This document shows positions 1 to 64,000 of a stretch of DNA of 64,000 bases, piece by piece; within the stretch, counting starts at the first letter, position 1; every line of letters starts with the position of its first letter. Source of the stretch: Caulobacter soli (GTDB lineage: Bacteria > Pseudomonadota > Alphaproteobacteria > Caulobacterales > Caulobacteraceae); NCBI RefSeq assembly GCF_011045195.1, contig NZ_CP049199.1, forward strand, positions 5,067,501 to 5,131,500, read 5' to 3'. Under the pieces are notes generated by a model. The model was not told the DNA's origin and made no database searches. It saw only the letters and a list, made by a program, of their open reading frames with translations. Position numbers and translations under genes: made by a program.

Positions 1-97
1 GATCCTCGGCTGCGGCGGCTTCTTCAAGAACCCGATCGTCGTGATGCTGCCTCGGGCGCCGGACCGGGTGGAGATCGATGTCGTCGCGGCCCTGTGA
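1..97 (+). CDS. C-terminal fragment of an unidentified protein
   Basis: An open frame enters from the left edge (first full codon at base 2) and stops with TGA at 95-97. It encodes the last 31 residues of a protein, ending in PNRVEID-like polar sequence followed by VVAAL. The stretch is too short to assign a family. A Gly-Cys-Gly-Gly-Phe-Phe segment is visible near its start. Codon use (GC-rich third positions) fits a real gene. It converges on the thioesterase gene, with only 10 bases between the two stop codons. Confidence 0.55.
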   Translation, partial: ILGCGGFFKNPIVVMLPRAPDRVEIDVVAAL

Positions 98-107
98 CGA
101 GCATGGC

Positions 108-518
108 TCACACCACCTTGAACGTCGCCCGCGCCCGCGCCACCGGCTTGCCGTCCGCCGACACCGTGGCCTCGGCGTAGCACAGGCTCTTGCCGGGCTT
201 GATGAAGTCGGTGTCGAAGGCCAGCCACTGGCCGAGTTGGGCGGCGGCGATGTAGTCGAGCCCCAGCGAGACGGTGACCAAACCCTGGCTCGGGATCTTC
301 AGCCGGCTCAGCATCACCCCGCACGACAGGCCCATGGCGTTGTCGGCCAGGGCGGCGAGCAGGCCGCCATGCGGATTGCCGCGCGAATTGGTGTGCGGTT
401 CGCGCACCTCGACCGCCAGCACCCAGCGATCCTCGCGGATGTCGGCGAAGATCGGCTCCCACGGCGTGGTCAGCGGACTCTTGCGGGGATGCGGGACGAA
501 GGGCTCGGGCGGGGTCAT
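108..518 (-). CDS. PaaI-family hotdog thioesterase
   Basis: A 136-residue single-domain hotdog-fold protein, probably hydrolysing an acyl-CoA in the cytoplasm. The family signature is visible as N-S-R-G-N-P-H-G-G-L-L-A-A-L-A-D-N-A-M-G near residues 45-64; it caps the hotdog helix and holds the catalytic Asp/Asn. The C-terminal strand pair (GKSLCYAEATVSADGKPVARA) is also typical. The start was set at the ATG at 518 because a GGAGG sequence lies six bases upstream of it. An upstream in-frame ATG at 554 has no such site. The substrate cannot be told from sequence. Confidence 0.85.
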   Translation of the reverse strand: MTPPEPFVPHPRKSPLTTPWEPIFADIREDRWVLAVEVREPHTNSRGNPHGGLLAALADNAMGLSCGVMLSRLKIPSQGLVTVSLGLDYIAAAQLGQWLAFDTDFIKPGKSLCYAEATVSADGKPVARARATFKVV

Positions 519-604
519 GGTCGCCTCCGGGTCCGGATGCGCGGACAAGGTCAATTCAAACAGATGTTCGAATTGACTTCAAGCCTGAGCCCTCGCCGAC
601 CCGA

Positions 605-632
605 GCCCCGACCTAGGAGATCAGGTCGGGGC
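605..632 (-). terminator. Hairpin over the end of the DUF2167 gene
   Basis: A ten-base perfect stem (GCCCCGACCT at 605-614 and its complement at 623-632) with an eight-base loop spans the stop codon of the DUF2167 gene. There is no run of T after the stem on the minus strand. It could slow or stop transcription, or just protect the 3' end of the message. Confidence 0.4.
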
Positions 633-1581
633 CCTTGGGCGGCGCCGAGCTCTTCTTGGTCCCGACGTCCTTCTGACCCAGGAACGTCCGGCGGAACCAG
701 GCGGCGACCCCGCCGAACGCGGCCACCACCAGCACCGCGCCCTTTTTCAGGAACACCACCAGGATCGCCAGCAGGCCCAGCTTCTTGGCGGCCGCGGCCC
801 CGACGCCGGCGGCGATCAGGCCCGCGACGCCGTATTCGGCCATCTTGTCCTGGCCCTTGTGGAAGTCGGCATAGGTCTGGCCCGGCACGAAGCCGGCCTG
901 GTCGCCGATATGGCTGGCGGCGGCGCGCACCTCGGGCAGGTCGTTGATGCTGGAGATGACGTTCAGGCTCAGCACGCCCTTCCGGCCCAGCAGGCGGATG
1001 TCGTAGTTCAGGGTGTCGACCGACGCATTGCCGGCCTTCAGGTCGCGCGCCCAGATCACCACGTGCCGGGCGGCGTCATAGGTCGGGCGCTCGGCCCAGC
1101 CCACCAGATGCAGGCTGGGATAGCCGGCCTTCTCGCGCTCGGCGTTGTCGTCGGACTCGGACTTGCGCAGGTCGTCCAGCAGCTTGTCGTAGTCGGTGTC
1201 GCGCGCGTCCTTGTCGGCGACATAGCCCGAGTCCTGATAGGTGATCACCGCGCCCCAGGACGGCCCGTCCAGCGGCTTGAAGCGCGCCGGAAAGATCATG
1301 CCCAGCACACCGTCGGCGGCGTCCGGCGGATTGCCCCAGCCCTCGACCAGCACTCGTCGCGAGGCGGCGGCGTCGAGATAGTAGTAGTCGTTTCCGAGAT
1401 TGAGCCTGGCCTTGGCCTCCGGCAGATCCACGACGCCCGTATGGCGTTGAAGCCTGTCCTGCCAGGACAGGTCGGGCGCGGAGGCCGTCACGGCCGGCGG
1501 CGTGGAAGGCTGCTCGGCCGCGAACGCGGGCGCGGCGATGCAAAGAACCATGGCCGCGGCGGCGGCTTCAAACTGACGCAA
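613..1581 (-). CDS. DUF2167 membrane-anchored protein
   Basis: A protein of about 322 residues with an N-terminal signal peptide (hydrophobic run ending APAFAAEQ), a periplasmic DUF2167 domain and a C-terminal membrane anchor. Family hallmarks are the segments ARLNLGNDYYYLDAAAS, ITYQDSGYVADKDA, YPSLHLVGWAERPTYDAA, LNYDIRLLGRKGVLSLNV and the terminal GQTYADFHKGQDKMAEYGVAGLIAAG. Two hydrophobic stretches follow, then a basic, Ser/Pro-rich tail. No ATG fits. The TTG at 1581 has GGGGG eight bases upstream and was chosen; a TTG at 1596 is the alternative. Its biochemical role is unknown. A hairpin straddles the stop codon. Confidence 0.8.
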   Translation of the reverse strand: MRQFEAAAAAMVLCIAAPAFAAEQPSTPPAVTASAPDLSWQDRLQRHTGVVDLPEAKARLNLGNDYYYLDAAASRRVLVEGWGNPPDAADGVLGMIFPARFKPLDGPSWGAVITYQDSGYVADKDARDTDYDKLLDDLRKSESDDNAEREKAGYPSLHLVGWAERPTYDAARHVVIWARDLKAGNASVDTLNYDIRLLGRKGVLSLNVISSINDLPEVRAAASHIGDQAGFVPGQTYADFHKGQDKMAEYGVAGLIAAGVGAAAAKKLGLLAILVVFLKKGAVLVVAAFGGVAAWFRRTFLGQKDVGTKKSSAPPKGPDLIS

Positions 1582-1684
1582 GACGTGTTCCCCCAAACAA
1601 CTCAGCCGAAGCTATCGCGGCCATTCGAGCTTGGCCATACGAAAGGCTTGGCCGCGCGGCGATCTCGCGCGTTGAATGGCGACC

Positions 1685-3289
1685 ATGCGCGCCTTCGCCC
1701 ACCTTCTCGACCGGCTGTCCCTGACCAGCTCGCGCAACGCCAAGCTGACCCTGATCAAGGACTTCCTGCGCGAAACGCCCGATCCCGAGCGCGGCTGGGT
1801 GCTGGCGGCCCTGACCGGAGCCTTGTCGTTCAACGCCGCCAAGCCGGCCTTCATCCGCAAGGCGGTGGAGAGCCGGATGGACGCCCAGCTGTTCGCCTGG
1901 TCCTACGACTATGTCGGCGACCTGGCCGAGACCGTCGCCCTGGTCTGGCCGGAAAAGCCCGGCGCCAATCGCGAGCCGGACCTGTCGGAAGTGGTCGAAA
2001 GCCTGCGCACGGCCTCGCGCACCGAGGTGCAGCGGCTGATCGAGAGCTGGCTGGACGCCCTGGACGCCGACGGCCGCTGGGCGCTGCTGAAGCTGATGAC
2101 CGGCGGCCTGCGGGTGGGCGTCTCGGCGCGGCTGGCCAAGCAGGCCTGCGCCGACTTCGGCGGGGTCGAGATCGGCCAGGTCGAGGAGGTCTGGCACGCC
2201 ATGACCCCGCCCTATGGCGACCTGTTCGCCTGGCTGGAAGGGCGCTCTGAACAGCCCTCGCCCGACGCGCCGGGCCGGTTCCGGCCGGTGATGCTGGCCC
2301 AGGCGATCGACGAGGCGGTCGACTTCGCCAAGCTCGACCCCGCCGACTACGCCGCCGAGTGGAAGTGGGACGGCATCCGCGTCCAGGCGGTCAGCGAGCG
2401 CGGCCAGCGGCGGCTCTACACCCGCACCGGCGACGACATCTCGGCGACCTTCCCGGACGTGCTGGACGCCCTGACCTTCGAGGGGGCGATCGACGGCGAA
2501 CTGCTGGTCCTGCGGGGCGGGGCGGTGGCCTCGTTCGGCGACCTGCAGCAGCGGCTGAACCGCAAGACGGTCGACGCCAAGCAGCTGCAGACCTTTCCCG
2601 CCGGCATCCGCGCCTACGACCTGCTGCTGGACGGCGAGACCGACCTGCGCGGCCTGCCGTTCGTCGAGCGCCGCAAGCGGCTGGAGGCCTTCGTGGCCCA
2701 GGCCAAGAGCCCGCGCATCGACCTGTCGCCGATCCAGCCGTTCGACACCTGGGAAGGCCTGGCCGCCCTGCGCGCCACACCGCCCGAGGGCGATCCGGCC
2801 ATCGCCGAGGGGCTGATGCTGAAGCGCTGGGACAGCGTCTACGAACCGGGCCGACCCAAGGGCCCATGGTTCAAGTGGAAGCGCGATCCCCGCCTGATCG
2901 ACGCGGTGCTGATGTACGCCCAGCGCGGCCACGGCAAGCGGTCCAGCTTCTATTCCGACTACACCTTCGGGGTCTGGCGCGAGGACGAGACGGGGACGCG
3001 TCACCTGACGCCGGTGGGCAAGGCCTATTTCGGCTTCACCGACGAGGAGCTGAAACAGATCGACAAGTTCGTGCGCGACCACACGATCGAGCGGTTCGGT
3101 CCCGTGCGCTCGGTGCGCGCCGACCTGGAGTTCGGCCTGGTGTTCGAGGTGGCGTTCGAGGGGCTGCAGCGCTCGACCCGCCACAAGTCCGGCGTGGCCA
3201 TGCGCTTTCCCCGCATCAACCGCATCCGCTGGGACAAGCCGTCGCGCGAGGCGGACGAACTGGAGACCCTGGAGCGGATGCTGGACTGA
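1685..3289 (+). CDS. ATP-dependent DNA ligase, PP_1105 (damage-response) family
   Basis: A 534-residue ATP-dependent DNA ligase that seals nicks using ATP. The N-terminal alpha-helical DNA-binding domain covers about residues 1-210. The adenylation motif I (E-W-K-W-D-G-I-R) places the AMP-accepting lysine at K227. Later nucleotidyltransferase motifs include IDGELLV and EGLMLKRWDSVY followed by PWFKWKRDP. The C-terminal OB domain carries HLTPVGKAYFGFTD. The opening MRAFAHLLDRL is typical of the family, so ATG 1685 was preferred over the ATG at 1676. In many bacteria this ligase sits beside an exonuclease, a helicase and a phosphoesterase; none of those is next to it here. A strong terminator follows. 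Confidence 0.93.
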   Translation: MRAFAHLLDRLSLTSSRNAKLTLIKDFLRETPDPERGWVLAALTGALSFNAAKPAFIRKAVESRMDAQLFAWSYDYVGDLAETVALVWPEKPGANREPDLSEVVESLRTASRTEVQRLIESWLDALDADGRWALLKLMTGGLRVGVSARLAKQACADFGGVEIGQVEEVWHAMTPPYGDLFAWLEGRSEQPSPDAPGRFRPVMLAQAIDEAVDFAKLDPADYAAEWKWDGIRVQAVSERGQRRLYTRTGDDISATFPDVLDALTFEGAIDGELLVLRGGAVASFGDLQQRLNRKTVDAKQLQTFPAGIRAYDLLLDGETDLRGLPFVERRKRLEAFVAQAKSPRIDLSPIQPFDTWEGLAALRATPPEGDPAIAEGLMLKRWDSVYEPGRPKGPWFKWKRDPRLIDAVLMYAQRGHGKRSSFYSDYTFGVWREDETGTRHLTPVGKAYFGFTDEELKQIDKFVRDHTIERFGPVRSVRADLEFGLVFEVAFEGLQRSTRHKSGVAMRFPRINRIRWDKPSREADELETLERMLD

Positions 3290-3291
3290 AG

Positions 3292-3337
3292 CCTAGAGTC
3301 CCGACCTGATTGCATCAGGCCGGGACTCTAGGTTTTT
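3292..3337 (+). terminator. Rho-independent terminator after the DNA ligase
   Basis: A 19-base inverted repeat with one G-T-type mismatch and a three-base loop (stem 3292-3310 with 3314-3332) is followed directly by five T residues. It begins three bases after the ligase stop codon. On the minus strand it could also end the convergent MFS transcript, though without a clear U tract. Confidence 0.85.
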
Positions 3338-3342
3338 GTTTC

Positions 3343-3392
3343 AGCGCATTTTCTTCACGCGAACCGGCATCCACTTCGCTCGAAAATGCTCT
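3343..3392. repeat. Alphaproteobacterial intergenic palindromic repeat
   Basis: A 50-base imperfect palindrome. The outer arms are AGCGCATTTTC and GAAAATGCTCT. An inner GCGAA/TTCGC pair encloses the core GTGGATGCCGG. I recognise this as a short repeat that recurs between genes of many alphaproteobacteria; this is from memory and not from a search. Its last bases form part of the stop codon of the MFS transporter gene. Function is unknown. Confidence 0.65.
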
Positions 3393-4668
3393 AGTGGAAC
3401 CCCGCCCCCTCGGCCGCCGGGGCGCCCGTGCCGGCGTGGAACATCCGCCCCTTCTCGGTGATCAGGACGGCCACCAGCCCGGCGACGCCGAAGCCGGCGA
3501 AACCCAGGGTCAGGGGCACTGTGGTGCCGTCGAACAGCTGGCCGATCCAGAAGCCGATCAACGCCCCGCCGATCGTGGTGATGAAACCCTGCACCGAGGC
3601 CGCCGTGCCGGCCAGATGGCCCAGCGGCTCCATGGCGATCGCGCCGAAATTGCCCATCACCAGGCCGAAACAGAACATCATCCCCGCCTGCAGCAGCGAG
3701 AAGGTCCACAGGGTCTCGTGGCCGCTCAAGGCGACGACCGCGTGGATCGCCGCGAAGACGAGGTAGCCGACCAGGGCCGTGTGCGAGACCAGGCGCATGC
3801 CCAGCTTGTCGACGATCTGGGCGTTGAGCAGGGACGAGACCGCGATGCCGCCCGCGATCGCCGCGAAGATCAGGGTGAAGGCCTTGCCCGCCCCCAGCAC
3901 GTCGACGAACACCTGCTGGGCCGAGTTGAGGAAGCCGAACAGTCCGCCCAGCACCAGGGTGGCGGCCAGGGTGTAGCCGACGGCGACGCGGTTGGTCAGG
4001 CACTCCTTGAACGCCGCCAGCACCGGGCCGGCGGCCAGGGGGACGCGGTCCTCCGGGTGCAGGGTCTCGGGCAGTTTCACCGCCGCCCAGGCGATCACCG
4101 CCAGGCCGAAGATCGCCAGGATCCCGAACACCCACGGCCACGGCGCGACCAGCAGGATGGCCTGGCCCACCGACGGCGCGATGATCGGCACGCCCAGGAA
4201 GACGATGAACGACAGCGACATCACCCGCGCCATCTGCCGGCCGCTGTAGCAGTCGCGAACGATCGACACCGACAGCACCCGCGTGGCCGCCGCGCCCGCG
4301 CCGCACAGGGCCCGGGCGATCAGCAGCATCTCGAACGAGGTGGAAAAGGCGCAGAGCGCGGCGAACACCACATAGAGCGCCAGCCCGACCATCAGCACCG
4401 GCTTGCGCCCGAACCGGTCGGCCAGCGAGCCGTAGACGATCTGGGCCGCGCCGAAGCCCAGCAGATAGGCGGTTAGGATCCACTGGCGCTCATTGGCCGA
4501 GGCGATGCCCAGGGCCTCGCCGATCTGCGGCATGGCCGGCAGCATCGAGTCGATGGCCAGGGCGTTGGTGGCCATCATCGCGGCGATCAGGGCGACGAAC
4601 TGGCCGAACCCCATGCCGAGATGGGGGCCGCTATCGGCTTTGCTGGCGACGAGGGTGCTGGAGGACAT
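3391..4668 (-). CDS. MFS drug efflux transporter, Bcr/CflA type
   Basis: A 425-residue inner-membrane protein with about 12 hydrophobic helices, of the 12-TM drug:proton antiporter type. The MFS loop 2-3 signature is visible as GSLADRFGRKPVL near residue 80. The N-terminal segment NALAIDSMLPAMPQIGEALG, with Asp in helix 1, is characteristic of Bcr/CflA multidrug exporters. A second helix-rich half starts near residue 215. It stands alone between convergent and divergent neighbours, with no linked regulator. The substrate is unknown. The gene converges with the ligase gene, and its stop codon overlaps an intergenic repeat. Confidence 0.88.
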   Translation of the reverse strand: MSSSTLVASKADSGPHLGMGFGQFVALIAAMMATNALAIDSMLPAMPQIGEALGIASANERQWILTAYLLGFGAAQIVYGSLADRFGRKPVLMVGLALYVVFAALCAFSTSFEMLLIARALCGAGAAATRVLSVSIVRDCYSGRQMARVMSLSFIVFLGVPIIAPSVGQAILLVAPWPWVFGILAIFGLAVIAWAAVKLPETLHPEDRVPLAAGPVLAAFKECLTNRVAVGYTLAATLVLGGLFGFLNSAQQVFVDVLGAGKAFTLIFAAIAGGIAVSSLLNAQIVDKLGMRLVSHTALVGYLVFAAIHAVVALSGHETLWTFSLLQAGMMFCFGLVMGNFGAIAMEPLGHLAGTAASVQGFITTIGGALIGFWIGQLFDGTTVPLTLGFAGFGVAGLVAVLITEKGRMFHAGTGAPAAEGAGFH

Positions 4669-4846
4669 GACGCTCTACTCACGGGCCGGAGACGCCGAAG
4701 CGCCGGCGGGCGCGAGACGCGATGGCCCGCGATATAGGCGTCTTGTGACAGTCCGCCAATCGCGGCGCCGATCATCGATGTCGCCGCGATCGCCCGTAAG
4801 GCGGGATGCCCGTCATCCGATCACCGTCGCCCCGCAGGGCGCGGAC

Positions 4847-6007
4847 CTAGCCGTTGAAGGCGCGGATGGCGTCGATGATGCGCCGCTGATCAACTTCCGA
4901 CAGGTAGGGATGCATCGGCAGAGCCAGCACCGTCTCGGCCTTGGCTTCGGTCACGGGCAGGCCGCCGGCCCCGCGCGGGAAGTCGGCATAGGGCGCCTGC
5001 ACGTGCATCGGCACGGGATAATAGACCGCCGTCGGGACGCCCTGGGTCTTCAGGTGGGCGGCCAGGCCGTCGCGGTTGGCGTGCTCGATCACGTACTGGG
5101 CCCAGACCGAGATTCCGCCGTCGATGACCTTGGGCGTGGCGATGACCGCGCCCTCCAGGCCCTCGGCGTAGCGGTCGGCCACGACCTGGCGCAGATCGAT
5201 CTCCTCCTGGAAGATCGCCAGCTTCTCGATCAGGATCGCCGCCTGGATCGTATCCAGCCGCGAGTTCATGCCGATGCGGGTGTTCAGGTACTTGGTGTCG
5301 TGGTCGAAGGTGCGGCCGACCAAGTCCGGGGCCACGGCCTTGCCGTGCACCCGGTAGCTGTCCATCAGGTCCCACAGCTCCTGGTCGTTGGTCAGCACTG
5401 CCCCGCCGTCGCCGTAGCAGCCCAGAGGCTTGGCCGGGAAGAAGCTGGTGGTGACCACGTCGGCCCAGTGCAGCGGATGCTTGCCGTTCAGCGTGCAGCC
5501 GAAGCCCTGGGCGCTGTCGGCGATCAGCTTCAGGCCTTCGCGCTCGCAGATGGCCTTGATGGCCGGATAGTCGGCGGGCTGGCCGAACAGGTCGACGGCG
5601 ATCACCACCTTGGGCGTCAGCTTGCCATCGGCCTTCACGCCGGCGATGGCCGCTTCCAGCTTGGCCGGATCGAGATTGAAGGTGTCGGGGAGTACGTCGA
5701 CGAACACCGGCGTGGCCCCCACCCACGGCACGACTTCGGCCGTGGCGGCGAAGGTGAAGGACGGGCAGAACACCGCGTCGCCCGGCCCGATGTTCCAGGC
5801 CATCAGCGGCAAGACGATGGCGTCGGTGCCGTTGCCGCACGACAGGGCCAGCTTGGCCTGGCCGAACGCCGCCAGCTTGGCCTCGAACTCGCGCACCTGC
5901 GGGCCCATCACATAGGCCCCGCTGTCGAGGACGGCGGCGATCGCCTTGTCGATCTTGTCGCGGATCCGGCGCTGCTGCGCGGCGAGGTCGATGAAGGACA
6001 TGCTCAT
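4847..6007 (-). CDS. DegT/DnrJ/EryC1 sugar aminotransferase (orphan copy, WbpE-like)
   Basis: A 386-residue PLP-dependent aminotransferase that puts an amino group on a nucleotide-linked keto-sugar. The PLP lysine is K193 in TTSFFPAKPLGCYGDGGA. It resembles WbpE, which makes UDP-2-acetamido-3-amino-glucuronate from the 3-keto sugar. It is a close paralogue of the gene at 30502-31680. About 235 bases around the active site differ at only some seven positions, while the ends are much less alike. This copy lies alone, some 10 kb outside the polysaccharide locus. Start ATG 6007 (MSMSFID); ATG 6001 is possible. It is divergent from mscS. Confidence 0.9.
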   Translation of the reverse strand: MSMSFIDLAAQQRRIRDKIDKAIAAVLDSGAYVMGPQVREFEAKLAAFGQAKLALSCGNGTDAIVLPLMAWNIGPGDAVFCPSFTFAATAEVVPWVGATPVFVDVLPDTFNLDPAKLEAAIAGVKADGKLTPKVVIAVDLFGQPADYPAIKAICEREGLKLIADSAQGFGCTLNGKHPLHWADVVTTSFFPAKPLGCYGDGGAVLTNDQELWDLMDSYRVHGKAVAPDLVGRTFDHDTKYLNTRIGMNSRLDTIQAAILIEKLAIFQEEIDLRQVVADRYAEGLEGAVIATPKVIDGGISVWAQYVIEHANRDGLAAHLKTQGVPTAVYYPVPMHVQAPYADFPRGAGGLPVTEAKAETVLALPMHPYLSEVDQRRIIDAIRAFNG

Positions 6008-6167
6008 GGCCGGCGCTCTTAGAGACGGATCGGCGGGATTTCGAGCCAATTGATGTAACCGAGTGTTTCTCGAGGGCGAAGCGCTAGCGGAGAAGGAACA
6101 GCCCGCGCCCTCGTTCGTTGACGGGTCTTCGTTGACGGTACGGGGCGGGGGCGCCATCGAGAGACCC

Positions 6168-7148
6168 ATGCAGACCAAGCCGAACGCCGTACCCGACATC
6201 ACCCTTCCGTCCATCGCCAACGTGAAAGCCGACGAGACCATGTTCGGGCACTTCCTCGACTGGCTGGGCAAGCTGGCGGTCAATCTGGTGGTGGCGGGCC
6301 TGATCCTGTTCGTCACCTTCTGGGTGGCCGGGTGGCTGGCGGGCGTCGCGCGACGCGGCCTGGGCCGGGTGCATCGCAAGAACCCCGACCCGACCCTGGA
6401 AAGCTTCATCGCCTCGCTGGTGCGCTACGCGGTGGTGGCGGTCGGCCTGGTGGCGGTGCTGCAGCAGCTGGGCGTGCAGGCCACCTCGATCATCGCGGTG
6501 CTAGGCGCGGCCTCGCTGGCCATCGGCCTGGCCCTGCAGGGGGCCCTGTCGAACGTGGCGGCCGGGGTGATGATCCTGCTCTTCCGCCCCTACAAGGTCG
6601 GCGACGTGATCGAGACCTCGACCCGCAACGGCACGGTCAAGTCGCTGGACCTGCTGTTCACCGAGATCGCCACGCCCGACAACGTCAAGGTGATGATCCC
6701 CAACAGCAAGGTGTTCGGCGACGTCATCCTCAACTACTCCACCCACCGCACGCGGCGGGCCGACGTGGTGTTCAAGGTTCCCCTGAAGACCGATCTGGTC
6801 TCGGTGCTGCAGAAGATGCGCGAGCGGGCCGAGGGCGATCCGCGGGTGCGCAAGGAGCCGGCGGTGATGATCGAGGTCGTCGACCTCTCCGAAGCCTTCG
6901 CCCAGGCCGCGATCCGCGTCTGGACGGCCAAGGAAGACTACGGCCCGGTCAAGACCGACCTGATGCTGGCCGCCCACCTGTGGGCCGAGGACCCGACGCG
7001 GGTGCTGCCGCCGCCGCGCAAGTCCAAGGCCCCGGATCCGTCGCCGGCCATGCCCGGCGACAGCGACCATCACCTGTTCAGGTTGCCAAAGCCTCGGAAA
7101 GGTCGGCGATCAGGTCCTCGCAGTCCTCAATCCCCACCGAAAGCCTGA
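6168..7148 (+). CDS. Small-conductance mechanosensitive channel, MscS family
   Basis: A 326-residue inner-membrane channel that opens when osmotic downshock stretches the membrane. Three hydrophobic helices occupy roughly residues 37-60, 85-107 and 112-150. The third is the Gly/Ala-packed pore helix (LGAASLAIGLALQGALSNVAAGVMILLFRP). The beta domain follows with KVGDVIETSTRNGTVKSLDLLFTEI and IPNSKVFGDVILNYS. The last 70 residues are Pro/Lys/Arg-rich. The final 71 bases overlap the end of the convergent gamma-lyase gene, so that basic tail is read from the antisense of another gene. Start ATG 6168 was chosen; longer upstream reading lacks channel-like sequence. Confidence 0.88.
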   Translation: MQTKPNAVPDITLPSIANVKADETMFGHFLDWLGKLAVNLVVAGLILFVTFWVAGWLAGVARRGLGRVHRKNPDPTLESFIASLVRYAVVAVGLVAVLQQLGVQATSIIAVLGAASLAIGLALQGALSNVAAGVMILLFRPYKVGDVIETSTRNGTVKSLDLLFTEIATPDNVKVMIPNSKVFGDVILNYSTHRTRRADVVFKVPLKTDLVSVLQKMRERAEGDPRVRKEPAVMIEVVDLSEAFAQAAIRVWTAKEDYGPVKTDLMLAAHLWAEDPTRVLPPPRKSKAPDPSPAMPGDSDHHLFRLPKPRKGRRSGPRSPQSPPKA

Positions 7149-8253
7149 TCAGCGTATCGGAGATGCCCAGGGCGGCGCGCTGATCGGCCGGAATCGAGGC
7201 ATGGGTCATGATGGCCGGATGCTCGATCAGGCTCTCGACCCCGCCCAGGCTTTCCGCCAGCGTGAACAGGCGCGTGCGCTCCAGCATCCGCTTGGCGGTG
7301 TCGACGTCGCCCTTCAGCTCCACCGAGATGATCCCGCCAAACCCACCGTGCATCTGGCGCTTGGCCAGGTCATGCTGCGGGTGGCTGGGCAGCCCGGGAT
7401 AGATCACGCGCTCGACGTCCTTGCGGGTCGACAACCACTTGGCGATGGCCAGGGCGCTGTCGCAGGCCCGCTGCATGCGCAGGGCCAGAGTCTTGACCCC
7501 GCGCAGCGCCAGGAAGCTGTCGAACGGCCCCAGCACCGCGCCGACGGCGTTCTGCAGGAACTTCAGCTTGTCGGCGATCTCGGCGTTGTCGCCGACCACC
7601 GCCACGCCGGCCACCACGTCGGAGTGGCCGTTCAGGTACTTGGTGGCCGAGTGCATGACGATATCGAAGCCCAGCTCCAGCGGCCGCTGGACGAAGGGAC
7701 TGGCGAAGGTGTTGTCGGCCACGGTGATCAGGCCGTGCGTCTTGGCCAGGGCGGCGATGGCCGACAGGTCCGCCAGGCGCAGCATCGGGTTGGTCGGCGT
7801 CTCGACCCAGATCATCTTGGTGGCCGGCGTGATCGCCGCCTCGATGGCCGCGATGTCGCCCATGTCGACGAAGCTGAACGTCAGGCCCGCCGAACGCTTG
7901 CGCACCTTGTCGAACAATCGGAACGAGCCGCCATAGAGGTCGTCGCTGGCGATCACGTGCGCGCCGCTGTCGAGGATCTCCAGGATCGTCGAGGCCGCCG
8001 CCAGGCCCGAGGCGAAGGCGAAGCCCGCCGCGCCGCTCTCGAGGTCGGCGATGCAGCGCTCGAAGGCGAAGCGGGTCGGGTTGTGGCTGCGGCTGTACTC
8101 GAAGCCCTTGTGCTCGCCGGGGCTGGACTGGACATAGGTCGAGGTCGCGTAGATCGGCACCATCACCGCCCCCGTCGTCGGATCGGGGAACTGGCCGCCA
8201 TGGATCGTGCGGGTGGCGAAGGCCAGGCGGTTCTTGCCGGGGATGTCGGTCAT
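7078..8253 (-). CDS. Cystathionine gamma-lyase / Cys-Met metabolism PLP enzyme
   Basis: A 391-residue PLP enzyme of the Cys/Met metabolism family. The lysine that binds PLP is K205 in H-S-A-T-K-Y-L-N-G-H-S-D. Other family segments are YSRSHNPTR near residue 53, ASGLAA, DDLYGG and ETPTNP. Sequence alone does not separate cystathionine gamma-synthase from gamma-lyase. The gene follows a cystathionine beta-synthase on the same strand, 85 bases away, which favours gamma-lyase and reverse transsulfuration (homocysteine to cysteine). The last 71 bases overlap mscS tail-to-tail. Confidence 0.85.
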   Translation of the reverse strand: MTDIPGKNRLAFATRTIHGGQFPDPTTGAVMVPIYATSTYVQSSPGEHKGFEYSRSHNPTRFAFERCIADLESGAAGFAFASGLAAASTILEILDSGAHVIASDDLYGGSFRLFDKVRKRSAGLTFSFVDMGDIAAIEAAITPATKMIWVETPTNPMLRLADLSAIAALAKTHGLITVADNTFASPFVQRPLELGFDIVMHSATKYLNGHSDVVAGVAVVGDNAEIADKLKFLQNAVGAVLGPFDSFLALRGVKTLALRMQRACDSALAIAKWLSTRKDVERVIYPGLPSHPQHDLAKRQMHGGFGGIISVELKGDVDTAKRMLERTRLFTLAESLGGVESLIEHPAIMTHASIPADQRAALGISDTLIRLSVGIEDCEDLIADLSEALAT

Positions 8254-8338
8254 GGAAGGTCCTTGGTCGCCACGCGACGAAGCGTGACACGAAGAGTGGT
8301 GCGGGCGAGCGCGTCCGGCAAGCCGGACGAACGCGGCC

Positions 8339-9742
8339 TCAGGCGCTCATGCGCAGGTGGTTGATCAGGTCCACCCGAGTGATCACGCCCACGAACTCGT
8401 CGCCGTCGCAGACCAGGGCCACCTCGTCGCGGTCGAACACGTCGGGCAGGGCGTCGACGCCCTGGGTGGATTGCAGGGTGTTGACCGCCCGGGTCATGGC
8501 CGCGCTGACCAGGGTCTTGAACTTCGGGCCGCGAGCGTCGTCGTCCACCCCCTCGACGGCGGCCAGGATGTCGCTCTCGTCGAGAATGCCGACCAGCTTG
8601 CCGTGGTCGACCACCGGCAGCTGGCTGATGTCGCCGCTGCGCATGCGGTTGTAGGCGGTCAGCAGGGTGTCGTCCGGCCCGATGGCCACCACGCCGCCGT
8701 CGGCGTAGCGCTTGGCGATCAGGTCGCGCAGGTCGCCGTGCAGCTCGCGCTGGTCGAAGCCGTGGGCGGCCAGCCACATGTCGTTGAACATCTTGGTCAG
8801 GTATTTGGCGCCGGTATCGCAGACGAGCGTCACCACCCGCTTGGGCTCGGTCTGGGCCTGGCAATAGCGCAGCGCCGCCGCCAGCAGGGTGCCCGAGGAC
8901 GACCCGGCCAGGATCCCCTCCTTGCGCAGCAGCAGGCGGGCGGTGTCGACGCTCTCGCGGTCGCTGATCGAATAGGCGTGCCTGACCAGGTCCATCTGGG
9001 CGTTGGCCGGGATGAAGTCCTCGCCGATGCCTTCGACGATCCACGAGCCGGCCTCGCCATAGGTTCCGGTCGCCACGTAGTCGCAAAGGATCGAGCCGAC
9101 CGGGTCGGCCAGCACCATCTCCGTCTTGGGCGAATGCCGGGCCATGAACCGGCCGACGCCCGTCAGGGTGCCGCCCGAGCCGACGCCCACGACCACCGCG
9201 TCGATGTCGCCACCCATCTGCTCGAAGATCTCGGGCGCGGTCGTGGTCTCGTGGGCCAGCGGATTGGCCGGATTCTCGAACTGGTTGACGTAGATCGAGC
9301 CGGGGATCGACTGGGCCAGGGTCTGGGCCATGTCCTGATAGTATTCCGGATGGCCCTTGCCGACGTCGCTGCGGGTCAGGCGAACGTCCACGCCCATGGC
9401 CCGCAGATGCAGGATCTTCTCGCGCGCCATCTTGTCCGGCACGATCAGGATCAGCTTGTAGCCCTTCAGGGTCGCCACCTGGGCCAGGCCCAGTCCCGTA
9501 TTGCCGGCCGTCGCCTCGATGATCGTCCCGCCCGGCTTGAGGCTGCCGTCGGCCTCGGCCGCCTCGATCATCGAGCGCGCCACCCGGTCCTTGATCGAGC
9601 CGCCGGGGTTCTGGTTTTCCAGCTTCAGAAACAGCCGGCACGGACCGGTGTCGAGGTTGCGAACCTCGATCATCGGCGTGCGGCCAATCAGCTCGAGCGC
9701 GGAACCGACGACCGAAGGAAGGGCGGATTTGGGGTCATTCAT
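8339..9742 (-). CDS. Cystathionine beta-synthase with C-terminal CBS domains
   Basis: A 467-residue enzyme that joins serine and homocysteine to give cystathionine, the first step of reverse transsulfuration. The PLP lysine is K51 in NPGGSIKDR. The Asn-containing loop EATAGNTG and the phosphate-binding loop GVGSGGTLTGVG are present. A tandem CBS pair fills about residues 340-467 (GPDDTLLTAYNRMRSGDISQLPVVD and the repeat ending DEFVGVITRVDLINHL). Such domains often bind adenosyl ligands and tune activity. There is no N-terminal heme-binding region. It is probably co-transcribed with the gamma-lyase gene downstream. Confidence 0.93.
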   Translation of the reverse strand: MNDPKSALPSVVGSALELIGRTPMIEVRNLDTGPCRLFLKLENQNPGGSIKDRVARSMIEAAEADGSLKPGGTIIEATAGNTGLGLAQVATLKGYKLILIVPDKMAREKILHLRAMGVDVRLTRSDVGKGHPEYYQDMAQTLAQSIPGSIYVNQFENPANPLAHETTTAPEIFEQMGGDIDAVVVGVGSGGTLTGVGRFMARHSPKTEMVLADPVGSILCDYVATGTYGEAGSWIVEGIGEDFIPANAQMDLVRHAYSISDRESVDTARLLLRKEGILAGSSSGTLLAAALRYCQAQTEPKRVVTLVCDTGAKYLTKMFNDMWLAAHGFDQRELHGDLRDLIAKRYADGGVVAIGPDDTLLTAYNRMRSGDISQLPVVDHGKLVGILDESDILAAVEGVDDDARGPKFKTLVSAAMTRAVNTLQSTQGVDALPDVFDRDEVALVCDGDEFVGVITRVDLINHLRMSA

Positions 9743-9832
9743 GGCGCAACTCGGCGACAGAGAGAAATGATCTCCCTATCTAAGCCCGTTTCACGAAAGC
9801 GCAAACGGCGTTACGCGAGCTTGACCCTAACC

Positions 9833-10066
9833 CTAGGCCCCACAGGCGGTCAGGCGATCCATCCGCCATTCGCGGGCGAACTTGCGGCCCACCACCACGT
9901 CTTCGAACACCACCTTGCGGCGGGCGCCGGTCAGATCCGGATCGTCGTGGATCATCACGAAGGGAAAGCCGTTGCGCGACAGGAAGGCCTGGATGAATCC
10001 CGAGAAGCGCAGGGCCTCCTCGGCCGAGGCGAGACAGATGTCGATGACGACGTCAGCGGCGTTCAT
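9833..10066 (-). CDS. Small hypothetical protein
   Basis: A 77-residue protein that I do not recognise. It begins MNAADVVIDICLASAEEALRF and reads like a compact alpha/beta domain, with alternating hydrophobics (VVIDICLAS, FPFVMIHDDPD, RKVVFEDVVVG). There is no signal peptide or membrane helix. A GGGAG sequence eight bases before the ATG and GC-rich third positions support it as a real gene. It stands between the beta-synthase and transaldolase genes with short gaps on both sides. Confidence 0.6.
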   Translation of the reverse strand: MNAADVVIDICLASAEEALRFSGFIQAFLSRNGFPFVMIHDDPDLTGARRKVVFEDVVVGRKFAREWRMDRLTACGA

Positions 10067-10140
10067 AGGCGCGCTCCCGATGGGTTACCGCGACCTTAAC
10101 GCACGAACTCGCAAATGCGAACAGCCTTCGCGGTCGCAAA

Positions 10141-10170
10141 ATAAAACGGCCCCGGATTTCTCCGGGGCCG
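10141..10170 (-). terminator. Rho-independent terminator of the transaldolase gene
   Basis: A perfect ten-base GC-rich stem (CGGCCCCGGA and its complement) with a four-base loop at 10147-10170 is followed on the minus strand by a T-rich tract (TTTTAT at 10146-10141). It lies about 46 bases past the transaldolase stop codon and fits an intrinsic terminator. Confidence 0.85.
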
Positions 10171-10215
10171 CCCTAAAATCGAACATCGTTCGCCCAGATT
10201 GGAAGGCGGACGCCT

Positions 10216-10869
10216 TTAGAGAATGGATTGGCCCGTGCCCGCCCAATCCTTCAGGAACTGCTCCAGGCCCTTGTCGGTCAGCGGATGCTTGAACAGGTCG
10301 CCGAACACGGCCGGCGGGATGGTCACCACGTCGGCGCCGACGATGGCCGCGTCCTTGACGTGGGCGACGTTGCGCACCGAGGCGGCCAGGATTTCGGTCT
10401 CATAGCCGTAGTTGTCGTAGATGGCGCGGATGTCGCGGATCAGGTCCATGCCGTCGAAGCCGTAGTCGTCCAGGCGGCCGATGAACGGCGAGACGTAGGT
10501 CGCGCCGGCCTTGGCGGCCAGCAGGGCTTGGGTCGGCGAGAAGCACAGGGTGACGTTGGTCGAGATGCCCTCGCCGGCGAAGGCCGCGCAGGCGATCAGG
10601 CCGTCACGGGTCAGCGGGATCTTCACCACCACGTTAGGCGCGATCGCGGCCAGCTTCTTGCCCTCGGCGATCATCGCCTCGTGGGTGGTGGCGGCCACCT
10701 CGGCGCTGATCGGACCCGGCACCAGGTCGCAGATCTCGGCGATCACTTCGAGCATCGGCCGGCCCGCCTTGGCGATCAGGGTCGGGTTGGTGGTCACCCC
10801 ATCCACCAGGCCGGTCGAGGCCAGGTCGGCGATGACCTTGGTGTCGGTGCTGTCGAGGAAGATCTGCAT
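10216..10869 (-). CDS. tal: Transaldolase (TalC / fructose-6-phosphate aldolase-like)
   Basis: A 217-residue class I aldolase of the short transaldolase group. It moves a dihydroxyacetone unit between sugar phosphates in the pentose phosphate pathway. The Schiff-base lysine is K83 in [11 protein letters not shown]. The N-terminal [31 protein letters not shown] and the segment [13 protein letters not shown] are diagnostic. The length matches TalC-type enzymes and not the longer TalB. Whether it acts as transaldolase or as fructose-6-phosphate aldolase cannot be fixed from sequence. It may share sedoheptulose-7-phosphate with the heptose enzymes GmhB and HldE. Confidence 0.9.
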
Positions 10870-10943
10870 GGGCCTGCGCTTTTGCTTTGAAGTTTCAGGC
10901 TCGTTTATCCGTCCCGAGGGTCCGCGCCAAGCCGGGAAAGCCC

Positions 10944-11480
10944 CTAGGCGCCGGATGGAAATCGCTCACCGAGGCTTTCGCGCAGGAAGGCCAGCAGGTC
11001 GCCGCCCCGAAACCGCAGCCCCTCGACGCCGGCGCGGCGCGCGGCCTCGACGTCCGAACCCTTGTCGCCCACCAGAACGGTCTCCTCGGGCGCCAGAGAC
11101 CAGTCGGCCAGCCCGCGCAGGATCATGCCGGGATTGGGCTTGCGATCGGGATGGTCGGGATGGCGATAACGGTCGTCGACGGCGTCCTCGTGATGGGGCG
11201 CCACATAGAAGGCGTCGATCCGGCCGCCCACTGGAGCCAACCCCGCCTGCAAGGCGTCATGAAAGAGGTCGACCTGCGCCTCGGTGAAATAGCCCCGCGC
11301 CACGCCCGACTGGTTGGTGACGACCAGCACCTTCACCCCGGCCGCGTTCAACGTCGCGACCGCCTGGCGGGCCCCCTCGATCCAGTCCAGCCGCTCAGGC
11401 TCGCAGACATAGCCGTGGTCGAGGTTCAGCACCCCGTCGCGATCGAAGAACACGGCTTTCAATGGCGCTTTTTCAGACAT
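10944..11480 (-). CDS. gmhB: D,D-heptose 1,7-bisphosphate phosphatase (HAD family)
   Basis: A 178-residue HAD-family phosphatase. It matches GmhB, which removes the C7 phosphate of D-glycero-D-manno-heptose 1,7-bisphosphate on the way to ADP-heptose for the LPS core. The HAD nucleophile motif is F-F-D-R-D-G-V-L-N near residue 11. Motif II is [10 protein letters not shown], motif III is RKPNPGM and motif IV is [15 protein letters not shown]. The short loop with [24 protein letters not shown] takes the place of the usual Cys-rich zinc loop of GmhB. HldE, the enzyme before and after this step, is encoded at 51549-53006. Confidence 0.82.
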
Positions 11481-11590
11481 GCCTCCGCCTTACGCCAGGC
11501 CCCAACGCGCGACAAGGCGAGCGGCGCTTGGCGAACCCAGGCGAGGCGGCCTAGAACGGCCCCAGCTCCAGGCCATCCCGAGGATCACCG

Positions 11591-12754
11591 ATGACCGACG
11601 ACTTCGCCCGTCTTGTCCGCCTGCGCGACGAGCTCAAGACCTGGGCCCTGGACCAGGCCTTTCCGATCTGGTGGGACGTCGGCGCCGACAAGGTCCAGGG
11701 CGGCTTCTTCGAGAAGATCGCCCTGGACGGAACCCCGGTCGAGGCCCCACGCCGGGCGCGGGTTCAGCCGCGCCAGATCTATTCCTACGCCGTGGCCGGA
11801 CTGCTGGGCTGGGACGGTCCGTGGAAACAGGCCCTGGAACACGGGCTGGACTTCTATCTGAGCAAGTATCGCCGTCCCGACGGCTTCATGCGCACCCTGG
11901 TGGCCAGCGACGGCTCGCCCCTGGACGACAAGGTCGACCTCTATGACCAGGCCTTCGGCCTGTTCGGCCTGGCCATGGCCAGCTCGGTCCTGCCCGAGCG
12001 CGACGACCTGCCGGCCCTGGGCGTCAGCCTGCGCCAGGCCCTCTACGACACGCTCAAGCACCCCGTGGCCGGGTTTGAGGAAACCCGCCCGCGCACCCTG
12101 CCCCTGCTGTCCAACCCGCACATGCACCTGTTCGAGGCCAGCCTGGCCTGGATCGAGACCGGTCTCGACGCTGATGGCGGCTGGCGCGCCATGGCCGACG
12201 AGATCGCGGGGCTGGCCCTGGCCAAGTTCATCGACCCCAAGAGCGGCGGCCTGCGCGAGTATTACGACGGCGACTGGAACCCCGCCCCGGGCGTGGACGG
12301 CCGGATCGTCGAACCGGGCCACCAGTTCGAATGGGCCTGGCTGCTGCTGCGCTGGGGCCAGCTGGCCGGACGCGACGACGCGACCAGGGCCGCCCTGCGG
12401 ATGATCGAGATCGGCGAGGGTCCCGGCGTCGATCCCAAGCGTGGCGTGGCGATCTTCGCTCTGCTGGACGACATGAGCGTGCATGACGACATCGCCCGCC
12501 TGTGGGCCCAGACCGAACAGATCAAGGCCGGCGTGCTGGCCGCCCGGGTGACCGGCGACGCGCGCTGGTGGACCACGGCCGCCAATGGCGCCGAGGCCTT
12601 GCTGAAGTATTTCGATGTGCCGGTGAAGGGCCTGTGGCGCGACAAGCTGCGGGCGGACGGGACCTTCGTCGAAGAGGCCGCCCCCGCCAGCTCGTTCTAT
12701 CACATCGTCTGCGCGATCCTGGAGCTGGACCGGGCCGTCAGCGCCAGGTCGTGA
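11591..12754 (+). CDS. AGE-family epimerase/isomerase, probable mannose-6-phosphate isomerase
   Basis: A 387-residue (alpha/alpha)6-barrel protein of the N-acylglucosamine 2-epimerase family. Visible hallmarks are RARVQPRQIYSYAVAG, a DLYDQAFGLFGLA segment, LLSNPHMHLFEA with the conserved His, and EPGHQFEWAWLLLRWGQL with the second catalytic His region. The length equals that of the type III phosphomannose isomerases of rhizobia, which belong to this family. It converges on manC, overlapping by 17 bases. That ManC lacks obvious isomerase motifs, so this enzyme may supply mannose-6-phosphate. Substrate is inferred from context. Confidence 0.8.
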   Translation: MTDDFARLVRLRDELKTWALDQAFPIWWDVGADKVQGGFFEKIALDGTPVEAPRRARVQPRQIYSYAVAGLLGWDGPWKQALEHGLDFYLSKYRRPDGFMRTLVASDGSPLDDKVDLYDQAFGLFGLAMASSVLPERDDLPALGVSLRQALYDTLKHPVAGFEETRPRTLPLLSNPHMHLFEASLAWIETGLDADGGWRAMADEIAGLALAKFIDPKSGGLREYYDGDWNPAPGVDGRIVEPGHQFEWAWLLLRWGQLAGRDDATRAALRMIEIGEGPGVDPKRGVAIFALLDDMSVHDDIARLWAQTEQIKAGVLAARVTGDARWWTTAANGAEALLKYFDVPVKGLWRDKLRADGTFVEEAAPASSFYHIVCAILELDRAVSARS

Positions 12755-14054
12755 CCAGCACCGAGGCGGCGGTGGCCGCCCGGACCTCGACCGGCGCGCC
12801 CAGGTCCTGGCGGGCGCCGGCCGCGAGGCTTTCCGCCCCGGCGGTCAGGGCGCCGTCCAGCACCTGGATCGAGCCGACCGGCAGTTCGGCGACCGCCCCG
12901 GCTTCCAGACGCCACAGCTGAACCACCGCGCCGGGCGTGCTGGTCACCGGCTGGCGCTCGACGCCGCCGCTGAAGGCGATGGCGTGACGGTGGGCGATGT
13001 CGCGACCACTGGCCTTGAGCACGTCGACCAGGGTCTTGACGGCCTGGGCGTCGTCGCGGCGGCAGACCAGCACGGCGTCGGGCTCGGCGACGATCAGCAG
13101 GTCGGCCACGCCGATCGCCCCAACGAACGGGCCGGACGAGCGGGCCAGCACGTTGGTGGTGTTGATCAGATGGATGTCGCCGCTGGCGGCGTTGCCCTCG
13201 GTGTCGCGGATCGAGGCTTCCCAGATCGCGTCCCAGGCGCCCAGGTCCGACCAGGTGAAGGCGGCCGGGGCCACGGCGGCGCGGGTGGTGCGCTCCATGA
13301 CCGCGTAGTCCAGCGACTTCTTGGTGGTCGCGCCGAACGCCTCGCGGTCGAGGTGCAGCCGCACGCCGTCCCGCTGGCCCTTGGCGACCGAGGCCACGGC
13401 CCCGTCGCGGATCGCGGGTTCGAACACGGCCAGTTCGTCCAGCAGCGTCTTGGCCGTGAAGGCGAAGTTGCCGCTGTTCCAGTAGTAGCCGTCCTCGACA
13501 TAGGCCTTGGCGGTGGCCAGGTCGGGCTTTTCGACGAAGGCCGCCACCGAGAACACGCCGCCGGCCAGCTTGTCGCCGGGCTTGATGTAGCCGAAGCCGG
13601 TCGCGGGCGAGGTCGGCTGAACCCCGAAGGTGACGATCAGGCCGGTCTTGGAGGCCTCGATGGCCACCAGCGCCGCTTCGCGGAAGACTTCCGGCTCGGC
13701 GATGTGGTGGTCGGCCGCCAGCATCAGCACCACCCCGTCGGGCGAGCGCGACTGCACATAGGCGGCGGCGGCGGCGATGGCCGGCGCGGAGTCGCGAGCC
13801 TCGGGCTCGATGATCACCGTCAGCTTGACGCCCAGCTCCAGCGCCTGGCGCTCGACCAGCTCGGCCATGGCCTTGCCCGTGACCACCACGATCTCGTCGG
13901 CCCCCGGCAGGTCCATGACCCGCAGGATGGTGTCCTGGAAGCTGGAACGATCGCCGATCAGCTTCAGGAACTGCTTGGGACGGTCGGCGCGCGAGGCGGG
14001 CCACAGGCGGGTTCCAGACCCGCCGCACAGGATCACAGGATAGGTCGCGACCAA
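12738..14054 (-). CDS. manC: Mannose-1-phosphate guanylyltransferase
   Basis: A 438-residue enzyme that makes GDP-mannose from GTP and mannose-1-phosphate. The nucleotidyltransferase domain (about residues 1-270) starts with ILCGGSGTRLWPASR and has RPKQFL just behind it. It also shows GFGYIKPGD, FVEKPD and YYWNSGNFAF, all typical of the family. Residues 340-438 should hold the cupin isomerase domain of bifunctional ManC/AlgA. The usual His-rich cupin motifs are not visible, so only the guanylyltransferase activity is supported. GDP-mannose feeds surface-polysaccharide synthesis. It overlaps the AGE-family gene tail-to-tail. Confidence 0.88.
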   Translation of the reverse strand: MVATYPVILCGGSGTRLWPASRADRPKQFLKLIGDRSSFQDTILRVMDLPGADEIVVVTGKAMAELVERQALELGVKLTVIIEPEARDSAPAIAAAAAYVQSRSPDGVVLMLAADHHIAEPEVFREAALVAIEASKTGLIVTFGVQPTSPATGFGYIKPGDKLAGGVFSVAAFVEKPDLATAKAYVEDGYYWNSGNFAFTAKTLLDELAVFEPAIRDGAVASVAKGQRDGVRLHLDREAFGATTKKSLDYAVMERTTRAAVAPAAFTWSDLGAWDAIWEASIRDTEGNAASGDIHLINTTNVLARSSGPFVGAIGVADLLIVAEPDAVLVCRRDDAQAVKTLVDVLKASGRDIAHRHAIAFSGGVERQPVTSTPGAVVQLWRLEAGAVAELPVGSIQVLDGALTAGAESLAAGARQDLGAPVEVRAATAASVLVTTWR

Positions 14055-14156
14055 GAAATCCCCCGGGGCACAAAAAGCGTCCCGACCTTAAAGCGTCGGA
14101 CGATGTCAGTTAGCACATCGCTCCCGGCAAAATAGGGGCCAGGCGCCCGGGCCGAT

Positions 14157-16193
<2,037 letters not shown>

Positions 16194-16327
16194 AGGCTAA
16201 CCTTCCGGTGGCTAAAAACCGACTTCGGCGTAACGATGCAAGACGCGTGAAGCAAGGAACGACGTGACATAGTGTGTTCGTGAAGCTAAGTTTCGTTTCT
16301 TAAAGTTGTATTTTGGCTTTTCCCGCA

Positions 16328-17419
16328 ATGGTTTCATCTTCGGCCCTTTCTGATGCTGCGGACGGCGTTGTGCTGCCGGCGCCGTCGGGCGCGGGTGCGG
16401 TCGTCTTCAAGGGCCTCAAGCCCATCAGCGCGGCGACGTTCCAGCGCTATGCCGTGCTGATGCCGCCGGGCGTCGAGCGACGCATCCAGGTGAGATTCGA
16501 CGCCGAGAGCGACGAAGCGGGATCGTACGCCTGGAAGGTGATCTCCGACTGGTCCGCGGAGTCGCTCGTCGAGGTCGACCAAGGCGCGCCAGGCGTCTAC
16601 AGCCTGCACGTCGATCTGCGGAGAGGCGAGAAGAGCGGCGCCCACTCGGTCGGCCAAACGCGCGCCATAAGCCTGGACGTCCTTGGCGGCCTCAGCGGCC
16701 AGGTCGCCGATCGTGTTCGGCGCGTGCATGTCTTCGAGGCCCCGGACCAGTGGTCGCCCCAGGCCCTGAAGGACTCGGGCTCAATCGCCGCCCTTACCGA
16801 GGCGATCACGGTGCTGTTCCCGTCCCGCGTGGACGCCCTGGTCGAGGCGACCGGCGGGTTGTCGCGGCGGGCGCTCCTGGCCGTACACGCCATGAACATG
16901 GTCTCCAGCCTCTACGTGTTCGGACAGCAGGACCCAAGCCAGGTCGGATGTGTCCTAAGCGCCATCGACGGCCCGATCCGCACCCCGGCCGACTATCTGG
17001 CCAGCCGGATCGGCTGCTGCCAGGACTTCAGCGCCGTGCTGGCCGCCGTGCTGGAAATGCTGGGCTTCGAGCATCGCGCGGTCTGCATACGCCGCGATCA
17101 TATCTTCAACGAGGTCATGGTCGGCGGGCGCGGCCTCACCTTGGACGCCACCATCAACACGCTCTACACGCGGCCTTACGCGGAGGTGCTCACGCGTCCG
17201 GTCGAAGCGTTCGCCTGGCCGATCCGCTCGCTATCGACGGCGGGCGAACACAGGAAGGCGCTCGACGCCCTGATCGCTTTCCAGACCTTCGCCGTGGAGC
17301 TCTATGGCCCCGACGATCTGTTCTATTACGACCCCAAGGTCGTCTTCTCCGAAAACTACCACATCCTGTTGAAGGGTGGCGGCTACAGGGCTCTCGCCTC
17401 GGCGAACTTCCGGTCATAG
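16328..17419 (+). CDS. Transglutaminase-like cysteine-protease-fold protein
   Basis: A 363-residue protein with a C-terminal transglutaminase core and an N-terminal region of about 150 residues that looks beta-rich. The probable catalytic triad is C230 or C231 in IGCCQDFSAVLAAVLE, H258 in RRDHIFNEVMV and D273 in LTLDATINTLY. The spacing fits the fold. No signal peptide or membrane helix is visible, so it seems cytoplasmic. Such proteins can be transglutaminases, peptidases or amidases; which one cannot be told. It converges on a deacetylase-like gene with a 37-base overlap at the left edge of the polysaccharide locus. Start ATG 16328; a TTG at 16313 is possible. Confidence 0.7.
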   Translation: MVSSSALSDAADGVVLPAPSGAGAVVFKGLKPISAATFQRYAVLMPPGVERRIQVRFDAESDEAGSYAWKVISDWSAESLVEVDQGAPGVYSLHVDLRRGEKSGAHSVGQTRAISLDVLGGLSGQVADRVRRVHVFEAPDQWSPQALKDSGSIAALTEAITVLFPSRVDALVEATGGLSRRALLAVHAMNMVSSLYVFGQQDPSQVGCVLSAIDGPIRTPADYLASRIGCCQDFSAVLAAVLEMLGFEHRAVCIRRDHIFNEVMVGGRGLTLDATINTLYTRPYAEVLTRPVEAFAWPIRSLSTAGEHRKALDALIAFQTFAVELYGPDDLFYYDPKVVFSENYHILLKGGGYRALASANFRS

Positions 17420-18135
17420 GCGTCGCGGTTGGCCAGCACGTGGTTCATGTAGCCGATGAAGCGCTCATACTCCGCGGACTGGCGCTGAGCCTGGACTTCC
17501 CGCAAGGCGCGTAGCTTGTCGTCGGCGGTCTCGCCTTGCGAGATCCACCACACCGGGTGGGCGTTGAACTGCACGTCGACACCCTCGGCGAACAGGTCCA
17601 GCGGCGTCTTGGCGCGCCACCGCATCGAACTGTCGGCGACGTAGGTGAAGCGTTCGCGCATCGCGGCGGAATAGGCTTCGACCTGAAAAAGGCTCTCGAT
17701 GTCGAAATAGGCCGAATCGGTCGGCACGTGCTGCGAGGCGCTGACCACCGGCTTGCCGACGATCGCGGAAAGCAGGTCGCGCTCGCGCCGAACCCGATCG
17801 ACCGCCTGCTCGGCGTCGGCGATGTAGGACGAGTCCCAGTGGAGGCCGATTTCGTGACCCAGGTCGGTGATGGCGGCGATCGCCGCCCGGCCGGCCGCGT
17901 CCGTCGCCGCGTAGAAGTCGCAGCCCATCAGCACGAAATAGGTGGAGCGCACGCCCAGCCCGGTCTCGATCTCGGCCATCTGGCGCGCGTGGTCGAGGTC
18001 GAAATCCACGTCGTGGCGCAAGGCGACCGTCTTGCCTTCGCGGGCGATCGCCTCGCCAACGGGGACAAAGCCGTAGCCGGCGTCAAGGCCCGCACGGAGC
18101 ACGGCGGCGTAGCCTTCAGGGGAAAAGGAAATCAT
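17383..18135 (-). CDS. Polysaccharide deacetylase-like protein
   Basis: A 250-residue protein with NodB-homology features. The metal-binding motif is seen as L-R-H-D-V-D-F-D (residues 39-46), and a later HEIGLHWDSSY segment (94-104) carries the paired His. Family members take acetyl groups from sugars or act on related substrates. This short 'RHDVD' type often occurs in surface-glycan loci. No signal peptide is seen, so it may act on a cytoplasmic nucleotide-sugar or lipid-linked intermediate. The ATG overlaps the stop of the LpxD-like gene (ATGA), which suggests coupled translation. It overlaps the transglutaminase-like gene at its 3' end. Confidence 0.75.
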   Translation of the reverse strand: MISFSPEGYAAVLRAGLDAGYGFVPVGEAIAREGKTVALRHDVDFDLDHARQMAEIETGLGVRSTYFVLMGCDFYAATDAAGRAAIAAITDLGHEIGLHWDSSYIADAEQAVDRVRRERDLLSAIVGKPVVSASQHVPTDSAYFDIESLFQVEAYSAAMRERFTYVADSSMRWRAKTPLDLFAEGVDVQFNAHPVWWISQGETADDKLRALREVQAQRQSAEYERFIGYMNHVLANRDAYDRKFAEARAL

Positions 18136-19052
18136 TGATCGCCTCCGTCTTTCGCATTCGGCGGGCTCTCGTAGCGCGCCCGGATCCGCCGCGCGGGCGA
18201 ACCGACGTAAACGCTGTTGGGCTCGAGATCGCGAATGGCGACGGCCCCGATGCCCAGCATGGTGTCGGCCCCGACACGGATGCCTTCCAAGATGGAGGCG
18301 TTGGGTCCGAGCCACACGCCCGCGCCCATTTTCACGCTGCCGCTGATCTCGGCGTGAGCGGTGATCACGCAGTTGGGGCCCATCAAAACGTTGTGGGCGA
18401 CGTGAACGTGGTCATCGATCTTGGAATAGTTCTCGACGACGGTTGGGTCGATCGTGCCGGCGCACACCGTCGCCTGACAGCCGACCTCGACGAAATCGCC
18501 AAGGATCACCCCTCCGAGGTGCGGCAGTCGGATGTTGTTGCCGTTTTCATCGGTGTCGATGCCGAAGCCTTCTCCGCCTACCGTCGCGCCGCTGTGGATC
18601 ACGCAACCCCGCCCCGTCTGCACGCGCGGACCGATCACGGCGTTGGGACGAACCTCGGTTTCAGGCCCGATCACGCACAGGGCGCCGATCGAAGCGCCGT
18701 GGGCGATCGAGGCGGTGGGGTCCACCGTGGCGGTGGGGTGAACAAAGGCCAGGGGCGAAATTCCGGGCTCGGGCTTGGTCGCGAAGAGACTCGTGGCCCG
18801 GGCGAAGGCCCCTCGCGGGTTGGGCGTGCGGATGTGCGGCGGCTTGAACGGCTGCTCACTGTCGGTCGGGATCAGAAAGAGGCTCTCAAGCTGGTCGCCG
18901 ACCTGTTCGAACAGGGCCGCGCTGTCGCGATTGATAAATCCCATGCGGTTGGGCTGGGGACAATCCAGGGTGCAAAGACCCTTGATCAACAGATCCTCGC
19001 CCACCAGGTCGCCGCCCAGCAAAGCGGCGATTTGCGACGCGCGCACTTCCAT
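18132..19052 (-). CDS. LpxD-like hexapeptide acyltransferase
   Basis: A 306-residue left-handed beta-helix acyltransferase. The N-terminal 95 residues resemble the uridine-binding domain of LpxD. Hexapeptide repeats run from about residue 100 to 270. The segment KIDDHVHVAHNV (211-222) matches the catalytic His region of LpxD. Its context is not a lipid A operon: it sits between a glycosyltransferase and a deacetylase-like gene. It may therefore acylate an amino sugar of the surface polysaccharide and not lipid A itself. The downstream gene starts inside its stop codon. Confidence 0.75.
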   Translation of the reverse strand: MEVRASQIAALLGGDLVGEDLLIKGLCTLDCPQPNRMGFINRDSAALFEQVGDQLESLFLIPTDSEQPFKPPHIRTPNPRGAFARATSLFATKPEPGISPLAFVHPTATVDPTASIAHGASIGALCVIGPETEVRPNAVIGPRVQTGRGCVIHSGATVGGEGFGIDTDENGNNIRLPHLGGVILGDFVEVGCQATVCAGTIDPTVVENYSKIDDHVHVAHNVLMGPNCVITAHAEISGSVKMGAGVWLGPNASILEGIRVGADTMLGIGAVAIRDLEPNSVYVGSPARRIRARYESPPNAKDGGDQ

Positions 19053-19071
19053 GTTCCGGCCTCCTAGAATT

Positions 19072-20076
19072 TCAGCTGTAGAGTTCGATCAGACGCGGAG
19101 ACACGACACGACGATCGTGGCGCGCCTCGACATAGGCCCGGGAGCGTCGACCGATGCCCTCCCAATCGGACCGGCGCTCGATCGCCTGCAGCAGGATGCT
19201 TTCGATGTCGTAGGGCGTCGCGCTGATCATCGGCAGGTCTTCGGAATAAATGTCGCGCAGGTCGTCGCGGATATAGCCCAGCGTGGGCACGCCGCGCGCC
19301 ATGGCCTCGACCGCGAACACGCCGTAGGCGCCGGCCAGCAGCTGGTCGACGACCAGGTCGGCGTTGGCGATCTCCTCCATGACCTCGGCGTGGGTGCGCT
19401 GGGTCATCAGCCTCAGGTCCACCTTGACCCCTCGGGCCGCCAGTCGCTCGCAGGCGTTCTGCAGGTGGACCGAGCCCTTCAGGTCCAGCGCGGAGGGCGC
19501 GTGGACGATGCGCACCACGTCGGGATCACGCTCGTGGACCGGCAAGCCGGCGGCCTCGGCGTCGAGCTCCTGCAGGTCGACCGGCTGGGGCAGGAAGGTG
19601 GCGTTGGGCGCGAACTCCTGGATGTCGGGCGTATAGACCACGGCCCGCCGCCCAAGACCCCTGGCCACCTCCCGCGCCTGAAGCCTGTTGCGATTGCAGG
19701 CCATGGGCCAGCAGGCCTGGCAGGCGTTGATCGGATACTTCCGCTGGACGACCTTCGAGTCGCGGATGTCGCACCCATGAAAGTGCATCACGACCTTTTT
19801 TCCGGCCATCTTGAGGAAGCGAATGTCCTCCAGACCGTCGCCCCACAGCGAATAGCCGAAATGGAAATTGAAGATGTCGTAGTCGAGCATCGCGGAGAGC
19901 GCGTGGTCGGCGGTGAAGCTGGTGATGGTCTGGTCGACGTCACGCTGATAGACGCCAGCCGGGAAACAAATCGCCCGGGACGAGAGCCCGATTTCGCGTT
20001 CGGTCTTGGCCAGAATTCCCGGTATGCCGGCGATGTTGAAGGGGCCGTGATAAACCCTGGGCTGTTGCTTCATCAT
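19072..20076 (-). CDS. Glycosyltransferase (GT-B, group 1-like) with Cys cluster
   Basis: A 334-residue GT-B glycosyltransferase. The C-terminal donor-binding half includes VRIVHAPSALDLKGS and the GVFAVEAMARGVPTLGYIRDDL segment (E of the E-x7-E type motif). The acceptor half has HFHGCDIRDSKVVQRKYPINACQACWPMACNRNR. There, C102, C119, C122 and C127 form a possible metal site. The start was taken at ATG 20076; the upstream in-frame region is Arg/Gly-rich and not glycosyltransferase-like. It is first in a minus-strand run with the LpxD-like and deacetylase-like genes, and divergent from the next glycosyltransferase. Confidence 0.8.
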   Translation of the reverse strand: MMKQQPRVYHGPFNIAGIPGILAKTEREIGLSSRAICFPAGVYQRDVDQTITSFTADHALSAMLDYDIFNFHFGYSLWGDGLEDIRFLKMAGKKVVMHFHGCDIRDSKVVQRKYPINACQACWPMACNRNRLQAREVARGLGRRAVVYTPDIQEFAPNATFLPQPVDLQELDAEAAGLPVHERDPDVVRIVHAPSALDLKGSVHLQNACERLAARGVKVDLRLMTQRTHAEVMEEIANADLVVDQLLAGAYGVFAVEAMARGVPTLGYIRDDLRDIYSEDLPMISATPYDIESILLQAIERRSDWEGIGRRSRAYVEARHDRRVVSPRLIELYS

Positions 20077-20230
20077 CGGACCATGACGCCTGGGCTCGCC
20101 GCCCACGACGCGGTAGTACCGCGCGCCGGGGCGGACAGGCAACCCGATTAAAAAAGGCCAGGGTTGCGCGTGGGTGACGATGATGCCACACCGGCCGTCG
20201 GTCTAAGATACGCTGGGGCGTAGCAAATTC

Positions 20231-21793
20231 ATGCGCATCGTCATGCTGACGGACGACTCCAACTCGATCGACCGTCGCATTCTTCTCGAGGCTGACGCGC
20301 TGATCGCCAAGGGTCACGAAGTCATACTCCTCGCCCGTCACCTCGACGGATTGCCTGACGGAGCACGGATCAACGAGCTCAAGGTGGCGTACGTCAAGTT
20401 GAGCTCGACCTGGCTGGCCAAGCCCTCCGTCAAAGGCCTGGTCATCGGGTTCGCGCGGCGGATGCAGGCGGTCGCCAAGACCTGCGCCAAGGGCGCGGTT
20501 CGCACGCGCCTGAGCCGACTCAAGAGCATCATCCTGCGCCTCTATGCCTGGCTCGTGGCCGTGCGCGCCTCGCCCGAGGTCTATTTGCGCCGCGATTTCG
20601 CCCGCGTATTCGATTCCTGGACCCCGCTGCCTCGCCGCGCGATGATCGCGGGACGCCTGCTGGCCGCGGGCGCCATGGGCTTGGCCCTCGAGATCGCCCG
20701 CTTCGTGCGCCGCCCACGCCGCGGCTTGAAATTCGCCGGTCCCTCGCACCTGGCCCACCCCATGAAGCCGCACGCCTGGGATCAGGCGTTGATCGATTGG
20801 GCGACCTATTACGATCCCGACCTGATCCACGCGCACGATCTGCCCCAGCTGTTTGCTGGCGTCACCGTGGCGCGAAAGCTGGGCGTGCCGCTGATCTACG
20901 ACGCCCACGAGGTCTATCCCGAGATTTCCAGCCTGACCGCCGCCGAGAAGACCTTCCTGCTCGCCCGCGAGAGCGCGCTGGTCAAGCACTGCGACGCCCT
21001 GATCACGGTCAACCCGTTCTGCGGCCACTTCATGGAAAAGCGCTACGGCAGCAAGCCGTTCGAGGTGATCACCAACGCCACGGAACGCACGCCGGCTCTC
21101 GAAGCCAACCCGCGTCCGCGCCGCTTCCATGAAAAGCTTGGCCTGCCGGCGGACGTGCGCGTGCTCTGCTACCAGGGATGGTTCTCAAAGGAAGGCCGTG
21201 GCCTGGCCGAACTGGTGGCGGCGATGGCCGACGTGCGAGAGGACGTCCATCTCGTGATGATCGGCTACGGCGACCGCGAGTATTTCCGGGGAATCGCCGA
21301 AAGGTCGGGCTGCACCGAACGGGTCCATATCCTGGACGCCGTGCCCTGGACCGAACTGCTGGAATGGAGCGCCTCGGCCGATGTCGGGATCATCCCGTAC
21401 CAACCGATCGACTTCAATCACAAGTTCTGCTCGCCCAACAAGCTCTACGAATTCATCGCCGCCCGTCTGCCGATCCTGGCCAATGATCTGGTCTATCTGC
21501 GCCAGGTCATCGAGGGCGAGGGCTTTGGCATGGTCGCCGAGTTGACCAACCCCGCCAACATGGCCGCGGCGATCAACACCATGTTCGACCCCGAGACCGA
21601 TATCGTCAGCCGCTCGCGGCAGGACATGATCGCGAAGGGTCCCGCCTGGGAATGGCCGGTCGAGGCGGAAAAGCTTCTGGCCATCTATGACCGGGTGATC
21701 GCCCGTTCGCCGGACAAGGGGCTGCGCTCGCCCGTGATCCACCCGCGCCTGCGCGCGGAAGCGGAACGGTCCACGCCTCGGGCGGCGGCGTAA
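20231..21793 (+). CDS. Glycosyltransferase, GT4 family
   Basis: A 520-residue cytoplasmic GT-B glycosyltransferase. The N-terminal nucleotide-binding-like fold opens MRIVMLTDDSNSIDRRILLEADALIAKGHEV. A basic insertion of about 90 residues (80-175) may bind the membrane. LIHAHDLPQL and LIYDAHEVYPE follow. The donor site region has CYQGWFSKEGRGLAELV and FCSPNKLYEFIAARLPIL. The latter is shared, as CTPNKLWEY, with the glycosyltransferase at 33114. It is followed 35 bases later by a methyltransferase gene, so the pair may form an operon. Sugar specificity is unknown. Confidence 0.85.
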   Translation: MRIVMLTDDSNSIDRRILLEADALIAKGHEVILLARHLDGLPDGARINELKVAYVKLSSTWLAKPSVKGLVIGFARRMQAVAKTCAKGAVRTRLSRLKSIILRLYAWLVAVRASPEVYLRRDFARVFDSWTPLPRRAMIAGRLLAAGAMGLALEIARFVRRPRRGLKFAGPSHLAHPMKPHAWDQALIDWATYYDPDLIHAHDLPQLFAGVTVARKLGVPLIYDAHEVYPEISSLTAAEKTFLLARESALVKHCDALITVNPFCGHFMEKRYGSKPFEVITNATERTPALEANPRPRRFHEKLGLPADVRVLCYQGWFSKEGRGLAELVAAMADVREDVHLVMIGYGDREYFRGIAERSGCTERVHILDAVPWTELLEWSASADVGIIPYQPIDFNHKFCSPNKLYEFIAARLPILANDLVYLRQVIEGEGFGMVAELTNPANMAAAINTMFDPETDIVSRSRQDMIAKGPAWEWPVEAEKLLAIYDRVIARSPDKGLRSPVIHPRLRAEAERSTPRAAA

Positions 21794-21828
21794 TCGCGGG
21801 CGACGCCGCGAAAGAGGAGGAAACCACC

Positions 21829-22596
21829 TTGGGGCAAAAGGTCAAAAAGCCGACGTACTGCAGCGTGGCCGAGATGTCGGTCGCCGGCAACGCGTGGGAC
21901 CGGACCTGGGGCGAAGCCCTGGCCACCTCGATCGACGACGCCTTGATCCCCGCCGTGGAATGGCGGCGAACGGAGGCGCGCGGCCTGTCCAAGGTCAGCG
22001 CCGAACAGATGACGAGCGTGACTCTGGCCAAGCATGGACCCAGCGGCCGCGCCTCGCCCTGCGGCCTGTTCATCCCCGGCTCGGCGATCGCCGGGCGACG
22101 GGTGGTCGAACTGGGCTGCGGATATGGTTGGCTCGGCCGCCAGCTGACGCCGTGGACGTCGCGTTATCTCGGCATCGACGCCTCCCGTCTGGTGCTGGCC
22201 GTCGCCAAGTCGACCCAGCGACGGGGCATGCGGTACGGCCACATCAGCGACGAAGTGGTGTTCCGGGATCTGAGGGGCACCTTCGACACTCTGGTCACCC
22301 ACAACACGCTCTTCCACCTGAACAGATCGCATCTGACCGGCGCCCTGATCCGGATGCGCACCCTGCTGCGGCCCGGTGCCCTGGCCACCGGCGAGTTCTG
22401 CACGATCCGTCCCGGCTCGGTCGCCGGTGTGATCTATCCGTCCGAGCGGAAGCTGGACCTCAAGGTCCCGAGCTGTGGCTACTATTTCGATCAGGCAAGC
22501 TTCGCCGCGGCTGTCGGCGCGGCGGGTTTCGATGTCCTGGCGTTCAAGCCCGACTCCGCCGGGATCAGCTGCCAGGCCTTGATGAAGATGAAATAG
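21829..22596 (+). CDS. Class I SAM-dependent methyltransferase
   Basis: A 255-residue methyltransferase with the SAM-binding motif VVELGCGYGWLG at residues 92-103 and the acidic post-I residue in YLGIDASRL. A later LRPGALATGEF fits the Rossmann strand order. The start is a TTG at 21829 with AGGAGG eight bases before it; no ATG fits the conserved N-terminus. Following a glycosyltransferase in a polysaccharide locus, it probably adds a methyl group to a glycan or caps a chain, but the acceptor is not shown by the sequence. Confidence 0.8.
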   Translation: MGQKVKKPTYCSVAEMSVAGNAWDRTWGEALATSIDDALIPAVEWRRTEARGLSKVSAEQMTSVTLAKHGPSGRASPCGLFIPGSAIAGRRVVELGCGYGWLGRQLTPWTSRYLGIDASRLVLAVAKSTQRRGMRYGHISDEVVFRDLRGTFDTLVTHNTLFHLNRSHLTGALIRMRTLLRPGALATGEFCTIRPGSVAGVIYPSERKLDLKVPSCGYYFDQASFAAAVGAAGFDVLAFKPDSAGISCQALMKMK

Positions 22597-22611
22597 GCCG
22601 CGCCGTCGGCC

Positions 22612-22974
22612 CTAGACGGAAGGCCTCGGCGACGACGGGGCGCCATCCAGGGCCGCCTCGCCATCCTCCACCGGAGCGGCGTGCTCCAGGATGGCCGTCA
22701 TCGGATCATCCGGCGTTGGATCATCCGGCGTTGCGGGCGTCGCCTCGATCCTCTGAGCCCAGGGCAAGGCGTCGCCGTTCAGATACTGCTCGCTGGCGAC
22801 TTCGCCGTCGATGTCCTGCGTGACCACCCCAGTGGCGGTTTCGGCGTTCTGCGCCAGGTCGGCGGCCAGGGCCAAGGCCTCGTCACGCGAGGCTTCGCGC
22901 GCCAGGGTGCGGCCATCTTGGCTGACGCGCCACTGATCGCCCTCGGCGACGACATAGATGACCTGTTCGAGCAT
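22612..22974 (-). CDS. DUF2188-like small protein with acidic tail
   Basis: A 120-residue protein. The first 60 residues (EQVIYVVAEGDQWRVSQDGRTLAREASRDEALALAADLAQ) read like the small beta-alpha DUF2188 fold, which usually has a conserved 'W.V' followed by a helix with Ala. The second half is Pro/Asp/Glu-rich (TPATPDDPTPDDP) and probably disordered. ATG 22974 is preceded by GAGG at suitable spacing. Function is unknown. It ends 15 bases from the convergent methyltransferase gene. Confidence 0.65.
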   Translation of the reverse strand: MLEQVIYVVAEGDQWRVSQDGRTLAREASRDEALALAADLAQNAETATGVVTQDIDGEVASEQYLNGDALPWAQRIEATPATPDDPTPDDPMTAILEHAAPVEDGEAALDGAPSSPRPSV

Positions 22975-23048
22975 GGCGACCTCGCAAAACCGACACCTTG
23001 GAAACGCGGCCTCTGGGACCATCGTTCCGTGGGCTTCAGCGGCGATCG

Positions 23049-23966
23049 TCAGCCGATGCAGGCCAGAGCGAGCTCGAGGTTGCGCTGACCGTCCCAGCCC
23101 GAAACCGGCGCGGCCGCGCCTTCACGGATCGCCCTCAGGAAGGCGGCGTGCTCCAGCTTCAGCGGTTCGGCCTGCTCGACGAACAGGTGCCGCGTCTCAT
23201 AGGCTCCGTCCGGCTTATAGTCCGAATAGGCCGTCGCCTGGCGGGTGATCAGATCGGCCACCACGAAGCGGCTGGCCGTGGCCACCTGGAGCTGGCGCAC
23301 CCGGAAGGGCGTGAGCCAGTTGCAATTGATCTGGGCCTGCGCGCCGTTCTGGGTCCGCGCGAGGATCATCGCCACGTCCTGAGCCGAGCCGTGGGCCTTG
23401 GCGTGCTGGCATGTCACGTCGACGATGTCCGAGTCGGTGAGGAAGCGGACGATGTCGATGTCGTGCACCGCCAGGTCCATGATCACGCCGACATCACCCA
23501 TGCGCGGCGGGAACGGCCCGGCCCGCGTGATCGAGACGGAGATCACCGCCTCGCCCTCGCAAGCCTTCTTGGCGGCCAGGACGGCGGGGTTGAAGCGCTC
23601 GACGTGGCCGACCATCAAGACCTTGCCGGCGGCGTCCGCCGCCGCGATCATCCGCTGGGCTTCCGCTGGCGTATTGGCGATGGGTTTTTCCACGAGGACG
23701 TGGACGCCCCGCGCCAGAAGGGCCTCGGCCAGGGGCGCGTGCAGGTGGTTCGGCGTCGCCACCACCGCGAAGTCGATCCCCGCGGCCAGGGCCTCGTCCA
23801 GATCGGCGAAACCCTGGCAATTCAGTTGCTGCGCCATCTGGGCGCGGCGCGCGGCGTCGACCTCGACCACGCCGACCAGCTCCGCGTCCGGCGCCTGAGC
23901 CAGCATCCGCGCGTGATACGCGCCCATGATCCCGGCCCCGAAGACCGCGCCCCGAAGTTTCGACAT
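23049..23966 (-). CDS. Gfo/Idh/MocA-family sugar dehydrogenase
   Basis: A 305-residue NAD(P)-dependent oxidoreductase. The Rossmann dinucleotide motif is FGAGIMGAYHARML at residues 9-22. The family signature with the catalytic Lys is V-E-K-P-I-A-N-T near residue 92. A His in DLAVHDIDIVRFL is the usual partner. Enzymes of this family oxidise or epimerise nucleotide sugars in polysaccharide pathways. It is one of two in the locus, the other (29494) being closer to WbpB. It follows the Wzt gene on the same strand by 11 bases and is likely co-transcribed with the exporter. Confidence 0.85.
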   Translation of the reverse strand: MSKLRGAVFGAGIMGAYHARMLAQAPDAELVGVVEVDAARRAQMAQQLNCQGFADLDEALAAGIDFAVVATPNHLHAPLAEALLARGVHVLVEKPIANTPAEAQRMIAAADAAGKVLMVGHVERFNPAVLAAKKACEGEAVISVSITRAGPFPPRMGDVGVIMDLAVHDIDIVRFLTDSDIVDVTCQHAKAHGSAQDVAMILARTQNGAQAQINCNWLTPFRVRQLQVATASRFVVADLITRQATAYSDYKPDGAYETRHLFVEQAEPLKLEHAAFLRAIREGAAAPVSGWDGQRNLELALACIG

Positions 23967-23977
23967 CTTGTTTGACC

Positions 23978-24727
23978 TCAGGCGGCGTGAGTCGTGGCCA
24001 TGTAGGTGGCGACGGCGTCCGCGTAGGACCCATCGAAGGCGACGCGGCCGTCCTTCATGTAGATGCCGCGCCGCGCGATCGAGTCCGACAGCGACAACGC
24101 GTGGGTGGCCAGCACGACCAGACCGGCGTTGTTGATGATGTTGATCATCCGCTTGGTGGCCTTCTCGATGAAGGCCGCGTCGCCGGCGCCCAGAACCTCG
24201 TCGATCAGCAGCACGTCGGCGTTGAAGCTGGTGGCGATCGAGAAGGCCAGGCGGATCCGCATGCCGGCCGAATAGGTCCGGATCGGCATGTCGATGAACT
24301 CGCCCAGTTCGGCGAAATCGACGACGTCGTCGACGATCGACCGAGCCTGCTTGGTGCTGGCGCCCATGTAGCGGGCGCGGATGACGATGTTGTCGCGGCC
24401 GCTCGCGTCCTCTTCCATGCCGCTGACCATGTCGAGCAGGGTGCGGATGGAGCCTTGGCGGCGGATGGAGCCGCCGGTCGGCTCATAGATGCCCGCCATC
24501 AGCTTGAGCAGGGTGGACTTGCCCGCGCCATTGCCGCCGACCAGCGCGATGCGGTCGCCGGCCGTGGCCGACAGCGTCACGTCGCGCAGCGCCTGCACCA
24601 TGACCCGGTTATGGTCGGTGGTGCTGCGGCTCTTGAGGGGCTTGATCAGCTGAGTTCGAAATTGGCGGGCGGCGACCCCGTAGACAGGGAACGTCAGCGA
24701 GACGCCTTGAAGGTCGAGACTGGCCAT
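23978..24727 (-). CDS. wzt: ABC transporter ATPase for polysaccharide export
   Basis: A 249-residue ATPase that powers export of lipid-linked O-antigen or capsule across the inner membrane with Wzm. Walker A is GGNGAGKST (64-72), the signature is YSAGM (152-156), Walker B is DVLLIDEVLGAGD (171-183) and the switch His is H209. The YS-x-G-M signature is typical of Wzt/KpsT. Many Wzt proteins carry an extra C-terminal glycan-binding domain; this one ends right after the ATPase fold. That points to a mode in which export does not depend on a capped chain end. Confidence 0.92.
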   Translation of the reverse strand: MASLDLQGVSLTFPVYGVAARQFRTQLIKPLKSRSTTDHNRVMVQALRDVTLSATAGDRIALVGGNGAGKSTLLKLMAGIYEPTGGSIRRQGSIRTLLDMVSGMEEDASGRDNIVIRARYMGASTKQARSIVDDVVDFAELGEFIDMPIRTYSAGMRIRLAFSIATSFNADVLLIDEVLGAGDAAFIEKATKRMINIINNAGLVVLATHALSLSDSIARRGIYMKDGRVAFDGSYADAVATYMATTHAA

Positions 24728-24730
24728 GGG

Positions 24731-25522
24731 CTAGATCCAGAAGGGCAGGCGGCGGCGGGTGAGAACGAAGACCCCGAGTCCCAGGATCAGGCACACGGCC
24801 GCGGAGGCCAGGGCCCGCGACCAGGCGTGCGGCAATGTCGGTTCGTTGATCAGCGGCGCACGCATCACGTCGAGCAGATAGGTGATGGGGTTGAGCAGCA
24901 CGATGGCCTTGTTGCGCACCAGGGTCTCGGGCCGCCAGTAGACCGGCGACAGAAGCGCCCCGATCCCCATGGCCATGCCGATCAGGGGCACCATGTCGCG
25001 GAAACGCGGCGTAAGGCACGCCACGACGAAGACCAGGCCCGTCACGGCCGTCAACACCAGCACGATCCCGGGGATCGCCATCAGCATCGACAGCGACGGG
25101 CGGATCCCCATGACCAGCGCCACGACAAGGAAAGCCACGAGGTGGTGAGCGGTGACGATGGCGTTGCGGATGATCGCGGACAGGATCATCAGGCCATAGG
25201 GCAGCGGCGAACCGGACAGGTGGTTTCGCGCCGAGATCAGGGTGGTGCAGGCCTCGATCAGCGACTGCGAGAGGAAAGACCAGATGATGATGCCCATGAG
25301 AACGAAGGGCAGCGCCTTGCGCAGCTCTCCGCCGAACAGGCCGGTCATCACGAAACTGAGGGCCGAGGCGGTGACCAGGATCGAGATGCTGACCCAGAAC
25401 GGACCGATCAACGAGCGCGCGTACCGCACGCGCAAATCCTGCCAAGCCAGAAAGAAGGCCAGCGGAAGACGAGCAAAGCTGTCTTGCAGATCCCGAGCGC
25501 TAACCTGGAGTGCGTTTTTCAT
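24731..25522 (-). CDS. wzm: ABC-2 type polysaccharide export permease
   Basis: A 263-residue inner-membrane protein with about six hydrophobic helices, the transmembrane half of the exporter with Wzt (next gene, 3 bases apart). The N-terminal AWQDLRVRYARSLIGPFWVSISILV is the ABC-2 amphipathic entry characteristic of Wzm/KpsM. The conserved MVPLIGMAMGIGALLSPVYWRPE segment near residue 180 and LLNPITYLLDVMRAPL are also typical. Its substrate is presumably the glycan built by the enzymes of this locus. Confidence 0.92.
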   Translation of the reverse strand: MKNALQVSARDLQDSFARLPLAFFLAWQDLRVRYARSLIGPFWVSISILVTASALSFVMTGLFGGELRKALPFVLMGIIIWSFLSQSLIEACTTLISARNHLSGSPLPYGLMILSAIIRNAIVTAHHLVAFLVVALVMGIRPSLSMLMAIPGIVLVLTAVTGLVFVVACLTPRFRDMVPLIGMAMGIGALLSPVYWRPETLVRNKAIVLLNPITYLLDVMRAPLINEPTLPHAWSRALASAAVCLILGLGVFVLTRRRLPFWI

Positions 25523-25589
25523 AAAAGTGTCCGAACGGCGTGACGCGTGCGATGATTCACCGGCAAGAGCCCGGCGAAACGGTCAATTT

Positions 25590-26186
25590 TTAGACCGGAT
25601 TCACGACCTCACTGATCTCTAGCTCAAAACCGCACGGTGAGGACAGAAAGACCCGATCGCCGTCGCGTCCGACAACGCTCATCCGCCGTCCCGCCGGGGA
25701 GATGTAGCCGATCACGCGGGCCGGGTTGCCGACCACCAGCGCATGCTCGGGCACATCCTTGGCGACCACGGATCCAGCGCCCACCAGCGCCCAACGCCCA
25801 ATGGTGACGCCCGGGGTGAGCACGGCGGCGCCGCCGATCGAGGCGCCGTAACGCACGGTCACACCAGACACGACCCAATCATCCGCGCTCTTGAAGGATC
25901 CGTCAGCATTGATCGCGCGCGGAAACCGGTCATTCAGAAGCACACAGTGCGGACCCAGAAGAACCCCATCCTCGACGGTGGCTCCTAGATAAACGCTAAC
26001 ATTGTTCTGGATTTTGCAGTTGGAACCGACGTTGACATCAATATCCACAAATGCATTTTTGCCAATGCTCGTGGCGTCACCAATCACGGCGCGCTCGCGA
26101 ACCTGAGCATTATTCCAGATCTTAACCCCTTTACCCAACTTGGCCAGCGGGTGGACTTCAGCCGTTGGATGGATAAGAACTGTCAT
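25590..26186 (-). CDS. Hexapeptide N-acetyltransferase, WbpD-like (copy 1)
   Basis: A 198-residue left-handed beta-helix acetyltransferase. Repeats such as IHPTAEVHPLAKLGKGVKIWNNAQVRERAVIGD start the coil. The loop with CKIQNNVSVYLGATVEDGVLLGPHCVLLND matches the WbpD/WlbB group, which acetylates the 3-amino group of UDP-2-acetamido-3-amino-glucuronate. The C-terminus has a short extra beta region (VVGRDGDRVFLSSPCGFELEISEVV). A second copy is at 37448. Start ATG 26186. It is divergent from the WbpI-like epimerase gene, 118 bases away, and head-to-tail with wzm. Confidence 0.85.
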   Translation of the reverse strand: MTVLIHPTAEVHPLAKLGKGVKIWNNAQVRERAVIGDATSIGKNAFVDIDVNVGSNCKIQNNVSVYLGATVEDGVLLGPHCVLLNDRFPRAINADGSFKSADDWVVSGVTVRYGASIGGAAVLTPGVTIGRWALVGAGSVVAKDVPEHALVVGNPARVIGYISPAGRRMSVVGRDGDRVFLSSPCGFELEISEVVNPV

Positions 26187-26304
26187 CAAATCACATGAGG
26201 TTCGAAATTCTTGATGGCAGGGAATGGCCCAAAAGCCCTTCGGCTGTCAAGCGGACTCACTTCTACCCAAACTGTTCTCATACTGGAAAAATCTGGAGCC
26301 TCAA

Positions 26305-27363
26305 ATGCCGCAGCGGCGAATTTTCAGCGTGGTTGGGGCGCGCCCCCAATTCATCAAGGCCGGGCCTGTCGAACGCGCGTTCAAAGACCACGCCGCGTCG
26401 CGATCCTATATCGTCCACACCGGACAACACTATGACGCCAACATGTCTGAGGTTTTCTTCGAAGAACTGCAGATTCCGCAACCATCGTTCAAACTGAACA
26501 TTTCAGGCGGCTCGCACGGTGAGATGACGGGCCGCATGCTGGAGGCGCTGGACCGCCTGTTCATCGACGAACGGCCCGATGGCGTATTGGTTTACGGCGA
26601 CACCAACTCCACCCTGGCGGGCGCGCTGGCCGCCAGCAAGCTGAGCATCCCGGTCTTCCACATCGAGGCGGGTCTCCGCTCGTTCAACCGGGCCATGCCG
26701 GAGGAGATCAACCGCGTGCTGACCGATCACGTCAGCGATCTGCTGTTCTGCCCCACGGCCGCCGCCGTCGAGAACTTGGTCCGCGAGGGCGTGACCCAGG
26801 GTGTGTACGCGGTCGGCGATGTCATGCAGGACGCCACCCAACAGGCGGCGGCTCGCGCCGAAACCGCGTCGACGGTGTTGGAGACCCTGGATCTGGTCGG
26901 TCGCCCCTACGTGCTCTGCACCATCCACCGCGCCGAGAACACCAACGACCTCGACCGGCTGCGGGCCTTGCTGGACTACGTGCGCGAGACGGCCGCTGGA
27001 CGGCTCATCGTCTTCCCGGTCCACCCCCGCACGCGCAAGATCTGCGAGGCGGCCGGTATCGGCCTGGAAGGCTTCATGCCCATCGACCCCGCCGGCTATC
27101 TGGATCTGCAGCGCCTGATCAGCGGCTGCGAACTGGTCTGCTGCGACAGCGGCGGCCTGCAGAAGGAAGCCTATTTCCATCGCCGGCCCTGCGTGACCCT
27201 GCGCGACGAAACCGAGTGGGTGGAAACGATCGACGCCGGCTGGAACCGGCTTTGGCGCACGCCGGACTTCGTCTCGCCCCGCCGCGGGATCACCGACTAC
27301 GGCGACGGTCACGCCGCGCGCCGGATCGTCGAGCACATCGACCAGTGGTTCGCGACCGCCTGA
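26305..27363 (+). CDS. UDP-GlcNAc 2-epimerase family, WbpI-like
   Basis: A 352-residue non-hydrolysing UDP-N-acetylsugar 2-epimerase. The opening SVVGARPQFIKAGPVERAF, then HTGQHYDANMSEVFFEEL and an HGEMTGRML segment, follow the WbpI subgroup. WecB proteins instead have GTRPEAIKMAP. WbpI turns UDP-2,3-diacetamido-glucuronate into the manno form. Other conserved parts are VYGDTNSTLAGALAA, HIEAGLRSFNR-MPEEINR, IHRAENT and SDSGGLQKEA-like CCDSGGLQKEAYF. ATG 26305 has GGAG six to seven bases upstream. It lies in the midst of WbpA-, B-, D- and E-like genes. Confidence 0.87.
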   Translation: MPQRRIFSVVGARPQFIKAGPVERAFKDHAASRSYIVHTGQHYDANMSEVFFEELQIPQPSFKLNISGGSHGEMTGRMLEALDRLFIDERPDGVLVYGDTNSTLAGALAASKLSIPVFHIEAGLRSFNRAMPEEINRVLTDHVSDLLFCPTAAAVENLVREGVTQGVYAVGDVMQDATQQAAARAETASTVLETLDLVGRPYVLCTIHRAENTNDLDRLRALLDYVRETAAGRLIVFPVHPRTRKICEAAGIGLEGFMPIDPAGYLDLQRLISGCELVCCDSGGLQKEAYFHRRPCVTLRDETEWVETIDAGWNRLWRTPDFVSPRRGITDYGDGHAARRIVEHIDQWFATA

Positions 27364-27382
27364 ACAGGGCGGGCGACCGACC

Positions 27383-27407
27383 GGCCCTGGCCTAGCCGGC
27401 CAGGGCC
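27383..27407. terminator. Hairpin between the epimerase and asparagine synthase genes
   Basis: A perfect ten-base inverted repeat (27383-27392 with 27398-27407) with a five-base loop lies between the convergent gene ends and includes the asnB stop codon. It has no T tract on either strand. It may act as a two-way transcription barrier. Confidence 0.45.
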
Positions 27408-29311
27408 AGCGCCGCCTGGCGCTTCTGGTGGGCCACGTCGTGGAACTGCTGGTACCACAGCTCCAGCGACAGCATTCCCCAGGCGGTGCGCGAGAACGAC
27501 CCCATCGCGGTCATGTTCTTCAGGACCTCGTCACGGCGCACCCAGGGTCGCGTTCCGGCTCGCGCGCTGTTGAAGGTGTCGTGGACGAAGCTCCGCAGTT
27601 CGCCCCCGAACCACTCCTTGAGGGGCACGGGGAAGCCCATCTTGTCGCGCCGGTCCAGCAGCGATGGCGGCAGGCGCTGGCCGAACGCCTGGCGCAGCAG
27701 GTTCTTGGACACGCCGCCCGTCAGCTTGATCGCGGGCGACAGCGAGGCCACGAACTCGACCAGCGGCCGATCCAGGAAGGGCACCCGCGATTCCAGGCCG
27801 TGCGCCATGCCCATGCGATCCTCGACCTGCAGCAGGGCCGGCAGGAGGAAGCGCATGTCGAAGCGCATCATCTTGTCGAAATAGGCCCGTTCGCCCACGC
27901 CCGCTTCATTGAACACACTGGTGAACCGCTCGGCCACCGAGGCCATGGGCAGGTCTTCCAGCTCGACCTCGCCGGCCATGTCGACCGTGCGGTTGATCAG
28001 GCGCAGGTAGCGTTCGTCGAACGGCCCGAACAGGCCCGAGGACCAGGTCGATTTGATCAGCGGCTGATACTCCCGCAGCGACGACAGCTGCGGCAGGATC
28101 GAGGCCAGCGGGAGATCTCGCAGGCCCGGATCGTCCTCGCCCTGGATCGCCGCCCGCAGACCCTGCTCGAGATAGCCGACCATGTACCGCGAGTAGCCGC
28201 CGAAAATCTCATCGCCGCCCTGGCCGCCCAGCACCACCTTCACATGCTCGCCCGCCAGCTTGGACACCATGTATTGCGGAAACGAGCCAGGGCCCGCCAC
28301 CGGCTGGTCCAGGTGGTAGATCACCTTGGGCATCGACTCGATGAAGTCCGAGGCGGTGATGTCGATCTCGTGCAGGCGGCCCGACGCCGAAGCGGCCGCT
28401 TCACGCGCGTAGCCGCTCTCGTCGTAGCCCGGAAATTCCGTGAACTTGCCGTGGAAGAAGTCGCGGTTCTCGTGATTCCCCTCCGCGGCCATGATCGCGA
28501 TGAGGCTGGAATCGACGCCGCCAGACAAATAGGCGCCCACCGGCACGTCGCTGCGCAGGTGCAGGGCCAGCGACTCCTCGACCAGGGCCTCGAGACGCTC
28601 GACGGCCTCGGCCTGGGAGATGTCGCGATAGGCGTATTCGGGCCGCCAGTAGGCGCGCGTCCTGACGTGTCCGTTCTCGATGACCATGGTGTGGCCCGCG
28701 GGAAGCTGACAGACCCCGGCGAACAGGGTGCGCTCGCTCAGGGGAATCTGCAGCGCCACGTATTCGGCGAAGGCTTCGGGATCGGTCTCGACGTCGGGCA
28801 GGAACGGCAGCAGCGTCTTGGCTTCCGACGAGAACATCAAGAGCCGGCCGACCTGGGCGTAATAGAGCGGCTTGATGCCGAACGGGTCGCGCGCCAGGGT
28901 CAGTCGCCGCTCACGCGGCCGCCACAAACCGTAGGCGAACATGCCCCTGAAGCGCTCGACCGCCTCGTCGCCATGGCGAGCATGGGCGGCCAGGATCACT
29001 TCGGTGTCGGTGGCGCTGCGGAAGGTCCAGCGATAGGACAGCGCCGCCCGCAGTTCCACGAAATTGTAGACCTCGCCGTTGTGCACCAGCACCGACTCGT
29101 CCTGGCCCACCATCGGCTGCGCGCCGCGGTCGCTCAGGTCGACAATCGCCAGGCGACGGTGCGCCAATCCCACGGATTCATCGGGCGACACCCAGACACT
29201 GTGGCCGTCGGGGCCACGGTGCGCCTGGATGTCGTTCATCATCCTCAGCCTGCGGGCGAGTTGGGGGATGCGCTCACCATCGAGGTGGATCATGCCCGCT
29301 ATGCCGCACAT
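27392..29311 (-). CDS. asnB: AsnB-type glutamine amidotransferase (asparagine synthase-like), copy 1
   Basis: A 639-residue protein with an N-terminal class II glutaminase and a C-terminal ATP-dependent synthetase. The catalytic Cys2 follows the start Met in M-C-G-I-A-G, which fixes the start at 29311. RGPDGHSVW, NGEVYNF and the PP-loop motif Y-L-S-G-G-V-D-S-S are visible. Such proteins make asparagine, but in glycan loci relatives such as WbpS amidate uronic acids. Its place between WbpI- and WbpB-like genes supports a sugar-amidation role. This is inference. It is divergent from the WbpB-like gene. Confidence 0.85.
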   Translation of the reverse strand: MCGIAGMIHLDGERIPQLARRLRMMNDIQAHRGPDGHSVWVSPDESVGLAHRRLAIVDLSDRGAQPMVGQDESVLVHNGEVYNFVELRAALSYRWTFRSATDTEVILAAHARHGDEAVERFRGMFAYGLWRPRERRLTLARDPFGIKPLYYAQVGRLLMFSSEAKTLLPFLPDVETDPEAFAEYVALQIPLSERTLFAGVCQLPAGHTMVIENGHVRTRAYWRPEYAYRDISQAEAVERLEALVEESLALHLRSDVPVGAYLSGGVDSSLIAIMAAEGNHENRDFFHGKFTEFPGYDESGYAREAAASASGRLHEIDITASDFIESMPKVIYHLDQPVAGPGSFPQYMVSKLAGEHVKVVLGGQGGDEIFGGYSRYMVGYLEQGLRAAIQGEDDPGLRDLPLASILPQLSSLREYQPLIKSTWSSGLFGPFDERYLRLINRTVDMAGEVELEDLPMASVAERFTSVFNEAGVGERAYFDKMMRFDMRFLLPALLQVEDRMGMAHGLESRVPFLDRPLVEFVASLSPAIKLTGGVSKNLLRQAFGQRLPPSLLDRRDKMGFPVPLKEWFGGELRSFVHDTFNSARAGTRPWVRRDEVLKNMTAMGSFSRTAWGMLSLELWYQQFHDVAHQKRQAALALAG

Positions 29312-29493
29312 ATTGATCTCCGAAGCCCTGGCGCTGTTCGCGACCGCTCTACTATCCCGGCCTTTCCCAGTTTCCAACCTCGTGGCGCCGTGACGCTTCG
29401 GCCCGATCGCACGCGCCAGGATCGTCGTAATCTCGTTGCTTTACTACCCAATAGCGAAGCGCTATGCCCGGTCCTCCATTTGGAGGCGCCATT

Positions 29494-30474
29494 TTGGCTG
29501 GTCGTATAGCCGTCGTCGGTTGCGGGTACTGGGGCAAGAACCTCGTTCGAAATTTCGCGGAACTGGGAGCCCTGGGCGCGGTGGTCGATCCACGGCCTGA
29601 GGTTGCGCAGGCCCTGGCGACCACGCACGGCGTCCGCGCTCTCTCGCTGGAAGCGTGCCTTGCCGATCCCACGATCGAGGGCGTCGCGGTCGCCGCCCCC
29701 GCCGAACTCCACGCCGAGGTGTGCATCGCCGCCTCGAACGCCGGCAAGCATGTCTTCGTCGAGAAGCCCATCGCCCTGACCGTCGAAGACGCCGAACGGA
29801 TGAAGGCCGCCGCCGAAGCGAACGGCAAAGCGCTGATGGTCGGCCATCTGCTGCGCTATCATCCCGCCTTCGAAACCCTGGCCGACATGGTGCGCGACGG
29901 CGCGATCGGCGCGGTGCGCTACGCCTATTCCGACCGCCTCAGCCTCGGAAAATTCCGGGTCGAGGAAGATGTCTGCTGGAGCTTCGCGCCCCACGACCTG
30001 TCGATGCTGCTGACGTTGATGGACGCCGATCCCGTCTCCGTGACCGCCACGGGCGTCGACATCGTCACGCCTGGCGTCGACGACATGAGCCGCATCGAGA
30101 TGGCCTTCCCGGGCGGCGCTCGCGCCCATGTCTTCACCGCCTGGCTGCACCCGTTCAAGCGCCACCTGCTCACCGTCGTCGGCGAGACGGGGATGCTGGT
30201 GTTCGAGGATTCGGCCGCCGGTCCCGAGAAGCTGCGGCTGTATCGCCACGGGATCAAGCGTGGCGACGGCGCTCCCGAGCCCGTGAAAGCCGAGGCTGAA
30301 TACGTGCCCTATCCGTCCGAGGAACCGCTGAAGCGCGAATGCCAGCACTTCCTCGACGTGGTCGAAGGACGGGAAGCCACGCCGCGCACCTCGGCGGACG
30401 AAGGCATCCGCGTGCTCAAGGTTCTCACCGCCGCGAGCGCCTCGGCCCGTCGCGCCTCGACCCAAAACGCCTAA
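29494..30474 (+). CDS. Gfo/Idh/MocA dehydrogenase, WbpB-like
   Basis: A 326-residue NAD(P)-dependent oxidoreductase. The Rossmann motif is VVGCGYWGKNLVRNF near the N-terminus and the EKPIALT motif is near residue 88. LLRYHPAF and the SFAPHDLSMLL His region are in order. WbpB/WlbA enzymes oxidise C3 of UDP-GlcNAc-uronate to the 3-keto sugar used by WbpE. The start is a TTG at 29494, which has GGAGG seven bases upstream; the in-frame ATG at 29464 lies before that site. It is first of a likely three-gene operon with the WbpE- and WbpA-like genes. Confidence 0.87.
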   Translation: MAGRIAVVGCGYWGKNLVRNFAELGALGAVVDPRPEVAQALATTHGVRALSLEACLADPTIEGVAVAAPAELHAEVCIAASNAGKHVFVEKPIALTVEDAERMKAAAEANGKALMVGHLLRYHPAFETLADMVRDGAIGAVRYAYSDRLSLGKFRVEEDVCWSFAPHDLSMLLTLMDADPVSVTATGVDIVTPGVDDMSRIEMAFPGGARAHVFTAWLHPFKRHLLTVVGETGMLVFEDSAAGPEKLRLYRHGIKRGDGAPEPVKAEAEYVPYPSEEPLKRECQHFLDVVEGREATPRTSADEGIRVLKVLTAASASARRASTQNA

Positions 30475-30501
30475 CCCGTCTATCGACGCCGGAGCCTTGT
30501 G

Positions 30502-31680
30502 ATGTCCGCCCCTAAAACGCTCGCCTTCATCGATCTCCTAGCCCAGCGCCGCCGCCTGGGCGAGCGGATCGACAAGGCCGTCATGTCCGCCGTTGACGCC
30601 GGCCAGTGGATCATGGGGCCGCAGGTGCGCGAGTTCGAAAAGCGCCTGGCCGAGTTCGGCGGCGCCAAGTTCGCCCTGTCCTGCGCCAACGGCACCGACG
30701 CCCTGGCCCTCCCGCTGATGGCCTGGGACATCGGACCGGGCGACGCGGTGTTCTGCCCGTCCTTCACCTTCGCCGCCACGGCCGAAGTCGTGCCGTGGGT
30801 CGGCGCTTCGCCGGTGTTCGTCGACATCCTGCCCGACACCTTCAACATGAATCCGGCCGACCTCGAGGCCGCGATCGCCAAGACCAAGGCCGACGGCAAG
30901 CTGACCCCCAAGGTGGTGATCGCCGTCGACCTGTTCGGCCAGCCCGCCGACTATCCGGCCATCAAGGCCATCTGCGACCGCGAAGGCCTGAAGCTGATCG
31001 CCGACAGCGCCCAGGGCTTCGGCTGCACGCTGGACGGCAAGCACCCGCTGCACTGGGCCGACGTGGCCACCACCAGCTTCTTCCCGGCCAAGCCCCTGGG
31101 CTGCTACGGCGACGGCGGGGCCGTGCTGACCAACGACGCCGGCCTCGTGGAGCTGATGGATTCGCTGCGCGTGCACGGCAAGGCCACGCAGCGCGACGTC
31201 GAGGGTCGCTCCTTCGCCCACGATCCGAAGTACCTGAACATGCGGGTCGGCATGAACAGCCGCCTCGACACCATCCAGGCGGCCATCCTGCTGGAGAAGC
31301 TGGACGTCTACGCCTGGGAGATCGACCGCCGCAACGAGGTCGCCGATCGCTACGCCCAACAGCTGTCGGACGTCGCGCGCACCCCCGCGGTGATCGAGGG
31401 CGGCCGCTCGACCTGGGCGCAATACACCATCGAGGTCGAGGACCGCGACGGCCTGGCCCAGGCCTTGAAGGCCGTGGGCGTGCCGACGGCGGCCTACTAT
31501 CCGATCCCGCTGCACATGCAGCCGGCCTATGACAGCCACCCCCTGAGCCCTTCGGGCCTTCCCGTGACCCTGGACAAAGCCAAGCGGGTCATCAGCCTGC
31601 CGATGCACCCCGACCTGAACGTCGAGGACCAGGACTACATCATCCAGAGCGTGCGAAACGCGATTGGCGCCAACGCATGA
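30502..31680 (+). CDS. DegT/DnrJ/EryC1 sugar aminotransferase, WbpE-like (locus copy)
   Basis: A 392-residue PLP-dependent aminotransferase. The PLP lysine is K197 in TTSFFPAKPLGCYGD. It would aminate the 3-keto sugar made by the WbpB-like enzyme, using glutamate. Its middle third is almost the same, at DNA level too, as the orphan gene at 4847-6007. GGAG seven bases before ATG 30502 supports the start. Its stop overlaps the start of the WbpA-like gene (ATGA), so the two are translationally coupled. Confidence 0.92.
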   Translation: MSAPKTLAFIDLLAQRRRLGERIDKAVMSAVDAGQWIMGPQVREFEKRLAEFGGAKFALSCANGTDALALPLMAWDIGPGDAVFCPSFTFAATAEVVPWVGASPVFVDILPDTFNMNPADLEAAIAKTKADGKLTPKVVIAVDLFGQPADYPAIKAICDREGLKLIADSAQGFGCTLDGKHPLHWADVATTSFFPAKPLGCYGDGGAVLTNDAGLVELMDSLRVHGKATQRDVEGRSFAHDPKYLNMRVGMNSRLDTIQAAILLEKLDVYAWEIDRRNEVADRYAQQLSDVARTPAVIEGGRSTWAQYTIEVEDRDGLAQALKAVGVPTAAYYPIPLHMQPAYDSHPLSPSGLPVTLDKAKRVISLPMHPDLNVEDQDYIIQSVRNAIGANA

Positions 31681-33056
31681 AACTCGACGCTTTCTCCAGG
31701 CACGACACGGACGCGGCCTTCGAGGCCCTGGCTGTTGATTGGGTGCGGCGGGCCGACGCCCGCGAAATCACCGTGGGCATCATGGGCCTGGGCTATGTGG
31801 GTCTTCCGCTGGCCCGCGCCTATGTCGAGAAGAACGTCCGGGTGATCGGCTACGACATCGACGAGGGTCGGGTCGCTCAGCTCAACGCCGGCGAGTCCTA
31901 TTTCGCGCACATTGGCGATCCCATCGTCTCGAACATGCGCGCCAGCGGGCTGTTCGAAGCGACGACCGCGGTCGAGCGGCTGGCCGAGGCCGACGCCATC
32001 CTGCTGTGCGTGCCCACGCCCCTGGACATCCACCGCGAACCGGACCTGTCCTTCGTGCGGGACACGACCAACGCGATCGGCAAGGTCCTGCGACGCGGCC
32101 AGCTGGTCGTGCTGGAATCCACCACCTATCCCGGCACCAGCTCGGAGGTGATGATCCCGCTCCTCGAGGCCGCCTCCGGCCTGAAGGTCGGACGCGACTT
32201 CGCCGTGGCCTACAGCCCCGAGCGCGAAGACCCCGGCAACCCGCACTTCGACACCACCACCATCCCCAAGGTGGTCGGCGCCGACACGGACGCCGAGCGC
32301 GACATCGCCGTGGCCCTCTACCGCCTGATCACGACTCCGGTGCCCGTCTCCAGCCTGCGCGCCGCCGAGGCCGTCAAGCTGACCGAGAACATCTATCGCC
32401 TGGTCAACATCGCCCTGGTCAATGAACTGAAGGGCGTGTTCCGGAGCATGGGGATCGACGTCTGGGAGGTCATCGACGCGGCCAAGACCAAGCCGTTCGG
32501 CTTCCATGCCTTCTATCCGGGTCCCGGCCTGGGCGGGCATTGCATCCCCATCGATCCGTTCTACCTGACCTGGAAGGCCCGCGCCTTCGGCCTGTCGACC
32601 CGCTTCATCGAACTGGCCGGCGACGTCACCAACCAGCTGCCGCGCAACGTGATCGAGGCCGTGGCCGAGGCGCTCAGCGACCGGCTGTCCATCGCCATCA
32701 ACGGCGCCAAGATCCTGGTGGTGGGCCTGGCCTACAAGAAGAACATCGACGACATGCGCGAAAGCCCGTCGCTGATCCTGATCGATCTGCTGCAGGCCCG
32801 AGGCGCCAAGGTGTCGTATCACGACCCCTACCTGCCCTCGATCCCGCCCACGCGCGAGCATCCGGAACTGGCGGGCTGGGAATCCACGCCGCTGACGCCG
32901 GAAAGCCTGGCTCAGTTCGACTGCGCCCTGATCTCCACCGATCACGACAACATCGACTACGAACTGCTGCTTGAGCATCTGCCGCTGGTGGTCGACACGC
33001 GCAACGCCGTGGCGCGGCACGTCGCGAAACCCAGCGACAAGGTCGTGCGCGCCTAG
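31677..33056 (+). CDS. UDP-N-acetylglucosamine 6-dehydrogenase, WbpA-like
   Basis: A 459-residue UDP-sugar dehydrogenase that oxidises the C6 hydroxyl of UDP-GlcNAc to a carboxylate with two NAD+. The Rossmann motif GIMGLGYVGLPLARAYVEKNV is near residue 35. The catalytic Cys is C289 in PGPGLGGHCIPIDPFYL. YSPEREDPGNP and GLAYKKNIDDMRESPSL mark the WbpA/WecC group over the UDP-glucose dehydrogenases. It starts within the stop of the aminotransferase gene. It provides the first step of the diacetamido-uronic acid pathway. Confidence 0.92.
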   Translation: MKLDAFSRHDTDAAFEALAVDWVRRADAREITVGIMGLGYVGLPLARAYVEKNVRVIGYDIDEGRVAQLNAGESYFAHIGDPIVSNMRASGLFEATTAVERLAEADAILLCVPTPLDIHREPDLSFVRDTTNAIGKVLRRGQLVVLESTTYPGTSSEVMIPLLEAASGLKVGRDFAVAYSPEREDPGNPHFDTTTIPKVVGADTDAERDIAVALYRLITTPVPVSSLRAAEAVKLTENIYRLVNIALVNELKGVFRSMGIDVWEVIDAAKTKPFGFHAFYPGPGLGGHCIPIDPFYLTWKARAFGLSTRFIELAGDVTNQLPRNVIEAVAEALSDRLSIAINGAKILVVGLAYKKNIDDMRESPSLILIDLLQARGAKVSYHDPYLPSIPPTREHPELAGWESTPLTPESLAQFDCALISTDHDNIDYELLLEHLPLVVDTRNAVARHVAKPSDKVVRA

Positions 33057-33078
33057 AACGACGTTCAGCCGCCTCTCA

Positions 33079-33113
33079 CGTTTCCCAGGCCCGGTCGCCG
33101 GACCTGGGAAACG
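33079..33113. terminator. Hairpin between convergent genes wbpA-like and glycosyltransferase
   Basis: A 16-base inverted repeat with one mismatch and a short loop (33079-33094 with 33098-33113) fills the gap between two convergent stop codons. Its foot contains TTT on either strand but no T run follows. It is placed to end transcription from both sides. Confidence 0.55.
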
Positions 33114-34331
33114 CTAGAGCGCCGTCAGACGGGCGACCTCGGCGACGAAAGCGGCGGCGTTCGCTTGCCAACTGTGCGCGGCGGTGAAACGCGCGGCTCC
33201 AGCCCGGGCCAGGGCCATGTCGTCCTCGGTCAACGCCGCCACGCGCGCCGACAGGACATCCGGCGCCGCGCCCGAGGGCGTCAGGAACGCCACGCCGTAG
33301 GGCTGGGCCAACCGCCGGATTTCCGGCAAGTCGGTCGCCAGCATCGGCACGCCGGCGGCGGGATATTCCCAGAGCTTGTTTGGCGTGCAATGGCGCTGGT
33401 TGAGGCTGAGATCCTCGTAGAGCAAGGCGCCCAGCGCCGCCCCCGCCGTCCACGACGGCAGCTCGGCGAACGGCGCCGGCGGAACGAAGCGCACCCGGTC
33501 CGGATCGGCTTGTTCGCGCAGGCGCGCCTCCAGTCGACCCGACCCCATCAACACCAGCGCCCAGCCGGCCGGCAGGCCCGCCCCCGCCTCGACCAGGGCT
33601 TCCAGTCCGCGCATCGGCGCCAGACCGCCTTGGAAGAGCAGGATCCGCACATCGTCGGCCAGGCCCGCGGCCCGGTGCAGGCGGCCGTCATAGACCGGCG
33701 GCGTCGCCTGGTCGGCGGCGTTGTGAACCAGGACCGCGCGCGGGAAATCCGGCCGCCGCTCGGCATACAGCCCCGCGATCCCGGCGTTGACGGTGACGAA
33801 GCCGTCCAGCGCCGGCGCCGCGCCGGCCTCGATCCGGCGCACCCATGCCGCGCGGGCCGGGTCGCCCTGCACCTCCTCTTCATGGAATTCGTGCGCGTCG
33901 TAGATCAGGCGAGCCCCACTTAGAGTCTTGGCCCGCGCGGCCGCCGGCAGGGTTTCGGGATCCGAGCAGACGATCACGTCCGGCCGCCAGGCCGCCACGG
34001 CGTCGGCGGCGGCCCGGATCTGGGCGCGGTACTCGAACCATTGCGCCGCCGTCCGGCGAGCGTCCGACCAGCGGGCGCCACGCGCCAACGCCGCCGCGAA
34101 CACGCCGCCCGAGAGCAGTCGGCCGCTTCGCCGGGCCCGCCAGTCCGGCGTCGTCACATCCGGCGCGGAACGGTCGTGGTCGACCATCGCGAAGCTGGCG
34201 ACCTGAGCCCCCGCGGCCGCCAAGGCGGCCCTCTGCTTCAGCAGGCGCCCATCGCCGCGATCGAAGATCCGCGCGAAGAGGGCGACCTTGCGGCCGGTGA
34301 GATCGGAAGGGAGATCGGAAGCTTGCGACAT
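33114..34331 (-). CDS. Glycosyltransferase, GT4 family
   Basis: A 405-residue GT-B glycosyltransferase. The N-terminal half shows ALFARIFDRGDGRLLKQRAALAAAG, VIVCSDPETLPAA and LIYDAHEFHEEE. The C-terminal half shows LLFQGGLAPMRGLEALVEAG and the donor-site segment RHCTPNKLWEYPAAGVPML, close to that of the glycosyltransferase at 20231. It is very Ala/Arg-rich. No membrane helix is seen. It is divergent from the second asnB with 84 bases between starts. Sugar specificity is unknown. Confidence 0.83.
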   Translation of the reverse strand: MSQASDLPSDLTGRKVALFARIFDRGDGRLLKQRAALAAAGAQVASFAMVDHDRSAPDVTTPDWRARRSGRLLSGGVFAAALARGARWSDARRTAAQWFEYRAQIRAAADAVAAWRPDVIVCSDPETLPAAARAKTLSGARLIYDAHEFHEEEVQGDPARAAWVRRIEAGAAPALDGFVTVNAGIAGLYAERRPDFPRAVLVHNAADQATPPVYDGRLHRAAGLADDVRILLFQGGLAPMRGLEALVEAGAGLPAGWALVLMGSGRLEARLREQADPDRVRFVPPAPFAELPSWTAGAALGALLYEDLSLNQRHCTPNKLWEYPAAGVPMLATDLPEIRRLAQPYGVAFLTPSGAAPDVLSARVAALTEDDMALARAGAARFTAAHSWQANAAAFVAEVARLTAL

Positions 34332-34415
34332 GGCCCTATATACCCTAGGCCTCGCCGCGACCGCGCGCCGAATTTACGACGATAACGACCGCGCGCCAGA
34401 CGGAGTCGAAGGGTC

Positions 34416-36296
34416 ATGTGCGGCATCTGGGCGTCGATCGGCGTTCGCAGGGACGAGCGAATGCTGTCGACGATCTGGCGGCGCGGCCCCGACGGCGAGG
34501 GCTGGCATGAGCCCGGGGGCGAGGGCGCTCCGGTCGTCCTGGGTTTCCGCCGCCTGGCGATCTACGATCTGACAGCCGCGTCCAACCAGCCGATGTCGCG
34601 GCGCGTATCGGCCGGTGATCCGGGTCTTCACATCGTCTTCAATGGCGCCATCTACAATTTCCGCGCGCTGCGCGAGGAGCTCGAAGCCGCCGGCCACGTC
34701 TTCCACACGCACGGCGACACCGAGGTGCTGCTGGCGGCGTGGGACCACTGGGGCGCCGATTGCCTGGCCCGGCTGGACGGGATGTTCGCCTTCGTCATCC
34801 ACGACGCCCGCCGACGCAAGCTGATCGTCGCCCGCGACCGTTTCGGCGAGAAGCCGATCCTCTGGGCCAAGGTTCGGGTGGGCCAGGACCAGGGGTTCGC
34901 CTTCGCGTCCGACGTCCGCCAGTTGCTGCCCTTCCTGACCGACGGCCGCGCCCTGAACGAGGCCGCGACCGCCGATTTCCTGAATATCGGCGCGGTCGAC
35001 TTTGACGACAGCACCTTCTTCGCCGGCATCCAACGCGTCCCCGCCGGCTGCTGGGCCGAATTCGACCTGGATCCGAACGCCCCGCCGAGCCGCGAAGCGT
35101 TCCGCCCCTGGACCCGTTTCGACGCTGAAGCGGTGGCGGGCGACGATCTGGCCGAGCGGCTGCGCGCGGCCCTCGACGAGGCGGTGGCCTTGCGGTTGGC
35201 CGCCGACGTGCCGGTGGGCAGCTGCCTGTCGGGCGGCCTGGACTCGACCCTGATCGTGGCCCTGGCCCAGCGCCGGCTGGCCGAGCGCGGGGCGATGGGC
35301 ATCCACACCGTCAGCGCCGTCTACGACGAAGACGAGGCGCTTTCGGAACGGCCCTATCTGAACGCGGCCCTGGCCGCCAACGACCACCCCGCGCGGCTGA
35401 TCACGCCGACCGGGGACGACATGCTGGCCAATCTGGACGCGGTGATCGAGGCCCAGGGCGAGCCCTTCGCCCACAGCTCGGTCTGCCTGCAGTGGTTCGT
35501 GTTCCGCAGCGCCCGCGAGGAAGGCCTCAAGGTCATGCTCGACGGCCAGGGCGCTGACGAGCTGTTTGGCGGCTACGACCACATGATCGGCCACCACCTG
35601 GCGGAGCGGCTGGCGGCGCTGGACCCCCTCGGCGCGCTGCGTTCGGCCCGCGCCCACGCCAGCGACGGCGCGACGTTCTCGACCAGCGCCTTGGCCAAGG
35701 GCGCCTTGATCCGCCTCGCGCCGGAGCAGGCATTGCGAGGCTTCGCGCGGGCCCGCGGGCGCTATCCGCCCGCCGACTGGCCCATGCCAGGCCACGAGCC
35801 GGCCTTGGCGCCCGCCCGACCCGGCCATGGCCTGTACGACGCCATGACCCAGGACCTCCTGACCCGCGCGTCGCTGCCCGCCCTGTTGCGCTATGAAGAC
35901 CGCAACGCCATGGCCCACGGCGTGGAAAGCCGCCTGCCCTACCTGGCGCCGCGCGTCGTCGACCTGGCCCTGGGCATGTCGAGCCAGATCAAGATGCGCG
36001 ACGGCTGGACCAAGGACATTCTGCGCCGCGCCGCCCAGGGCCTCATCCCCGACGCCATCACGCGCCGCCGCCGCAAGCTGGGCTTCGTGACGCCGCAGGA
36101 CGGCTGGATGGCCGGCCATTGGCGGCCCTGGGCCCTGGAGCGATTGTCCGAGGCGCGCGCGCGGTTCGATTTCCTGGATTCGGCCGCGCTGGACCGGCTG
36201 GAGGCTCAGGTCGGCCATCGAAGCGAAGCCAACGCGGCCGCCTTCCGCCTGGCCGTGTTCGTCAGCTGGTCGGCGATGTTCGACGCGGGTCGCTGA
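34416..36296 (+). CDS. asnB: AsnB-type glutamine amidotransferase (asparagine synthase-like), copy 2
   Basis: A 626-residue amidotransferase. The mature N-terminal nucleophile is Cys2 (M-C-G-I-W-A). The glutaminase domain shows RRGPDGEGW, FNGAIYNFRALREEL and HTHGDTEVLLAAW. The synthetase PP-loop is SCLSGGLDSTLIVALA. DGQGADELFGGYDH and YEDRNAMAHGVESRLPYLAPRVV complete the active site. It may make asparagine or, like WbpS-type proteins, amidate a sugar acid. It lies between two glycosyltransferase genes and overlaps the second by 35 bases at the 3' ends. Confidence 0.85.
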   Translation: MCGIWASIGVRRDERMLSTIWRRGPDGEGWHEPGGEGAPVVLGFRRLAIYDLTAASNQPMSRRVSAGDPGLHIVFNGAIYNFRALREELEAAGHVFHTHGDTEVLLAAWDHWGADCLARLDGMFAFVIHDARRRKLIVARDRFGEKPILWAKVRVGQDQGFAFASDVRQLLPFLTDGRALNEAATADFLNIGAVDFDDSTFFAGIQRVPAGCWAEFDLDPNAPPSREAFRPWTRFDAEAVAGDDLAERLRAALDEAVALRLAADVPVGSCLSGGLDSTLIVALAQRRLAERGAMGIHTVSAVYDEDEALSERPYLNAALAANDHPARLITPTGDDMLANLDAVIEAQGEPFAHSSVCLQWFVFRSAREEGLKVMLDGQGADELFGGYDHMIGHHLAERLAALDPLGALRSARAHASDGATFSTSALAKGALIRLAPEQALRGFARARGRYPPADWPMPGHEPALAPARPGHGLYDAMTQDLLTRASLPALLRYEDRNAMAHGVESRLPYLAPRVVDLALGMSSQIKMRDGWTKDILRRAAQGLIPDAITRRRRKLGFVTPQDGWMAGHWRPWALERLSEARARFDFLDSAALDRLEAQVGHRSEANAAAFRLAVFVSWSAMFDAGR

Positions 36297-37476
36297 CCGA
36301 GGCCATCAGCGCCAGGAGGCGGCGGGCGGCGTCCTCGGGGGTGTCGATGCCCGGACCCACGCGATCCCCCGGGCGGCGCTTGACCAGCTTGACCAGCCGC
36401 TCCGCGGCGTCGCCCGGATCATAGCCGCCAAGCGCCCGCCACGGACCTTCGCCCGCGGCGATGATCGGGGCTCCGACCGCTCGGTACTCGTAGACCTTGC
36501 CGGGAATGGCGGTGGCGTCGCGCGCGGCGGTCACGAGGAAGGCGTCGGCCGCCGCCTGCAAGGTCCGGGTCGTTTCATAGTCCACCGCGCCATACAGACG
36601 CACCGCGCCTGGTGGGCCGGCCGAGCCCAGGACCTCGGCTTCCCCGGGCGTGAGGCGGCCGACGAAATGGAACAGCAGATCCGGTCGCGCCGCCGAAGCC
36701 GTCGCCACGGCCGTCCGCAACGCCTCGACGTCGCAGAACGGGTCCGACAGCGACACGCTGCCTGTATAGAAAACGTGTACGCGATCAGTGGGCAGCTCGG
36801 CGGGCGGCGGCGGCGGGGCCGCGAACTGGGACAGCACCGCCACGACGCCCTTCGGCGCCAGCTGGCGAGCCTCGCGGGCGACCACGTCGTCGACACAGGT
36901 GATCAAGTCCGCTCGCCGCAGCAGATCGCGCGCGATGATCGTCTCGATCCAGCGCCTCAGCGGATGCGCCAGCTCCGGACGGAACGGCCGCGTCAGCCAC
37001 TCGTCGCGCATGTCGGCCGCCCAACGCGCCCCATATCGGCGCGCCAGGGCGGGGCCCGCGCAATGGATGGACTCCGGAGGGCTTGTGGTGATCACCCAGT
37101 CCGGCCGGAAATCACCAAGGCCCTCGGCCGCGCGCACGGCTCTGCGCGCCCACCGGATGTCGGCGTCAGGCCACAGCAGCAACCAGCGCGCCCAGGACCT
37201 CAGCCGCGCCGACAACGAGGCCTTGACCGCTGGGCCGGCCACGCCGGAAACCTCGGGCGCATGCAGCAGGGGCGCGACGACGCCCGCGATCCCGGCGGGC
37301 AGGCCTGGCGCGATCACGCGCACCTGCGCCCCCAGCGCGTTCAGCGCGCGCGCCAACAGGTAGGGCCGGCGCGCGCCGCCGGAGACGTGCGGCGGAAAAT
37401 GGCGGGCGATCAGCAGGATGCGAAGCGGCGCGTCGGCGCCGCCGGGGTCAGGCCTCGACGCGCCGAAGCTGTCCAT
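36262..37476 (-). CDS. Glycosyltransferase (GT4-like)
   Basis: A 404-residue GT-B protein. The opening ILLIARHFPPHVSGGARRPYLLARALNALGAQV is the typical WcaI-like acceptor-domain start. The segment WVITTSPPESIHCAGPALARRYGARWAADMRDEW matches the group with a D-x-R-D/E stretch. HVFYTGSVSLSDPFCDVEAL and GKVYEYRAVGAPIIA form the donor side. The start is taken at ATG 37476, just inside the 3' end of the acetyltransferase gene (29-base overlap), implying coupled translation. Sugar specificity is unknown. Confidence 0.82.
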   Translation of the reverse strand: MDSFGASRPDPGGADAPLRILLIARHFPPHVSGGARRPYLLARALNALGAQVRVIAPGLPAGIAGVVAPLLHAPEVSGVAGPAVKASLSARLRSWARWLLLWPDADIRWARRAVRAAEGLGDFRPDWVITTSPPESIHCAGPALARRYGARWAADMRDEWLTRPFRPELAHPLRRWIETIIARDLLRRADLITCVDDVVAREARQLAPKGVVAVLSQFAAPPPPPAELPTDRVHVFYTGSVSLSDPFCDVEALRTAVATASAARPDLLFHFVGRLTPGEAEVLGSAGPPGAVRLYGAVDYETTRTLQAAADAFLVTAARDATAIPGKVYEYRAVGAPIIAAGEGPWRALGGYDPGDAAERLVKLVKRRPGDRVGPGIDTPEDAARRLLALMASVSDPRRTSPTS

Positions 37477-38011
37477 TGACGACCTCGTACTTTTCGCCGG
37501 TCCGCGGGCACGTGAGATCGTCGCGCAGCACCTCGCCGGCATGGCTGACCCAGCCGATGCGGCGAGCCGGGACGCCCGCCATCAGGGAGAAGGGCTTGAC
37601 GTCCTTGGTGATCACCGCGCCGGCGGCGATGAACGCGTATTCGCCCAATTCGGAGCCGCAGACGATCGTGGCGTTCGCCCCGATCGTCACGCCCTTGCGC
37701 ACCTTGGTCGGCGCGAATTCGCCCCGTCGATTGACGCCCGAGCGCGGGGTCACGACGTTGGTGAACACGCAGGAGGGGCCGCAGAACACATTGTCCTCCA
37801 GCTCCACGCCTTCATAGAGGCTGACATTGTTCTGGACCCGGCAGTTGTCGCCGATGGTCACGTTCGGCCCCACCATCACGTTCTGACCGAACGAGCAGTT
37901 CTGGCCGATCCGCGAGCCGCCGAGAATGTGGGAAAAGTGCCAGATCGTGGTGCCTTCGCCCAAGGTCACATTGTCATCGACATAGGAGGACGGGTGAACG
38001 GAGGCCGGCAT
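37448..38011 (-). CDS. Hexapeptide N-acetyltransferase, WbpD-like (copy 2)
   Basis: A 187-residue left-handed beta-helix acetyltransferase, starting at ATG 38011. Typical WbpD/WlbB features are VHPSSYVDDNVTLGEGTTIWHFSHI, the acceptor loop NCRVQNNVSLYEGVELEDNVFCGPSCVFTNV and the ending LTCPRTGEKYEVVNGQLRRVEA. The His of TIWHFSHI region is expected near the active site. It would acetylate a 3-amino UDP-sugar acid. It resembles the WbpD family more closely than the copy at 25590 does. A downstream glycosyltransferase overlaps its end; it is divergent from transketolase. Confidence 0.88.
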   Translation of the reverse strand: MPASVHPSSYVDDNVTLGEGTTIWHFSHILGGSRIGQNCSFGQNVMVGPNVTIGDNCRVQNNVSLYEGVELEDNVFCGPSCVFTNVVTPRSGVNRRGEFAPTKVRKGVTIGANATIVCGSELGEYAFIAAGAVITKDVKPFSLMAGVPARRIGWVSHAGEVLRDDLTCPRTGEKYEVVNGQLRRVEA

Positions 38012-38162
38012 GCTTTGATCCGTGAGGGTTGTGGGTCGACTCGACCTAGCCCCTCCCGCCGGGCTTGGCAACTCGACGCGCCCCGGGGTGTCGTTCGCTT
38101 GCGACGCGCGGCGCAATGATGCAGAGAGACGCCTTCCCGCCATCTCGCCCCAAAGCATTGTC

Positions 38163-40157
38163 ATGACCCTTTCGCCTCCTTCCACCGAGCCGCGCGACGC
38201 GGCGCTCGTCATGGCGGACGCCATTCGGGTTCTGGCGATGGACGCGGTCGAGGCCGCCAATTCCGGCCATGCCGGCATGCCCATGGGCATGGCCGACGTG
38301 GCCACGGTGCTGTGGACCAAGTTCCTGAAGTACGACGCGGCCCGGCCCGACTGGCCCGATCGTGACCGCTTCGTGCTGTCGGCGGGCCATGGCTCGATGC
38401 TGCTCTACGCCCTGCTGCACCTGACGGGCGTCAAGGAAGTGACCCTGGAGCAGCTCAAGCGCTTCCGGCAGATGGGCTCTTTGACCCCGGGCCATCCGGA
38501 ATACGGCCACACCCCCGGCGTGGAGACCACCACCGGTCCGCTGGGTCAGGGTCTGGCGACGGCCGTTGGCATGGCGATGGCCGAGCGGTCGATGGCCGCC
38601 CGCTACGAAGGCCTCGTCGACCACCGCACCTGGGTGATCGCCGGCGACGGCTGCCTGATGGAGGGCGTCAGCCACGAGGCGATCAGCCTGGCCGCCCGTC
38701 TTCGCCTGTCGCGCCTGACCGTGCTGTGGGACGACAACGACGTCACCATCGACGGCAAGGTCGGCCTGTCCGACGTCGGCGACCAGCTCGCCCGCTTCAA
38801 GGCCGCGGGTTGGGCGGTCAAGGCCATCGACGGCCACGACCACGGCCAGATCCGCCGCGCCCTGGCCTGGGCCACCAAGCAGGACCGGCCGTCCATGATC
38901 GCCTGCAAGACGCAGATCGGTCGCGGCGCCGGCGCGATGGCCGGCCACTACAAGGCTCATGGCGTCCTCGGCGCCGAGCACACCGCGGCCGCGCGCCAGA
39001 CCCTGGGTTGGCCGCACGCGCCCTTCGTCCTCCCCGAAGAGGTGGTCAAGGCCTGGCGCGCCGCCGGCAAGCGCGGCGCCCGCACCCGGAAGGCCTGGGA
39101 ACGCGACGTGGCCGCTTCGCCCAAGGGCGCCGAACTGGCGCGCGCGGTGCGTGGCGAATTGCCGGCCGCCGCGTTCGAGAATCTGGACGCCCTGATCGCC
39201 AAGCAGGTCGTCGAAGCCCCCGCCAACGCCACGCGGGTGTTCTCCGGCGACGCCCTGGCGGCGCTGGTCCCGGCCATCCCCGAAATGATCGGCGGTTCGG
39301 CCGACCTGACCGGTTCGGTCAACACGCTCGTGGCCGGCATGGGGACCTTCGATCACCCCGACTACAGCGGCCGCCACGTGGCGTACGGCGTGCGCGAACA
39401 CGCCATGGCCGCGGCGATGAACGGCATGGCGCTTCACGGCGGCGTCATTCCCTACGCCGGCACCTTCCTGGCCTTCGCCGACTATTCACGACCGGCCATT
39501 CGGCTGGGCGCGCTGATGGGCGTGCGGGTGGTGCATGTGATGACCCACGACTCGATCGGCGTCGGCGAAGACGGACCCACCCACCAGCCCGTCGAGCAGG
39601 TGGCCAGCCTGCGCGCCATGCCCAACCTCAACGTCTTCCGACCCGCTGACGCCGTCGAAGTGGCCGAATGCTGGTCCCTGGCGCTCAAGAGCAACAAGGC
39701 TCCGTCGGTGATGGTGCTGTCGCGTCAGAAGACCGACGCCGTGCGCCGCCAACCCGCGCGCGACAATCTCAGCGCCCGTGGGGCCTACGAACTGGTCGCC
39801 GCGTCCGGCCCCGCCCAGGTGTCGCTGTTCGCGACGGGCACGGAGGTCGCCATCGCGGTCAAGGCCCGCGACCGGCTGGAAGCCGAGGGCGTCGCGACCC
39901 GCGTCGTCTCCATGCCGAGCTGGTCCCTGTTCGAGGCCCAGGACGAGTCCTATCGCAGCGGCGTCCTGGGCGACGCCGCCGTGCGCATCGCGGTCGAGGC
40001 GGGCGTGCGCCAGGGTTGGGATCGCTACATCGGCGCGGACGGCGGCTTCGTGGGCATGAGCGGCTATGGCGCCAGCGCGCCTGCGCCCGAACTCTACAAG
40101 GCCTTCGGCATCACCGCCGACCACGTGGTCGAACTGGCGAAATCCAAGCTGGCATGA
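38163..40157 (+). CDS. tkt: Transketolase
   Basis: A 664-residue thiamine-diphosphate enzyme that moves two-carbon ketol units in the pentose phosphate and Calvin-like sugar interconversions. The ThDP motif is seen in GDGCLMEGVSHEAISLAARLRLSRLTVLWDDNDVTIDG. The N-terminal NSGHAGMPMGMADV and GHGSMLLYALLHL hold substrate His residues. The pyrimidine domain has GVREHAMAAAMNGMALHGG with the catalytic Glu, and THDSIGVGEDGPTHQPVEQ. Start ATG 38163. Its stop overlaps the start of the threonine ammonia-lyase gene (ATGA). Confidence 0.95.
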   Translation: MTLSPPSTEPRDAALVMADAIRVLAMDAVEAANSGHAGMPMGMADVATVLWTKFLKYDAARPDWPDRDRFVLSAGHGSMLLYALLHLTGVKEVTLEQLKRFRQMGSLTPGHPEYGHTPGVETTTGPLGQGLATAVGMAMAERSMAARYEGLVDHRTWVIAGDGCLMEGVSHEAISLAARLRLSRLTVLWDDNDVTIDGKVGLSDVGDQLARFKAAGWAVKAIDGHDHGQIRRALAWATKQDRPSMIACKTQIGRGAGAMAGHYKAHGVLGAEHTAAARQTLGWPHAPFVLPEEVVKAWRAAGKRGARTRKAWERDVAASPKGAELARAVRGELPAAAFENLDALIAKQVVEAPANATRVFSGDALAALVPAIPEMIGGSADLTGSVNTLVAGMGTFDHPDYSGRHVAYGVREHAMAAAMNGMALHGGVIPYAGTFLAFADYSRPAIRLGALMGVRVVHVMTHDSIGVGEDGPTHQPVEQVASLRAMPNLNVFRPADAVEVAECWSLALKSNKAPSVMVLSRQKTDAVRRQPARDNLSARGAYELVAASGPAQVSLFATGTEVAIAVKARDRLEAEGVATRVVSMPSWSLFEAQDESYRSGVLGDAAVRIAVEAGVRQGWDRYIGADGGFVGMSGYGASAPAPELYKAFGITADHVVELAKSKLA

Positions 40158-41362
40158 CCTCGTCCCTCGACATCACCGCCATCCGCGCCGCCGCGGCCCG
40201 CCTCGCCGGCCAGATCGAGCGCACCCCGTGCCGGTATTCCCGGACGCTGTCCAAGATCACCGGCGCCGAAGTCTGGGTGAAGTTCGAGAACCTGCAGTTC
40301 ACCGCCGCCTACAAGGAACGGGGCGCGCTGAACAAGCTGATGCTGCTGTCGGACGCCGAGAAGGCCAAGGGCGTCATCGCGGCCAGCGCCGGCAACCATG
40401 CCCAGGGCCTGGCCTATCACGGCGCGCGCCTGGGCGTGCCGGTGACCATCGTCATGCCCAAGACCACCCCGTTCATCAAGGTGCAGCACACCCGCGACTT
40501 CGGGGCGACCGTGGTGATCGAGGGCGAAAGCTATGACGACGCCAGCGCCCACGCCCGCAAGCTGCAGGTCGAGCAGGGCCTGACCTTCGTCCATCCGTTC
40601 GACGACTACGACATCATGGCCGGCCAGGGCACGATCGCCCTGGAGATGCTGGAAGACGTTCCGGACCTGGAGATTCTGCCGGTGCCGATCGGCGGTGGCG
40701 GCCTGATCAGCGGCGTGGCCACGGCCGCCAAGGCCATCGCGCCCGACATCCGCATCATCGGCTGCGAGCCGGCGATGTATCCGTCCTTCACCGCCAAGAT
40801 GCGCGGCGTCACCGCCCATTGCGGCGGCCAGACCATCGCCGAAGGCGTCGCGGTCAAGCAGGTGGGCGAGCTGACCTACGGCGTCGCCCGGCCGCTGATC
40901 GACGACGTGCTGCTGCTGGAAGAGCCGCACATCGAACAGGCCGTGGCCCTGTACTGCAACGTCGAGAAGACCATCGCCGAAGGCGCCGGCGCGGCCTCGC
41001 TGGCCGCCCTGCTGGCCTATCCCGAGCGGTTCCGCGGCAAGAAGTGCGGCCTGATCCTGTGCGGCGGCAATATCGACACCCGCCTGCTGGCCTCGGTCCT
41101 GACCCGTGAGCTGGTGCGCGCCCAGCGCCTGGTGTCCCTGCGCATCGTCGGCGACGACCGCCCGGGCCTGCTGTCGACCGTGGCCAACGTCATCGGCACG
41201 ATGGGCGCCAACATCATCGAGGTGAACCACAACCGCCTGGCCCTGGACGTTCCGGCCAAGGGCGCGGAGTTCGACATCACCATCGAGACCCGCGACGCCC
41301 AGCACACCCAGGACGTCATGGACGCCCTGCGCGAGAAGGGCTACCCGCCGCGCGCGGTGTGA
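40154..41362 (+). CDS. ilvA: Threonine ammonia-lyase with ACT domain
   Basis: A 402-residue PLP enzyme that deaminates threonine to 2-oxobutanoate, the entry to isoleucine. The PLP lysine is K54 in FTAAYKERGALNKL. SAGNHAQGLAYHGARLGVP and GGGGLISGVATAAKA are the PLP-phosphate loops. A single C-terminal ACT domain (about residues 330-402, LRIVGDDRPGLLSTVANVIGTMGANIIEVNHNR) suggests feedback control by an amino acid. The length fits the shorter TdcB/IlvA group with one ACT domain. It is coupled to tkt by a four-base overlap. Confidence 0.93.
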   Translation: MTSSLDITAIRAAAARLAGQIERTPCRYSRTLSKITGAEVWVKFENLQFTAAYKERGALNKLMLLSDAEKAKGVIAASAGNHAQGLAYHGARLGVPVTIVMPKTTPFIKVQHTRDFGATVVIEGESYDDASAHARKLQVEQGLTFVHPFDDYDIMAGQGTIALEMLEDVPDLEILPVPIGGGGLISGVATAAKAIAPDIRIIGCEPAMYPSFTAKMRGVTAHCGGQTIAEGVAVKQVGELTYGVARPLIDDVLLLEEPHIEQAVALYCNVEKTIAEGAGAASLAALLAYPERFRGKKCGLILCGGNIDTRLLASVLTRELVRAQRLVSLRIVGDDRPGLLSTVANVIGTMGANIIEVNHNRLALDVPAKGAEFDITIETRDAQHTQDVMDALREKGYPPRAV

Positions 41363-41363
41363 C

Positions 41364-41530
41364 TTCTTCCTTCTCCCCTTGCGGGAGAAGGTGTCGGCGA
41401 AGCCGGATGAGGGGTCTCTCAAAAGCAAAACGCCGCGACCAGCTTTGAAGCTGTCGCGGCGTTTCTGTTCTTCAACCCCTCACCCGACCCCACTCCGTGG
41501 GGCCACCCTCTCCCGCAGGGGGAGAGGGAT
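41364..41530. repeat. Repeat block with nested hairpins between ilvA and galU
   Basis: This stretch holds several palindromes of a sort common between genes in Caulobacter-like genomes. One hairpin is CCTTCTCCC (41369-41377) with its complement at 41383-41391. Others are CCCCAC/GTGGGG (41488-41502) and CCCTCTCCC with its complement (41506-41528). The outer parts are themselves partly complementary (GGATGAGGGGT near 41405 and ACCCCTCACCC near 41475), so the whole can fold back around the central terminator. Confidence 0.6.
41427..41464. terminator. Bidirectional terminator between ilvA and galU
   Basis: A strong inverted repeat (AAACGCCGCGAC... to ...GTCGCGGCGTTT, one mismatch and a short loop) is flanked by A residues on the left and T residues on the right. 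It can therefore work as an intrinsic terminator for ilvA on the plus strand and for galU on the minus strand. Confidence 0.8.
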
Positions 41531-41536
41531 CAGGAT

Positions 41537-42403
41537 CTACAGCAGCCCCTTGATCATCTCGCGCGCGGCGTCGGCCAGGTCCGGACGCTTCAGCGCGAGG
41601 GCCACATTGGCCCGCAGCAGGCCGATCTTGTCGCCGCAGTCGTAGGTCTCGCCCTCGTATTCCAGGGCGTGGAAATCCTGGCTGTTCAGCAGGCTCAGCA
41701 TCGAGTCGGTCAGCTGGATCTCGCCGCCGGCGCCCTTGCCCTGCTTTTCCAGCAGGTCGAAGATTTCCGGCTGCAGGATGTAGCGACCCGAGATGAACAG
41801 GTTCGAGGGTTCGGTGCCCTTCGGCGGCTTTTCGACCATGCCGGTCATGCGGTTCAGGCGGCCGTCCTGGCCGTCCAGGGCCACGATGCCGTACTGGTGG
41901 GCCATGCCCTCGGGCGCCGGCTCGACCACGACGATGTTGCCGCCCTTCTGGTCATAGGCCTCGATGGCCTGGGCCAGGGCCGGGGTGGAGGCCGACATCA
42001 CCATGTCGGGCAGCATCACCGCGAACGGCTCGTCGCCGATGATGTCGCGGGCGCACCACACCGCGTGGCCCAGGCCCAGCGGGGCCATCTGGCGCACGAA
42101 GCTCATCTCGCCGGGCTTGGGCAGCTCGCCCAGCAGCTCTTCGAGAAGGGCGGTCTTGCCCTTGGCGGCCAGGGCCGCTTCCAGTTCGACCTGGTGGTCG
42201 AAATAGTCCTCGATCGCGCCCTTGTTGCGACCGGTCACGAAGACGAAGTGCTCGATGCCCGCCGCGCGCCCTTCCTCGACGATGTAGGACAGGATCGGCC
42301 TGTCCACGACGTTGAGCAGTTCCTTCGGGGTGGTCTTGGTGCCGGGCAGGACCCGGGTGCCGAAGCCCGCGACGGGAAGGACGGCTTTGCGGACGGGTTT
42401 CAT
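41537..42403 (-). CDS. galU: UTP-glucose-1-phosphate uridylyltransferase
   Basis: A 288-residue enzyme that makes UDP-glucose from UTP and glucose-1-phosphate. The opening KAVLPVAGFGTRVLPGTKTTPKELLNVVDRP is the GalU nucleotide-binding signature. EKPPKGTEPSNLFISGRYIL and GGEIQLTDSM are also standard. Start ATG 42403 with GAGG upstream. UDP-glucose feeds LPS and capsule building. The gene stands alone and ends facing ilvA. Confidence 0.95.
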   Translation of the reverse strand: MKPVRKAVLPVAGFGTRVLPGTKTTPKELLNVVDRPILSYIVEEGRAAGIEHFVFVTGRNKGAIEDYFDHQVELEAALAAKGKTALLEELLGELPKPGEMSFVRQMAPLGLGHAVWCARDIIGDEPFAVMLPDMVMSASTPALAQAIEAYDQKGGNIVVVEPAPEGMAHQYGIVALDGQDGRLNRMTGMVEKPPKGTEPSNLFISGRYILQPEIFDLLEKQGKGAGGEIQLTDSMLSLLNSQDFHALEYEGETYDCGDKIGLLRANVALALKRPDLADAAREMIKGLL

Positions 42404-42562
42404 GGGAGCCTCATGAACGGTCACTGGGTGGGGACGGTTTCTAGGGCGCGCCGCGATCCGGCGCCACCACTGTTCTGTGACTATCCGTCTCAAACCTGGG
42501 CCAAACTTTGGACTGCCGAAAATCGGCGCGCGGGAGAGCACGAAATGGTCTAGCACGGACGA

Positions 42563-43105
42563 ATGTTCCCCGGAGCCCGTCGCCTCATGGTCCGCCCCCT
42601 CGGTTTCGCCTTCGCGGCGGCCGCCCTCGCCGCCACCCTGGCCCTGTCGGCCTGCGGTCCCAGCAAGAAGCAGCAGGAAAGCCTGGCCGCCGCCCAGACC
42701 TTCATGGCCAGCAACGCCAAGCAACCCGGCGTCGTCACCCTGGCCGACGGCCTGCAGTACAAGATCGTCCGCTCGGGCCCGCCGGGCGGCGCCAAGCCCA
42801 ACCCGACCGACGAGGTCAAGGTCAACTACGAGGGCAAGCTGGTCGACGGCACGGTGTTCGACAGCTCCTACGAGCGCGGCGTGCCCGCCTCGTTCCCGCT
42901 GCAAGGCCTGGTGCCGGCCTGGCGCGAGGCTCTGGTCATGATGCGGCCGGGCGACGAGTGGACGCTCTATGTGCCGCCCGAACTGGGCTACGGCGCCCAG
43001 GACAAGGGTCCGATCCCCGGCAACAGCGTGATGATCTTCCGCATCGAGCTGATCGACGTGCTGACCACCAAGATCCAGGCGCCGAAGGAGCGGGCGCCGG
43101 CCTAG
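42563..43105 (+). CDS. FKBP-type peptidyl-prolyl isomerase, lipoprotein
   Basis: A 180-residue exported protein. A signal peptide ends with the lipobox L-S-A-C, which anchors the protein by a lipid on the Cys. The FKBP domain (about 65-170) has DEVKVNYEGKLVDGTVFDSSYERG, a VPAWREALVMMRPGDEWTLYVPPELGYG segment and the closing FRIELIDVL. It probably helps fold envelope proteins. Start ATG 42563; ATG 42587 is an alternative and would give a shorter signal peptide. It ends four bases into the convergent GST gene. Confidence 0.88.
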   Translation: MFPGARRLMVRPLGFAFAAAALAATLALSACGPSKKQQESLAAAQTFMASNAKQPGVVTLADGLQYKIVRSGPPGGAKPNPTDEVKVNYEGKLVDGTVFDSSYERGVPASFPLQGLVPAWREALVMMRPGDEWTLYVPPELGYGAQDKGPIPGNSVMIFRIELIDVLTTKIQAPKERAPA

Positions 43106-43734
43106 ATCTTCGGCACGGCCATGCCCCGCCGCACGGCGGCCCGCTCGCCCACCCGGTCCAGCCAGGCGCGCACCGCCGGCAGCGGCGGACGGTCGGGCTG
43201 GATCTTCTCCAGGGTCTCCAGCGAGGCCTTGGTCCAGGCGTAGCTGGCGATGTCGGCGATCGAATAGTCCCGGCCGGCCAGGTACGGGACCTTTTCCAGC
43301 CGCCCCTCCATGACCCCCAGCAGCCGCCGCACCTCGTCGGCGAAGCGGTCGATGGCCAGCTCGATCGGCTCGGGCGCGCGCAGGGCGAAATAGCCCAGCT
43401 GGCCGGCCATCGGCCCCAGCCCGCCGACCTGCCAGAAGGTCCATTCCAGCGCCGCCGTCCGGTCCGGCCCCGAGGCCGCCAGCAGCTTGCCGGTCTTCTC
43501 GGCCAGATAGACCAGGATCGCCCCGCTCTCGAACACCGACCGCGGACCATCTGGCGCGTCGTGGTCGACGATCGCCGGGATCTTGTTGTTGGGCGAGATG
43601 GCCAGGAAGCCCGGCGCGAACTGCTGGTTCTGGCCGATGTCGACCGGATGCACGCGGTACTCCAGCCCCAGTTCCTCCAGGGCGATCGAGGCCTTGCGGC
43701 CGTTGGGCGTGGTCCAGGTGTACAGATCGATCAT
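43102..43734 (-). CDS. Glutathione S-transferase (YfcG/Ure2-like)
   Basis: A 210-residue two-domain GST. The N-terminal thioredoxin-like domain opens IDLYTWTTPNGRKASIALEELGLEY, where Thr/Asn of the TxPN stretch are active-site positions in YfcG-like enzymes. ISPNNKIPAIVD and VFESGAILVYLAEKTGKL contain the glutathione-binding residues (cis-Pro and E-S). The all-helical C-terminal half follows. Start ATG 43734. Its role may be in disulfide or peroxide metabolism. Confidence 0.87.
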   Translation of the reverse strand: MIDLYTWTTPNGRKASIALEELGLEYRVHPVDIGQNQQFAPGFLAISPNNKIPAIVDHDAPDGPRSVFESGAILVYLAEKTGKLLAASGPDRTAALEWTFWQVGGLGPMAGQLGYFALRAPEPIELAIDRFADEVRRLLGVMEGRLEKVPYLAGRDYSIADIASYAWTKASLETLEKIQPDRPPLPAVRAWLDRVGERAAVRRGMAVPKI

Positions 43735-43834
43735 GGCGCGCGTTCCTGCTCGGGGTCGAAGCATAGAACGCCAACAAAGCAGATCAGGGCTCAGGCCGGT
43801 AGGCGCGCGCCCGGACCCGCGCTAGGGTCGCGCC

Positions 43835-45028
43835 ATGGTTCCCTCCTCCGAAATCGCGTCCTCGGAAGTCCTGGCCGCTCGCGCCATCGACATCCTGTCC
43901 ACCTTGGTGGCCTTCGACACCACCTCGCGGCTGTCCAACCTGGCCCTGATCGAATGGGTCGAGGCCTATCTTTCAGACCTAGGTGTCGCTTCGCGCCGGG
44001 TGCCCAATCACGACGGGACCAAGAGCAACCTGCTGGCCAGCATCGGCCCCGCGGTTCCCGGCGGCGTCGTGCTGTCGGGCCATACCGACGTGGTGCCGGT
44101 CGACGGCCAGCCCTGGACCAGCGACCCGTTCGTTCTGACCCCCCGCGACGGGCGGCTCTATGGCCGGGGAACCTGCGACATGAAGGGCTTCCTGGCCCTG
44201 GCCCTGGCCGCCGCGCCGGACCTGGCCAAGAAGCAGCTGGATCGCCCCGTGCACCTGGCCTTCTCCTATGACGAGGAGATCGGCTGCCTGGGCGCGCCGG
44301 ACATGATCGCGGTGATCGCCAAGGAGCTGCCACGCCCGGCCCTGGTGGTGGTCGGCGAACCCACTGACATGGTCGCCGTGCGCGGCCACAAGGGCATCGC
44401 CAGCTTCCGCGTCACGGTCACCGGCCGCGAGGCCCATTCCAGCCTGACCCACCTGGGCGTCTCGGCCAACATGACAGCCATCAAGCTGATGAACCATCTG
44501 GTCGAGCTGTCCGAGCGGCTGGCGCGCGAGGCCGACCCGGACTCGCCGTTCACCCCCAAGGGCGCGACCCTGACCATCGGCCAGGTCAACGGCGGCACGG
44601 CGGTCAACATCCTGGCGCGGGAGTGCGTGTTCATCTTCGACCTGCGCATGCCCGCGGGCCTGGACGCCAAGACCATCCTCGCCGACTTCTTCGCTATGGC
44701 CGAAAGTCTGGACGCCGAGATCAAGGCCAAGGCGCCCGAGGGCGGCGTGGTGGTCGAGACCCGCTCGATGACCCCGGCCTTCGCGCCCGAGATCGACGGC
44801 GCGGCCGAGACCTTCGCGCGCCGTATCGCCGGCGACAACGGCCCGCCGCGCGTGGTGCCCTATGCCGCCGAGGCCGGCCAGTTCCAGGGCGCGGGCTTCT
44901 CGACCGTGATCTGTGGGCCCGGCTCGATCGACCAGGCCCACCAGCCCGACGAGTTCGTCGAGATCAGCCAGATGGAGCGCGGCGCGGCCTTCATGCGTCG
45001 GCTGATCGAGGACCTTTCGGCGGCTTGA
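43835..45028 (+). CDS. argE: Acetylornithine deacetylase, M20 family
   Basis: A 397-residue metal-dependent deacetylase of the M20 family. The metal ligands lie in SGHTDVVPVDGQPW, GRGTCDMKGFLALAL, DEEIGCLGAP and VVGEPTD, with the last His in SIDQAHQPDEFVE. The lid domain inserted in the middle has VTGREAHSSLTHLGVSAN. These traits and its length match ArgE of arginine synthesis. Related M20 enzymes act on other N-acyl amino acids, so the substrate is likely but not proven. Its end overlaps the convergent glycosyltransferase by 38 bases. Confidence 0.87.
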   Translation: MVPSSEIASSEVLAARAIDILSTLVAFDTTSRLSNLALIEWVEAYLSDLGVASRRVPNHDGTKSNLLASIGPAVPGGVVLSGHTDVVPVDGQPWTSDPFVLTPRDGRLYGRGTCDMKGFLALALAAAPDLAKKQLDRPVHLAFSYDEEIGCLGAPDMIAVIAKELPRPALVVVGEPTDMVAVRGHKGIASFRVTVTGREAHSSLTHLGVSANMTAIKLMNHLVELSERLAREADPDSPFTPKGATLTIGQVNGGTAVNILARECVFIFDLRMPAGLDAKTILADFFAMAESLDAEIKAKAPEGGVVVETRSMTPAFAPEIDGAAETFARRIAGDNGPPRVVPYAAEAGQFQGAGFSTVICGPGSIDQAHQPDEFVEISQMERGAAFMRRLIEDLSAA

Positions 45029-46043
45029 TCACGCTGCGCATGCCAAACAGATCGAGCGGATTCCAAGTCATGGCCCGCGCGATATCCGACGCGCTGGCGG
45101 TGCGCGTGGCTTGAAGGCGCCGGCGTTCCGCCAGCACCGGGCCGAGATTCTTCAACGCCGCCAGAATACCTCGCCAAGCCGGCGCCGCTTCTCCCCGGCT
45201 CAGATGGCGCAACAGAAGGACGAAGGTCGCCAGCACATGAAGCGGCGCCGTCCAAAGCAAGGCGGTCGGCGTGTTCTTGGCGAACACCCAGATCCGGTTG
45301 CGAGAGCCATGAAACAGGGTGAAGTCGGATCGGACGCCCGTCGAGGCCGAACCGATGTGAGCCACCTCGGCCCCTGGAACCAGGTGCGTCGCCTCGCCGA
45401 TCAGACGCAGGCGGTAACCCAGGTCGACGTCCTCGCAGTAACAGAAAAAGCTTTCGTCGAAGCCGCCGATCTCGAGAAAGAGGGCCCGATCGATCAGCAT
45501 GGCCGCGCCGCAGGCTGAAAAGGTTTCACCCTCCGGCGTCACGGCCGGCGCGGCGCGGTGATACCCGCCACGATAGGGGAATCCCGCCAAGGTCATGACA
45601 TCGCCGGTCCCGTCCAATAGGGCTGGATCAGCCGCGTCACGCTGCAGCGACGTGAAGCAGTGAATGTCCGGTCGAGCTTCCGCGGCGATGACCAGCTGCT
45701 TCAACCAATCCGGGCGGGCGAAGGCGTCCGGATTGAGCAGCGCCAGCCAACGCCCTTTCGCCTGGCGCGCCCCGAGATTGTTGCCCGCCGCGAAGCCGAG
45801 ATTGGCGCCCGGCTCGATCAGGCGCAAATCCGGATCCGTCGCCGCGACGGCCTGCGGCGCGCCGTCGGTGGACGCGTTGTCGACGACCAGAACCTCGAAG
45901 TCCGTGAAGGTCTGGGCGCGCAGATGATCAAGACAGCGCGCGAGCGTCGGTCCGCTTTGATAGGCGACGATGATCACGCTGATCAATGGCGCTTCAGCGC
46001 TCTTGCCATTGCCGGTGGGCCAAGCCATGCGTGGCGTGCTCAT
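44991..46043 (-). CDS. GT2-family glycosyltransferase, possible rhamnosyltransferase
   Basis: A 350-residue GT-A glycosyltransferase. It starts VIIVAYQSGPTLARCLDHLRAQTFTDFEVLVVDNASTDG. LGFAAGNNLGARQAKGRWLALLNPDA and GGFDESFFCYCEDVDLGYRLRLIG are the WbbL-like (rhamnosyl) group features. A hydrophobic segment near residue 265 may touch the membrane. It is divergent from the dTDP-rhamnose genes, with only 19 bases between start codons, which fits use of dTDP-rhamnose. That donor is inferred from context. Confidence 0.83.
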   Translation of the reverse strand: MSTPRMAWPTGNGKSAEAPLISVIIVAYQSGPTLARCLDHLRAQTFTDFEVLVVDNASTDGAPQAVAATDPDLRLIEPGANLGFAAGNNLGARQAKGRWLALLNPDAFARPDWLKQLVIAAEARPDIHCFTSLQRDAADPALLDGTGDVMTLAGFPYRGGYHRAAPAVTPEGETFSACGAAMLIDRALFLEIGGFDESFFCYCEDVDLGYRLRLIGEATHLVPGAEVAHIGSASTGVRSDFTLFHGSRNRIWVFAKNTPTALLWTAPLHVLATFVLLLRHLSRGEAAPAWRGILAALKNLGPVLAERRRLQATRTASASDIARAMTWNPLDLFGMRSVIKPPKGPRSADA

Positions 46044-46062
46044 TTCTTAGAGGGTCAGAGTA

Positions 46063-46635
46063 GTGAAGATCACGCCGATGGCGATTCCCGAGGTGCTGCT
46101 TATCACGCCGGCGCGCCATGGCGACGAGCGGGGTTGGTTTTCAGAGACCTTTCGTCAGTCGGCGCTGGAAGAGGCGGGCTTCGCCGGCGGAACCTTCATC
46201 CAGGACAACCACGCGCGCTCGACGCAGCGCGGCGTTCTGCGGGGTCTGCACTTTCAGAAGCCGCCCCATGCCCAGGACAAGCTCGTGCGTTGCGTGCAGG
46301 GCGCGATTTTCGATGTGGCGGTCGATATCCGCGAGGGTTCGCCGACGTTCGGCCTGTGGGTCGGCGCCGAACTTTCGGCCGAAAACGGCCAGCAGCTGCT
46401 GGTCCCCAAGGGTTTTGCGCACGGCTATTGCACCCTCGCCGAGGCTTGCGAGGTTCTCTACAAGGTCACCGCCTACTACGCGCCTCAGGCCGAAGGCGCG
46501 CTGCGCTGGAACGATCCCGCCCTGGCGATCGATTGGGGTGTTCCGGTCGATCAGATCACGACCAACGCCCGTGACGCTGGCGCGCCCCTGCTCGCCAGCC
46601 TGGACAGCGCCTTCATCCACGACCAGAACGATTGA
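46063..46635 (+). CDS. rfbC: dTDP-4-dehydrorhamnose 3,5-epimerase
   Basis: A 190-residue cupin epimerase, third enzyme in making dTDP-L-rhamnose. The catalytic His is H63 in GVLRGLHFQKPPHAQ. The family parts DERGWFSETFRQ, FIQDNHARST and PKGFAHGYCTL are present, and EVLYKVTAYYAP holds the substrate-stacking Tyr. The start is likely GTG at 46063; ATG 46078 is the other choice. It leads an rfbC-rfbB-rfbD-rfbA run, with a gap of 145 bases before rfbB. Confidence 0.93.
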   Translation: MKITPMAIPEVLLITPARHGDERGWFSETFRQSALEEAGFAGGTFIQDNHARSTQRGVLRGLHFQKPPHAQDKLVRCVQGAIFDVAVDIREGSPTFGLWVGAELSAENGQQLLVPKGFAHGYCTLAEACEVLYKVTAYYAPQAEGALRWNDPALAIDWGVPVDQITTNARDAGAPLLASLDSAFIHDQND

Positions 46636-46780
46636 GCGCGTCATTCGCGCTGGGCTTCCGCCGAAGCCCCGTCGCGGACGCCGATGATGCGGCTGATATT
46701 CACGACAGAAGCGCCAACTTCCATTAGAGCCTCTCCAAACGGGCGTCGCACTCACGGACGTCGACCTAAAGGATTCTCCG

Positions 46781-47842
46781 TTGAAGATTCTCGTCACCGG
46801 CGGCGCGGGGTTCATCGGCTCGGCGGTTTGCCGCCTGTTGATCGACGAGATCGGCGACCAGGTCGTCAATCTCGACAAGCTGACCTATGCCGGCACCCTG
46901 ACCTCGGTGGCCGAGATCGCGGACTCGCCTGACTATGTCTTCGTCCAGGCCGACGTCACCGACCGCGCCGCGGTCGAGGCGGTGTTCAACACCCATCGCC
47001 CCGACGCGGTGCTGCACCTGGCCGCCGAGTCCCATGTCGATCGCTCGATCTCCGGCGCGGGCCCGTTCGTCGAGACCAACATCGTCGGCACGTATGTGAT
47101 GCTGGACTGCGCCCTGGACTACTGGCGCGGCCTGGAGGGCGCGGCCAAGGCGGCCTTCCGCTTCGTCCACGTCTCCACCGACGAGGTCTATGGCAGCCTG
47201 GGCGCCGAGGGCCTGTTTGAGGAAACCACCGCCTATGCGCCGACCTCGCCCTATTCGGCGTCGAAGGCCTCGGCCGACCATCTGGCCATGGCCTGGTTCC
47301 ACACCTATGGCCTGCCGGTGGTCGTCTCCAACTGCTCCAACAACTATGGCCCCTATCACTTCCCCGAGAAGCTGATTCCGCTGATGATCCTGAACGGCCT
47401 GGAGCGTCGGCCGCTGCCCGTCTATGGCGACGGGACCAATATTCGCGACTGGCTGTTCGTCGAGGACCACGCTCGCGCCCTGCGCATGATCCTGGAACAA
47501 GGTCGCCCGGGCGAGAAATACAACGTCGGCGGCCGCAACGAGCGCAGCAATCTCCAGGTCGTCCAGACGATCTGCGACCTGCTGGACGAACTGGCGCCCG
47601 GCCCCGGGGGCTCGCGCCGCGATCTGATCACCTTCGTCGCCGACCGCCCCGGCCACGACCGGCGCTACGCCATCGACGCGACCAAGCTCGAGACCGAACT
47701 GGGCTGGCGCGCGCGCGACACCTTCGAGACCGGCATCCGCAAGACCGTCGAATGGTATCTGGCCCGCGCCGACTGGTGGACCCCGCTGCGCAAGACCTAT
47801 GATGGCGCCCGCCTGGGTCTGCTGACCACCGAGGCCGGCTGA
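46781..47842 (+). CDS. rfbB: dTDP-glucose 4,6-dehydratase
   Basis: A 353-residue SDR-fold enzyme that turns dTDP-glucose into the 4-keto-6-deoxy sugar. The NAD motif is [15 protein letters not shown] at the start. The active site Y-x3-K is in [29 protein letters not shown] and [11 protein letters not shown] (with the dehydratase D-E pair) are typical RmlB marks. The start is TTG at 46781, with AAAGGA seven bases before it. It is followed three bases later by rfbD. Confidence 0.95.
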
Positions 47843-47845
47843 TCC

Positions 47846-48724
47846 ATGGGCTCGCCTCTTCTGGTGTTCGGCCATAACGGCCAGGTGGCGCGCGAACTCG
47901 CGCGAGCCGGTGAAGTCGAAGGCCGCGCCATGATCCTGGCCGGACGCGAGACGCTGGATCTGACCCATGCCGACGCCATCGACGCCTTCATCGCCGCCAC
48001 CGCGCCCCTCGCCGTGATCAACGCCGCGGCCTATACCGCCGTCGACCGCGCCGAGAGCGACGCCGCCGCGGCCTATGCCTTGAACCGCGACGCGCCGGCG
48101 GCCATGGCGCGGGTCTGCGCCGACCGTGGTCTGCCGTTCGTGCACTTCTCCACCGACTACGTTTTCGATGGCGCGCTGGACCGGCCCTATGTCGAAACCG
48201 ATCCCACCGCCCCGACGGGCGTCTACGGCGCCAGCAAACTGGCCGGCGAGCAGGCGGTGATCCAGGCGGGCGGCGCGGCCCTCATCCTGCGGACGTCCTG
48301 GGTCTACAGCGCTCACGGCAGCAATTTCATAAAGACCATGCTGCGTCTGGCCGCCGATCGCGACGAGATCGGCGTCGTCGCCGACCAGCTGGGCCGCCCG
48401 ACCTGGGCGCGCGACTGCGCGCAGGCCGCGCTGCTCGCGGTCGACGCCCTGGCGCGAGATCCTGGCCTGGCCGGCGTCTATCACCTCAGCGGCGCGGACG
48501 ACGCCAGCTGGGCCGACCTGGCCTCGGCGGTGTTCGCCCAATCGGCCCTGCGCGGCGGACCGACCGCTCGCGTGCGGCCGATCACCACCGATCAATATCC
48601 AACCCGCGCCAAGCGCCCGGCCAATTCTCGGCTGGACGTCGCCAAGATTCAAAGGATGCTGTCCTGGCGTCCTCGTCCCTGGCGCGACAGCCTGGCGGCC
48701 TGCATGAACGAGATGGAGCTCTAG
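47846..48724 (+). CDS. rfbD: dTDP-4-dehydrorhamnose reductase
   Basis: A 292-residue SDR-fold reductase for the last step of dTDP-L-rhamnose. The nucleotide-binding start is [35 protein letters not shown] and the active-site [13 protein letters not shown] are clear. The end [20 protein letters not shown] is the usual RmlD C-terminal segment. It lies between rfbB and rfbA with gaps of 3 and 5 bases, so the genes form one transcript. Confidence 0.95.
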
Positions 48725-48729
48725 CGCCC

Positions 48730-49596
48730 ATGAAAGGCATCGTCCTCGCCGGCGGATCCGGCACGCGCCTCCATCCCCTGACCCTGGCGGTCTGCAAGCA
48801 GCTGCTGCCGATCTACGACAAGCCGATGGTCTATTATCCGATCAGCACCCTGATGCTGGCGGGGATCCGCGACATCCTGATCATCTCCACGCCCAAGGAC
48901 GTGCCGCTGTTCAAGGATCTGCTGGGCGACGGCTCGGCCTGGGGCGTGCGGTTCGAATACGCCGTCCAGAACACCCCGCGCGGCCTGGCCGACGCCTTCA
49001 TCGTCGGCGAGAGCTTCATCGGCGGCGACAAGTGCGCCCTGGTGCTGGGCGACAATCTCTATTTCGGCCATGGCCTGAGCGAGGCCCTGGAGCAGGCCGC
49101 GGCCTCCGACGCCGGAGCGACGGTGTTCGCCTATCACGTGACCGATCCCGAGCGATACGGCGTGGTGGATTTCGACGCCGAGGGCCGGGCGGTGTCGCTG
49201 GAGGAGAAGCCCAAGAACCCGACGTCGAACTGGGCGGTCACCGGTCTGTATTTCTACGACAACCAGGTCGTCGGAATGGCGCGCGACCTGCCGCCCTCGG
49301 CGCGGGGCGAGATCGAGATCACCGACATCAATCGCCTGTACATGGACCAAGGCCAGCTGTCGGTGTCAAAGCTGGGGCGCGGCTACGCCTGGCTCGACAC
49401 CGGCACCCACGACAGCCTGGTCGAGGCCACCGAGTTCATCCGCGCCATCGAAAAGCGCCAGGGCCAGAAGGTGGGCTGCCCGGAGGAGATCGCCTTCAGC
49501 AAGGGCTGGATCTCGGCCGACCAGGTCGCGACGCTGGGAAGGGCCATGGGCAAGACGGAATACGGCCAATACCTGGTGCGGCTGGCGGGCGGCTAG
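48730..49596 (+). CDS. rfbA: Glucose-1-phosphate thymidylyltransferase
   Basis: A 288-residue nucleotidyltransferase that makes dTDP-glucose, first step of the rhamnose route. It opens [49 protein letters not shown] and [35 protein letters not shown] are the RmlA hallmarks. Its ending [22 protein letters not shown] is complete. The last gene of the rfb run; its stop overlaps the convergent queG stop by four bases. Confidence 0.95.
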
Positions 49597-50729
49597 GCGG
49601 CCCCGGTCCACTCGGCCTTCACCGCGACGTCCGCCTCGGCCACCGTCTCGGCCAACCGCGCGAAGGCTTCTGCGCTCAACAATCGCCGCGCCGCCCACAC
49701 CGCCGCGCCGCGCACCACGGGCGAGGCGTCGGCCAGCAGCGGCTCCACCGCCGCCATCAGTGCCGCTTCGCCGCTGTTACCGATGGCGTAGAGCACGTTG
49801 CGCACGAAGCGGTCGCGGCCGATGCGCTTGACCGGGCTCTTGCTGAACAGGGCGCGGAACGACGGGTCATCCAAGGCCGCCAGGTCCGCCAGGGACGGAC
49901 CTTTCAAGGTCTCGCGGGCGTGGAAGGCCATCTCGGCCGACAGGCTGGCGAACTTGTTCCACGGGCAGGCGGCCAGGCAGTCGTCGCAGCCGTAGATGCG
50001 ATTGCCCAGCGCCGACCGAAACTCCACAGGGATTGGCCCCGACAGCTCGATGGTCAGGTACGAGATGCAGCGCCGCGCATCCAGGCGGTGCGGCGCGGGG
50101 AAGGCTTTGGTCGGGCAGATGTCCAGGCACGCGCTGCAAGACCCGCAGTGGTCGCGCTCGGGTGGGTCGGCCGGCAGGTCCAGGGTGGTCAGCACGCTGC
50201 CCAGGAACAGCCACGAGCCGAACTGGCGCGACACCAGGTTGGTGTGCTTGCCCTGCCAGCCCAGGCCGGCGCGCTGGGCCAGGGGCTTTTCCATCAGCGG
50301 CGCGGTGTCGACGAACACCTTCACCTCGCCGCCGAACCGGCCGTGCATCCAGCGGGCCAGGGCCTTCAGCCGCTTCTTGATCACCTCGTGATAGTCGTCG
50401 CCCTGGGCGTAGACGCTGATCGCCGCGCGGGACGGATATTCCAGGGCCAGCAGCGGATCGTGCTCGGGACCGTAATTGACGCCCAGCACCACCGCCGTGG
50501 CCGCGTCCTGCCACATGGCCGTGGGGTGGGACCGCCGGTCCAGCGTCTCCTCCATCCAGCCCATGGCCCCGTGAAAGCCCTCGGCCACGAACTCGCGCAG
50601 CCAGCCGCCGTTGGGCCAGGCCTCCGAAGCGCTGGCGAATCCGCAGGTGTCGAAACCCAGCCGCAGGGCCTCGGCGCGGATTTCGTCCCTCAGGCTTTGG
50701 TTCAGGTGGCTAGAAGTCGAGATCGTCAT
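49593..50729 (-). CDS. queG: Epoxyqueuosine reductase
   Basis: A 378-residue iron-sulfur, cobalamin-dependent enzyme that reduces epoxyqueuosine to queuosine in tRNA. Two 4Fe-4S sites are visible as [12 protein letters not shown] and [10 protein letters not shown]. The upstream [15 protein letters not shown] and [14 protein letters not shown] (B12/active-site region) are typical of QueG. The C-terminus has HEAT-like helices. It starts inside the end of the GST gene (20-base overlap), so the two are probably translated from one message. Confidence 0.94.
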
Positions 50730-51396
50730 AGTGCGCGACCGGCGCCAGGCCCGGCCAGCGATCGGCCAGGATGGGTCGGAAGGCGGGCCTGGACTTCAGC
50801 TTCATGTACCAGGTCTTGGTCGCCGGGAAGTCCTTCCACGGCACGTCGCCGAAATAGTCGATCACCGACAGGTGGGCGGCGGCGGCGAAGTCGGCCAGGC
50901 TCATGCGCCGGCCCGCCAGCCAGTCGCGGGTGTTCAGCAGGCCTTCGACATAGTCCATGTGCTGGCGCAGGGCGTCGCGGCCCCGGCGCAGCGACGACAG
51001 GTCCGGCGCGCCCAGCCGCAGAAGGCGCTTTTCCATCTTCTCGTGCAGCAGGAAGCCGTTGACCTCGTTGTCGAACTTGCGGTCGAACCATTGCAGCAGG
51101 CGGCGCGCCTCGGCCCGCTCGCCCGGTTCGCGACCCAGCAGGGCCGGTTCGGGATCCTGTTCCTCGATGTGCTCGAGGATGGCGCGGGTCTCGGCGATCA
51201 CCGTGGTGCGCTGGTGCTTGGTCTCGACCAGCACCGGCGGCACGCCCGAGGGATTGAGCTTCAGGAACTCGGCCGGCCCTTCCCAATAGCGCACCTGCAC
51301 CTCGACGAACGGCAGGCGCTTCTCGCCCAGGGCGAGACGCACCTGGCGCGAGGCCGGGTCCAGGGGGAAGTGGTGAAGGGTTCGTTCGACGCTCAT
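50710..51396 (-). CDS. Glutathione S-transferase family protein
   Basis: A 228-residue GST. The N-terminal domain shows LHHFPLDPASRQVRLALGEKRLPFVEV, then LNPSGVPPVLVE (cis-Pro) and VIAETRAILEHIEE (glutathione-binding acidic-Thr/Ser pair region). The helical C-terminal half includes WLAGRRMSLADFAAAAHLSVIDYF, a standard N-capping region of GSTs. Start ATG 51396; ATG 51408 is possible. It is the first gene of a pair with queG. Confidence 0.85.
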   Translation of the reverse strand: MSVERTLHHFPLDPASRQVRLALGEKRLPFVEVQVRYWEGPAEFLKLNPSGVPPVLVETKHQRTTVIAETRAILEHIEEQDPEPALLGREPGERAEARRLLQWFDRKFDNEVNGFLLHEKMEKRLLRLGAPDLSSLRRGRDALRQHMDYVEGLLNTRDWLAGRRMSLADFAAAAHLSVIDYFGDVPWKDFPATKTWYMKLKSRPAFRPILADRWPGLAPVAHYDDLDF

Positions 51397-51548
51397 GCCC
51401 ACGCGCATTCAGGCTGCATCGTTCGATCGATGCGCCGTTTTGTTTAACAAGAACTTGCTGAACACCGGTCATCGGCCGACTTAACGGCCAAAATCGGGTC
51501 GTTTAACCTGAAGACCCGGCGTTAACTCTTACAGCCAAGCTTCGGCGG

Positions 51549-53006
51549 TCAGCCCTTGGCGTTCATCCGACCGATCAGGTTGGTGGTGCTCTGGCCAGCC
51601 TTCAGCTCGGCCAGAACCACCTTGCCGCCATAGCCCAGCACCACGTCGGAGCCGACCACGGTCTCGACCGTGTAGTCGGCGCCCTTGACCAGCACGTCGG
51701 GGCGGAAGGCCTTGATCAGGGTCAGCGGCGTCTGCTCGTCGAACAGCACCACCAGGTCGACCGCCGACAGCGAGGCCAGAACCGTGGCGCGGCCGCTTTC
51801 CTTCTGCACCGGCCGGGTCGGGCCCTTCAGGCGCTGGACCGAGGCGTCGGTGTTGAGGCCCACGATCAGCCGGTCGCAGGCGGCCTTGGCTTGCGCCAGC
51901 AGCGAGACGTGACCGGGATGCAGCAGGTCGAAACAGCCGTTGGTGAAACCCACCTTCAGCCCGCGCGCCCGCCAGCTTGCGACCACCGCCAGGGCGCCGT
52001 CCAGGTCGGCGATCTTGTCGGCGACCGGATCGCCGTGTTCGCCGTGCGCCAAGCCGACCAGCTCGTCGGCGGTGACCACGTCGGTGCCCAGCTTGGCCAC
52101 CACCAGGCCGGCGGCGAGGTTGGCCAGGCGCGAGGCGTCCAGCGGGCTCGCCCCGCGCGCCAGGGCCAGGGCCAGGGTGGCGGCCACGGTGTCGCCGGCG
52201 CCGGAAACGTCGAACACCTCCAGGGCCGTGGCCGGCAGGTGCACCGGCGCCTCGCCGCGCACGGCCAGGGTCATGCCGGCCCCGCCCCGGGTGATCAGGG
52301 CGGCGGCCAGGTTCGGGGCCGTGGCCAGGATGGCGTCGGCGGCCTCGGCGGCGGCTTCGTCGCCCGGCCCGGTCACGCCGGTGGCCTCGGCGGCCTCGCG
52401 GCGGTTGGGCTTGATCAGGGTCGCGCCGTCATAGCGGGAGAAGTCGCGGCTCTTGGGATCGACGATCACCGGCTTGCCGGCGGCGTTGGCCGCCGCGATC
52501 GCGGCCTTCAGCACCACCGGGGTCAGCACGCCCTTGGCGTAGTCGGACAGCACCACCACGTCGACCTCGCGCAGGTGAGCGCTGAACGCCGCCAGCAGGG
52601 CCTGGCCGTCGGCCTCGCCCCTGTCCTCGCGATCGGCGCGCAGCATCTGGTGCGAGCCGGAGATGTAGCGGGTCTTTTCCGTGGTCCGGCGCTTGGCGTC
52701 GACGATCAGGGCCGAGTCCAGGCTGGGCTCGCGGTCGATCAGACCCGTCAGCACCCGGCCGGCGTCGTCGTCGCCGACCACGCCCACCAGCACGGCCCGA
52801 CCACCCAGGGCCGCGACATTGCGGGCCACGTTGCCGGCCCCGCCCAGCATCACCGTCTCGCGCTCGACGGCGATCACCGGCACCGGCGCCTCGGGCGAGA
52901 TGCGGTCGACCGCGCCATAGACGAAGCGGTCCAGCATCACGTCGCCCAGCACCAGCACGGTGGCGCCCGAAAAGGCTCGCGGCAGCTTGGCCAGGGTGTC
53001 GTCCAT
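51549..53006 (-). CDS. hldE: Bifunctional heptose-7-phosphate kinase / heptose-1-phosphate adenylyltransferase
   Basis: A 485-residue two-domain enzyme that phosphorylates D-glycero-D-manno-heptose-7-phosphate and later adenylylates the 1-phosphate to ADP-heptose for the LPS core. The N-terminal ribokinase-like domain (about 1-315) has LGDVMLDRFVYG, GGAGNVARNVAALGG and the D-V-S-G-A-G-D-T catalytic loop. The C-terminal cytidylyltransferase-like domain has VGFTNGCFDLLHPGHVSLL. Start ATG 53006 fits the family start; ATG 53042, with GGGG upstream, is the other option. Its partner GmhB is encoded at 10944-11480. Confidence 0.94.
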   Translation of the reverse strand: MDDTLAKLPRAFSGATVLVLGDVMLDRFVYGAVDRISPEAPVPVIAVERETVMLGGAGNVARNVAALGGRAVLVGVVGDDDAGRVLTGLIDREPSLDSALIVDAKRRTTEKTRYISGSHQMLRADREDRGEADGQALLAAFSAHLREVDVVVLSDYAKGVLTPVVLKAAIAAANAAGKPVIVDPKSRDFSRYDGATLIKPNRREAAEATGVTGPGDEAAAEAADAILATAPNLAAALITRGGAGMTLAVRGEAPVHLPATALEVFDVSGAGDTVAATLALALARGASPLDASRLANLAAGLVVAKLGTDVVTADELVGLAHGEHGDPVADKIADLDGALAVVASWRARGLKVGFTNGCFDLLHPGHVSLLAQAKAACDRLIVGLNTDASVQRLKGPTRPVQKESGRATVLASLSAVDLVVLFDEQTPLTLIKAFRPDVLVKGADYTVETVVGSDVVLGYGGKVVLAELKAGQSTTNLIGRMNAKG

Positions 53007-53072
53007 CAGGTCGGTCGCTCGTTCATCTTGGAGAAAGGCCATTTGGCCCCGTGCGCCGTGCGCCGCAAGCCT

Positions 53073-54011
53073 TCAGAGCGGCTCGACCTCGCTGAAGGCG
53101 CCGGCATGAGGCTCGGCGACGCCGCGCGGATCGGGATGCAGCAGGATGTCGGCGGTCGGGAAGGCCTCCAGCACACGCGTCTCGGCCTCCACCATCAGGG
53201 TGTGGGCCAAGGCCAGGGGCGTCTCGGCGTCGAAGTCCATGTGGGCCTGGACGTGGACGAACGGTCCCGAGGCCCGGGTGCGCAGCTGGTGCACGCCCAT
53301 CACCCGGGGATCGGCGGTCAGCAGGTCCAGGATGCGAGCGCGATCCTCGTCGGGCAGTTCGCGGTCCATCAGCTGGTGGCTGGCCTCGCGGAACACGCCG
53401 ATCGCGCCCCAGATCAGCCAGGCGGCGATCAGCAGGCCGGCCGCGCCGTCCACCCAGGTCAGGCCCAGGAAGCCGGCCGCGGCGATGCCGACCAGGCTGA
53501 CGGCGTTGGCGGCCAGGTCTGCCGCGTAGTGGGCCTTGTCGCCCGACACCGCCACCGAGCGGGTGCGCTTGGTCACCTCGCTCTGGGCGCGGATCAGGGC
53601 CAGGGTCAGCAGGATCGAGACGACCATCACCCCCACGCCCAGGCCTTCGGCGGCGATGGGCTTGGGGTGCAGCAGGCTCTTGATCGCCTCCTGGCCGATC
53701 AGGGCGCCGGACGCGAAGACCAGGCCGCCCTGGGTCAGGCTGGAGAACGCCTCGGCCTTGCCGTGGCCGAACCGGTGCTCGGCGTCGGGCGGCGCGGCGG
53801 CGTAGCGCACGGCGAAGAAGGTCACCAGCGAGGCGACCAGGTCCAGGCCGCTGTCGGCCAGCGAGGCCAGCATGGCCACCGAGCCGCCGGCGATCCAGGC
53901 CACGCCCTTGATGGCGATCAGCACCGTCGCGCAGCCCACCGACAGGGTGGTGACCCGGCGGGTGAGCTTCAGCGACTCGGCGGCGGTCAGGGCGGGCGTG
54001 GGCGCGGACAT
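53073..54011 (-). CDS. Cation diffusion facilitator (FieF-like) metal exporter
   Basis: A 312-residue inner-membrane protein with about six helices that exports divalent metals such as Zn2+ or Fe2+ against protons. The metal site of the second helix is SLADSGLDLVASLV and that of the fifth is DKAHYAADLAANAVS (H-x3-D). HRFGHGKAEAFSSL is the conserved loop. The C-terminal cytoplasmic domain, with GVHQLRTRASGPFVHVQAHMDFD, is the metal-sensing dimer part. Metal preference is not clear from sequence. Confidence 0.9.
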   Translation of the reverse strand: MSAPTPALTAAESLKLTRRVTTLSVGCATVLIAIKGVAWIAGGSVAMLASLADSGLDLVASLVTFFAVRYAAAPPDAEHRFGHGKAEAFSSLTQGGLVFASGALIGQEAIKSLLHPKPIAAEGLGVGVMVVSILLTLALIRAQSEVTKRTRSVAVSGDKAHYAADLAANAVSLVGIAAAGFLGLTWVDGAAGLLIAAWLIWGAIGVFREASHQLMDRELPDEDRARILDLLTADPRVMGVHQLRTRASGPFVHVQAHMDFDAETPLALAHTLMVEAETRVLEAFPTADILLHPDPRGVAEPHAGAFSEVEPL

Positions 54012-54081
54012 GAGCCCTGTTTAGCAAGGCCCGCCGCACAGCCCCAGCGAGAACGACTCGCGCGAAGGGCTCGCAACCTCT

Positions 54082-55197
54082 CTAGGCCGCCGCCTTCGTC
54101 CTCGGCCCCACATAGACCGACTGCGGCCGGACCAGCTTGCCGGTGGCCAACTGTTCCCGCGCGTGGGCGATCCAGCCCGCCGTGCGGCCCATGGCGAACA
54201 CGCAGGTGAACGACGCCGGCGGCAGGCCCAGGGCCTCCAACAGGACGGCGGTGTAGAACTCCACATTGGTGTCCAGCGGCCGGTCGGGCTTGTGGGTGCG
54301 CAGGATCCGCAGGGCGGCCTGCTCGACCCCCTCGGCGAAAGCCAGACGGCCGGGCACCGTCGTGGACGTCTGAGCCAGCTGGCGGATCGCCGCCTTCAGG
54401 GCGTCGGCGCGCGGATCGCGGACCCGGTAGATGCGGTGGCCAAAGCCCATCAGCCGGTCGCCGCGCGCCAGGGCCTTGAGGATCCAGGTCTCGGCGTTGT
54501 CGGGCGTCCCGATGTCGTCCAGCATCTCGATCACCGGGCCGGGGGCGCCGCCGTGCAGCGGACCTTTCAGGGCCGAGATCCCGGCCAGCACCGCCGAGGT
54601 CAGGCCGGCCCGCGTCGAGGCCACCACCCGGGCCGCGAAGGTCGAGGCGTTCAGGCCGTGGTCGCAGACCGTGACCAGATAGGCGTCCAGGGCCCTGGCC
54701 TCCCCGTCCGTGGCCGGAGCGCCGCGCGTCATGCGCAGCATGTCGGCCGCATGCGACAGGGCCGCGTCGGGGGCGATCGGCGACTGGCCGGCCGCGACCC
54801 GCAGCACGGCGGGGGTGAACACGGCCGGGGCGGCGATCAGCAGCAGGGCCGTGTCCAGGCCGTCGCCGTCGGGCAGGCGGGCGATCAGGGCGCGGACGGC
54901 CTCGACCGGGTCGCGCCGGGCCAGGCCCTCGTCCAGGGCGGCGACCTCGGCGAAGGCGCGGACCCGGGCGGCGCCCAGGGCCGGGGCCAGGTCCGACGGC
55001 AGGTTATCGAAAAAGCCGTCGAGCAGCAGGTGGGCGACGTCCTCGAACCCGGCGCGATGGGCCAGGTCCTCGACGGCGTAGCCCCGGATGGTCAGGCGAC
55101 CGGCCTGGCCGTCGACATCGGACAGGACCGTATGGGCGGCGACGACGCCTTCCAGACCTTCGGCGGCCGGGGCGCCCTTGGAAAGACCTTGAGACAT
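54082..55197 (-). CDS. Citrate synthase family protein (citrate or 2-methylcitrate synthase)
   Basis: A 371-residue citrate-synthase-fold enzyme that joins oxaloacetate with acetyl- or propionyl-CoA. The three catalytic regions are CDHGLNASTFAARVVAS (His), GFGHRIYRVRDPRADAL (His) and the VEFYTAVLLEALGL region (Asp partner nearby). GPLHGGAP is also conserved. Length and compactness match the short type I bacterial enzymes, close to PrpC-like forms. ATG 55197 has AAGGAGA nine bases upstream. It is divergent from a second homologue that bears a helix-turn-helix, 77 bases away. Confidence 0.9.
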   Translation of the reverse strand: MSQGLSKGAPAAEGLEGVVAAHTVLSDVDGQAGRLTIRGYAVEDLAHRAGFEDVAHLLLDGFFDNLPSDLAPALGAARVRAFAEVAALDEGLARRDPVEAVRALIARLPDGDGLDTALLLIAAPAVFTPAVLRVAAGQSPIAPDAALSHAADMLRMTRGAPATDGEARALDAYLVTVCDHGLNASTFAARVVASTRAGLTSAVLAGISALKGPLHGGAPGPVIEMLDDIGTPDNAETWILKALARGDRLMGFGHRIYRVRDPRADALKAAIRQLAQTSTTVPGRLAFAEGVEQAALRILRTHKPDRPLDTNVEFYTAVLLEALGLPPASFTCVFAMGRTAGWIAHAREQLATGKLVRPQSVYVGPRTKAAA

Positions 55198-55274
55198 GGA
55201 TGAGGTCTCCTTTCGTCGCCCAATCCACGCCTCTGGTGCTTGATCGTCAATCTTGATCAATGTAATCAATATAA
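55198..55274. promoter_or_regulatory. Intergenic region with repeated TTGATC elements
   Basis: The 77 bases between two divergent citrate synthase genes contain TTGATC at 55240-55245, the palindrome TTGATCAA at 55253-55260, and AATCAA at 55264-55269, with an inner TCAATC. These are candidate operator half-sites. They lie where both promoters must be, and the neighbouring protein has a DNA-binding domain. Confidence 0.5.
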
Positions 55275-56429
55275 ATGGCCGAATGGATCGACGCGGAACA
55301 GGCGATGGCGACGCTGGGGGTGCGGGCCCAGACACTGTACGCCTATGTCAGCCGGGGACGCGTGGGGGCGACGGCTCATCCGGACGATCCGCGCCGCAGC
55401 CTCTATCGCGCTTCCGACGTCGCGGCCCTCGCCGCCAAGAAGGCCCGCGGCCGGCGCGCCGCTGATGTAGCGGCCGAGGCCATCGCCTGGGGCGAGCCGG
55501 TCCTGCCCTCGGCGATCACCACGGTGGAGAAGGGCCGGCTGTTCTATCGCGGCCAGGACGCCGTGGACCTGTCGCGCATGCACAGCCTGGAACAGGTGGC
55601 CCGCCTGCTGCGCGGCGGCCACGGCGCGCCGCTGACCGGTCCCGAGCCGAAGAAGCCCAAGAAGGGCGAGACGCCGCGCGCCCGGCTGTTCTCGACCCTG
55701 GCCGCCCGGGCCGGGATCGATCCGCCCGCCCGAGGCCGCGCGCCGCTGGCCCTGGCCATGGAGGCCGCCGGCCTGCTGGAAGCCGCCGCCGACGCCGTGG
55801 CCGGATCGATCGGCGCGGGCCCGATCCATCAACGCCTGGCCGACGCCTGGAGCCTGGACGCCCAGGGCGCCGACCTGGTCCGCCGAGCCCTGGTGCTGCT
55901 GGCCGACCACGAGCTGAACGCCTCGACCTTCGCCGTGCGGGTCGCCGCCTCGACCGGATCCTCGCTGGCGGCGGCGTCCCTGGCGGGCCTGGCGGCGCTG
56001 TCGGGACCCCTGCATGGCGGCATGGCGGCGCGGGTGGAGATGTTCGTCGACGAGGCCGAGCGGCGCGGACCCGGCCGGGCGGTGGCCGAGCGCCTGGCCC
56101 AGGGCTCGGCCATGCCCGGCTTTGGCCATCCGCTCTATCCCGACGGCGATCCGCGCGCGGCGGCCCTGCTGGAGGCCTTCGAGGTTCCGCCGGTCCTGGC
56201 CCAGCTGCGGCGCGAGACCGAAGGCGCCACCGGCCTGCCGCCCAATATCGACTTCGCCCTGGTCACCATGGCCCGGGCCCTGTCCCTGCCCGCCGACGCC
56301 CCGTTCAGCCTGTTCGCGGTCGGTCGCATGGCCGGCTGGCACGCCCACGCCATCGAACAGCTGCAGACCGGCAAGCTGATCCGCCCTCGGGCGCGCTATG
56401 TCGGCGTTCGGCCAGCGACGGCGACCTGA
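55275..56429 (+). CDS. Citrate synthase homologue with N-terminal helix-turn-helix
   Basis: A 384-residue protein in two parts. Residues 1-60 form a small excisionase/MerR-like helix-turn-helix: WIDAEQAMATLGVRAQTLYAYVSRGRV then a RRSLYRASDVAALAAKKARGR wing. The rest is a citrate synthase fold, with DHELNASTFAVRVAAS, GPLHGGMAARVEMF and MPGFGHPLYPDGDPRA. The two His of the active site are kept; the linker and small domain are shortened. Thus it may be both enzyme and regulator, or a regulator that senses an acyl-CoA or oxaloacetate. It is divergent from a normal citrate synthase gene. Confidence 0.88.
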   Translation: MAEWIDAEQAMATLGVRAQTLYAYVSRGRVGATAHPDDPRRSLYRASDVAALAAKKARGRRAADVAAEAIAWGEPVLPSAITTVEKGRLFYRGQDAVDLSRMHSLEQVARLLRGGHGAPLTGPEPKKPKKGETPRARLFSTLAARAGIDPPARGRAPLALAMEAAGLLEAAADAVAGSIGAGPIHQRLADAWSLDAQGADLVRRALVLLADHELNASTFAVRVAASTGSSLAAASLAGLAALSGPLHGGMAARVEMFVDEAERRGPGRAVAERLAQGSAMPGFGHPLYPDGDPRAAALLEAFEVPPVLAQLRRETEGATGLPPNIDFALVTMARALSLPADAPFSLFAVGRMAGWHAHAIEQLQTGKLIRPRARYVGVRPATAT

Positions 56430-56494
56430 GCTCTATCCAGCCGCGAACGCTCAGGTCTATGCTCGAGCTTCTTCCTCGGAACCGGAACCGCGCC

Positions 56495-57040
56495 ATGCGT
56501 CGCCGCCTGATCGCCGCCCTCGCCGTCCTGGCCCTGCCGATCCCGGCTTCGGCCGCACCGAACGCGATGTTCCAGACGCTTCAGCGCCTTTGCCTCGACA
56601 CCCGCGCCGAGCCGGCCGCCGTGGCCAAGGCGGCCGCCGACTGGCCCGTCGCCGACACCCCGCCCGCACGCTGCCTGAACCTCTATGGCGGCCCCTTCGA
56701 CAAGGTCGTCAGCCGATCACACCCCACGCCTGGCGGCGATGAATATTTGCTGGTTTCCGGGACGCGCAGGGAGCCGTTCGGTCTGAGGCGGACCTGCGTG
56801 CTGTCGGGCCCGCTCGACGCCGGCGTCGGCCCGGCGGTCAGGACCTGGACCGGCGGCGTGAAGGCGGCCTTCAGCGGCGGCGACATCACCAGCTACCTGA
56901 TCCTCGACACCCCGACCGGGTGGCGGGCGGCCACGCCTGCCGAGGTCAAGGACCCGAAGAATTTCGATCACCTGTTGAGCCTGGTGGTGGCCGCCATGAT
57001 TGACACCACCATTCTGAACGTCTCGACCTACACGCCCTGA
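56495..57040 (+). CDS. Exported hypothetical protein
   Basis: A 181-residue protein with a clear signal peptide (MRRRLIAALAVLALPIPASA, cut after the A-S-A). The mature part is of unknown family. It has Cys residues at TLQRLCLDTRAE, ARCLNLYGG and RRTCVLSG that could form disulfides. Its strands look beta-rich and no membrane helix follows. ATG 56495 is preferred because the signal peptide begins there. It converges with the LysR gene, 11 bases between stops. Confidence 0.65.
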   Translation: MRRRLIAALAVLALPIPASAAPNAMFQTLQRLCLDTRAEPAAVAKAAADWPVADTPPARCLNLYGGPFDKVVSRSHPTPGGDEYLLVSGTRREPFGLRRTCVLSGPLDAGVGPAVRTWTGGVKAAFSGGDITSYLILDTPTGWRAATPAEVKDPKNFDHLLSLVVAAMIDTTILNVSTYTP

Positions 57041-57051
57041 CTTCGACGGCG

Positions 57052-57945
57052 TCAGCCGTCGATCCGCTCTCGGATCAGGGCCACGAACGCCCGCAGGCTG
57101 GCGGGCATGTTGCGGCGGCCCGGATAGTAGAGGCACAGCCCCGGATAGGGCGGCGTCCAGTCCTCCAGCACCGCCTCCAGCCGGCCGTCGGCCAGGTACG
57201 GCGCGGCGGAAGTCTCCGACAGCATGGCCAGCCCCTGCCCCGCGAGCGCCGCCGTCAGCATCAGGCCGCTCTCGTCGAGGATCAATGCGCCGGGCGGGTC
57301 GACCGTCAGGCTCTCGCCGTGCCGCTCGAACTCCCAGTGATAGATCGCGCCGCTGGCCATGCGGGCGCGGACGCACCGGTGCGCCATCAGGTCGGCCGGC
57401 GTCCTGGGCCGCTCCCTTCCGGTGAAATAGGCCGGCGATCCGACCACCAGCGAGCGCAGGGTGCGGTTGATCGGCACGGCGATCATGTCGGCGGGCACGA
57501 ACTCGGCCAGGCGCACCCCGGCGTCGAAGCCTTGGCCGACGATGTCGATCAGCGCGCCCTCGGTGACCAGGTCGACCTTGGCCTTGGGCCAGCGGCGCAG
57601 ATATTCCAGGACCAGCGGTTCCAGGATCATCCGGGCCGCGCCCAGCGAGGTGTTGATCCGCAGGGTGCCAGACGGCTCGTCGCGTTGGGCGTCGACCCCC
57701 TCCATGGCGGCGCGGATCGCGGCCAGGGCGGGTGTCACCTCGGCCACGAACCGCTCGCCGGCCGAGGACAGCGACACGCTACGGGTGGTGCGGTTGAACA
57801 ATCGCACGCCCAGCCGCGCCTCCAGCGCCGCCACCGCGTGGCTGAGAGCCGAGGACGACATGTCCAGCTCGCGGGCGGCGGCCCGGAAACCGCCGCGCCG
57901 GGCCACCGTCACCACGGCCTCCAGCTCCAGCAGGCTGCTTTTCAT
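57052..57945 (-). CDS. LysR-type transcriptional regulator
   Basis: A 297-residue regulator. The N-terminal helix-turn-helix (about 1-60) reads LLELEAVVTVARRGGFRAAARELDMSSSALSHAVAALEARLGVRLFNRTTRSV. The ligand-binding domain follows, with GTLRINTSLGAARMILEPLVLEYLRRWP and a C-terminal second lobe. It is divergent from an aldehyde dehydrogenase gene. The 97-base gap holds a LysR-type box, so this regulator probably controls that gene and itself. The inducer is unknown. Confidence 0.9.
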   Translation of the reverse strand: MKSSLLELEAVVTVARRGGFRAAARELDMSSSALSHAVAALEARLGVRLFNRTTRSVSLSSAGERFVAEVTPALAAIRAAMEGVDAQRDEPSGTLRINTSLGAARMILEPLVLEYLRRWPKAKVDLVTEGALIDIVGQGFDAGVRLAEFVPADMIAVPINRTLRSLVVGSPAYFTGRERPRTPADLMAHRCVRARMASGAIYHWEFERHGESLTVDPPGALILDESGLMLTAALAGQGLAMLSETSAAPYLADGRLEAVLEDWTPPYPGLCLYYPGRRNMPASLRAFVALIRERIDG

Positions 57946-57976
57946 TGCTCGATTTTCCGCATCTGATTGCGCTCAT

Positions 57977-57997
57977 TTGATCGACTTATCGGATCAA
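57977..57997. promoter_or_regulatory. Probable LysR-type operator (ATC-N9-GAT)
   Basis: A 21-base dyad TTGATC-N9-GATCAA lies between the divergent LysR and aldehyde dehydrogenase genes. It contains the T-N11-A core with the ATC-N9-GAT form typical of LysR-type regulators. It sits 46 bases before the dehydrogenase start and 32 bases before that of the regulator. Confidence 0.6.
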
Positions 57998-58042
57998 TGT
58001 CGCGCCGCCATCTTGGCTCCGTCAACACGGAAGGAGCGCCCC

Positions 58043-59458
<1,416 letters not shown>

Positions 59459-59471
59459 GGCTGGCTACACC

Positions 59472-59529
59472 CTAATCGGTTGTCATCCCGGAAAGCCTCT
59501 ACGAGGCTTCCGGGATGACAACCGATTAG
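59472..59529. terminator. Long hairpin between convergent aldehyde dehydrogenase and gltB
   Basis: A 58-base inverted repeat with arms of 27-28 bases, one unpaired A and a three-base loop fills the gap between two convergent stop codons. The TCATCCCGG core recalls repeats found between genes in related genomes. No T tract follows on either strand. It may end transcription from both sides, or be a mobile palindromic repeat. Confidence 0.55.
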
Positions 59530-59532
59530 CCG

Positions 59533-62500
59533 CTAGGCCCGCTCGTGGACCGCCTCTTCCGCCGCCAGGGGCTGGGGCAGGCGCGAGACCATTTCCTTGG
59601 GGCAAACCTGCCAGAAGAGGTCGCGCACGCGGTCCCAGTCGCGGATCAGGCTTTCGGCGAAGGCGGAATCCGTCTCGCGGGCGTGTTCGGCCAGCAGCGA
59701 GCGCAGCACGCCTTCCCAATAGGGCGAGGCCAGGCGCTGGACCAGGATGCTGTCCGGATTGACCTGGCTCTCGAACCGGCCGTGCTGGTCCAGGACGAAG
59801 GCCATGCCGCCGGTCATGCCGGCCCCGAAGTTGCCGCCCGTCGGGCCCAGGATCACCACCTGGCCGCCGGTCATGTACTCGCAGCCGTTGGCGCCGCAGC
59901 CCTCGACCACCGTGGTGGCGCCCGAGTTACGGACCGCGAAGCGCTCGCCCGCCTGGCCGGCCGCGAACAGCCGCCCGGCCGTCGCCCCGAACAGGACGGT
60001 GTTGCCCAGCAGAGTGTTGGTCTCCGGCGCCGCGAGGCCCCGCGCCGGCTTGATGACGATCGTCGCGCCCGACAGGCCCTTGCCGACATAGTCGTTGGCC
60101 TCGCCCGTCAGCTCGATGCGCAGGCCCTGGACCGCGAAGGCCCCCAGGCTCTGGCCGGCCGAGCCCTTGAGCTGGACGGTCAGGTGGCCGGCGGGCAGGC
60201 CCTTCATGCCGAACTTGCGCACGATGTGGCTGGAGGTGCGCGAGCCGATCGAGCGAGCGGTGCTGCGGACCGTATAGGTCAGCTGCATCTTCTCGCCGCG
60301 CTCCAGCAGGGGCGCCGCGTCGCGGACGATCTGGGCGTCCAGCGTGTCGGGCACCGCGTTGCGGCCCTCGACGGTGCAGTAGGGCTTGTTCTGGCCGGGG
60401 TCGGCGCGAACCAGCAGCGGGTTCAGGTCGAGGTCGTCCAGGTGCTCGCCGCCCCGGCTGACCTGGGCCAGCAGGTCGGTGCGGCCAACGATTTCCTGCA
60501 GGGAGCGGAAGCCCAGGCCGGCCAGGATCTCGCGGACCTCTTCCGCCACGAAGCTGAACAGGTTGATGACCTTTTCCGGCGTGCCGGTGAACTTGGCGCG
60601 CAGGGCCTCGTCCTGGGTGCAGACGCCCACGGGACAGGTGTTGGAGTGGCACTGGCGCACCATGATGCAGCCCATGGCCACCAGCGAGGCGGTGCCGATG
60701 CCGAACTCCTCGGCGCCCAGCATGGCGGCGATGACCACGTCGCGGCCGGTGCGGATGCCGCCGTCCGTGCGCAGCACCACCGAGTGGCGCAGGTTGTTGA
60801 GGGTCAGGACCTGGTTGGCTTCCGACAGGCCCATTTCCCACGGACCGCCGGCGTACTTGACCGAGGTCTGCGAGGAGGCGCCGGTGCCGCCGACATTGCC
60901 GGCCACCAGGATGACGTCGGCCTTCGCCTTCGCAACGCCGGCCGCGATCGCGCCGATGCCGGTGGCGGCCACCAGCTTCACCGTGACCCGGGCGATCGGG
61001 TTGATCTGCTTCAGGTCATAGATGAGCTGAGCCAGGTCCTCGATCGAATAGATGTCGTGGTGCGGCGGCGGGCTGATCAGCATGACGCCGGGCGTCGCGT
61101 GGCGGAGCCGCGCGATCATCTCGGTGACCTTGAAGCCGGGCAGCTGGCCGCCCTCGCCGGGCTTGGCGCCCTGGGCGACCTTGATCTCGATCTCGCGGCA
61201 CTGGTTCAGATATTCGGCGGTGACGCCGAACCGGCCCGAGGCCACCTGCTTGATGGCGCTGTTGGGGTTGTCGCCGTTCGGCAGGGGCTTGTAGCGCGCG
61301 CTGTCCTCGCCGCCTTCGCCCGACACCGACTTGGCGCCAATGCGGTTCATGGCGATGTTCAGCACGCCGTGGGCCTCGGGGCCCAGGGCGCCCAGGCTCA
61401 TGCCCGGCGTGACGAAGCGCTTGCGGATCTCGTTGACGCTCTCGACGTCGTCGGTCGAGATCGGGTTGCGGTCCGAACGCCAGTCCAGCAAGTCGCGCAG
61501 CTGCACGGGCTTCTGGGTGCGCAGGCCGTTGGACCAGCGGCGATAAAGCTCGAAATCGCCGGTGTCGCAGGCGCTCTGCAGCGTGTGGATCAGCCGCGCC
61601 TCAAAGGCGTGGACCTCGCCCGAGCGGCGCAGCTTGTAGAGGCCGCCGACCGGCAGGGTGACGGCGGCTTCGCCCCACGCCTTGCGATGCAGCTCGACCG
61701 CCTTGGACTCCAGGCCGGCCAGGCCGATGCCCGAGATGCGCGAGGGCATGCCGGGGAAGAACTCGGCCGCCAGGGCGCGCGACAGGCCGACGGCTTCGAA
61801 GTTGTAGCCGCCGCGGTACGAAGAGATGACGCTGATGCCCATCTTGGAGATGATCTTCAGCAGACCGCCCTCGATGGCCGTCTTGAAGTTGATGCAGACG
61901 TCGCGCAGCGACTTGTCGCCGATCAGGCCGCGCTCCAGGCGATCCTGGAAGCTTTCCTGGGCGAGGTAGGCGTTGACCGCCGTGGCGCCGACGCCGACCA
62001 GCACCGCGAAATAGTGGGTGTCCAGGCACTCGGCCGAGCGGACGATGATCGAGACGTAGCTGCGCAGGCCCTTGGCGACCAGGTGGGCGTGGACGCCGCC
62101 GGTGGCCAGGATCATCGGCAGGGCCACGCGATCGGCCTGGCTGGCCTCGTCGGTCAGGACGATGGCGCCGCAGCCGCGCAGCACCGCGTCCTCGGCCTCG
62201 GCCCGGATGCGGTCGAGATTGGCGCGCAGGGCGTCGCCCGGCCGGGCTTCCGGGGCCGGCAGCGGCATGGTGCAGTCGATGACCACCACGCTCTTCTCGC
62301 CCAGCAGGCCGTGGATGCGCTCGTACATGCCGGTGGTCAGGACCGGGCTTTCCAGCACGTAGACGTCAGCCTGGGCGGCGTCTTGCGCGAGGATGTTGCC
62401 CAGGTTCTTGAACCGGGTCTTCAGGCTCATCACGCCGGTTTCCCGCAGGGGATCGATCGGCGGGTTGGTCACCTGGCTGAAGTTCTGGCGGAAGAAGTGG

Positions 62501-64000
62501 CTGAGCGGCCGGTACTTTTCCGACAGCACGGCGAGCGGCGCGTCGTCGCCCATCGAACCGACGGCTTCCTTGCCCTCCTCGACCATGGGGGCCAGGACCA
62601 TTTCCAGGTCTTCCAGGCTGAAGCCGGCGGCGGCCTGGCGGCGGGTCAGTTCCTCGCGGCCGTACTTGCGCGGCTCGGGGCCGGGGCCGATCTCCTTTTC
62701 GAGATCGACCATGTTGCCCAGCCAGTCGGTATAGGGATGGCGCTCGGCCAGCTCGTCGATGATGTCGTCTTCGCCGTAGAGCTTGCCGCCCACCAGGTCG
62801 ATGGCGATCATCCGGCCCGGCGAGATCGCCAGCTTGCGGGTGATGCGGCTTTCCTCGACGCCGCACATGCCCGCTTCCGAGCCCATGATCACCAGGCCGT
62901 CGTCGGTATAGGCCACGCGCAGCGGGCGCAGGCCCGAGCGGTCCTTGCCGGCCACGACCCAGCGGCCGTCGGTGGCGCACAGGGCGGCCGGGCCGTCCCA
63001 CGGCTCCATCACCGCGTTGCAGTAGCTGTAGAGGGCCTTGTGCGAGGCCTTCATGTGTTCGCTGTTGGCCTCGGGCACCAGCAGGGTCTTGGCCATGGGC
63101 GCATCGCGGCCGGCCCGGACCAGCACCTCGAAGGTGTTGTCCAGGTTCGCCGAGTCCGAACCACCCGGCTGGATCACCGGTTTGACGTCATCCCCGAACT
63201 CACCGAAGGCGTCGGCCGCCATCTTGATCTCGTGGGACTTCATCCAGTTGATGTTGCCCTTGATGGTGTTGATCTCACCATTGTGGGCCAGCATCCGGAA
63301 CGGCTGGGCCAGGCGCCATTCAGGGAAGGTGTTGGTCGAATAGCGCTGGTGGAAGATCGCCACGGCGGCGCTGAAGCGTTCGTCCTTCAGGTCCGGATAG
63401 AATTCGTCGATGTGCTCGGCCAGGAACATGCCCTTGTAGATCAAGGACTTGGCCGAGAACGAGCAGATATAGAAGCCCGACAGGTTCTGGGCGTGGACGC
63501 GCTTTTCGATGCGCTTGCGGCACAGGAACAGGGCGCGCTCCAGGGCCTCGCCTTCCAGGCCGGCCGGGGCGGCCAGCATGATCTGCTCGATCTCGGGACG
63601 GGTGGCGTTGGCCTTCTCGCCGATCACCGAGGTGTCGACCGGCACTTGGCGCCAGCCATAGATGTAGAAGCCGAAACGCAGGGCCTCGGCCTCGACGATC
63701 GTGCGGCAAGCCTCCTGGGCGCCCAGATCCGTGCGCGGCAGGAAGATCTGGCCCACGGCGATCGGGCCCTGGCGCAGGGCGTGGCCGGTGCGGCGCACTT
63801 GGTCGATGAAGAAGTCCTGCGGAACGCTGACCAGCACGCCGGCGCCGTCGCCGGTCTTGCCGTCGGCGTCGACCGCGCCCCGGTGCCACAGGGCCTTCAG
63901 GGCCTTGATCGCCAGCTCGACGACCTCGCGGCGCGGCTGGCCGTCGATGGCGCAGACCAGGCCGACGCCGCACGCGTCGCGCTCGGTCGAGGGGTCATAG
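59533..64000 (-). CDS. gltB: Glutamate synthase large subunit (5' end outside window)
   Basis: The visible 1488 residues are nearly the whole of GltB, which makes glutamate from glutamine and 2-oxoglutarate with the small subunit GltD. The frame runs through the right edge; the segment STERDACGVGLVCAIDG, close to the mature N-terminus, carries the glutaminase Cys. HQRYSTNTFPEWRLAQPFRMLAHNGEINT is the class II glutaminase core. The FMN-binding synthase domain has GDVGGTGASSQTSVKYAGG-like loops, and the 3Fe-4S cluster is in CIMVRQCHSNTCPVGVC. The C-terminal beta-helix has GANGCEYMTGGQVVILG. Nothing is missing but the extreme start. Confidence 0.96.
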   Translation of the reverse strand, partial: YDPSTERDACGVGLVCAIDGQPRREVVELAIKALKALWHRGAVDADGKTGDGAGVLVSVPQDFFIDQVRRTGHALRQGPIAVGQIFLPRTDLGAQEACRTIVEAEALRFGFYIYGWRQVPVDTSVIGEKANATRPEIEQIMLAAPAGLEGEALERALFLCRKRIEKRVHAQNLSGFYICSFSAKSLIYKGMFLAEHIDEFYPDLKDERFSAAVAIFHQRYSTNTFPEWRLAQPFRMLAHNGEINTIKGNINWMKSHEIKMAADAFGEFGDDVKPVIQPGGSDSANLDNTFEVLVRAGRDAPMAKTLLVPEANSEHMKASHKALYSYCNAVMEPWDGPAALCATDGRWVVAGKDRSGLRPLRVAYTDDGLVIMGSEAGMCGVEESRITRKLAISPGRMIAIDLVGGKLYGEDDIIDELAERHPYTDWLGNMVDLEKEIGPGPEPRKYGREELTRRQAAAGFSLEDLEMVLAPMVEEGKEAVGSMGDDAPLAVLSEKYRPLSHFFRQNFSQVTNPPIDPLRETGVMSLKTRFKNLGNILAQDAAQADVYVLESPVLTTGMYERIHGLLGEKSVVVIDCTMPLPAPEARPGDALRANLDRIRAEAEDAVLRGCGAIVLTDEASQADRVALPMILATGGVHAHLVAKGLRSYVSIIVRSAECLDTHYFAVLVGVGATAVNAYLAQESFQDRLERGLIGDKSLRDVCINFKTAIEGGLLKIISKMGISVISSYRGGYNFEAVGLSRALAAEFFPGMPSRISGIGLAGLESKAVELHRKAWGEAAVTLPVGGLYKLRRSGEVHAFEARLIHTLQSACDTGDFELYRRWSNGLRTQKPVQLRDLLDWRSDRNPISTDDVESVNEIRKRFVTPGMSLGALGPEAHGVLNIAMNRIGAKSVSGEGGEDSARYKPLPNGDNPNSAIKQVASGRFGVTAEYLNQCREIEIKVAQGAKPGEGGQLPGFKVTEMIARLRHATPGVMLISPPPHHDIYSIEDLAQLIYDLKQINPIARVTVKLVAATGIGAIAAGVAKAKADVILVAGNVGGTGASSQTSVKYAGGPWEMGLSEANQVLTLNNLRHSVVLRTDGGIRTGRDVVIAAMLGAEEFGIGTASLVAMGCIMVRQCHSNTCPVGVCTQDEALRAKFTGTPEKVINLFSFVAEEVREILAGLGFRSLQEIVGRTDLLAQVSRGGEHLDDLDLNPLLVRADPGQNKPYCTVEGRNAVPDTLDAQIVRDAAPLLERGEKMQLTYTVRSTARSIGSRTSSHIVRKFGMKGLPAGHLTVQLKGSAGQSLGAFAVQGLRIELTGEANDYVGKGLSGATIVIKPARGLAAPETNTLLGNTVLFGATAGRLFAAGQAGERFAVRNSGATTVVEGCGANGCEYMTGGQVVILGPTGGNFGAGMTGGMAFVLDQHGRFESQVNPDSILVQRLASPYWEGVLRSLLAEHARETDSAFAESLIRDWDRVRDLFWQVCPKEMVSRLPQPLAAEEAVHERA

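Follow-up and report, generated by a model that had tools for sequence, protein, structure and literature searches.

A predicted route to UDP-2,3-diacetamido-mannuronic acid, with a candidate uronamide step, in a surface glycan locus of Caulobacter soli

Gene content of the locus

In this study, we analysed a window of 64,000 nucleotides from Caulobacter soli. The interval 23049-38011 contains homologues for all steps leading to UDP-2,3-diacetamido-2,3-dideoxy-mannuronic acid (UDP-ManNAc3NAcA), and the same interval also codes for two AsnB-type amidotransferases, glycosyltransferases and a Wzm/Wzt pair. An earlier note on this DNA had claimed WbpA, B, E, D and I homologues for each step within 15 kb, which was borne out at the family level, and the two amidotransferases and the exporter that it placed in the locus were recovered by Pfam and NCBIfam matches. 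The genes named below are long open reading frames with coding-type GC3, and profile searches agree with the families stated. Since one related genome (G217) has a counterpart for each gene of the locus and the catalytic motifs sought were found, it is not a chance assembly. The analysis shows that these genes are present and linked, and it establishes to which families and lineages they belong and which key residues they carry.

The exporter consists of a permease, Wzm (24731..25522, minus strand; PF01061; 158 bits to NF050109, below its cut-off of 380), and an ATPase of 249 aa, Wzt (23978..24727, minus strand), which scored 236 bits against the galactan Wzt model NF050108 (below its cut-off of 400) and whose Pfam matches comprise only the ABC_tran domain, plus AAA_21 below cut-off. 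Two glycosyltransferases lie in the locus, at 33114..34331 (PF13692 and PF13579) and 36262..37542 (PF13579 and PF13439), both on the minus strand, and the combination of Wzm and Wzt with glycosyltransferases is that of ABC-dependent O-antigen loci.

The epimerase is of WbpI type

The only PF02350 protein of the genome, here named Epi, is encoded at approximately 26305..27363 (plus strand). It scored 406 bits to the characterised UDP-GlcNAc3NAcA 2-epimerase of Thermus (8sxv) versus 129 bits to Escherichia coli WecB (1f6d), and it has all three published substrate residues of the WbpI type, Trp, Ala and Tyr. In an alignment of 93 rows (about 91 distinct), whose WbpI-type rows were picked by similarity to the window epimerase, the position of the Trp is occupied by Arg in 20 of 20 WecB-type control rows. 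On the other hand, the only NCBIfam equivalog that Epi passes is TIGR00236 (wecB; 290 bits, cut-off 210), which would favour a WecB making UDP-ManNAc among neighbours that make unrelated sugars. Since the PDB score for the UDP-GlcNAc3NAcA epimerase is three times higher, the Arg of WecB is replaced by Trp, and the other two positions have Ala and Tyr, the WecB identity was rejected, and we give that reading hardly any weight. Judged by its sequence, Epi is of WbpI type, and the earlier view that it suits WbpI better than WecB holds.

Dehydrogenases of the WbpA and WbpB positions

The WbpA position is occupied by a UDP-sugar 6-dehydrogenase (31677..33056, plus strand) that has the GGHCIP motif, is 56% identical to its counterpart in a Pseudomonas locus (L105) and scored 402 bits against TIGR03026 (cut-off 190), a broad subfamily model; its substrate is not separated by any model. 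At the WbpB position lies Gfo2 (29464..30474, plus strand; PF01408), a candidate UDP-GlcNAcA 3-dehydrogenase. When the Gfo protein of L105 was used as a stand-in for WbpB, it matched Gfo2 at 29% over 73 residues, and by this comparison Gfo2 is from another Gfo/Idh/MocA lineage than the Pseudomonas-cluster protein. The earlier 'WbpB-like' label (at 29494) is thus right for family and gene position and wrong for lineage.

The Gfo2 lineage occurs at the matching gene position in other WbpI-type loci: it was found in 22 loci and the L105-type lineage in 12, and no locus had both. The 22 loci represent about 20 distinct ones (the apparently identical contigs L057/L149 and L065/L154 were left in), and 12 of them came from a family-wide search seeded with the window epimerase, which makes 22:12 no estimate of frequency. 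One of the relative sets behind these counts was limited to the 80 best from a total of at least 578. In the loci sampled here, the WbpB step is apparently filled by two mutually exclusive dehydrogenase lineages, and annotation by likeness to the Pseudomonas lineage would therefore miss the other one.

An aminotransferase of GnnB-type lineage

The DegT-family aminotransferase of the locus (30499..31680, plus strand; WbpE position) scored 403 bits to 4qgr and 321 bits to WbpE versus 148 bits to the perosamine synthetase 3bn1. By these scores it is of the 3-amino type and far from perosamine synthase, an identity that was ruled out by the low 3bn1 score. Hence neither of the two sequence outcomes that the earlier note had named as contrary to its proposal, an epimerase grouping with WecB or an aminotransferase grouping with perosamine synthase, was observed. 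In the trees, however, the locus DegT clusters with a core aminotransferase of Caulobacterales (GnnB-type), apart from Pseudomonas WbpE, with which it does not share a lineage; this is a lineage trait and not a functional one. The description 'WbpE-like' (at 30502) therefore stands for a 3-amino DegT at the WbpE position, but not for membership of the Pseudomonas WbpE lineage.

The core paralogue, DegT2, lies in the window outside the locus (4850..5989, minus strand; 72% identity to the locus DegT) and probably serves lipid A, as would the core GnnB-type aminotransferase of Caulobacterales in general. Caulobacter lipid A contains GlcN3N, whose GnnA/GnnB enzymes carry out C3 oxidation and transamination (PMC7663294), as is predicted for Gfo2 and the locus DegT, and the locus DegT is of the GnnB-type lineage. 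This raises the question of whether the locus pair is itself GnnA/GnnB, unrelated to any uronic acid. A lipid A role, however, predicts genus-wide conservation, and the locus pair does not show it: the core DegT was found in 75 of 75 Caulobacter genomes and the core Gfo in 73 of 75, both sited away from the locus, whereas a second DegT copy at 70-72% identity was seen only in G000 and G217. The lipid A assignment of the pair was set aside and appears very improbable to us; with core Gfo and DegT paralogues conserved in the genus, the locus pair is free for another role.

Acetyltransferases and related Caulobacter loci

Of the two WbpD-like genes claimed previously, HexB (37448..38011, minus strand) is a WbpD/WlbB-type N-acetyltransferase. 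It scored 218 bits to 3mqg, which we take to be WlbB, in an alignment that begins at residue 106 of the long open reading frame, and its true start is placed near 38011. HexA (approximately 25590..26189, minus strand), a hexapeptide acetyltransferase at 117 bits to 3mqg, is a more distant relative.

Ten congeners have the same epimerase type, one of which (G217) shares the locus. The set of Gfo2, 6-dehydrogenase, WbpD-like and WbpI-type genes recurs in eight other Caulobacter loci, which lack AsnB and in whose 20 kb no DegT was detected. Six of these eight genomes show only a single, core GnnB-like copy. One tentative explanation, which we regard as doubtful, is that one aminotransferase lineage serves both lipid A and surface glycan in Caulobacter, and that in the lineage of the window the locus acquired a GnnB-type copy, next to one dehydrogenase for a C3-first route (Gfo1) and one for a C6-first route (Gfo2), both routes being used for a diacetamido-mannuronamide polymer. 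Under such sharing, the core copy of those six genomes would have to do both jobs. The data indicate that a single lineage of aminotransferases may supply both lipid A and surface chains.

AsnB-type amidotransferases and the candidate uronamide

AsnB1 (27392..29311, minus strand; PF00733 and GATase_7; motifs MCGI, RGPD and SGGVDS) and AsnB2 (34416..36296, plus strand; PF00733) both have glutaminase and synthase domains with the motifs MCG and SGGxDS, and they were placed in different clades. AsnB1 belongs to a 12-member clade in which 10 of 12 adjoin genes similar to the WbmF/G/H short-chain dehydrogenases, the diacetamido-uronic acid enzymes of Bordetella; that is, all other members except the one of G217. 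AsnB proteins above 100 bits were found in 20 of 44 WbpI-type loci (at least 18 kb long) versus 1 of 20 WecB-type loci, the former drawn from many phyla and the latter from a single family.

In an alternative that we consider unlikely, the cell produces and exports the sugar acid while the AsnB proteins have other tasks, with asparagine, a different sugar or some small molecule as the product, leaving free ManNAc3NAcA in the chain. Both proteins pass TIGR01536, a model for plain asparagine synthase (cut-off 267; 463 bits for AsnB1 and 366 for AsnB2), neither reaches the cut-off of the other amidotransferase models, and the eight Caulobacter loci mentioned above have the core set without AsnB. 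Against this reading, the clade of AsnB1 keeps company with WbmF/G/H-like genes, a third Asn_synthase-domain protein of this genome is encoded on contig 2, and no Asn_synthase-domain protein was found in the C. vibrioides control genome, which implies that the genus has no need of one. The uronamide proposed earlier thus receives indirect support from the AsnB1 clade and from C. vibrioides, tempered by the TIGR01536 matches, and AsnB1 remains the candidate for forming it.

As for the configuration of the sugar, a WbmH-like query of the whole genome found no such gene (best match 49 bits, 34% over 169 residues), and when WbmF, WbmG and WbmH types were compared with the window, only an RmlB-like gene matched (24-26%). 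Because no WbmH-like gene was found, the manno form, as the amide, is predicted and an L-galacto sugar is not expected.

Proposed pathway

We consider it probable that the locus makes UDP-ManNAc3NAcA, that AsnB1, and perhaps AsnB2, amidates the C6 carboxylate, and that the chain is exported via Wzm/Wzt, as an O-antigen or as another surface polysaccharide. UDP-GlcNAc would be oxidised at C6 by the 6-dehydrogenase and at C3 by Gfo2, aminated at C3 by the locus DegT and N-acetylated on this amine by HexB, and Epi would then invert C2 to give UDP-ManNAc3NAcA. The amide would be formed with glutamine as the donor, and the local glycosyltransferases would assemble the chain. The route to ManNAc3NAcA is supported by the scores and residues of the epimerase and by the nearest relatives of the locus DegT and HexB, which are 3-amino-sugar enzymes, and also by the eight other Caulobacter loci in which the core gene set recurs. 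We infer every reaction, the amide above all, and the chain itself from the gene content.

Gfo1 (23049..23966, minus strand), a second Gfo/Idh/MocA dehydrogenase similar to UDP-GlcNAc 3-dehydrogenases, is absent from the text of the earlier note, and like HexA it has no role in this scheme. Both would find one in a C3-first route, parallel to the above or instead of it, in which Gfo1 oxidises UDP-GlcNAc at C3, a DegT aminates and HexA acetylates. The product, UDP-GlcNAc3NAc, would be either an additional sugar or the compound that is then oxidised at C6. The UDP-GlcNAc 3-dehydrogenase model NF040723 prefers Gfo1 (256 bits) to Gfo2 (140) and the core Gfo (128), and several Gfo1 relatives, among at least 120 listed, carry the JGI name UDP-N-acetylglucosamine 3-dehydrogenase. 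Moreover, HexA, Wzm, Wzt and Gfo1 stand in line on one strand and all four are retained in G217 (91% identity for HexA and 75% for Gfo1), and the locus DegT descends from the GnnB-type lineage. However, Gfo1, like Gfo2, stays below the NF040723 cut-off of 450, its substrate is a prediction, and HexA is a distant WlbB relative; we therefore hold the C3-first route as a minority possibility.

Relation to known systems

The WbpA-B-E-D-I pathway is known from Pseudomonas aeruginosa PAO1 and Thermus thermophilus HB27 (PMC10622841). As there, five enzyme positions are filled, with the same epimerase type and three substrate residues and a WbpD-like acetyltransferase, whereas here another Gfo lineage stands at WbpB, a GnnB-type protein at WbpE, and AsnB proteins and an ABC exporter lie alongside. 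The chemistry of this rare sugar acid, which is rich in nitrogen, is thus known from other bacteria, and it is the assembly that is unusual, with two enzymes from unexpected lineages.

The wbm O-antigen locus of Bordetella uses UDP-ManNAc3NAcA and an ABC exporter and gives a uronamide-rich O chain (PMC3849452, PMC2279256, PMC3507681). The first two features are also predicted here and AsnB1 relatives occur in wbm-like gene sets, but no WbmH-like gene was found in our genome; the structures 2q1w and 2pzk/2pzl/2pzm correspond to WbmH and WbmG, respectively (PMC2279256). Bordetella wbmE was dropped as an amidotransferase, its product being described as a periplasmic deamidase (PMC3507681). A word search of PMC2279256, PMC12243275 and PMC11895810 did not find the wbm gene responsible for amidation, and in PMC12243275 predicted asparagine synthase genes are mentioned only in the legend to a newly found wbm locus. 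In Porphyromonas gingivalis, an AsnB adjoining wbp genes is required for the uronamide (PMC7468200). The uronamide amidotransferases WbpS, WbqG and PGN_1234 resemble ours, by their published description, in being of AsnB type and adjoining wbp-like genes, but AsnB1 and AsnB2 (389 and 304 bits) fall below the cut-off of 817 of TIGR03108, the family assigned to WbpS in the same paper, and each scores less against it than against TIGR01536.

For C. crescentus, the O-antigen repeat has been described as composed of N-acetylperosamine and mannose, with a branch of methylated glucose (PMC6978808). Here, 2,3-diacetamido-mannuronic acid is predicted as a specific sugar on a Caulobacter, together with the amide of this acid, and S-layer anchoring and phage adsorption, which are O-antigen-dependent in C. 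crescentus, could differ in this strain. None of the open-access matches listed combined Caulobacter with ManNAc3NAcA, or contained 'mannuronamide' or ManNAc3NAcAN, from which we do not conclude that the sugar is unreported; a paper on flagellin glycosylation contains both Caulobacter and 'diacetamido' (PMC7591256). The genome holds six PF01061 proteins, and the Wzm/Wzt pair of the locus may therefore not be its sole exporter of this kind. With regard to a possible perosamine pathway, we observed elsewhere in the genome a GDP-mannose 4,6-dehydratase (C1:202421-203437, 606 bits), a PseB/PseC pair at 5.02 Mb and a further DegT gene at 3.63 Mb.

Locus content and pathway enzymes

The Caulobacter soli genome that holds the window comprises 5.68 Mb in two contigs. 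All pathway genes that the earlier note had named for the synthesis of UDP-2,3-diacetamido-2,3-dideoxy-mannuronic acid (UDP-ManNAc3NAcA) were present in the locus (23049-38011) and belonged to the families claimed. The locus is real and is common in full to one near relative, and it is a case of known chemistry in a new combination of enzyme lineages. It is flanked by genes for a mannose-1-phosphate guanylyltransferase (12738-14054), an NAD-synthase-domain protein (14157-16193) and a transketolase (38022-40157), as well as rmlB/D/A-like genes (46781-49596). A Gfo/Idh/MocA dehydrogenase gene (Gfo1, 23049-23966) and a hexapeptide acetyltransferase gene (HexA, 25590-26189), both on the minus strand, are aligned with the Wzm/Wzt exporter genes (23978-25522).

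The WbpI-type 2-epimerase, the sole PF02350 protein of the genome, scored 406 bits against the Thermus thermophilus UDP-GlcNAc3NAcA 2-epimerase versus 129 bits against E. coli WecB. The Thermus enzyme is described as differing from UDP-GlcNAc epimerases at three substrate positions, where a conserved Arg is replaced by Trp307, Leu/Met by Ala18 and His/Gln by Tyr96 (PMC10622841), and the window epimerase carries Trp, Ala and Tyr there. Among 93 WbpI-type sequences from the sampled loci, these residues were found in 93, 87 and 87, respectively, whereas the 20 WecB-type controls had Arg (20/20), Leu or Met (20/20) and His or Gln (12/20; Leu in the other 8). Epimerases at least 51% identical to that of the window occurred in 15 of 390 family genomes, 11 of them among the 75 genus genomes, a count that excludes matches at 41-46% in three further genomes. 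Two Caulobacter sp. records (L057 and L065) have the same epimerase type.

Against 3mqg, the acetyltransferase HexB (37448-38011) scored 218 bits and HexA 117 bits. The 6-dehydrogenase (31677-33056), whose start overlaps the stop of the aminotransferase gene (31680), passed only one model, the broad TIGR03026; its best solved relative was an archaeal UDP-ManNAcA dehydrogenase (199 bits), and it is 56% identical to its counterpart in L105, a Pseudomonas WbpI-type locus. Gfo2 (29464-30474), at the WbpB position, shared 29% identity over 73 residues with the L105 dehydrogenase versus 36-54% with those of other WbpI-type loci and 85% with that of the Caulobacter relative G217. At E 1e-30, the Gfo2 lineage was detected in 22 loci, the L105 lineage in 12 and both in none. 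From such comparisons, with the L105 dehydrogenase as a stand-in for PAO1 WbpB, we infer that the WbpB step is filled by two dehydrogenase lineages. Gfo1, which follows Wzt within the interval, was missing from the list of the earlier note; together with HexA it looks like part of a second 3-amino-sugar route.

Origin of the aminotransferase

The possibility that the locus aminotransferase (DegT, 30499-31680) is a perosamine synthase was not borne out: its best solved relatives were 4qgr (403 bits) and WbpE (321 bits), versus 148 bits for perosamine synthetase 3bn1. A core paralogue (4850-5989, minus strand), 72% identical to it, was found in all 75 genus genomes; of 60 order genomes, 58 had a match to it at E ≤ 1e-80, some at only 43-50%. 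We take this core copy for the lipid A enzyme GnnB because GlcN3N occurs in the lipid A of C. crescentus, where CC_3611 has been reported as a homologue of GnnB at 53% (PMC7663294); orthology to CC_3611 is presumed. A core Gfo dehydrogenase (C1:3119368-3120285), present in 73/75 genus genomes and 60/60 of the better ones, is its probable partner. This assignment is less sure than that of GnnB, since the GnnA candidate described in PMC7663294 is only 25% identical to the reference of that paper.

An initial tree placed the locus DegT and the orthologue from G217 with ten core copies (support 100/100), apart from WbpE. In a second tree, which included 48 core copies of the order besides the locus pair, these 50 sequences grouped together at 100/100, and the core copies formed one undivided side in none of 200 bootstrap trees, so that the locus pair nests among them. 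This nesting is forced by no starred branch, and the closest association, to a different family within the order, is supported at only 82/85. Judged by sequence, the locus DegT looks like a recruited GnnB-type enzyme.

Ten other genus genomes have the epimerase, and the complete locus is present in G217 alone, with its proteins 66-91% identical to those of the window. Eight genus loci (L146, L148-L154) have Gfo2, the 6-dehydrogenase, HexB and the epimerase; DegT, AsnB, Wzm and Wzt were not detected there at E 1e-8 within ~20 kb. The tenth relative, G207 (L145), has Gfo2, the 6-dehydrogenase and the epimerase with a distant DegT (35%) and a distant AsnB (31-33%). Six of the eight genomes, including G238 (85% complete), showed the core DegT only (E 1e-60), which suggests, but does not prove, that lipid A and the surface glycan can both be served by the core aminotransferase; the remaining two (G214 and G218) have a second DegT (42%) elsewhere in the genome.

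Amidotransferases and the amide

Amide formation is the weakest step of the scheme. The genome encodes three Asn_synthase-domain proteins, AsnB1 (27392-29311) and AsnB2 (34416-36296) in the locus and one on the second contig (C2:180457-181533, L163; 790-codon open frame). Both locus proteins exceed the cut-off of TIGR01536, the asparagine synthase model, an argument against a special role for them. C. vibrioides is among three of 14 control genomes without any such protein, and its absence there speaks against a genus-wide need. AsnB above 100 bits was found in 24/80 WbpI-type loci (20/44 of those of at least 18 kb) and in 1/20 WecB-type loci, two of which were shorter than 18 kb (Fisher p 0.0013); because the test loci span many phyla and the controls a single family, this p value is only a guide.

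AsnB1 belongs to a 12-member clade (100/99), in which ten members adjoin WbmH-, WbmG- or WbmF-like SDR genes and the other two are those of the window and G217. All three SDR types occur in 8/10 of these loci, and two types in L044 and L049; SDR identity is based on the L033 gene, a 501-bit match to 2q1w, which is WbmH according to PMC2279256. WbmF, G and H are described as converting UDP-ManNAc3NAcA to UDP-GalNAc3NAcA (PMC3849452), and Bordetella O chains have been termed uronamide-rich (PMC3507681). A WbmH-like gene was not found in the genome (best match 49 bits), and a search of the window for WbmF/G/H-type SDRs gave nothing beyond the RmlB-like gene; hence the sugar is predicted to stay in the manno form. 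AsnB2 falls in a separate clade, together with AsnBs of two Pseudomonas WbpI-type loci.

Sets of AsnB1-type, WbmF/G/H-like SDR and WbpI-type epimerase genes were observed in L033, L037, L038, L040, L042, L044, L049, L087, L088 and L110, whose hosts are alphaproteobacteria (including Holospora) and Comamonadaceae.

Other genes near the locus

Two long ORFs adjoining the locus, 16313-17419 (plus strand) and 17383-18315 (minus strand), had no Pfam match, and the former had no NCBIfam match either. An LpxD-like acyltransferase gene (18132-19052, minus strand) lies among glycosyltransferase genes; its product scored 215 bits against NF002060 (cut-off 207) and fell under the LpxD equivalog cut-off. 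About 50 kb before the window, PseB and PseC genes (L159:4851-7150), both above cut-offs, point to pseudaminic-acid-type sugar synthesis.
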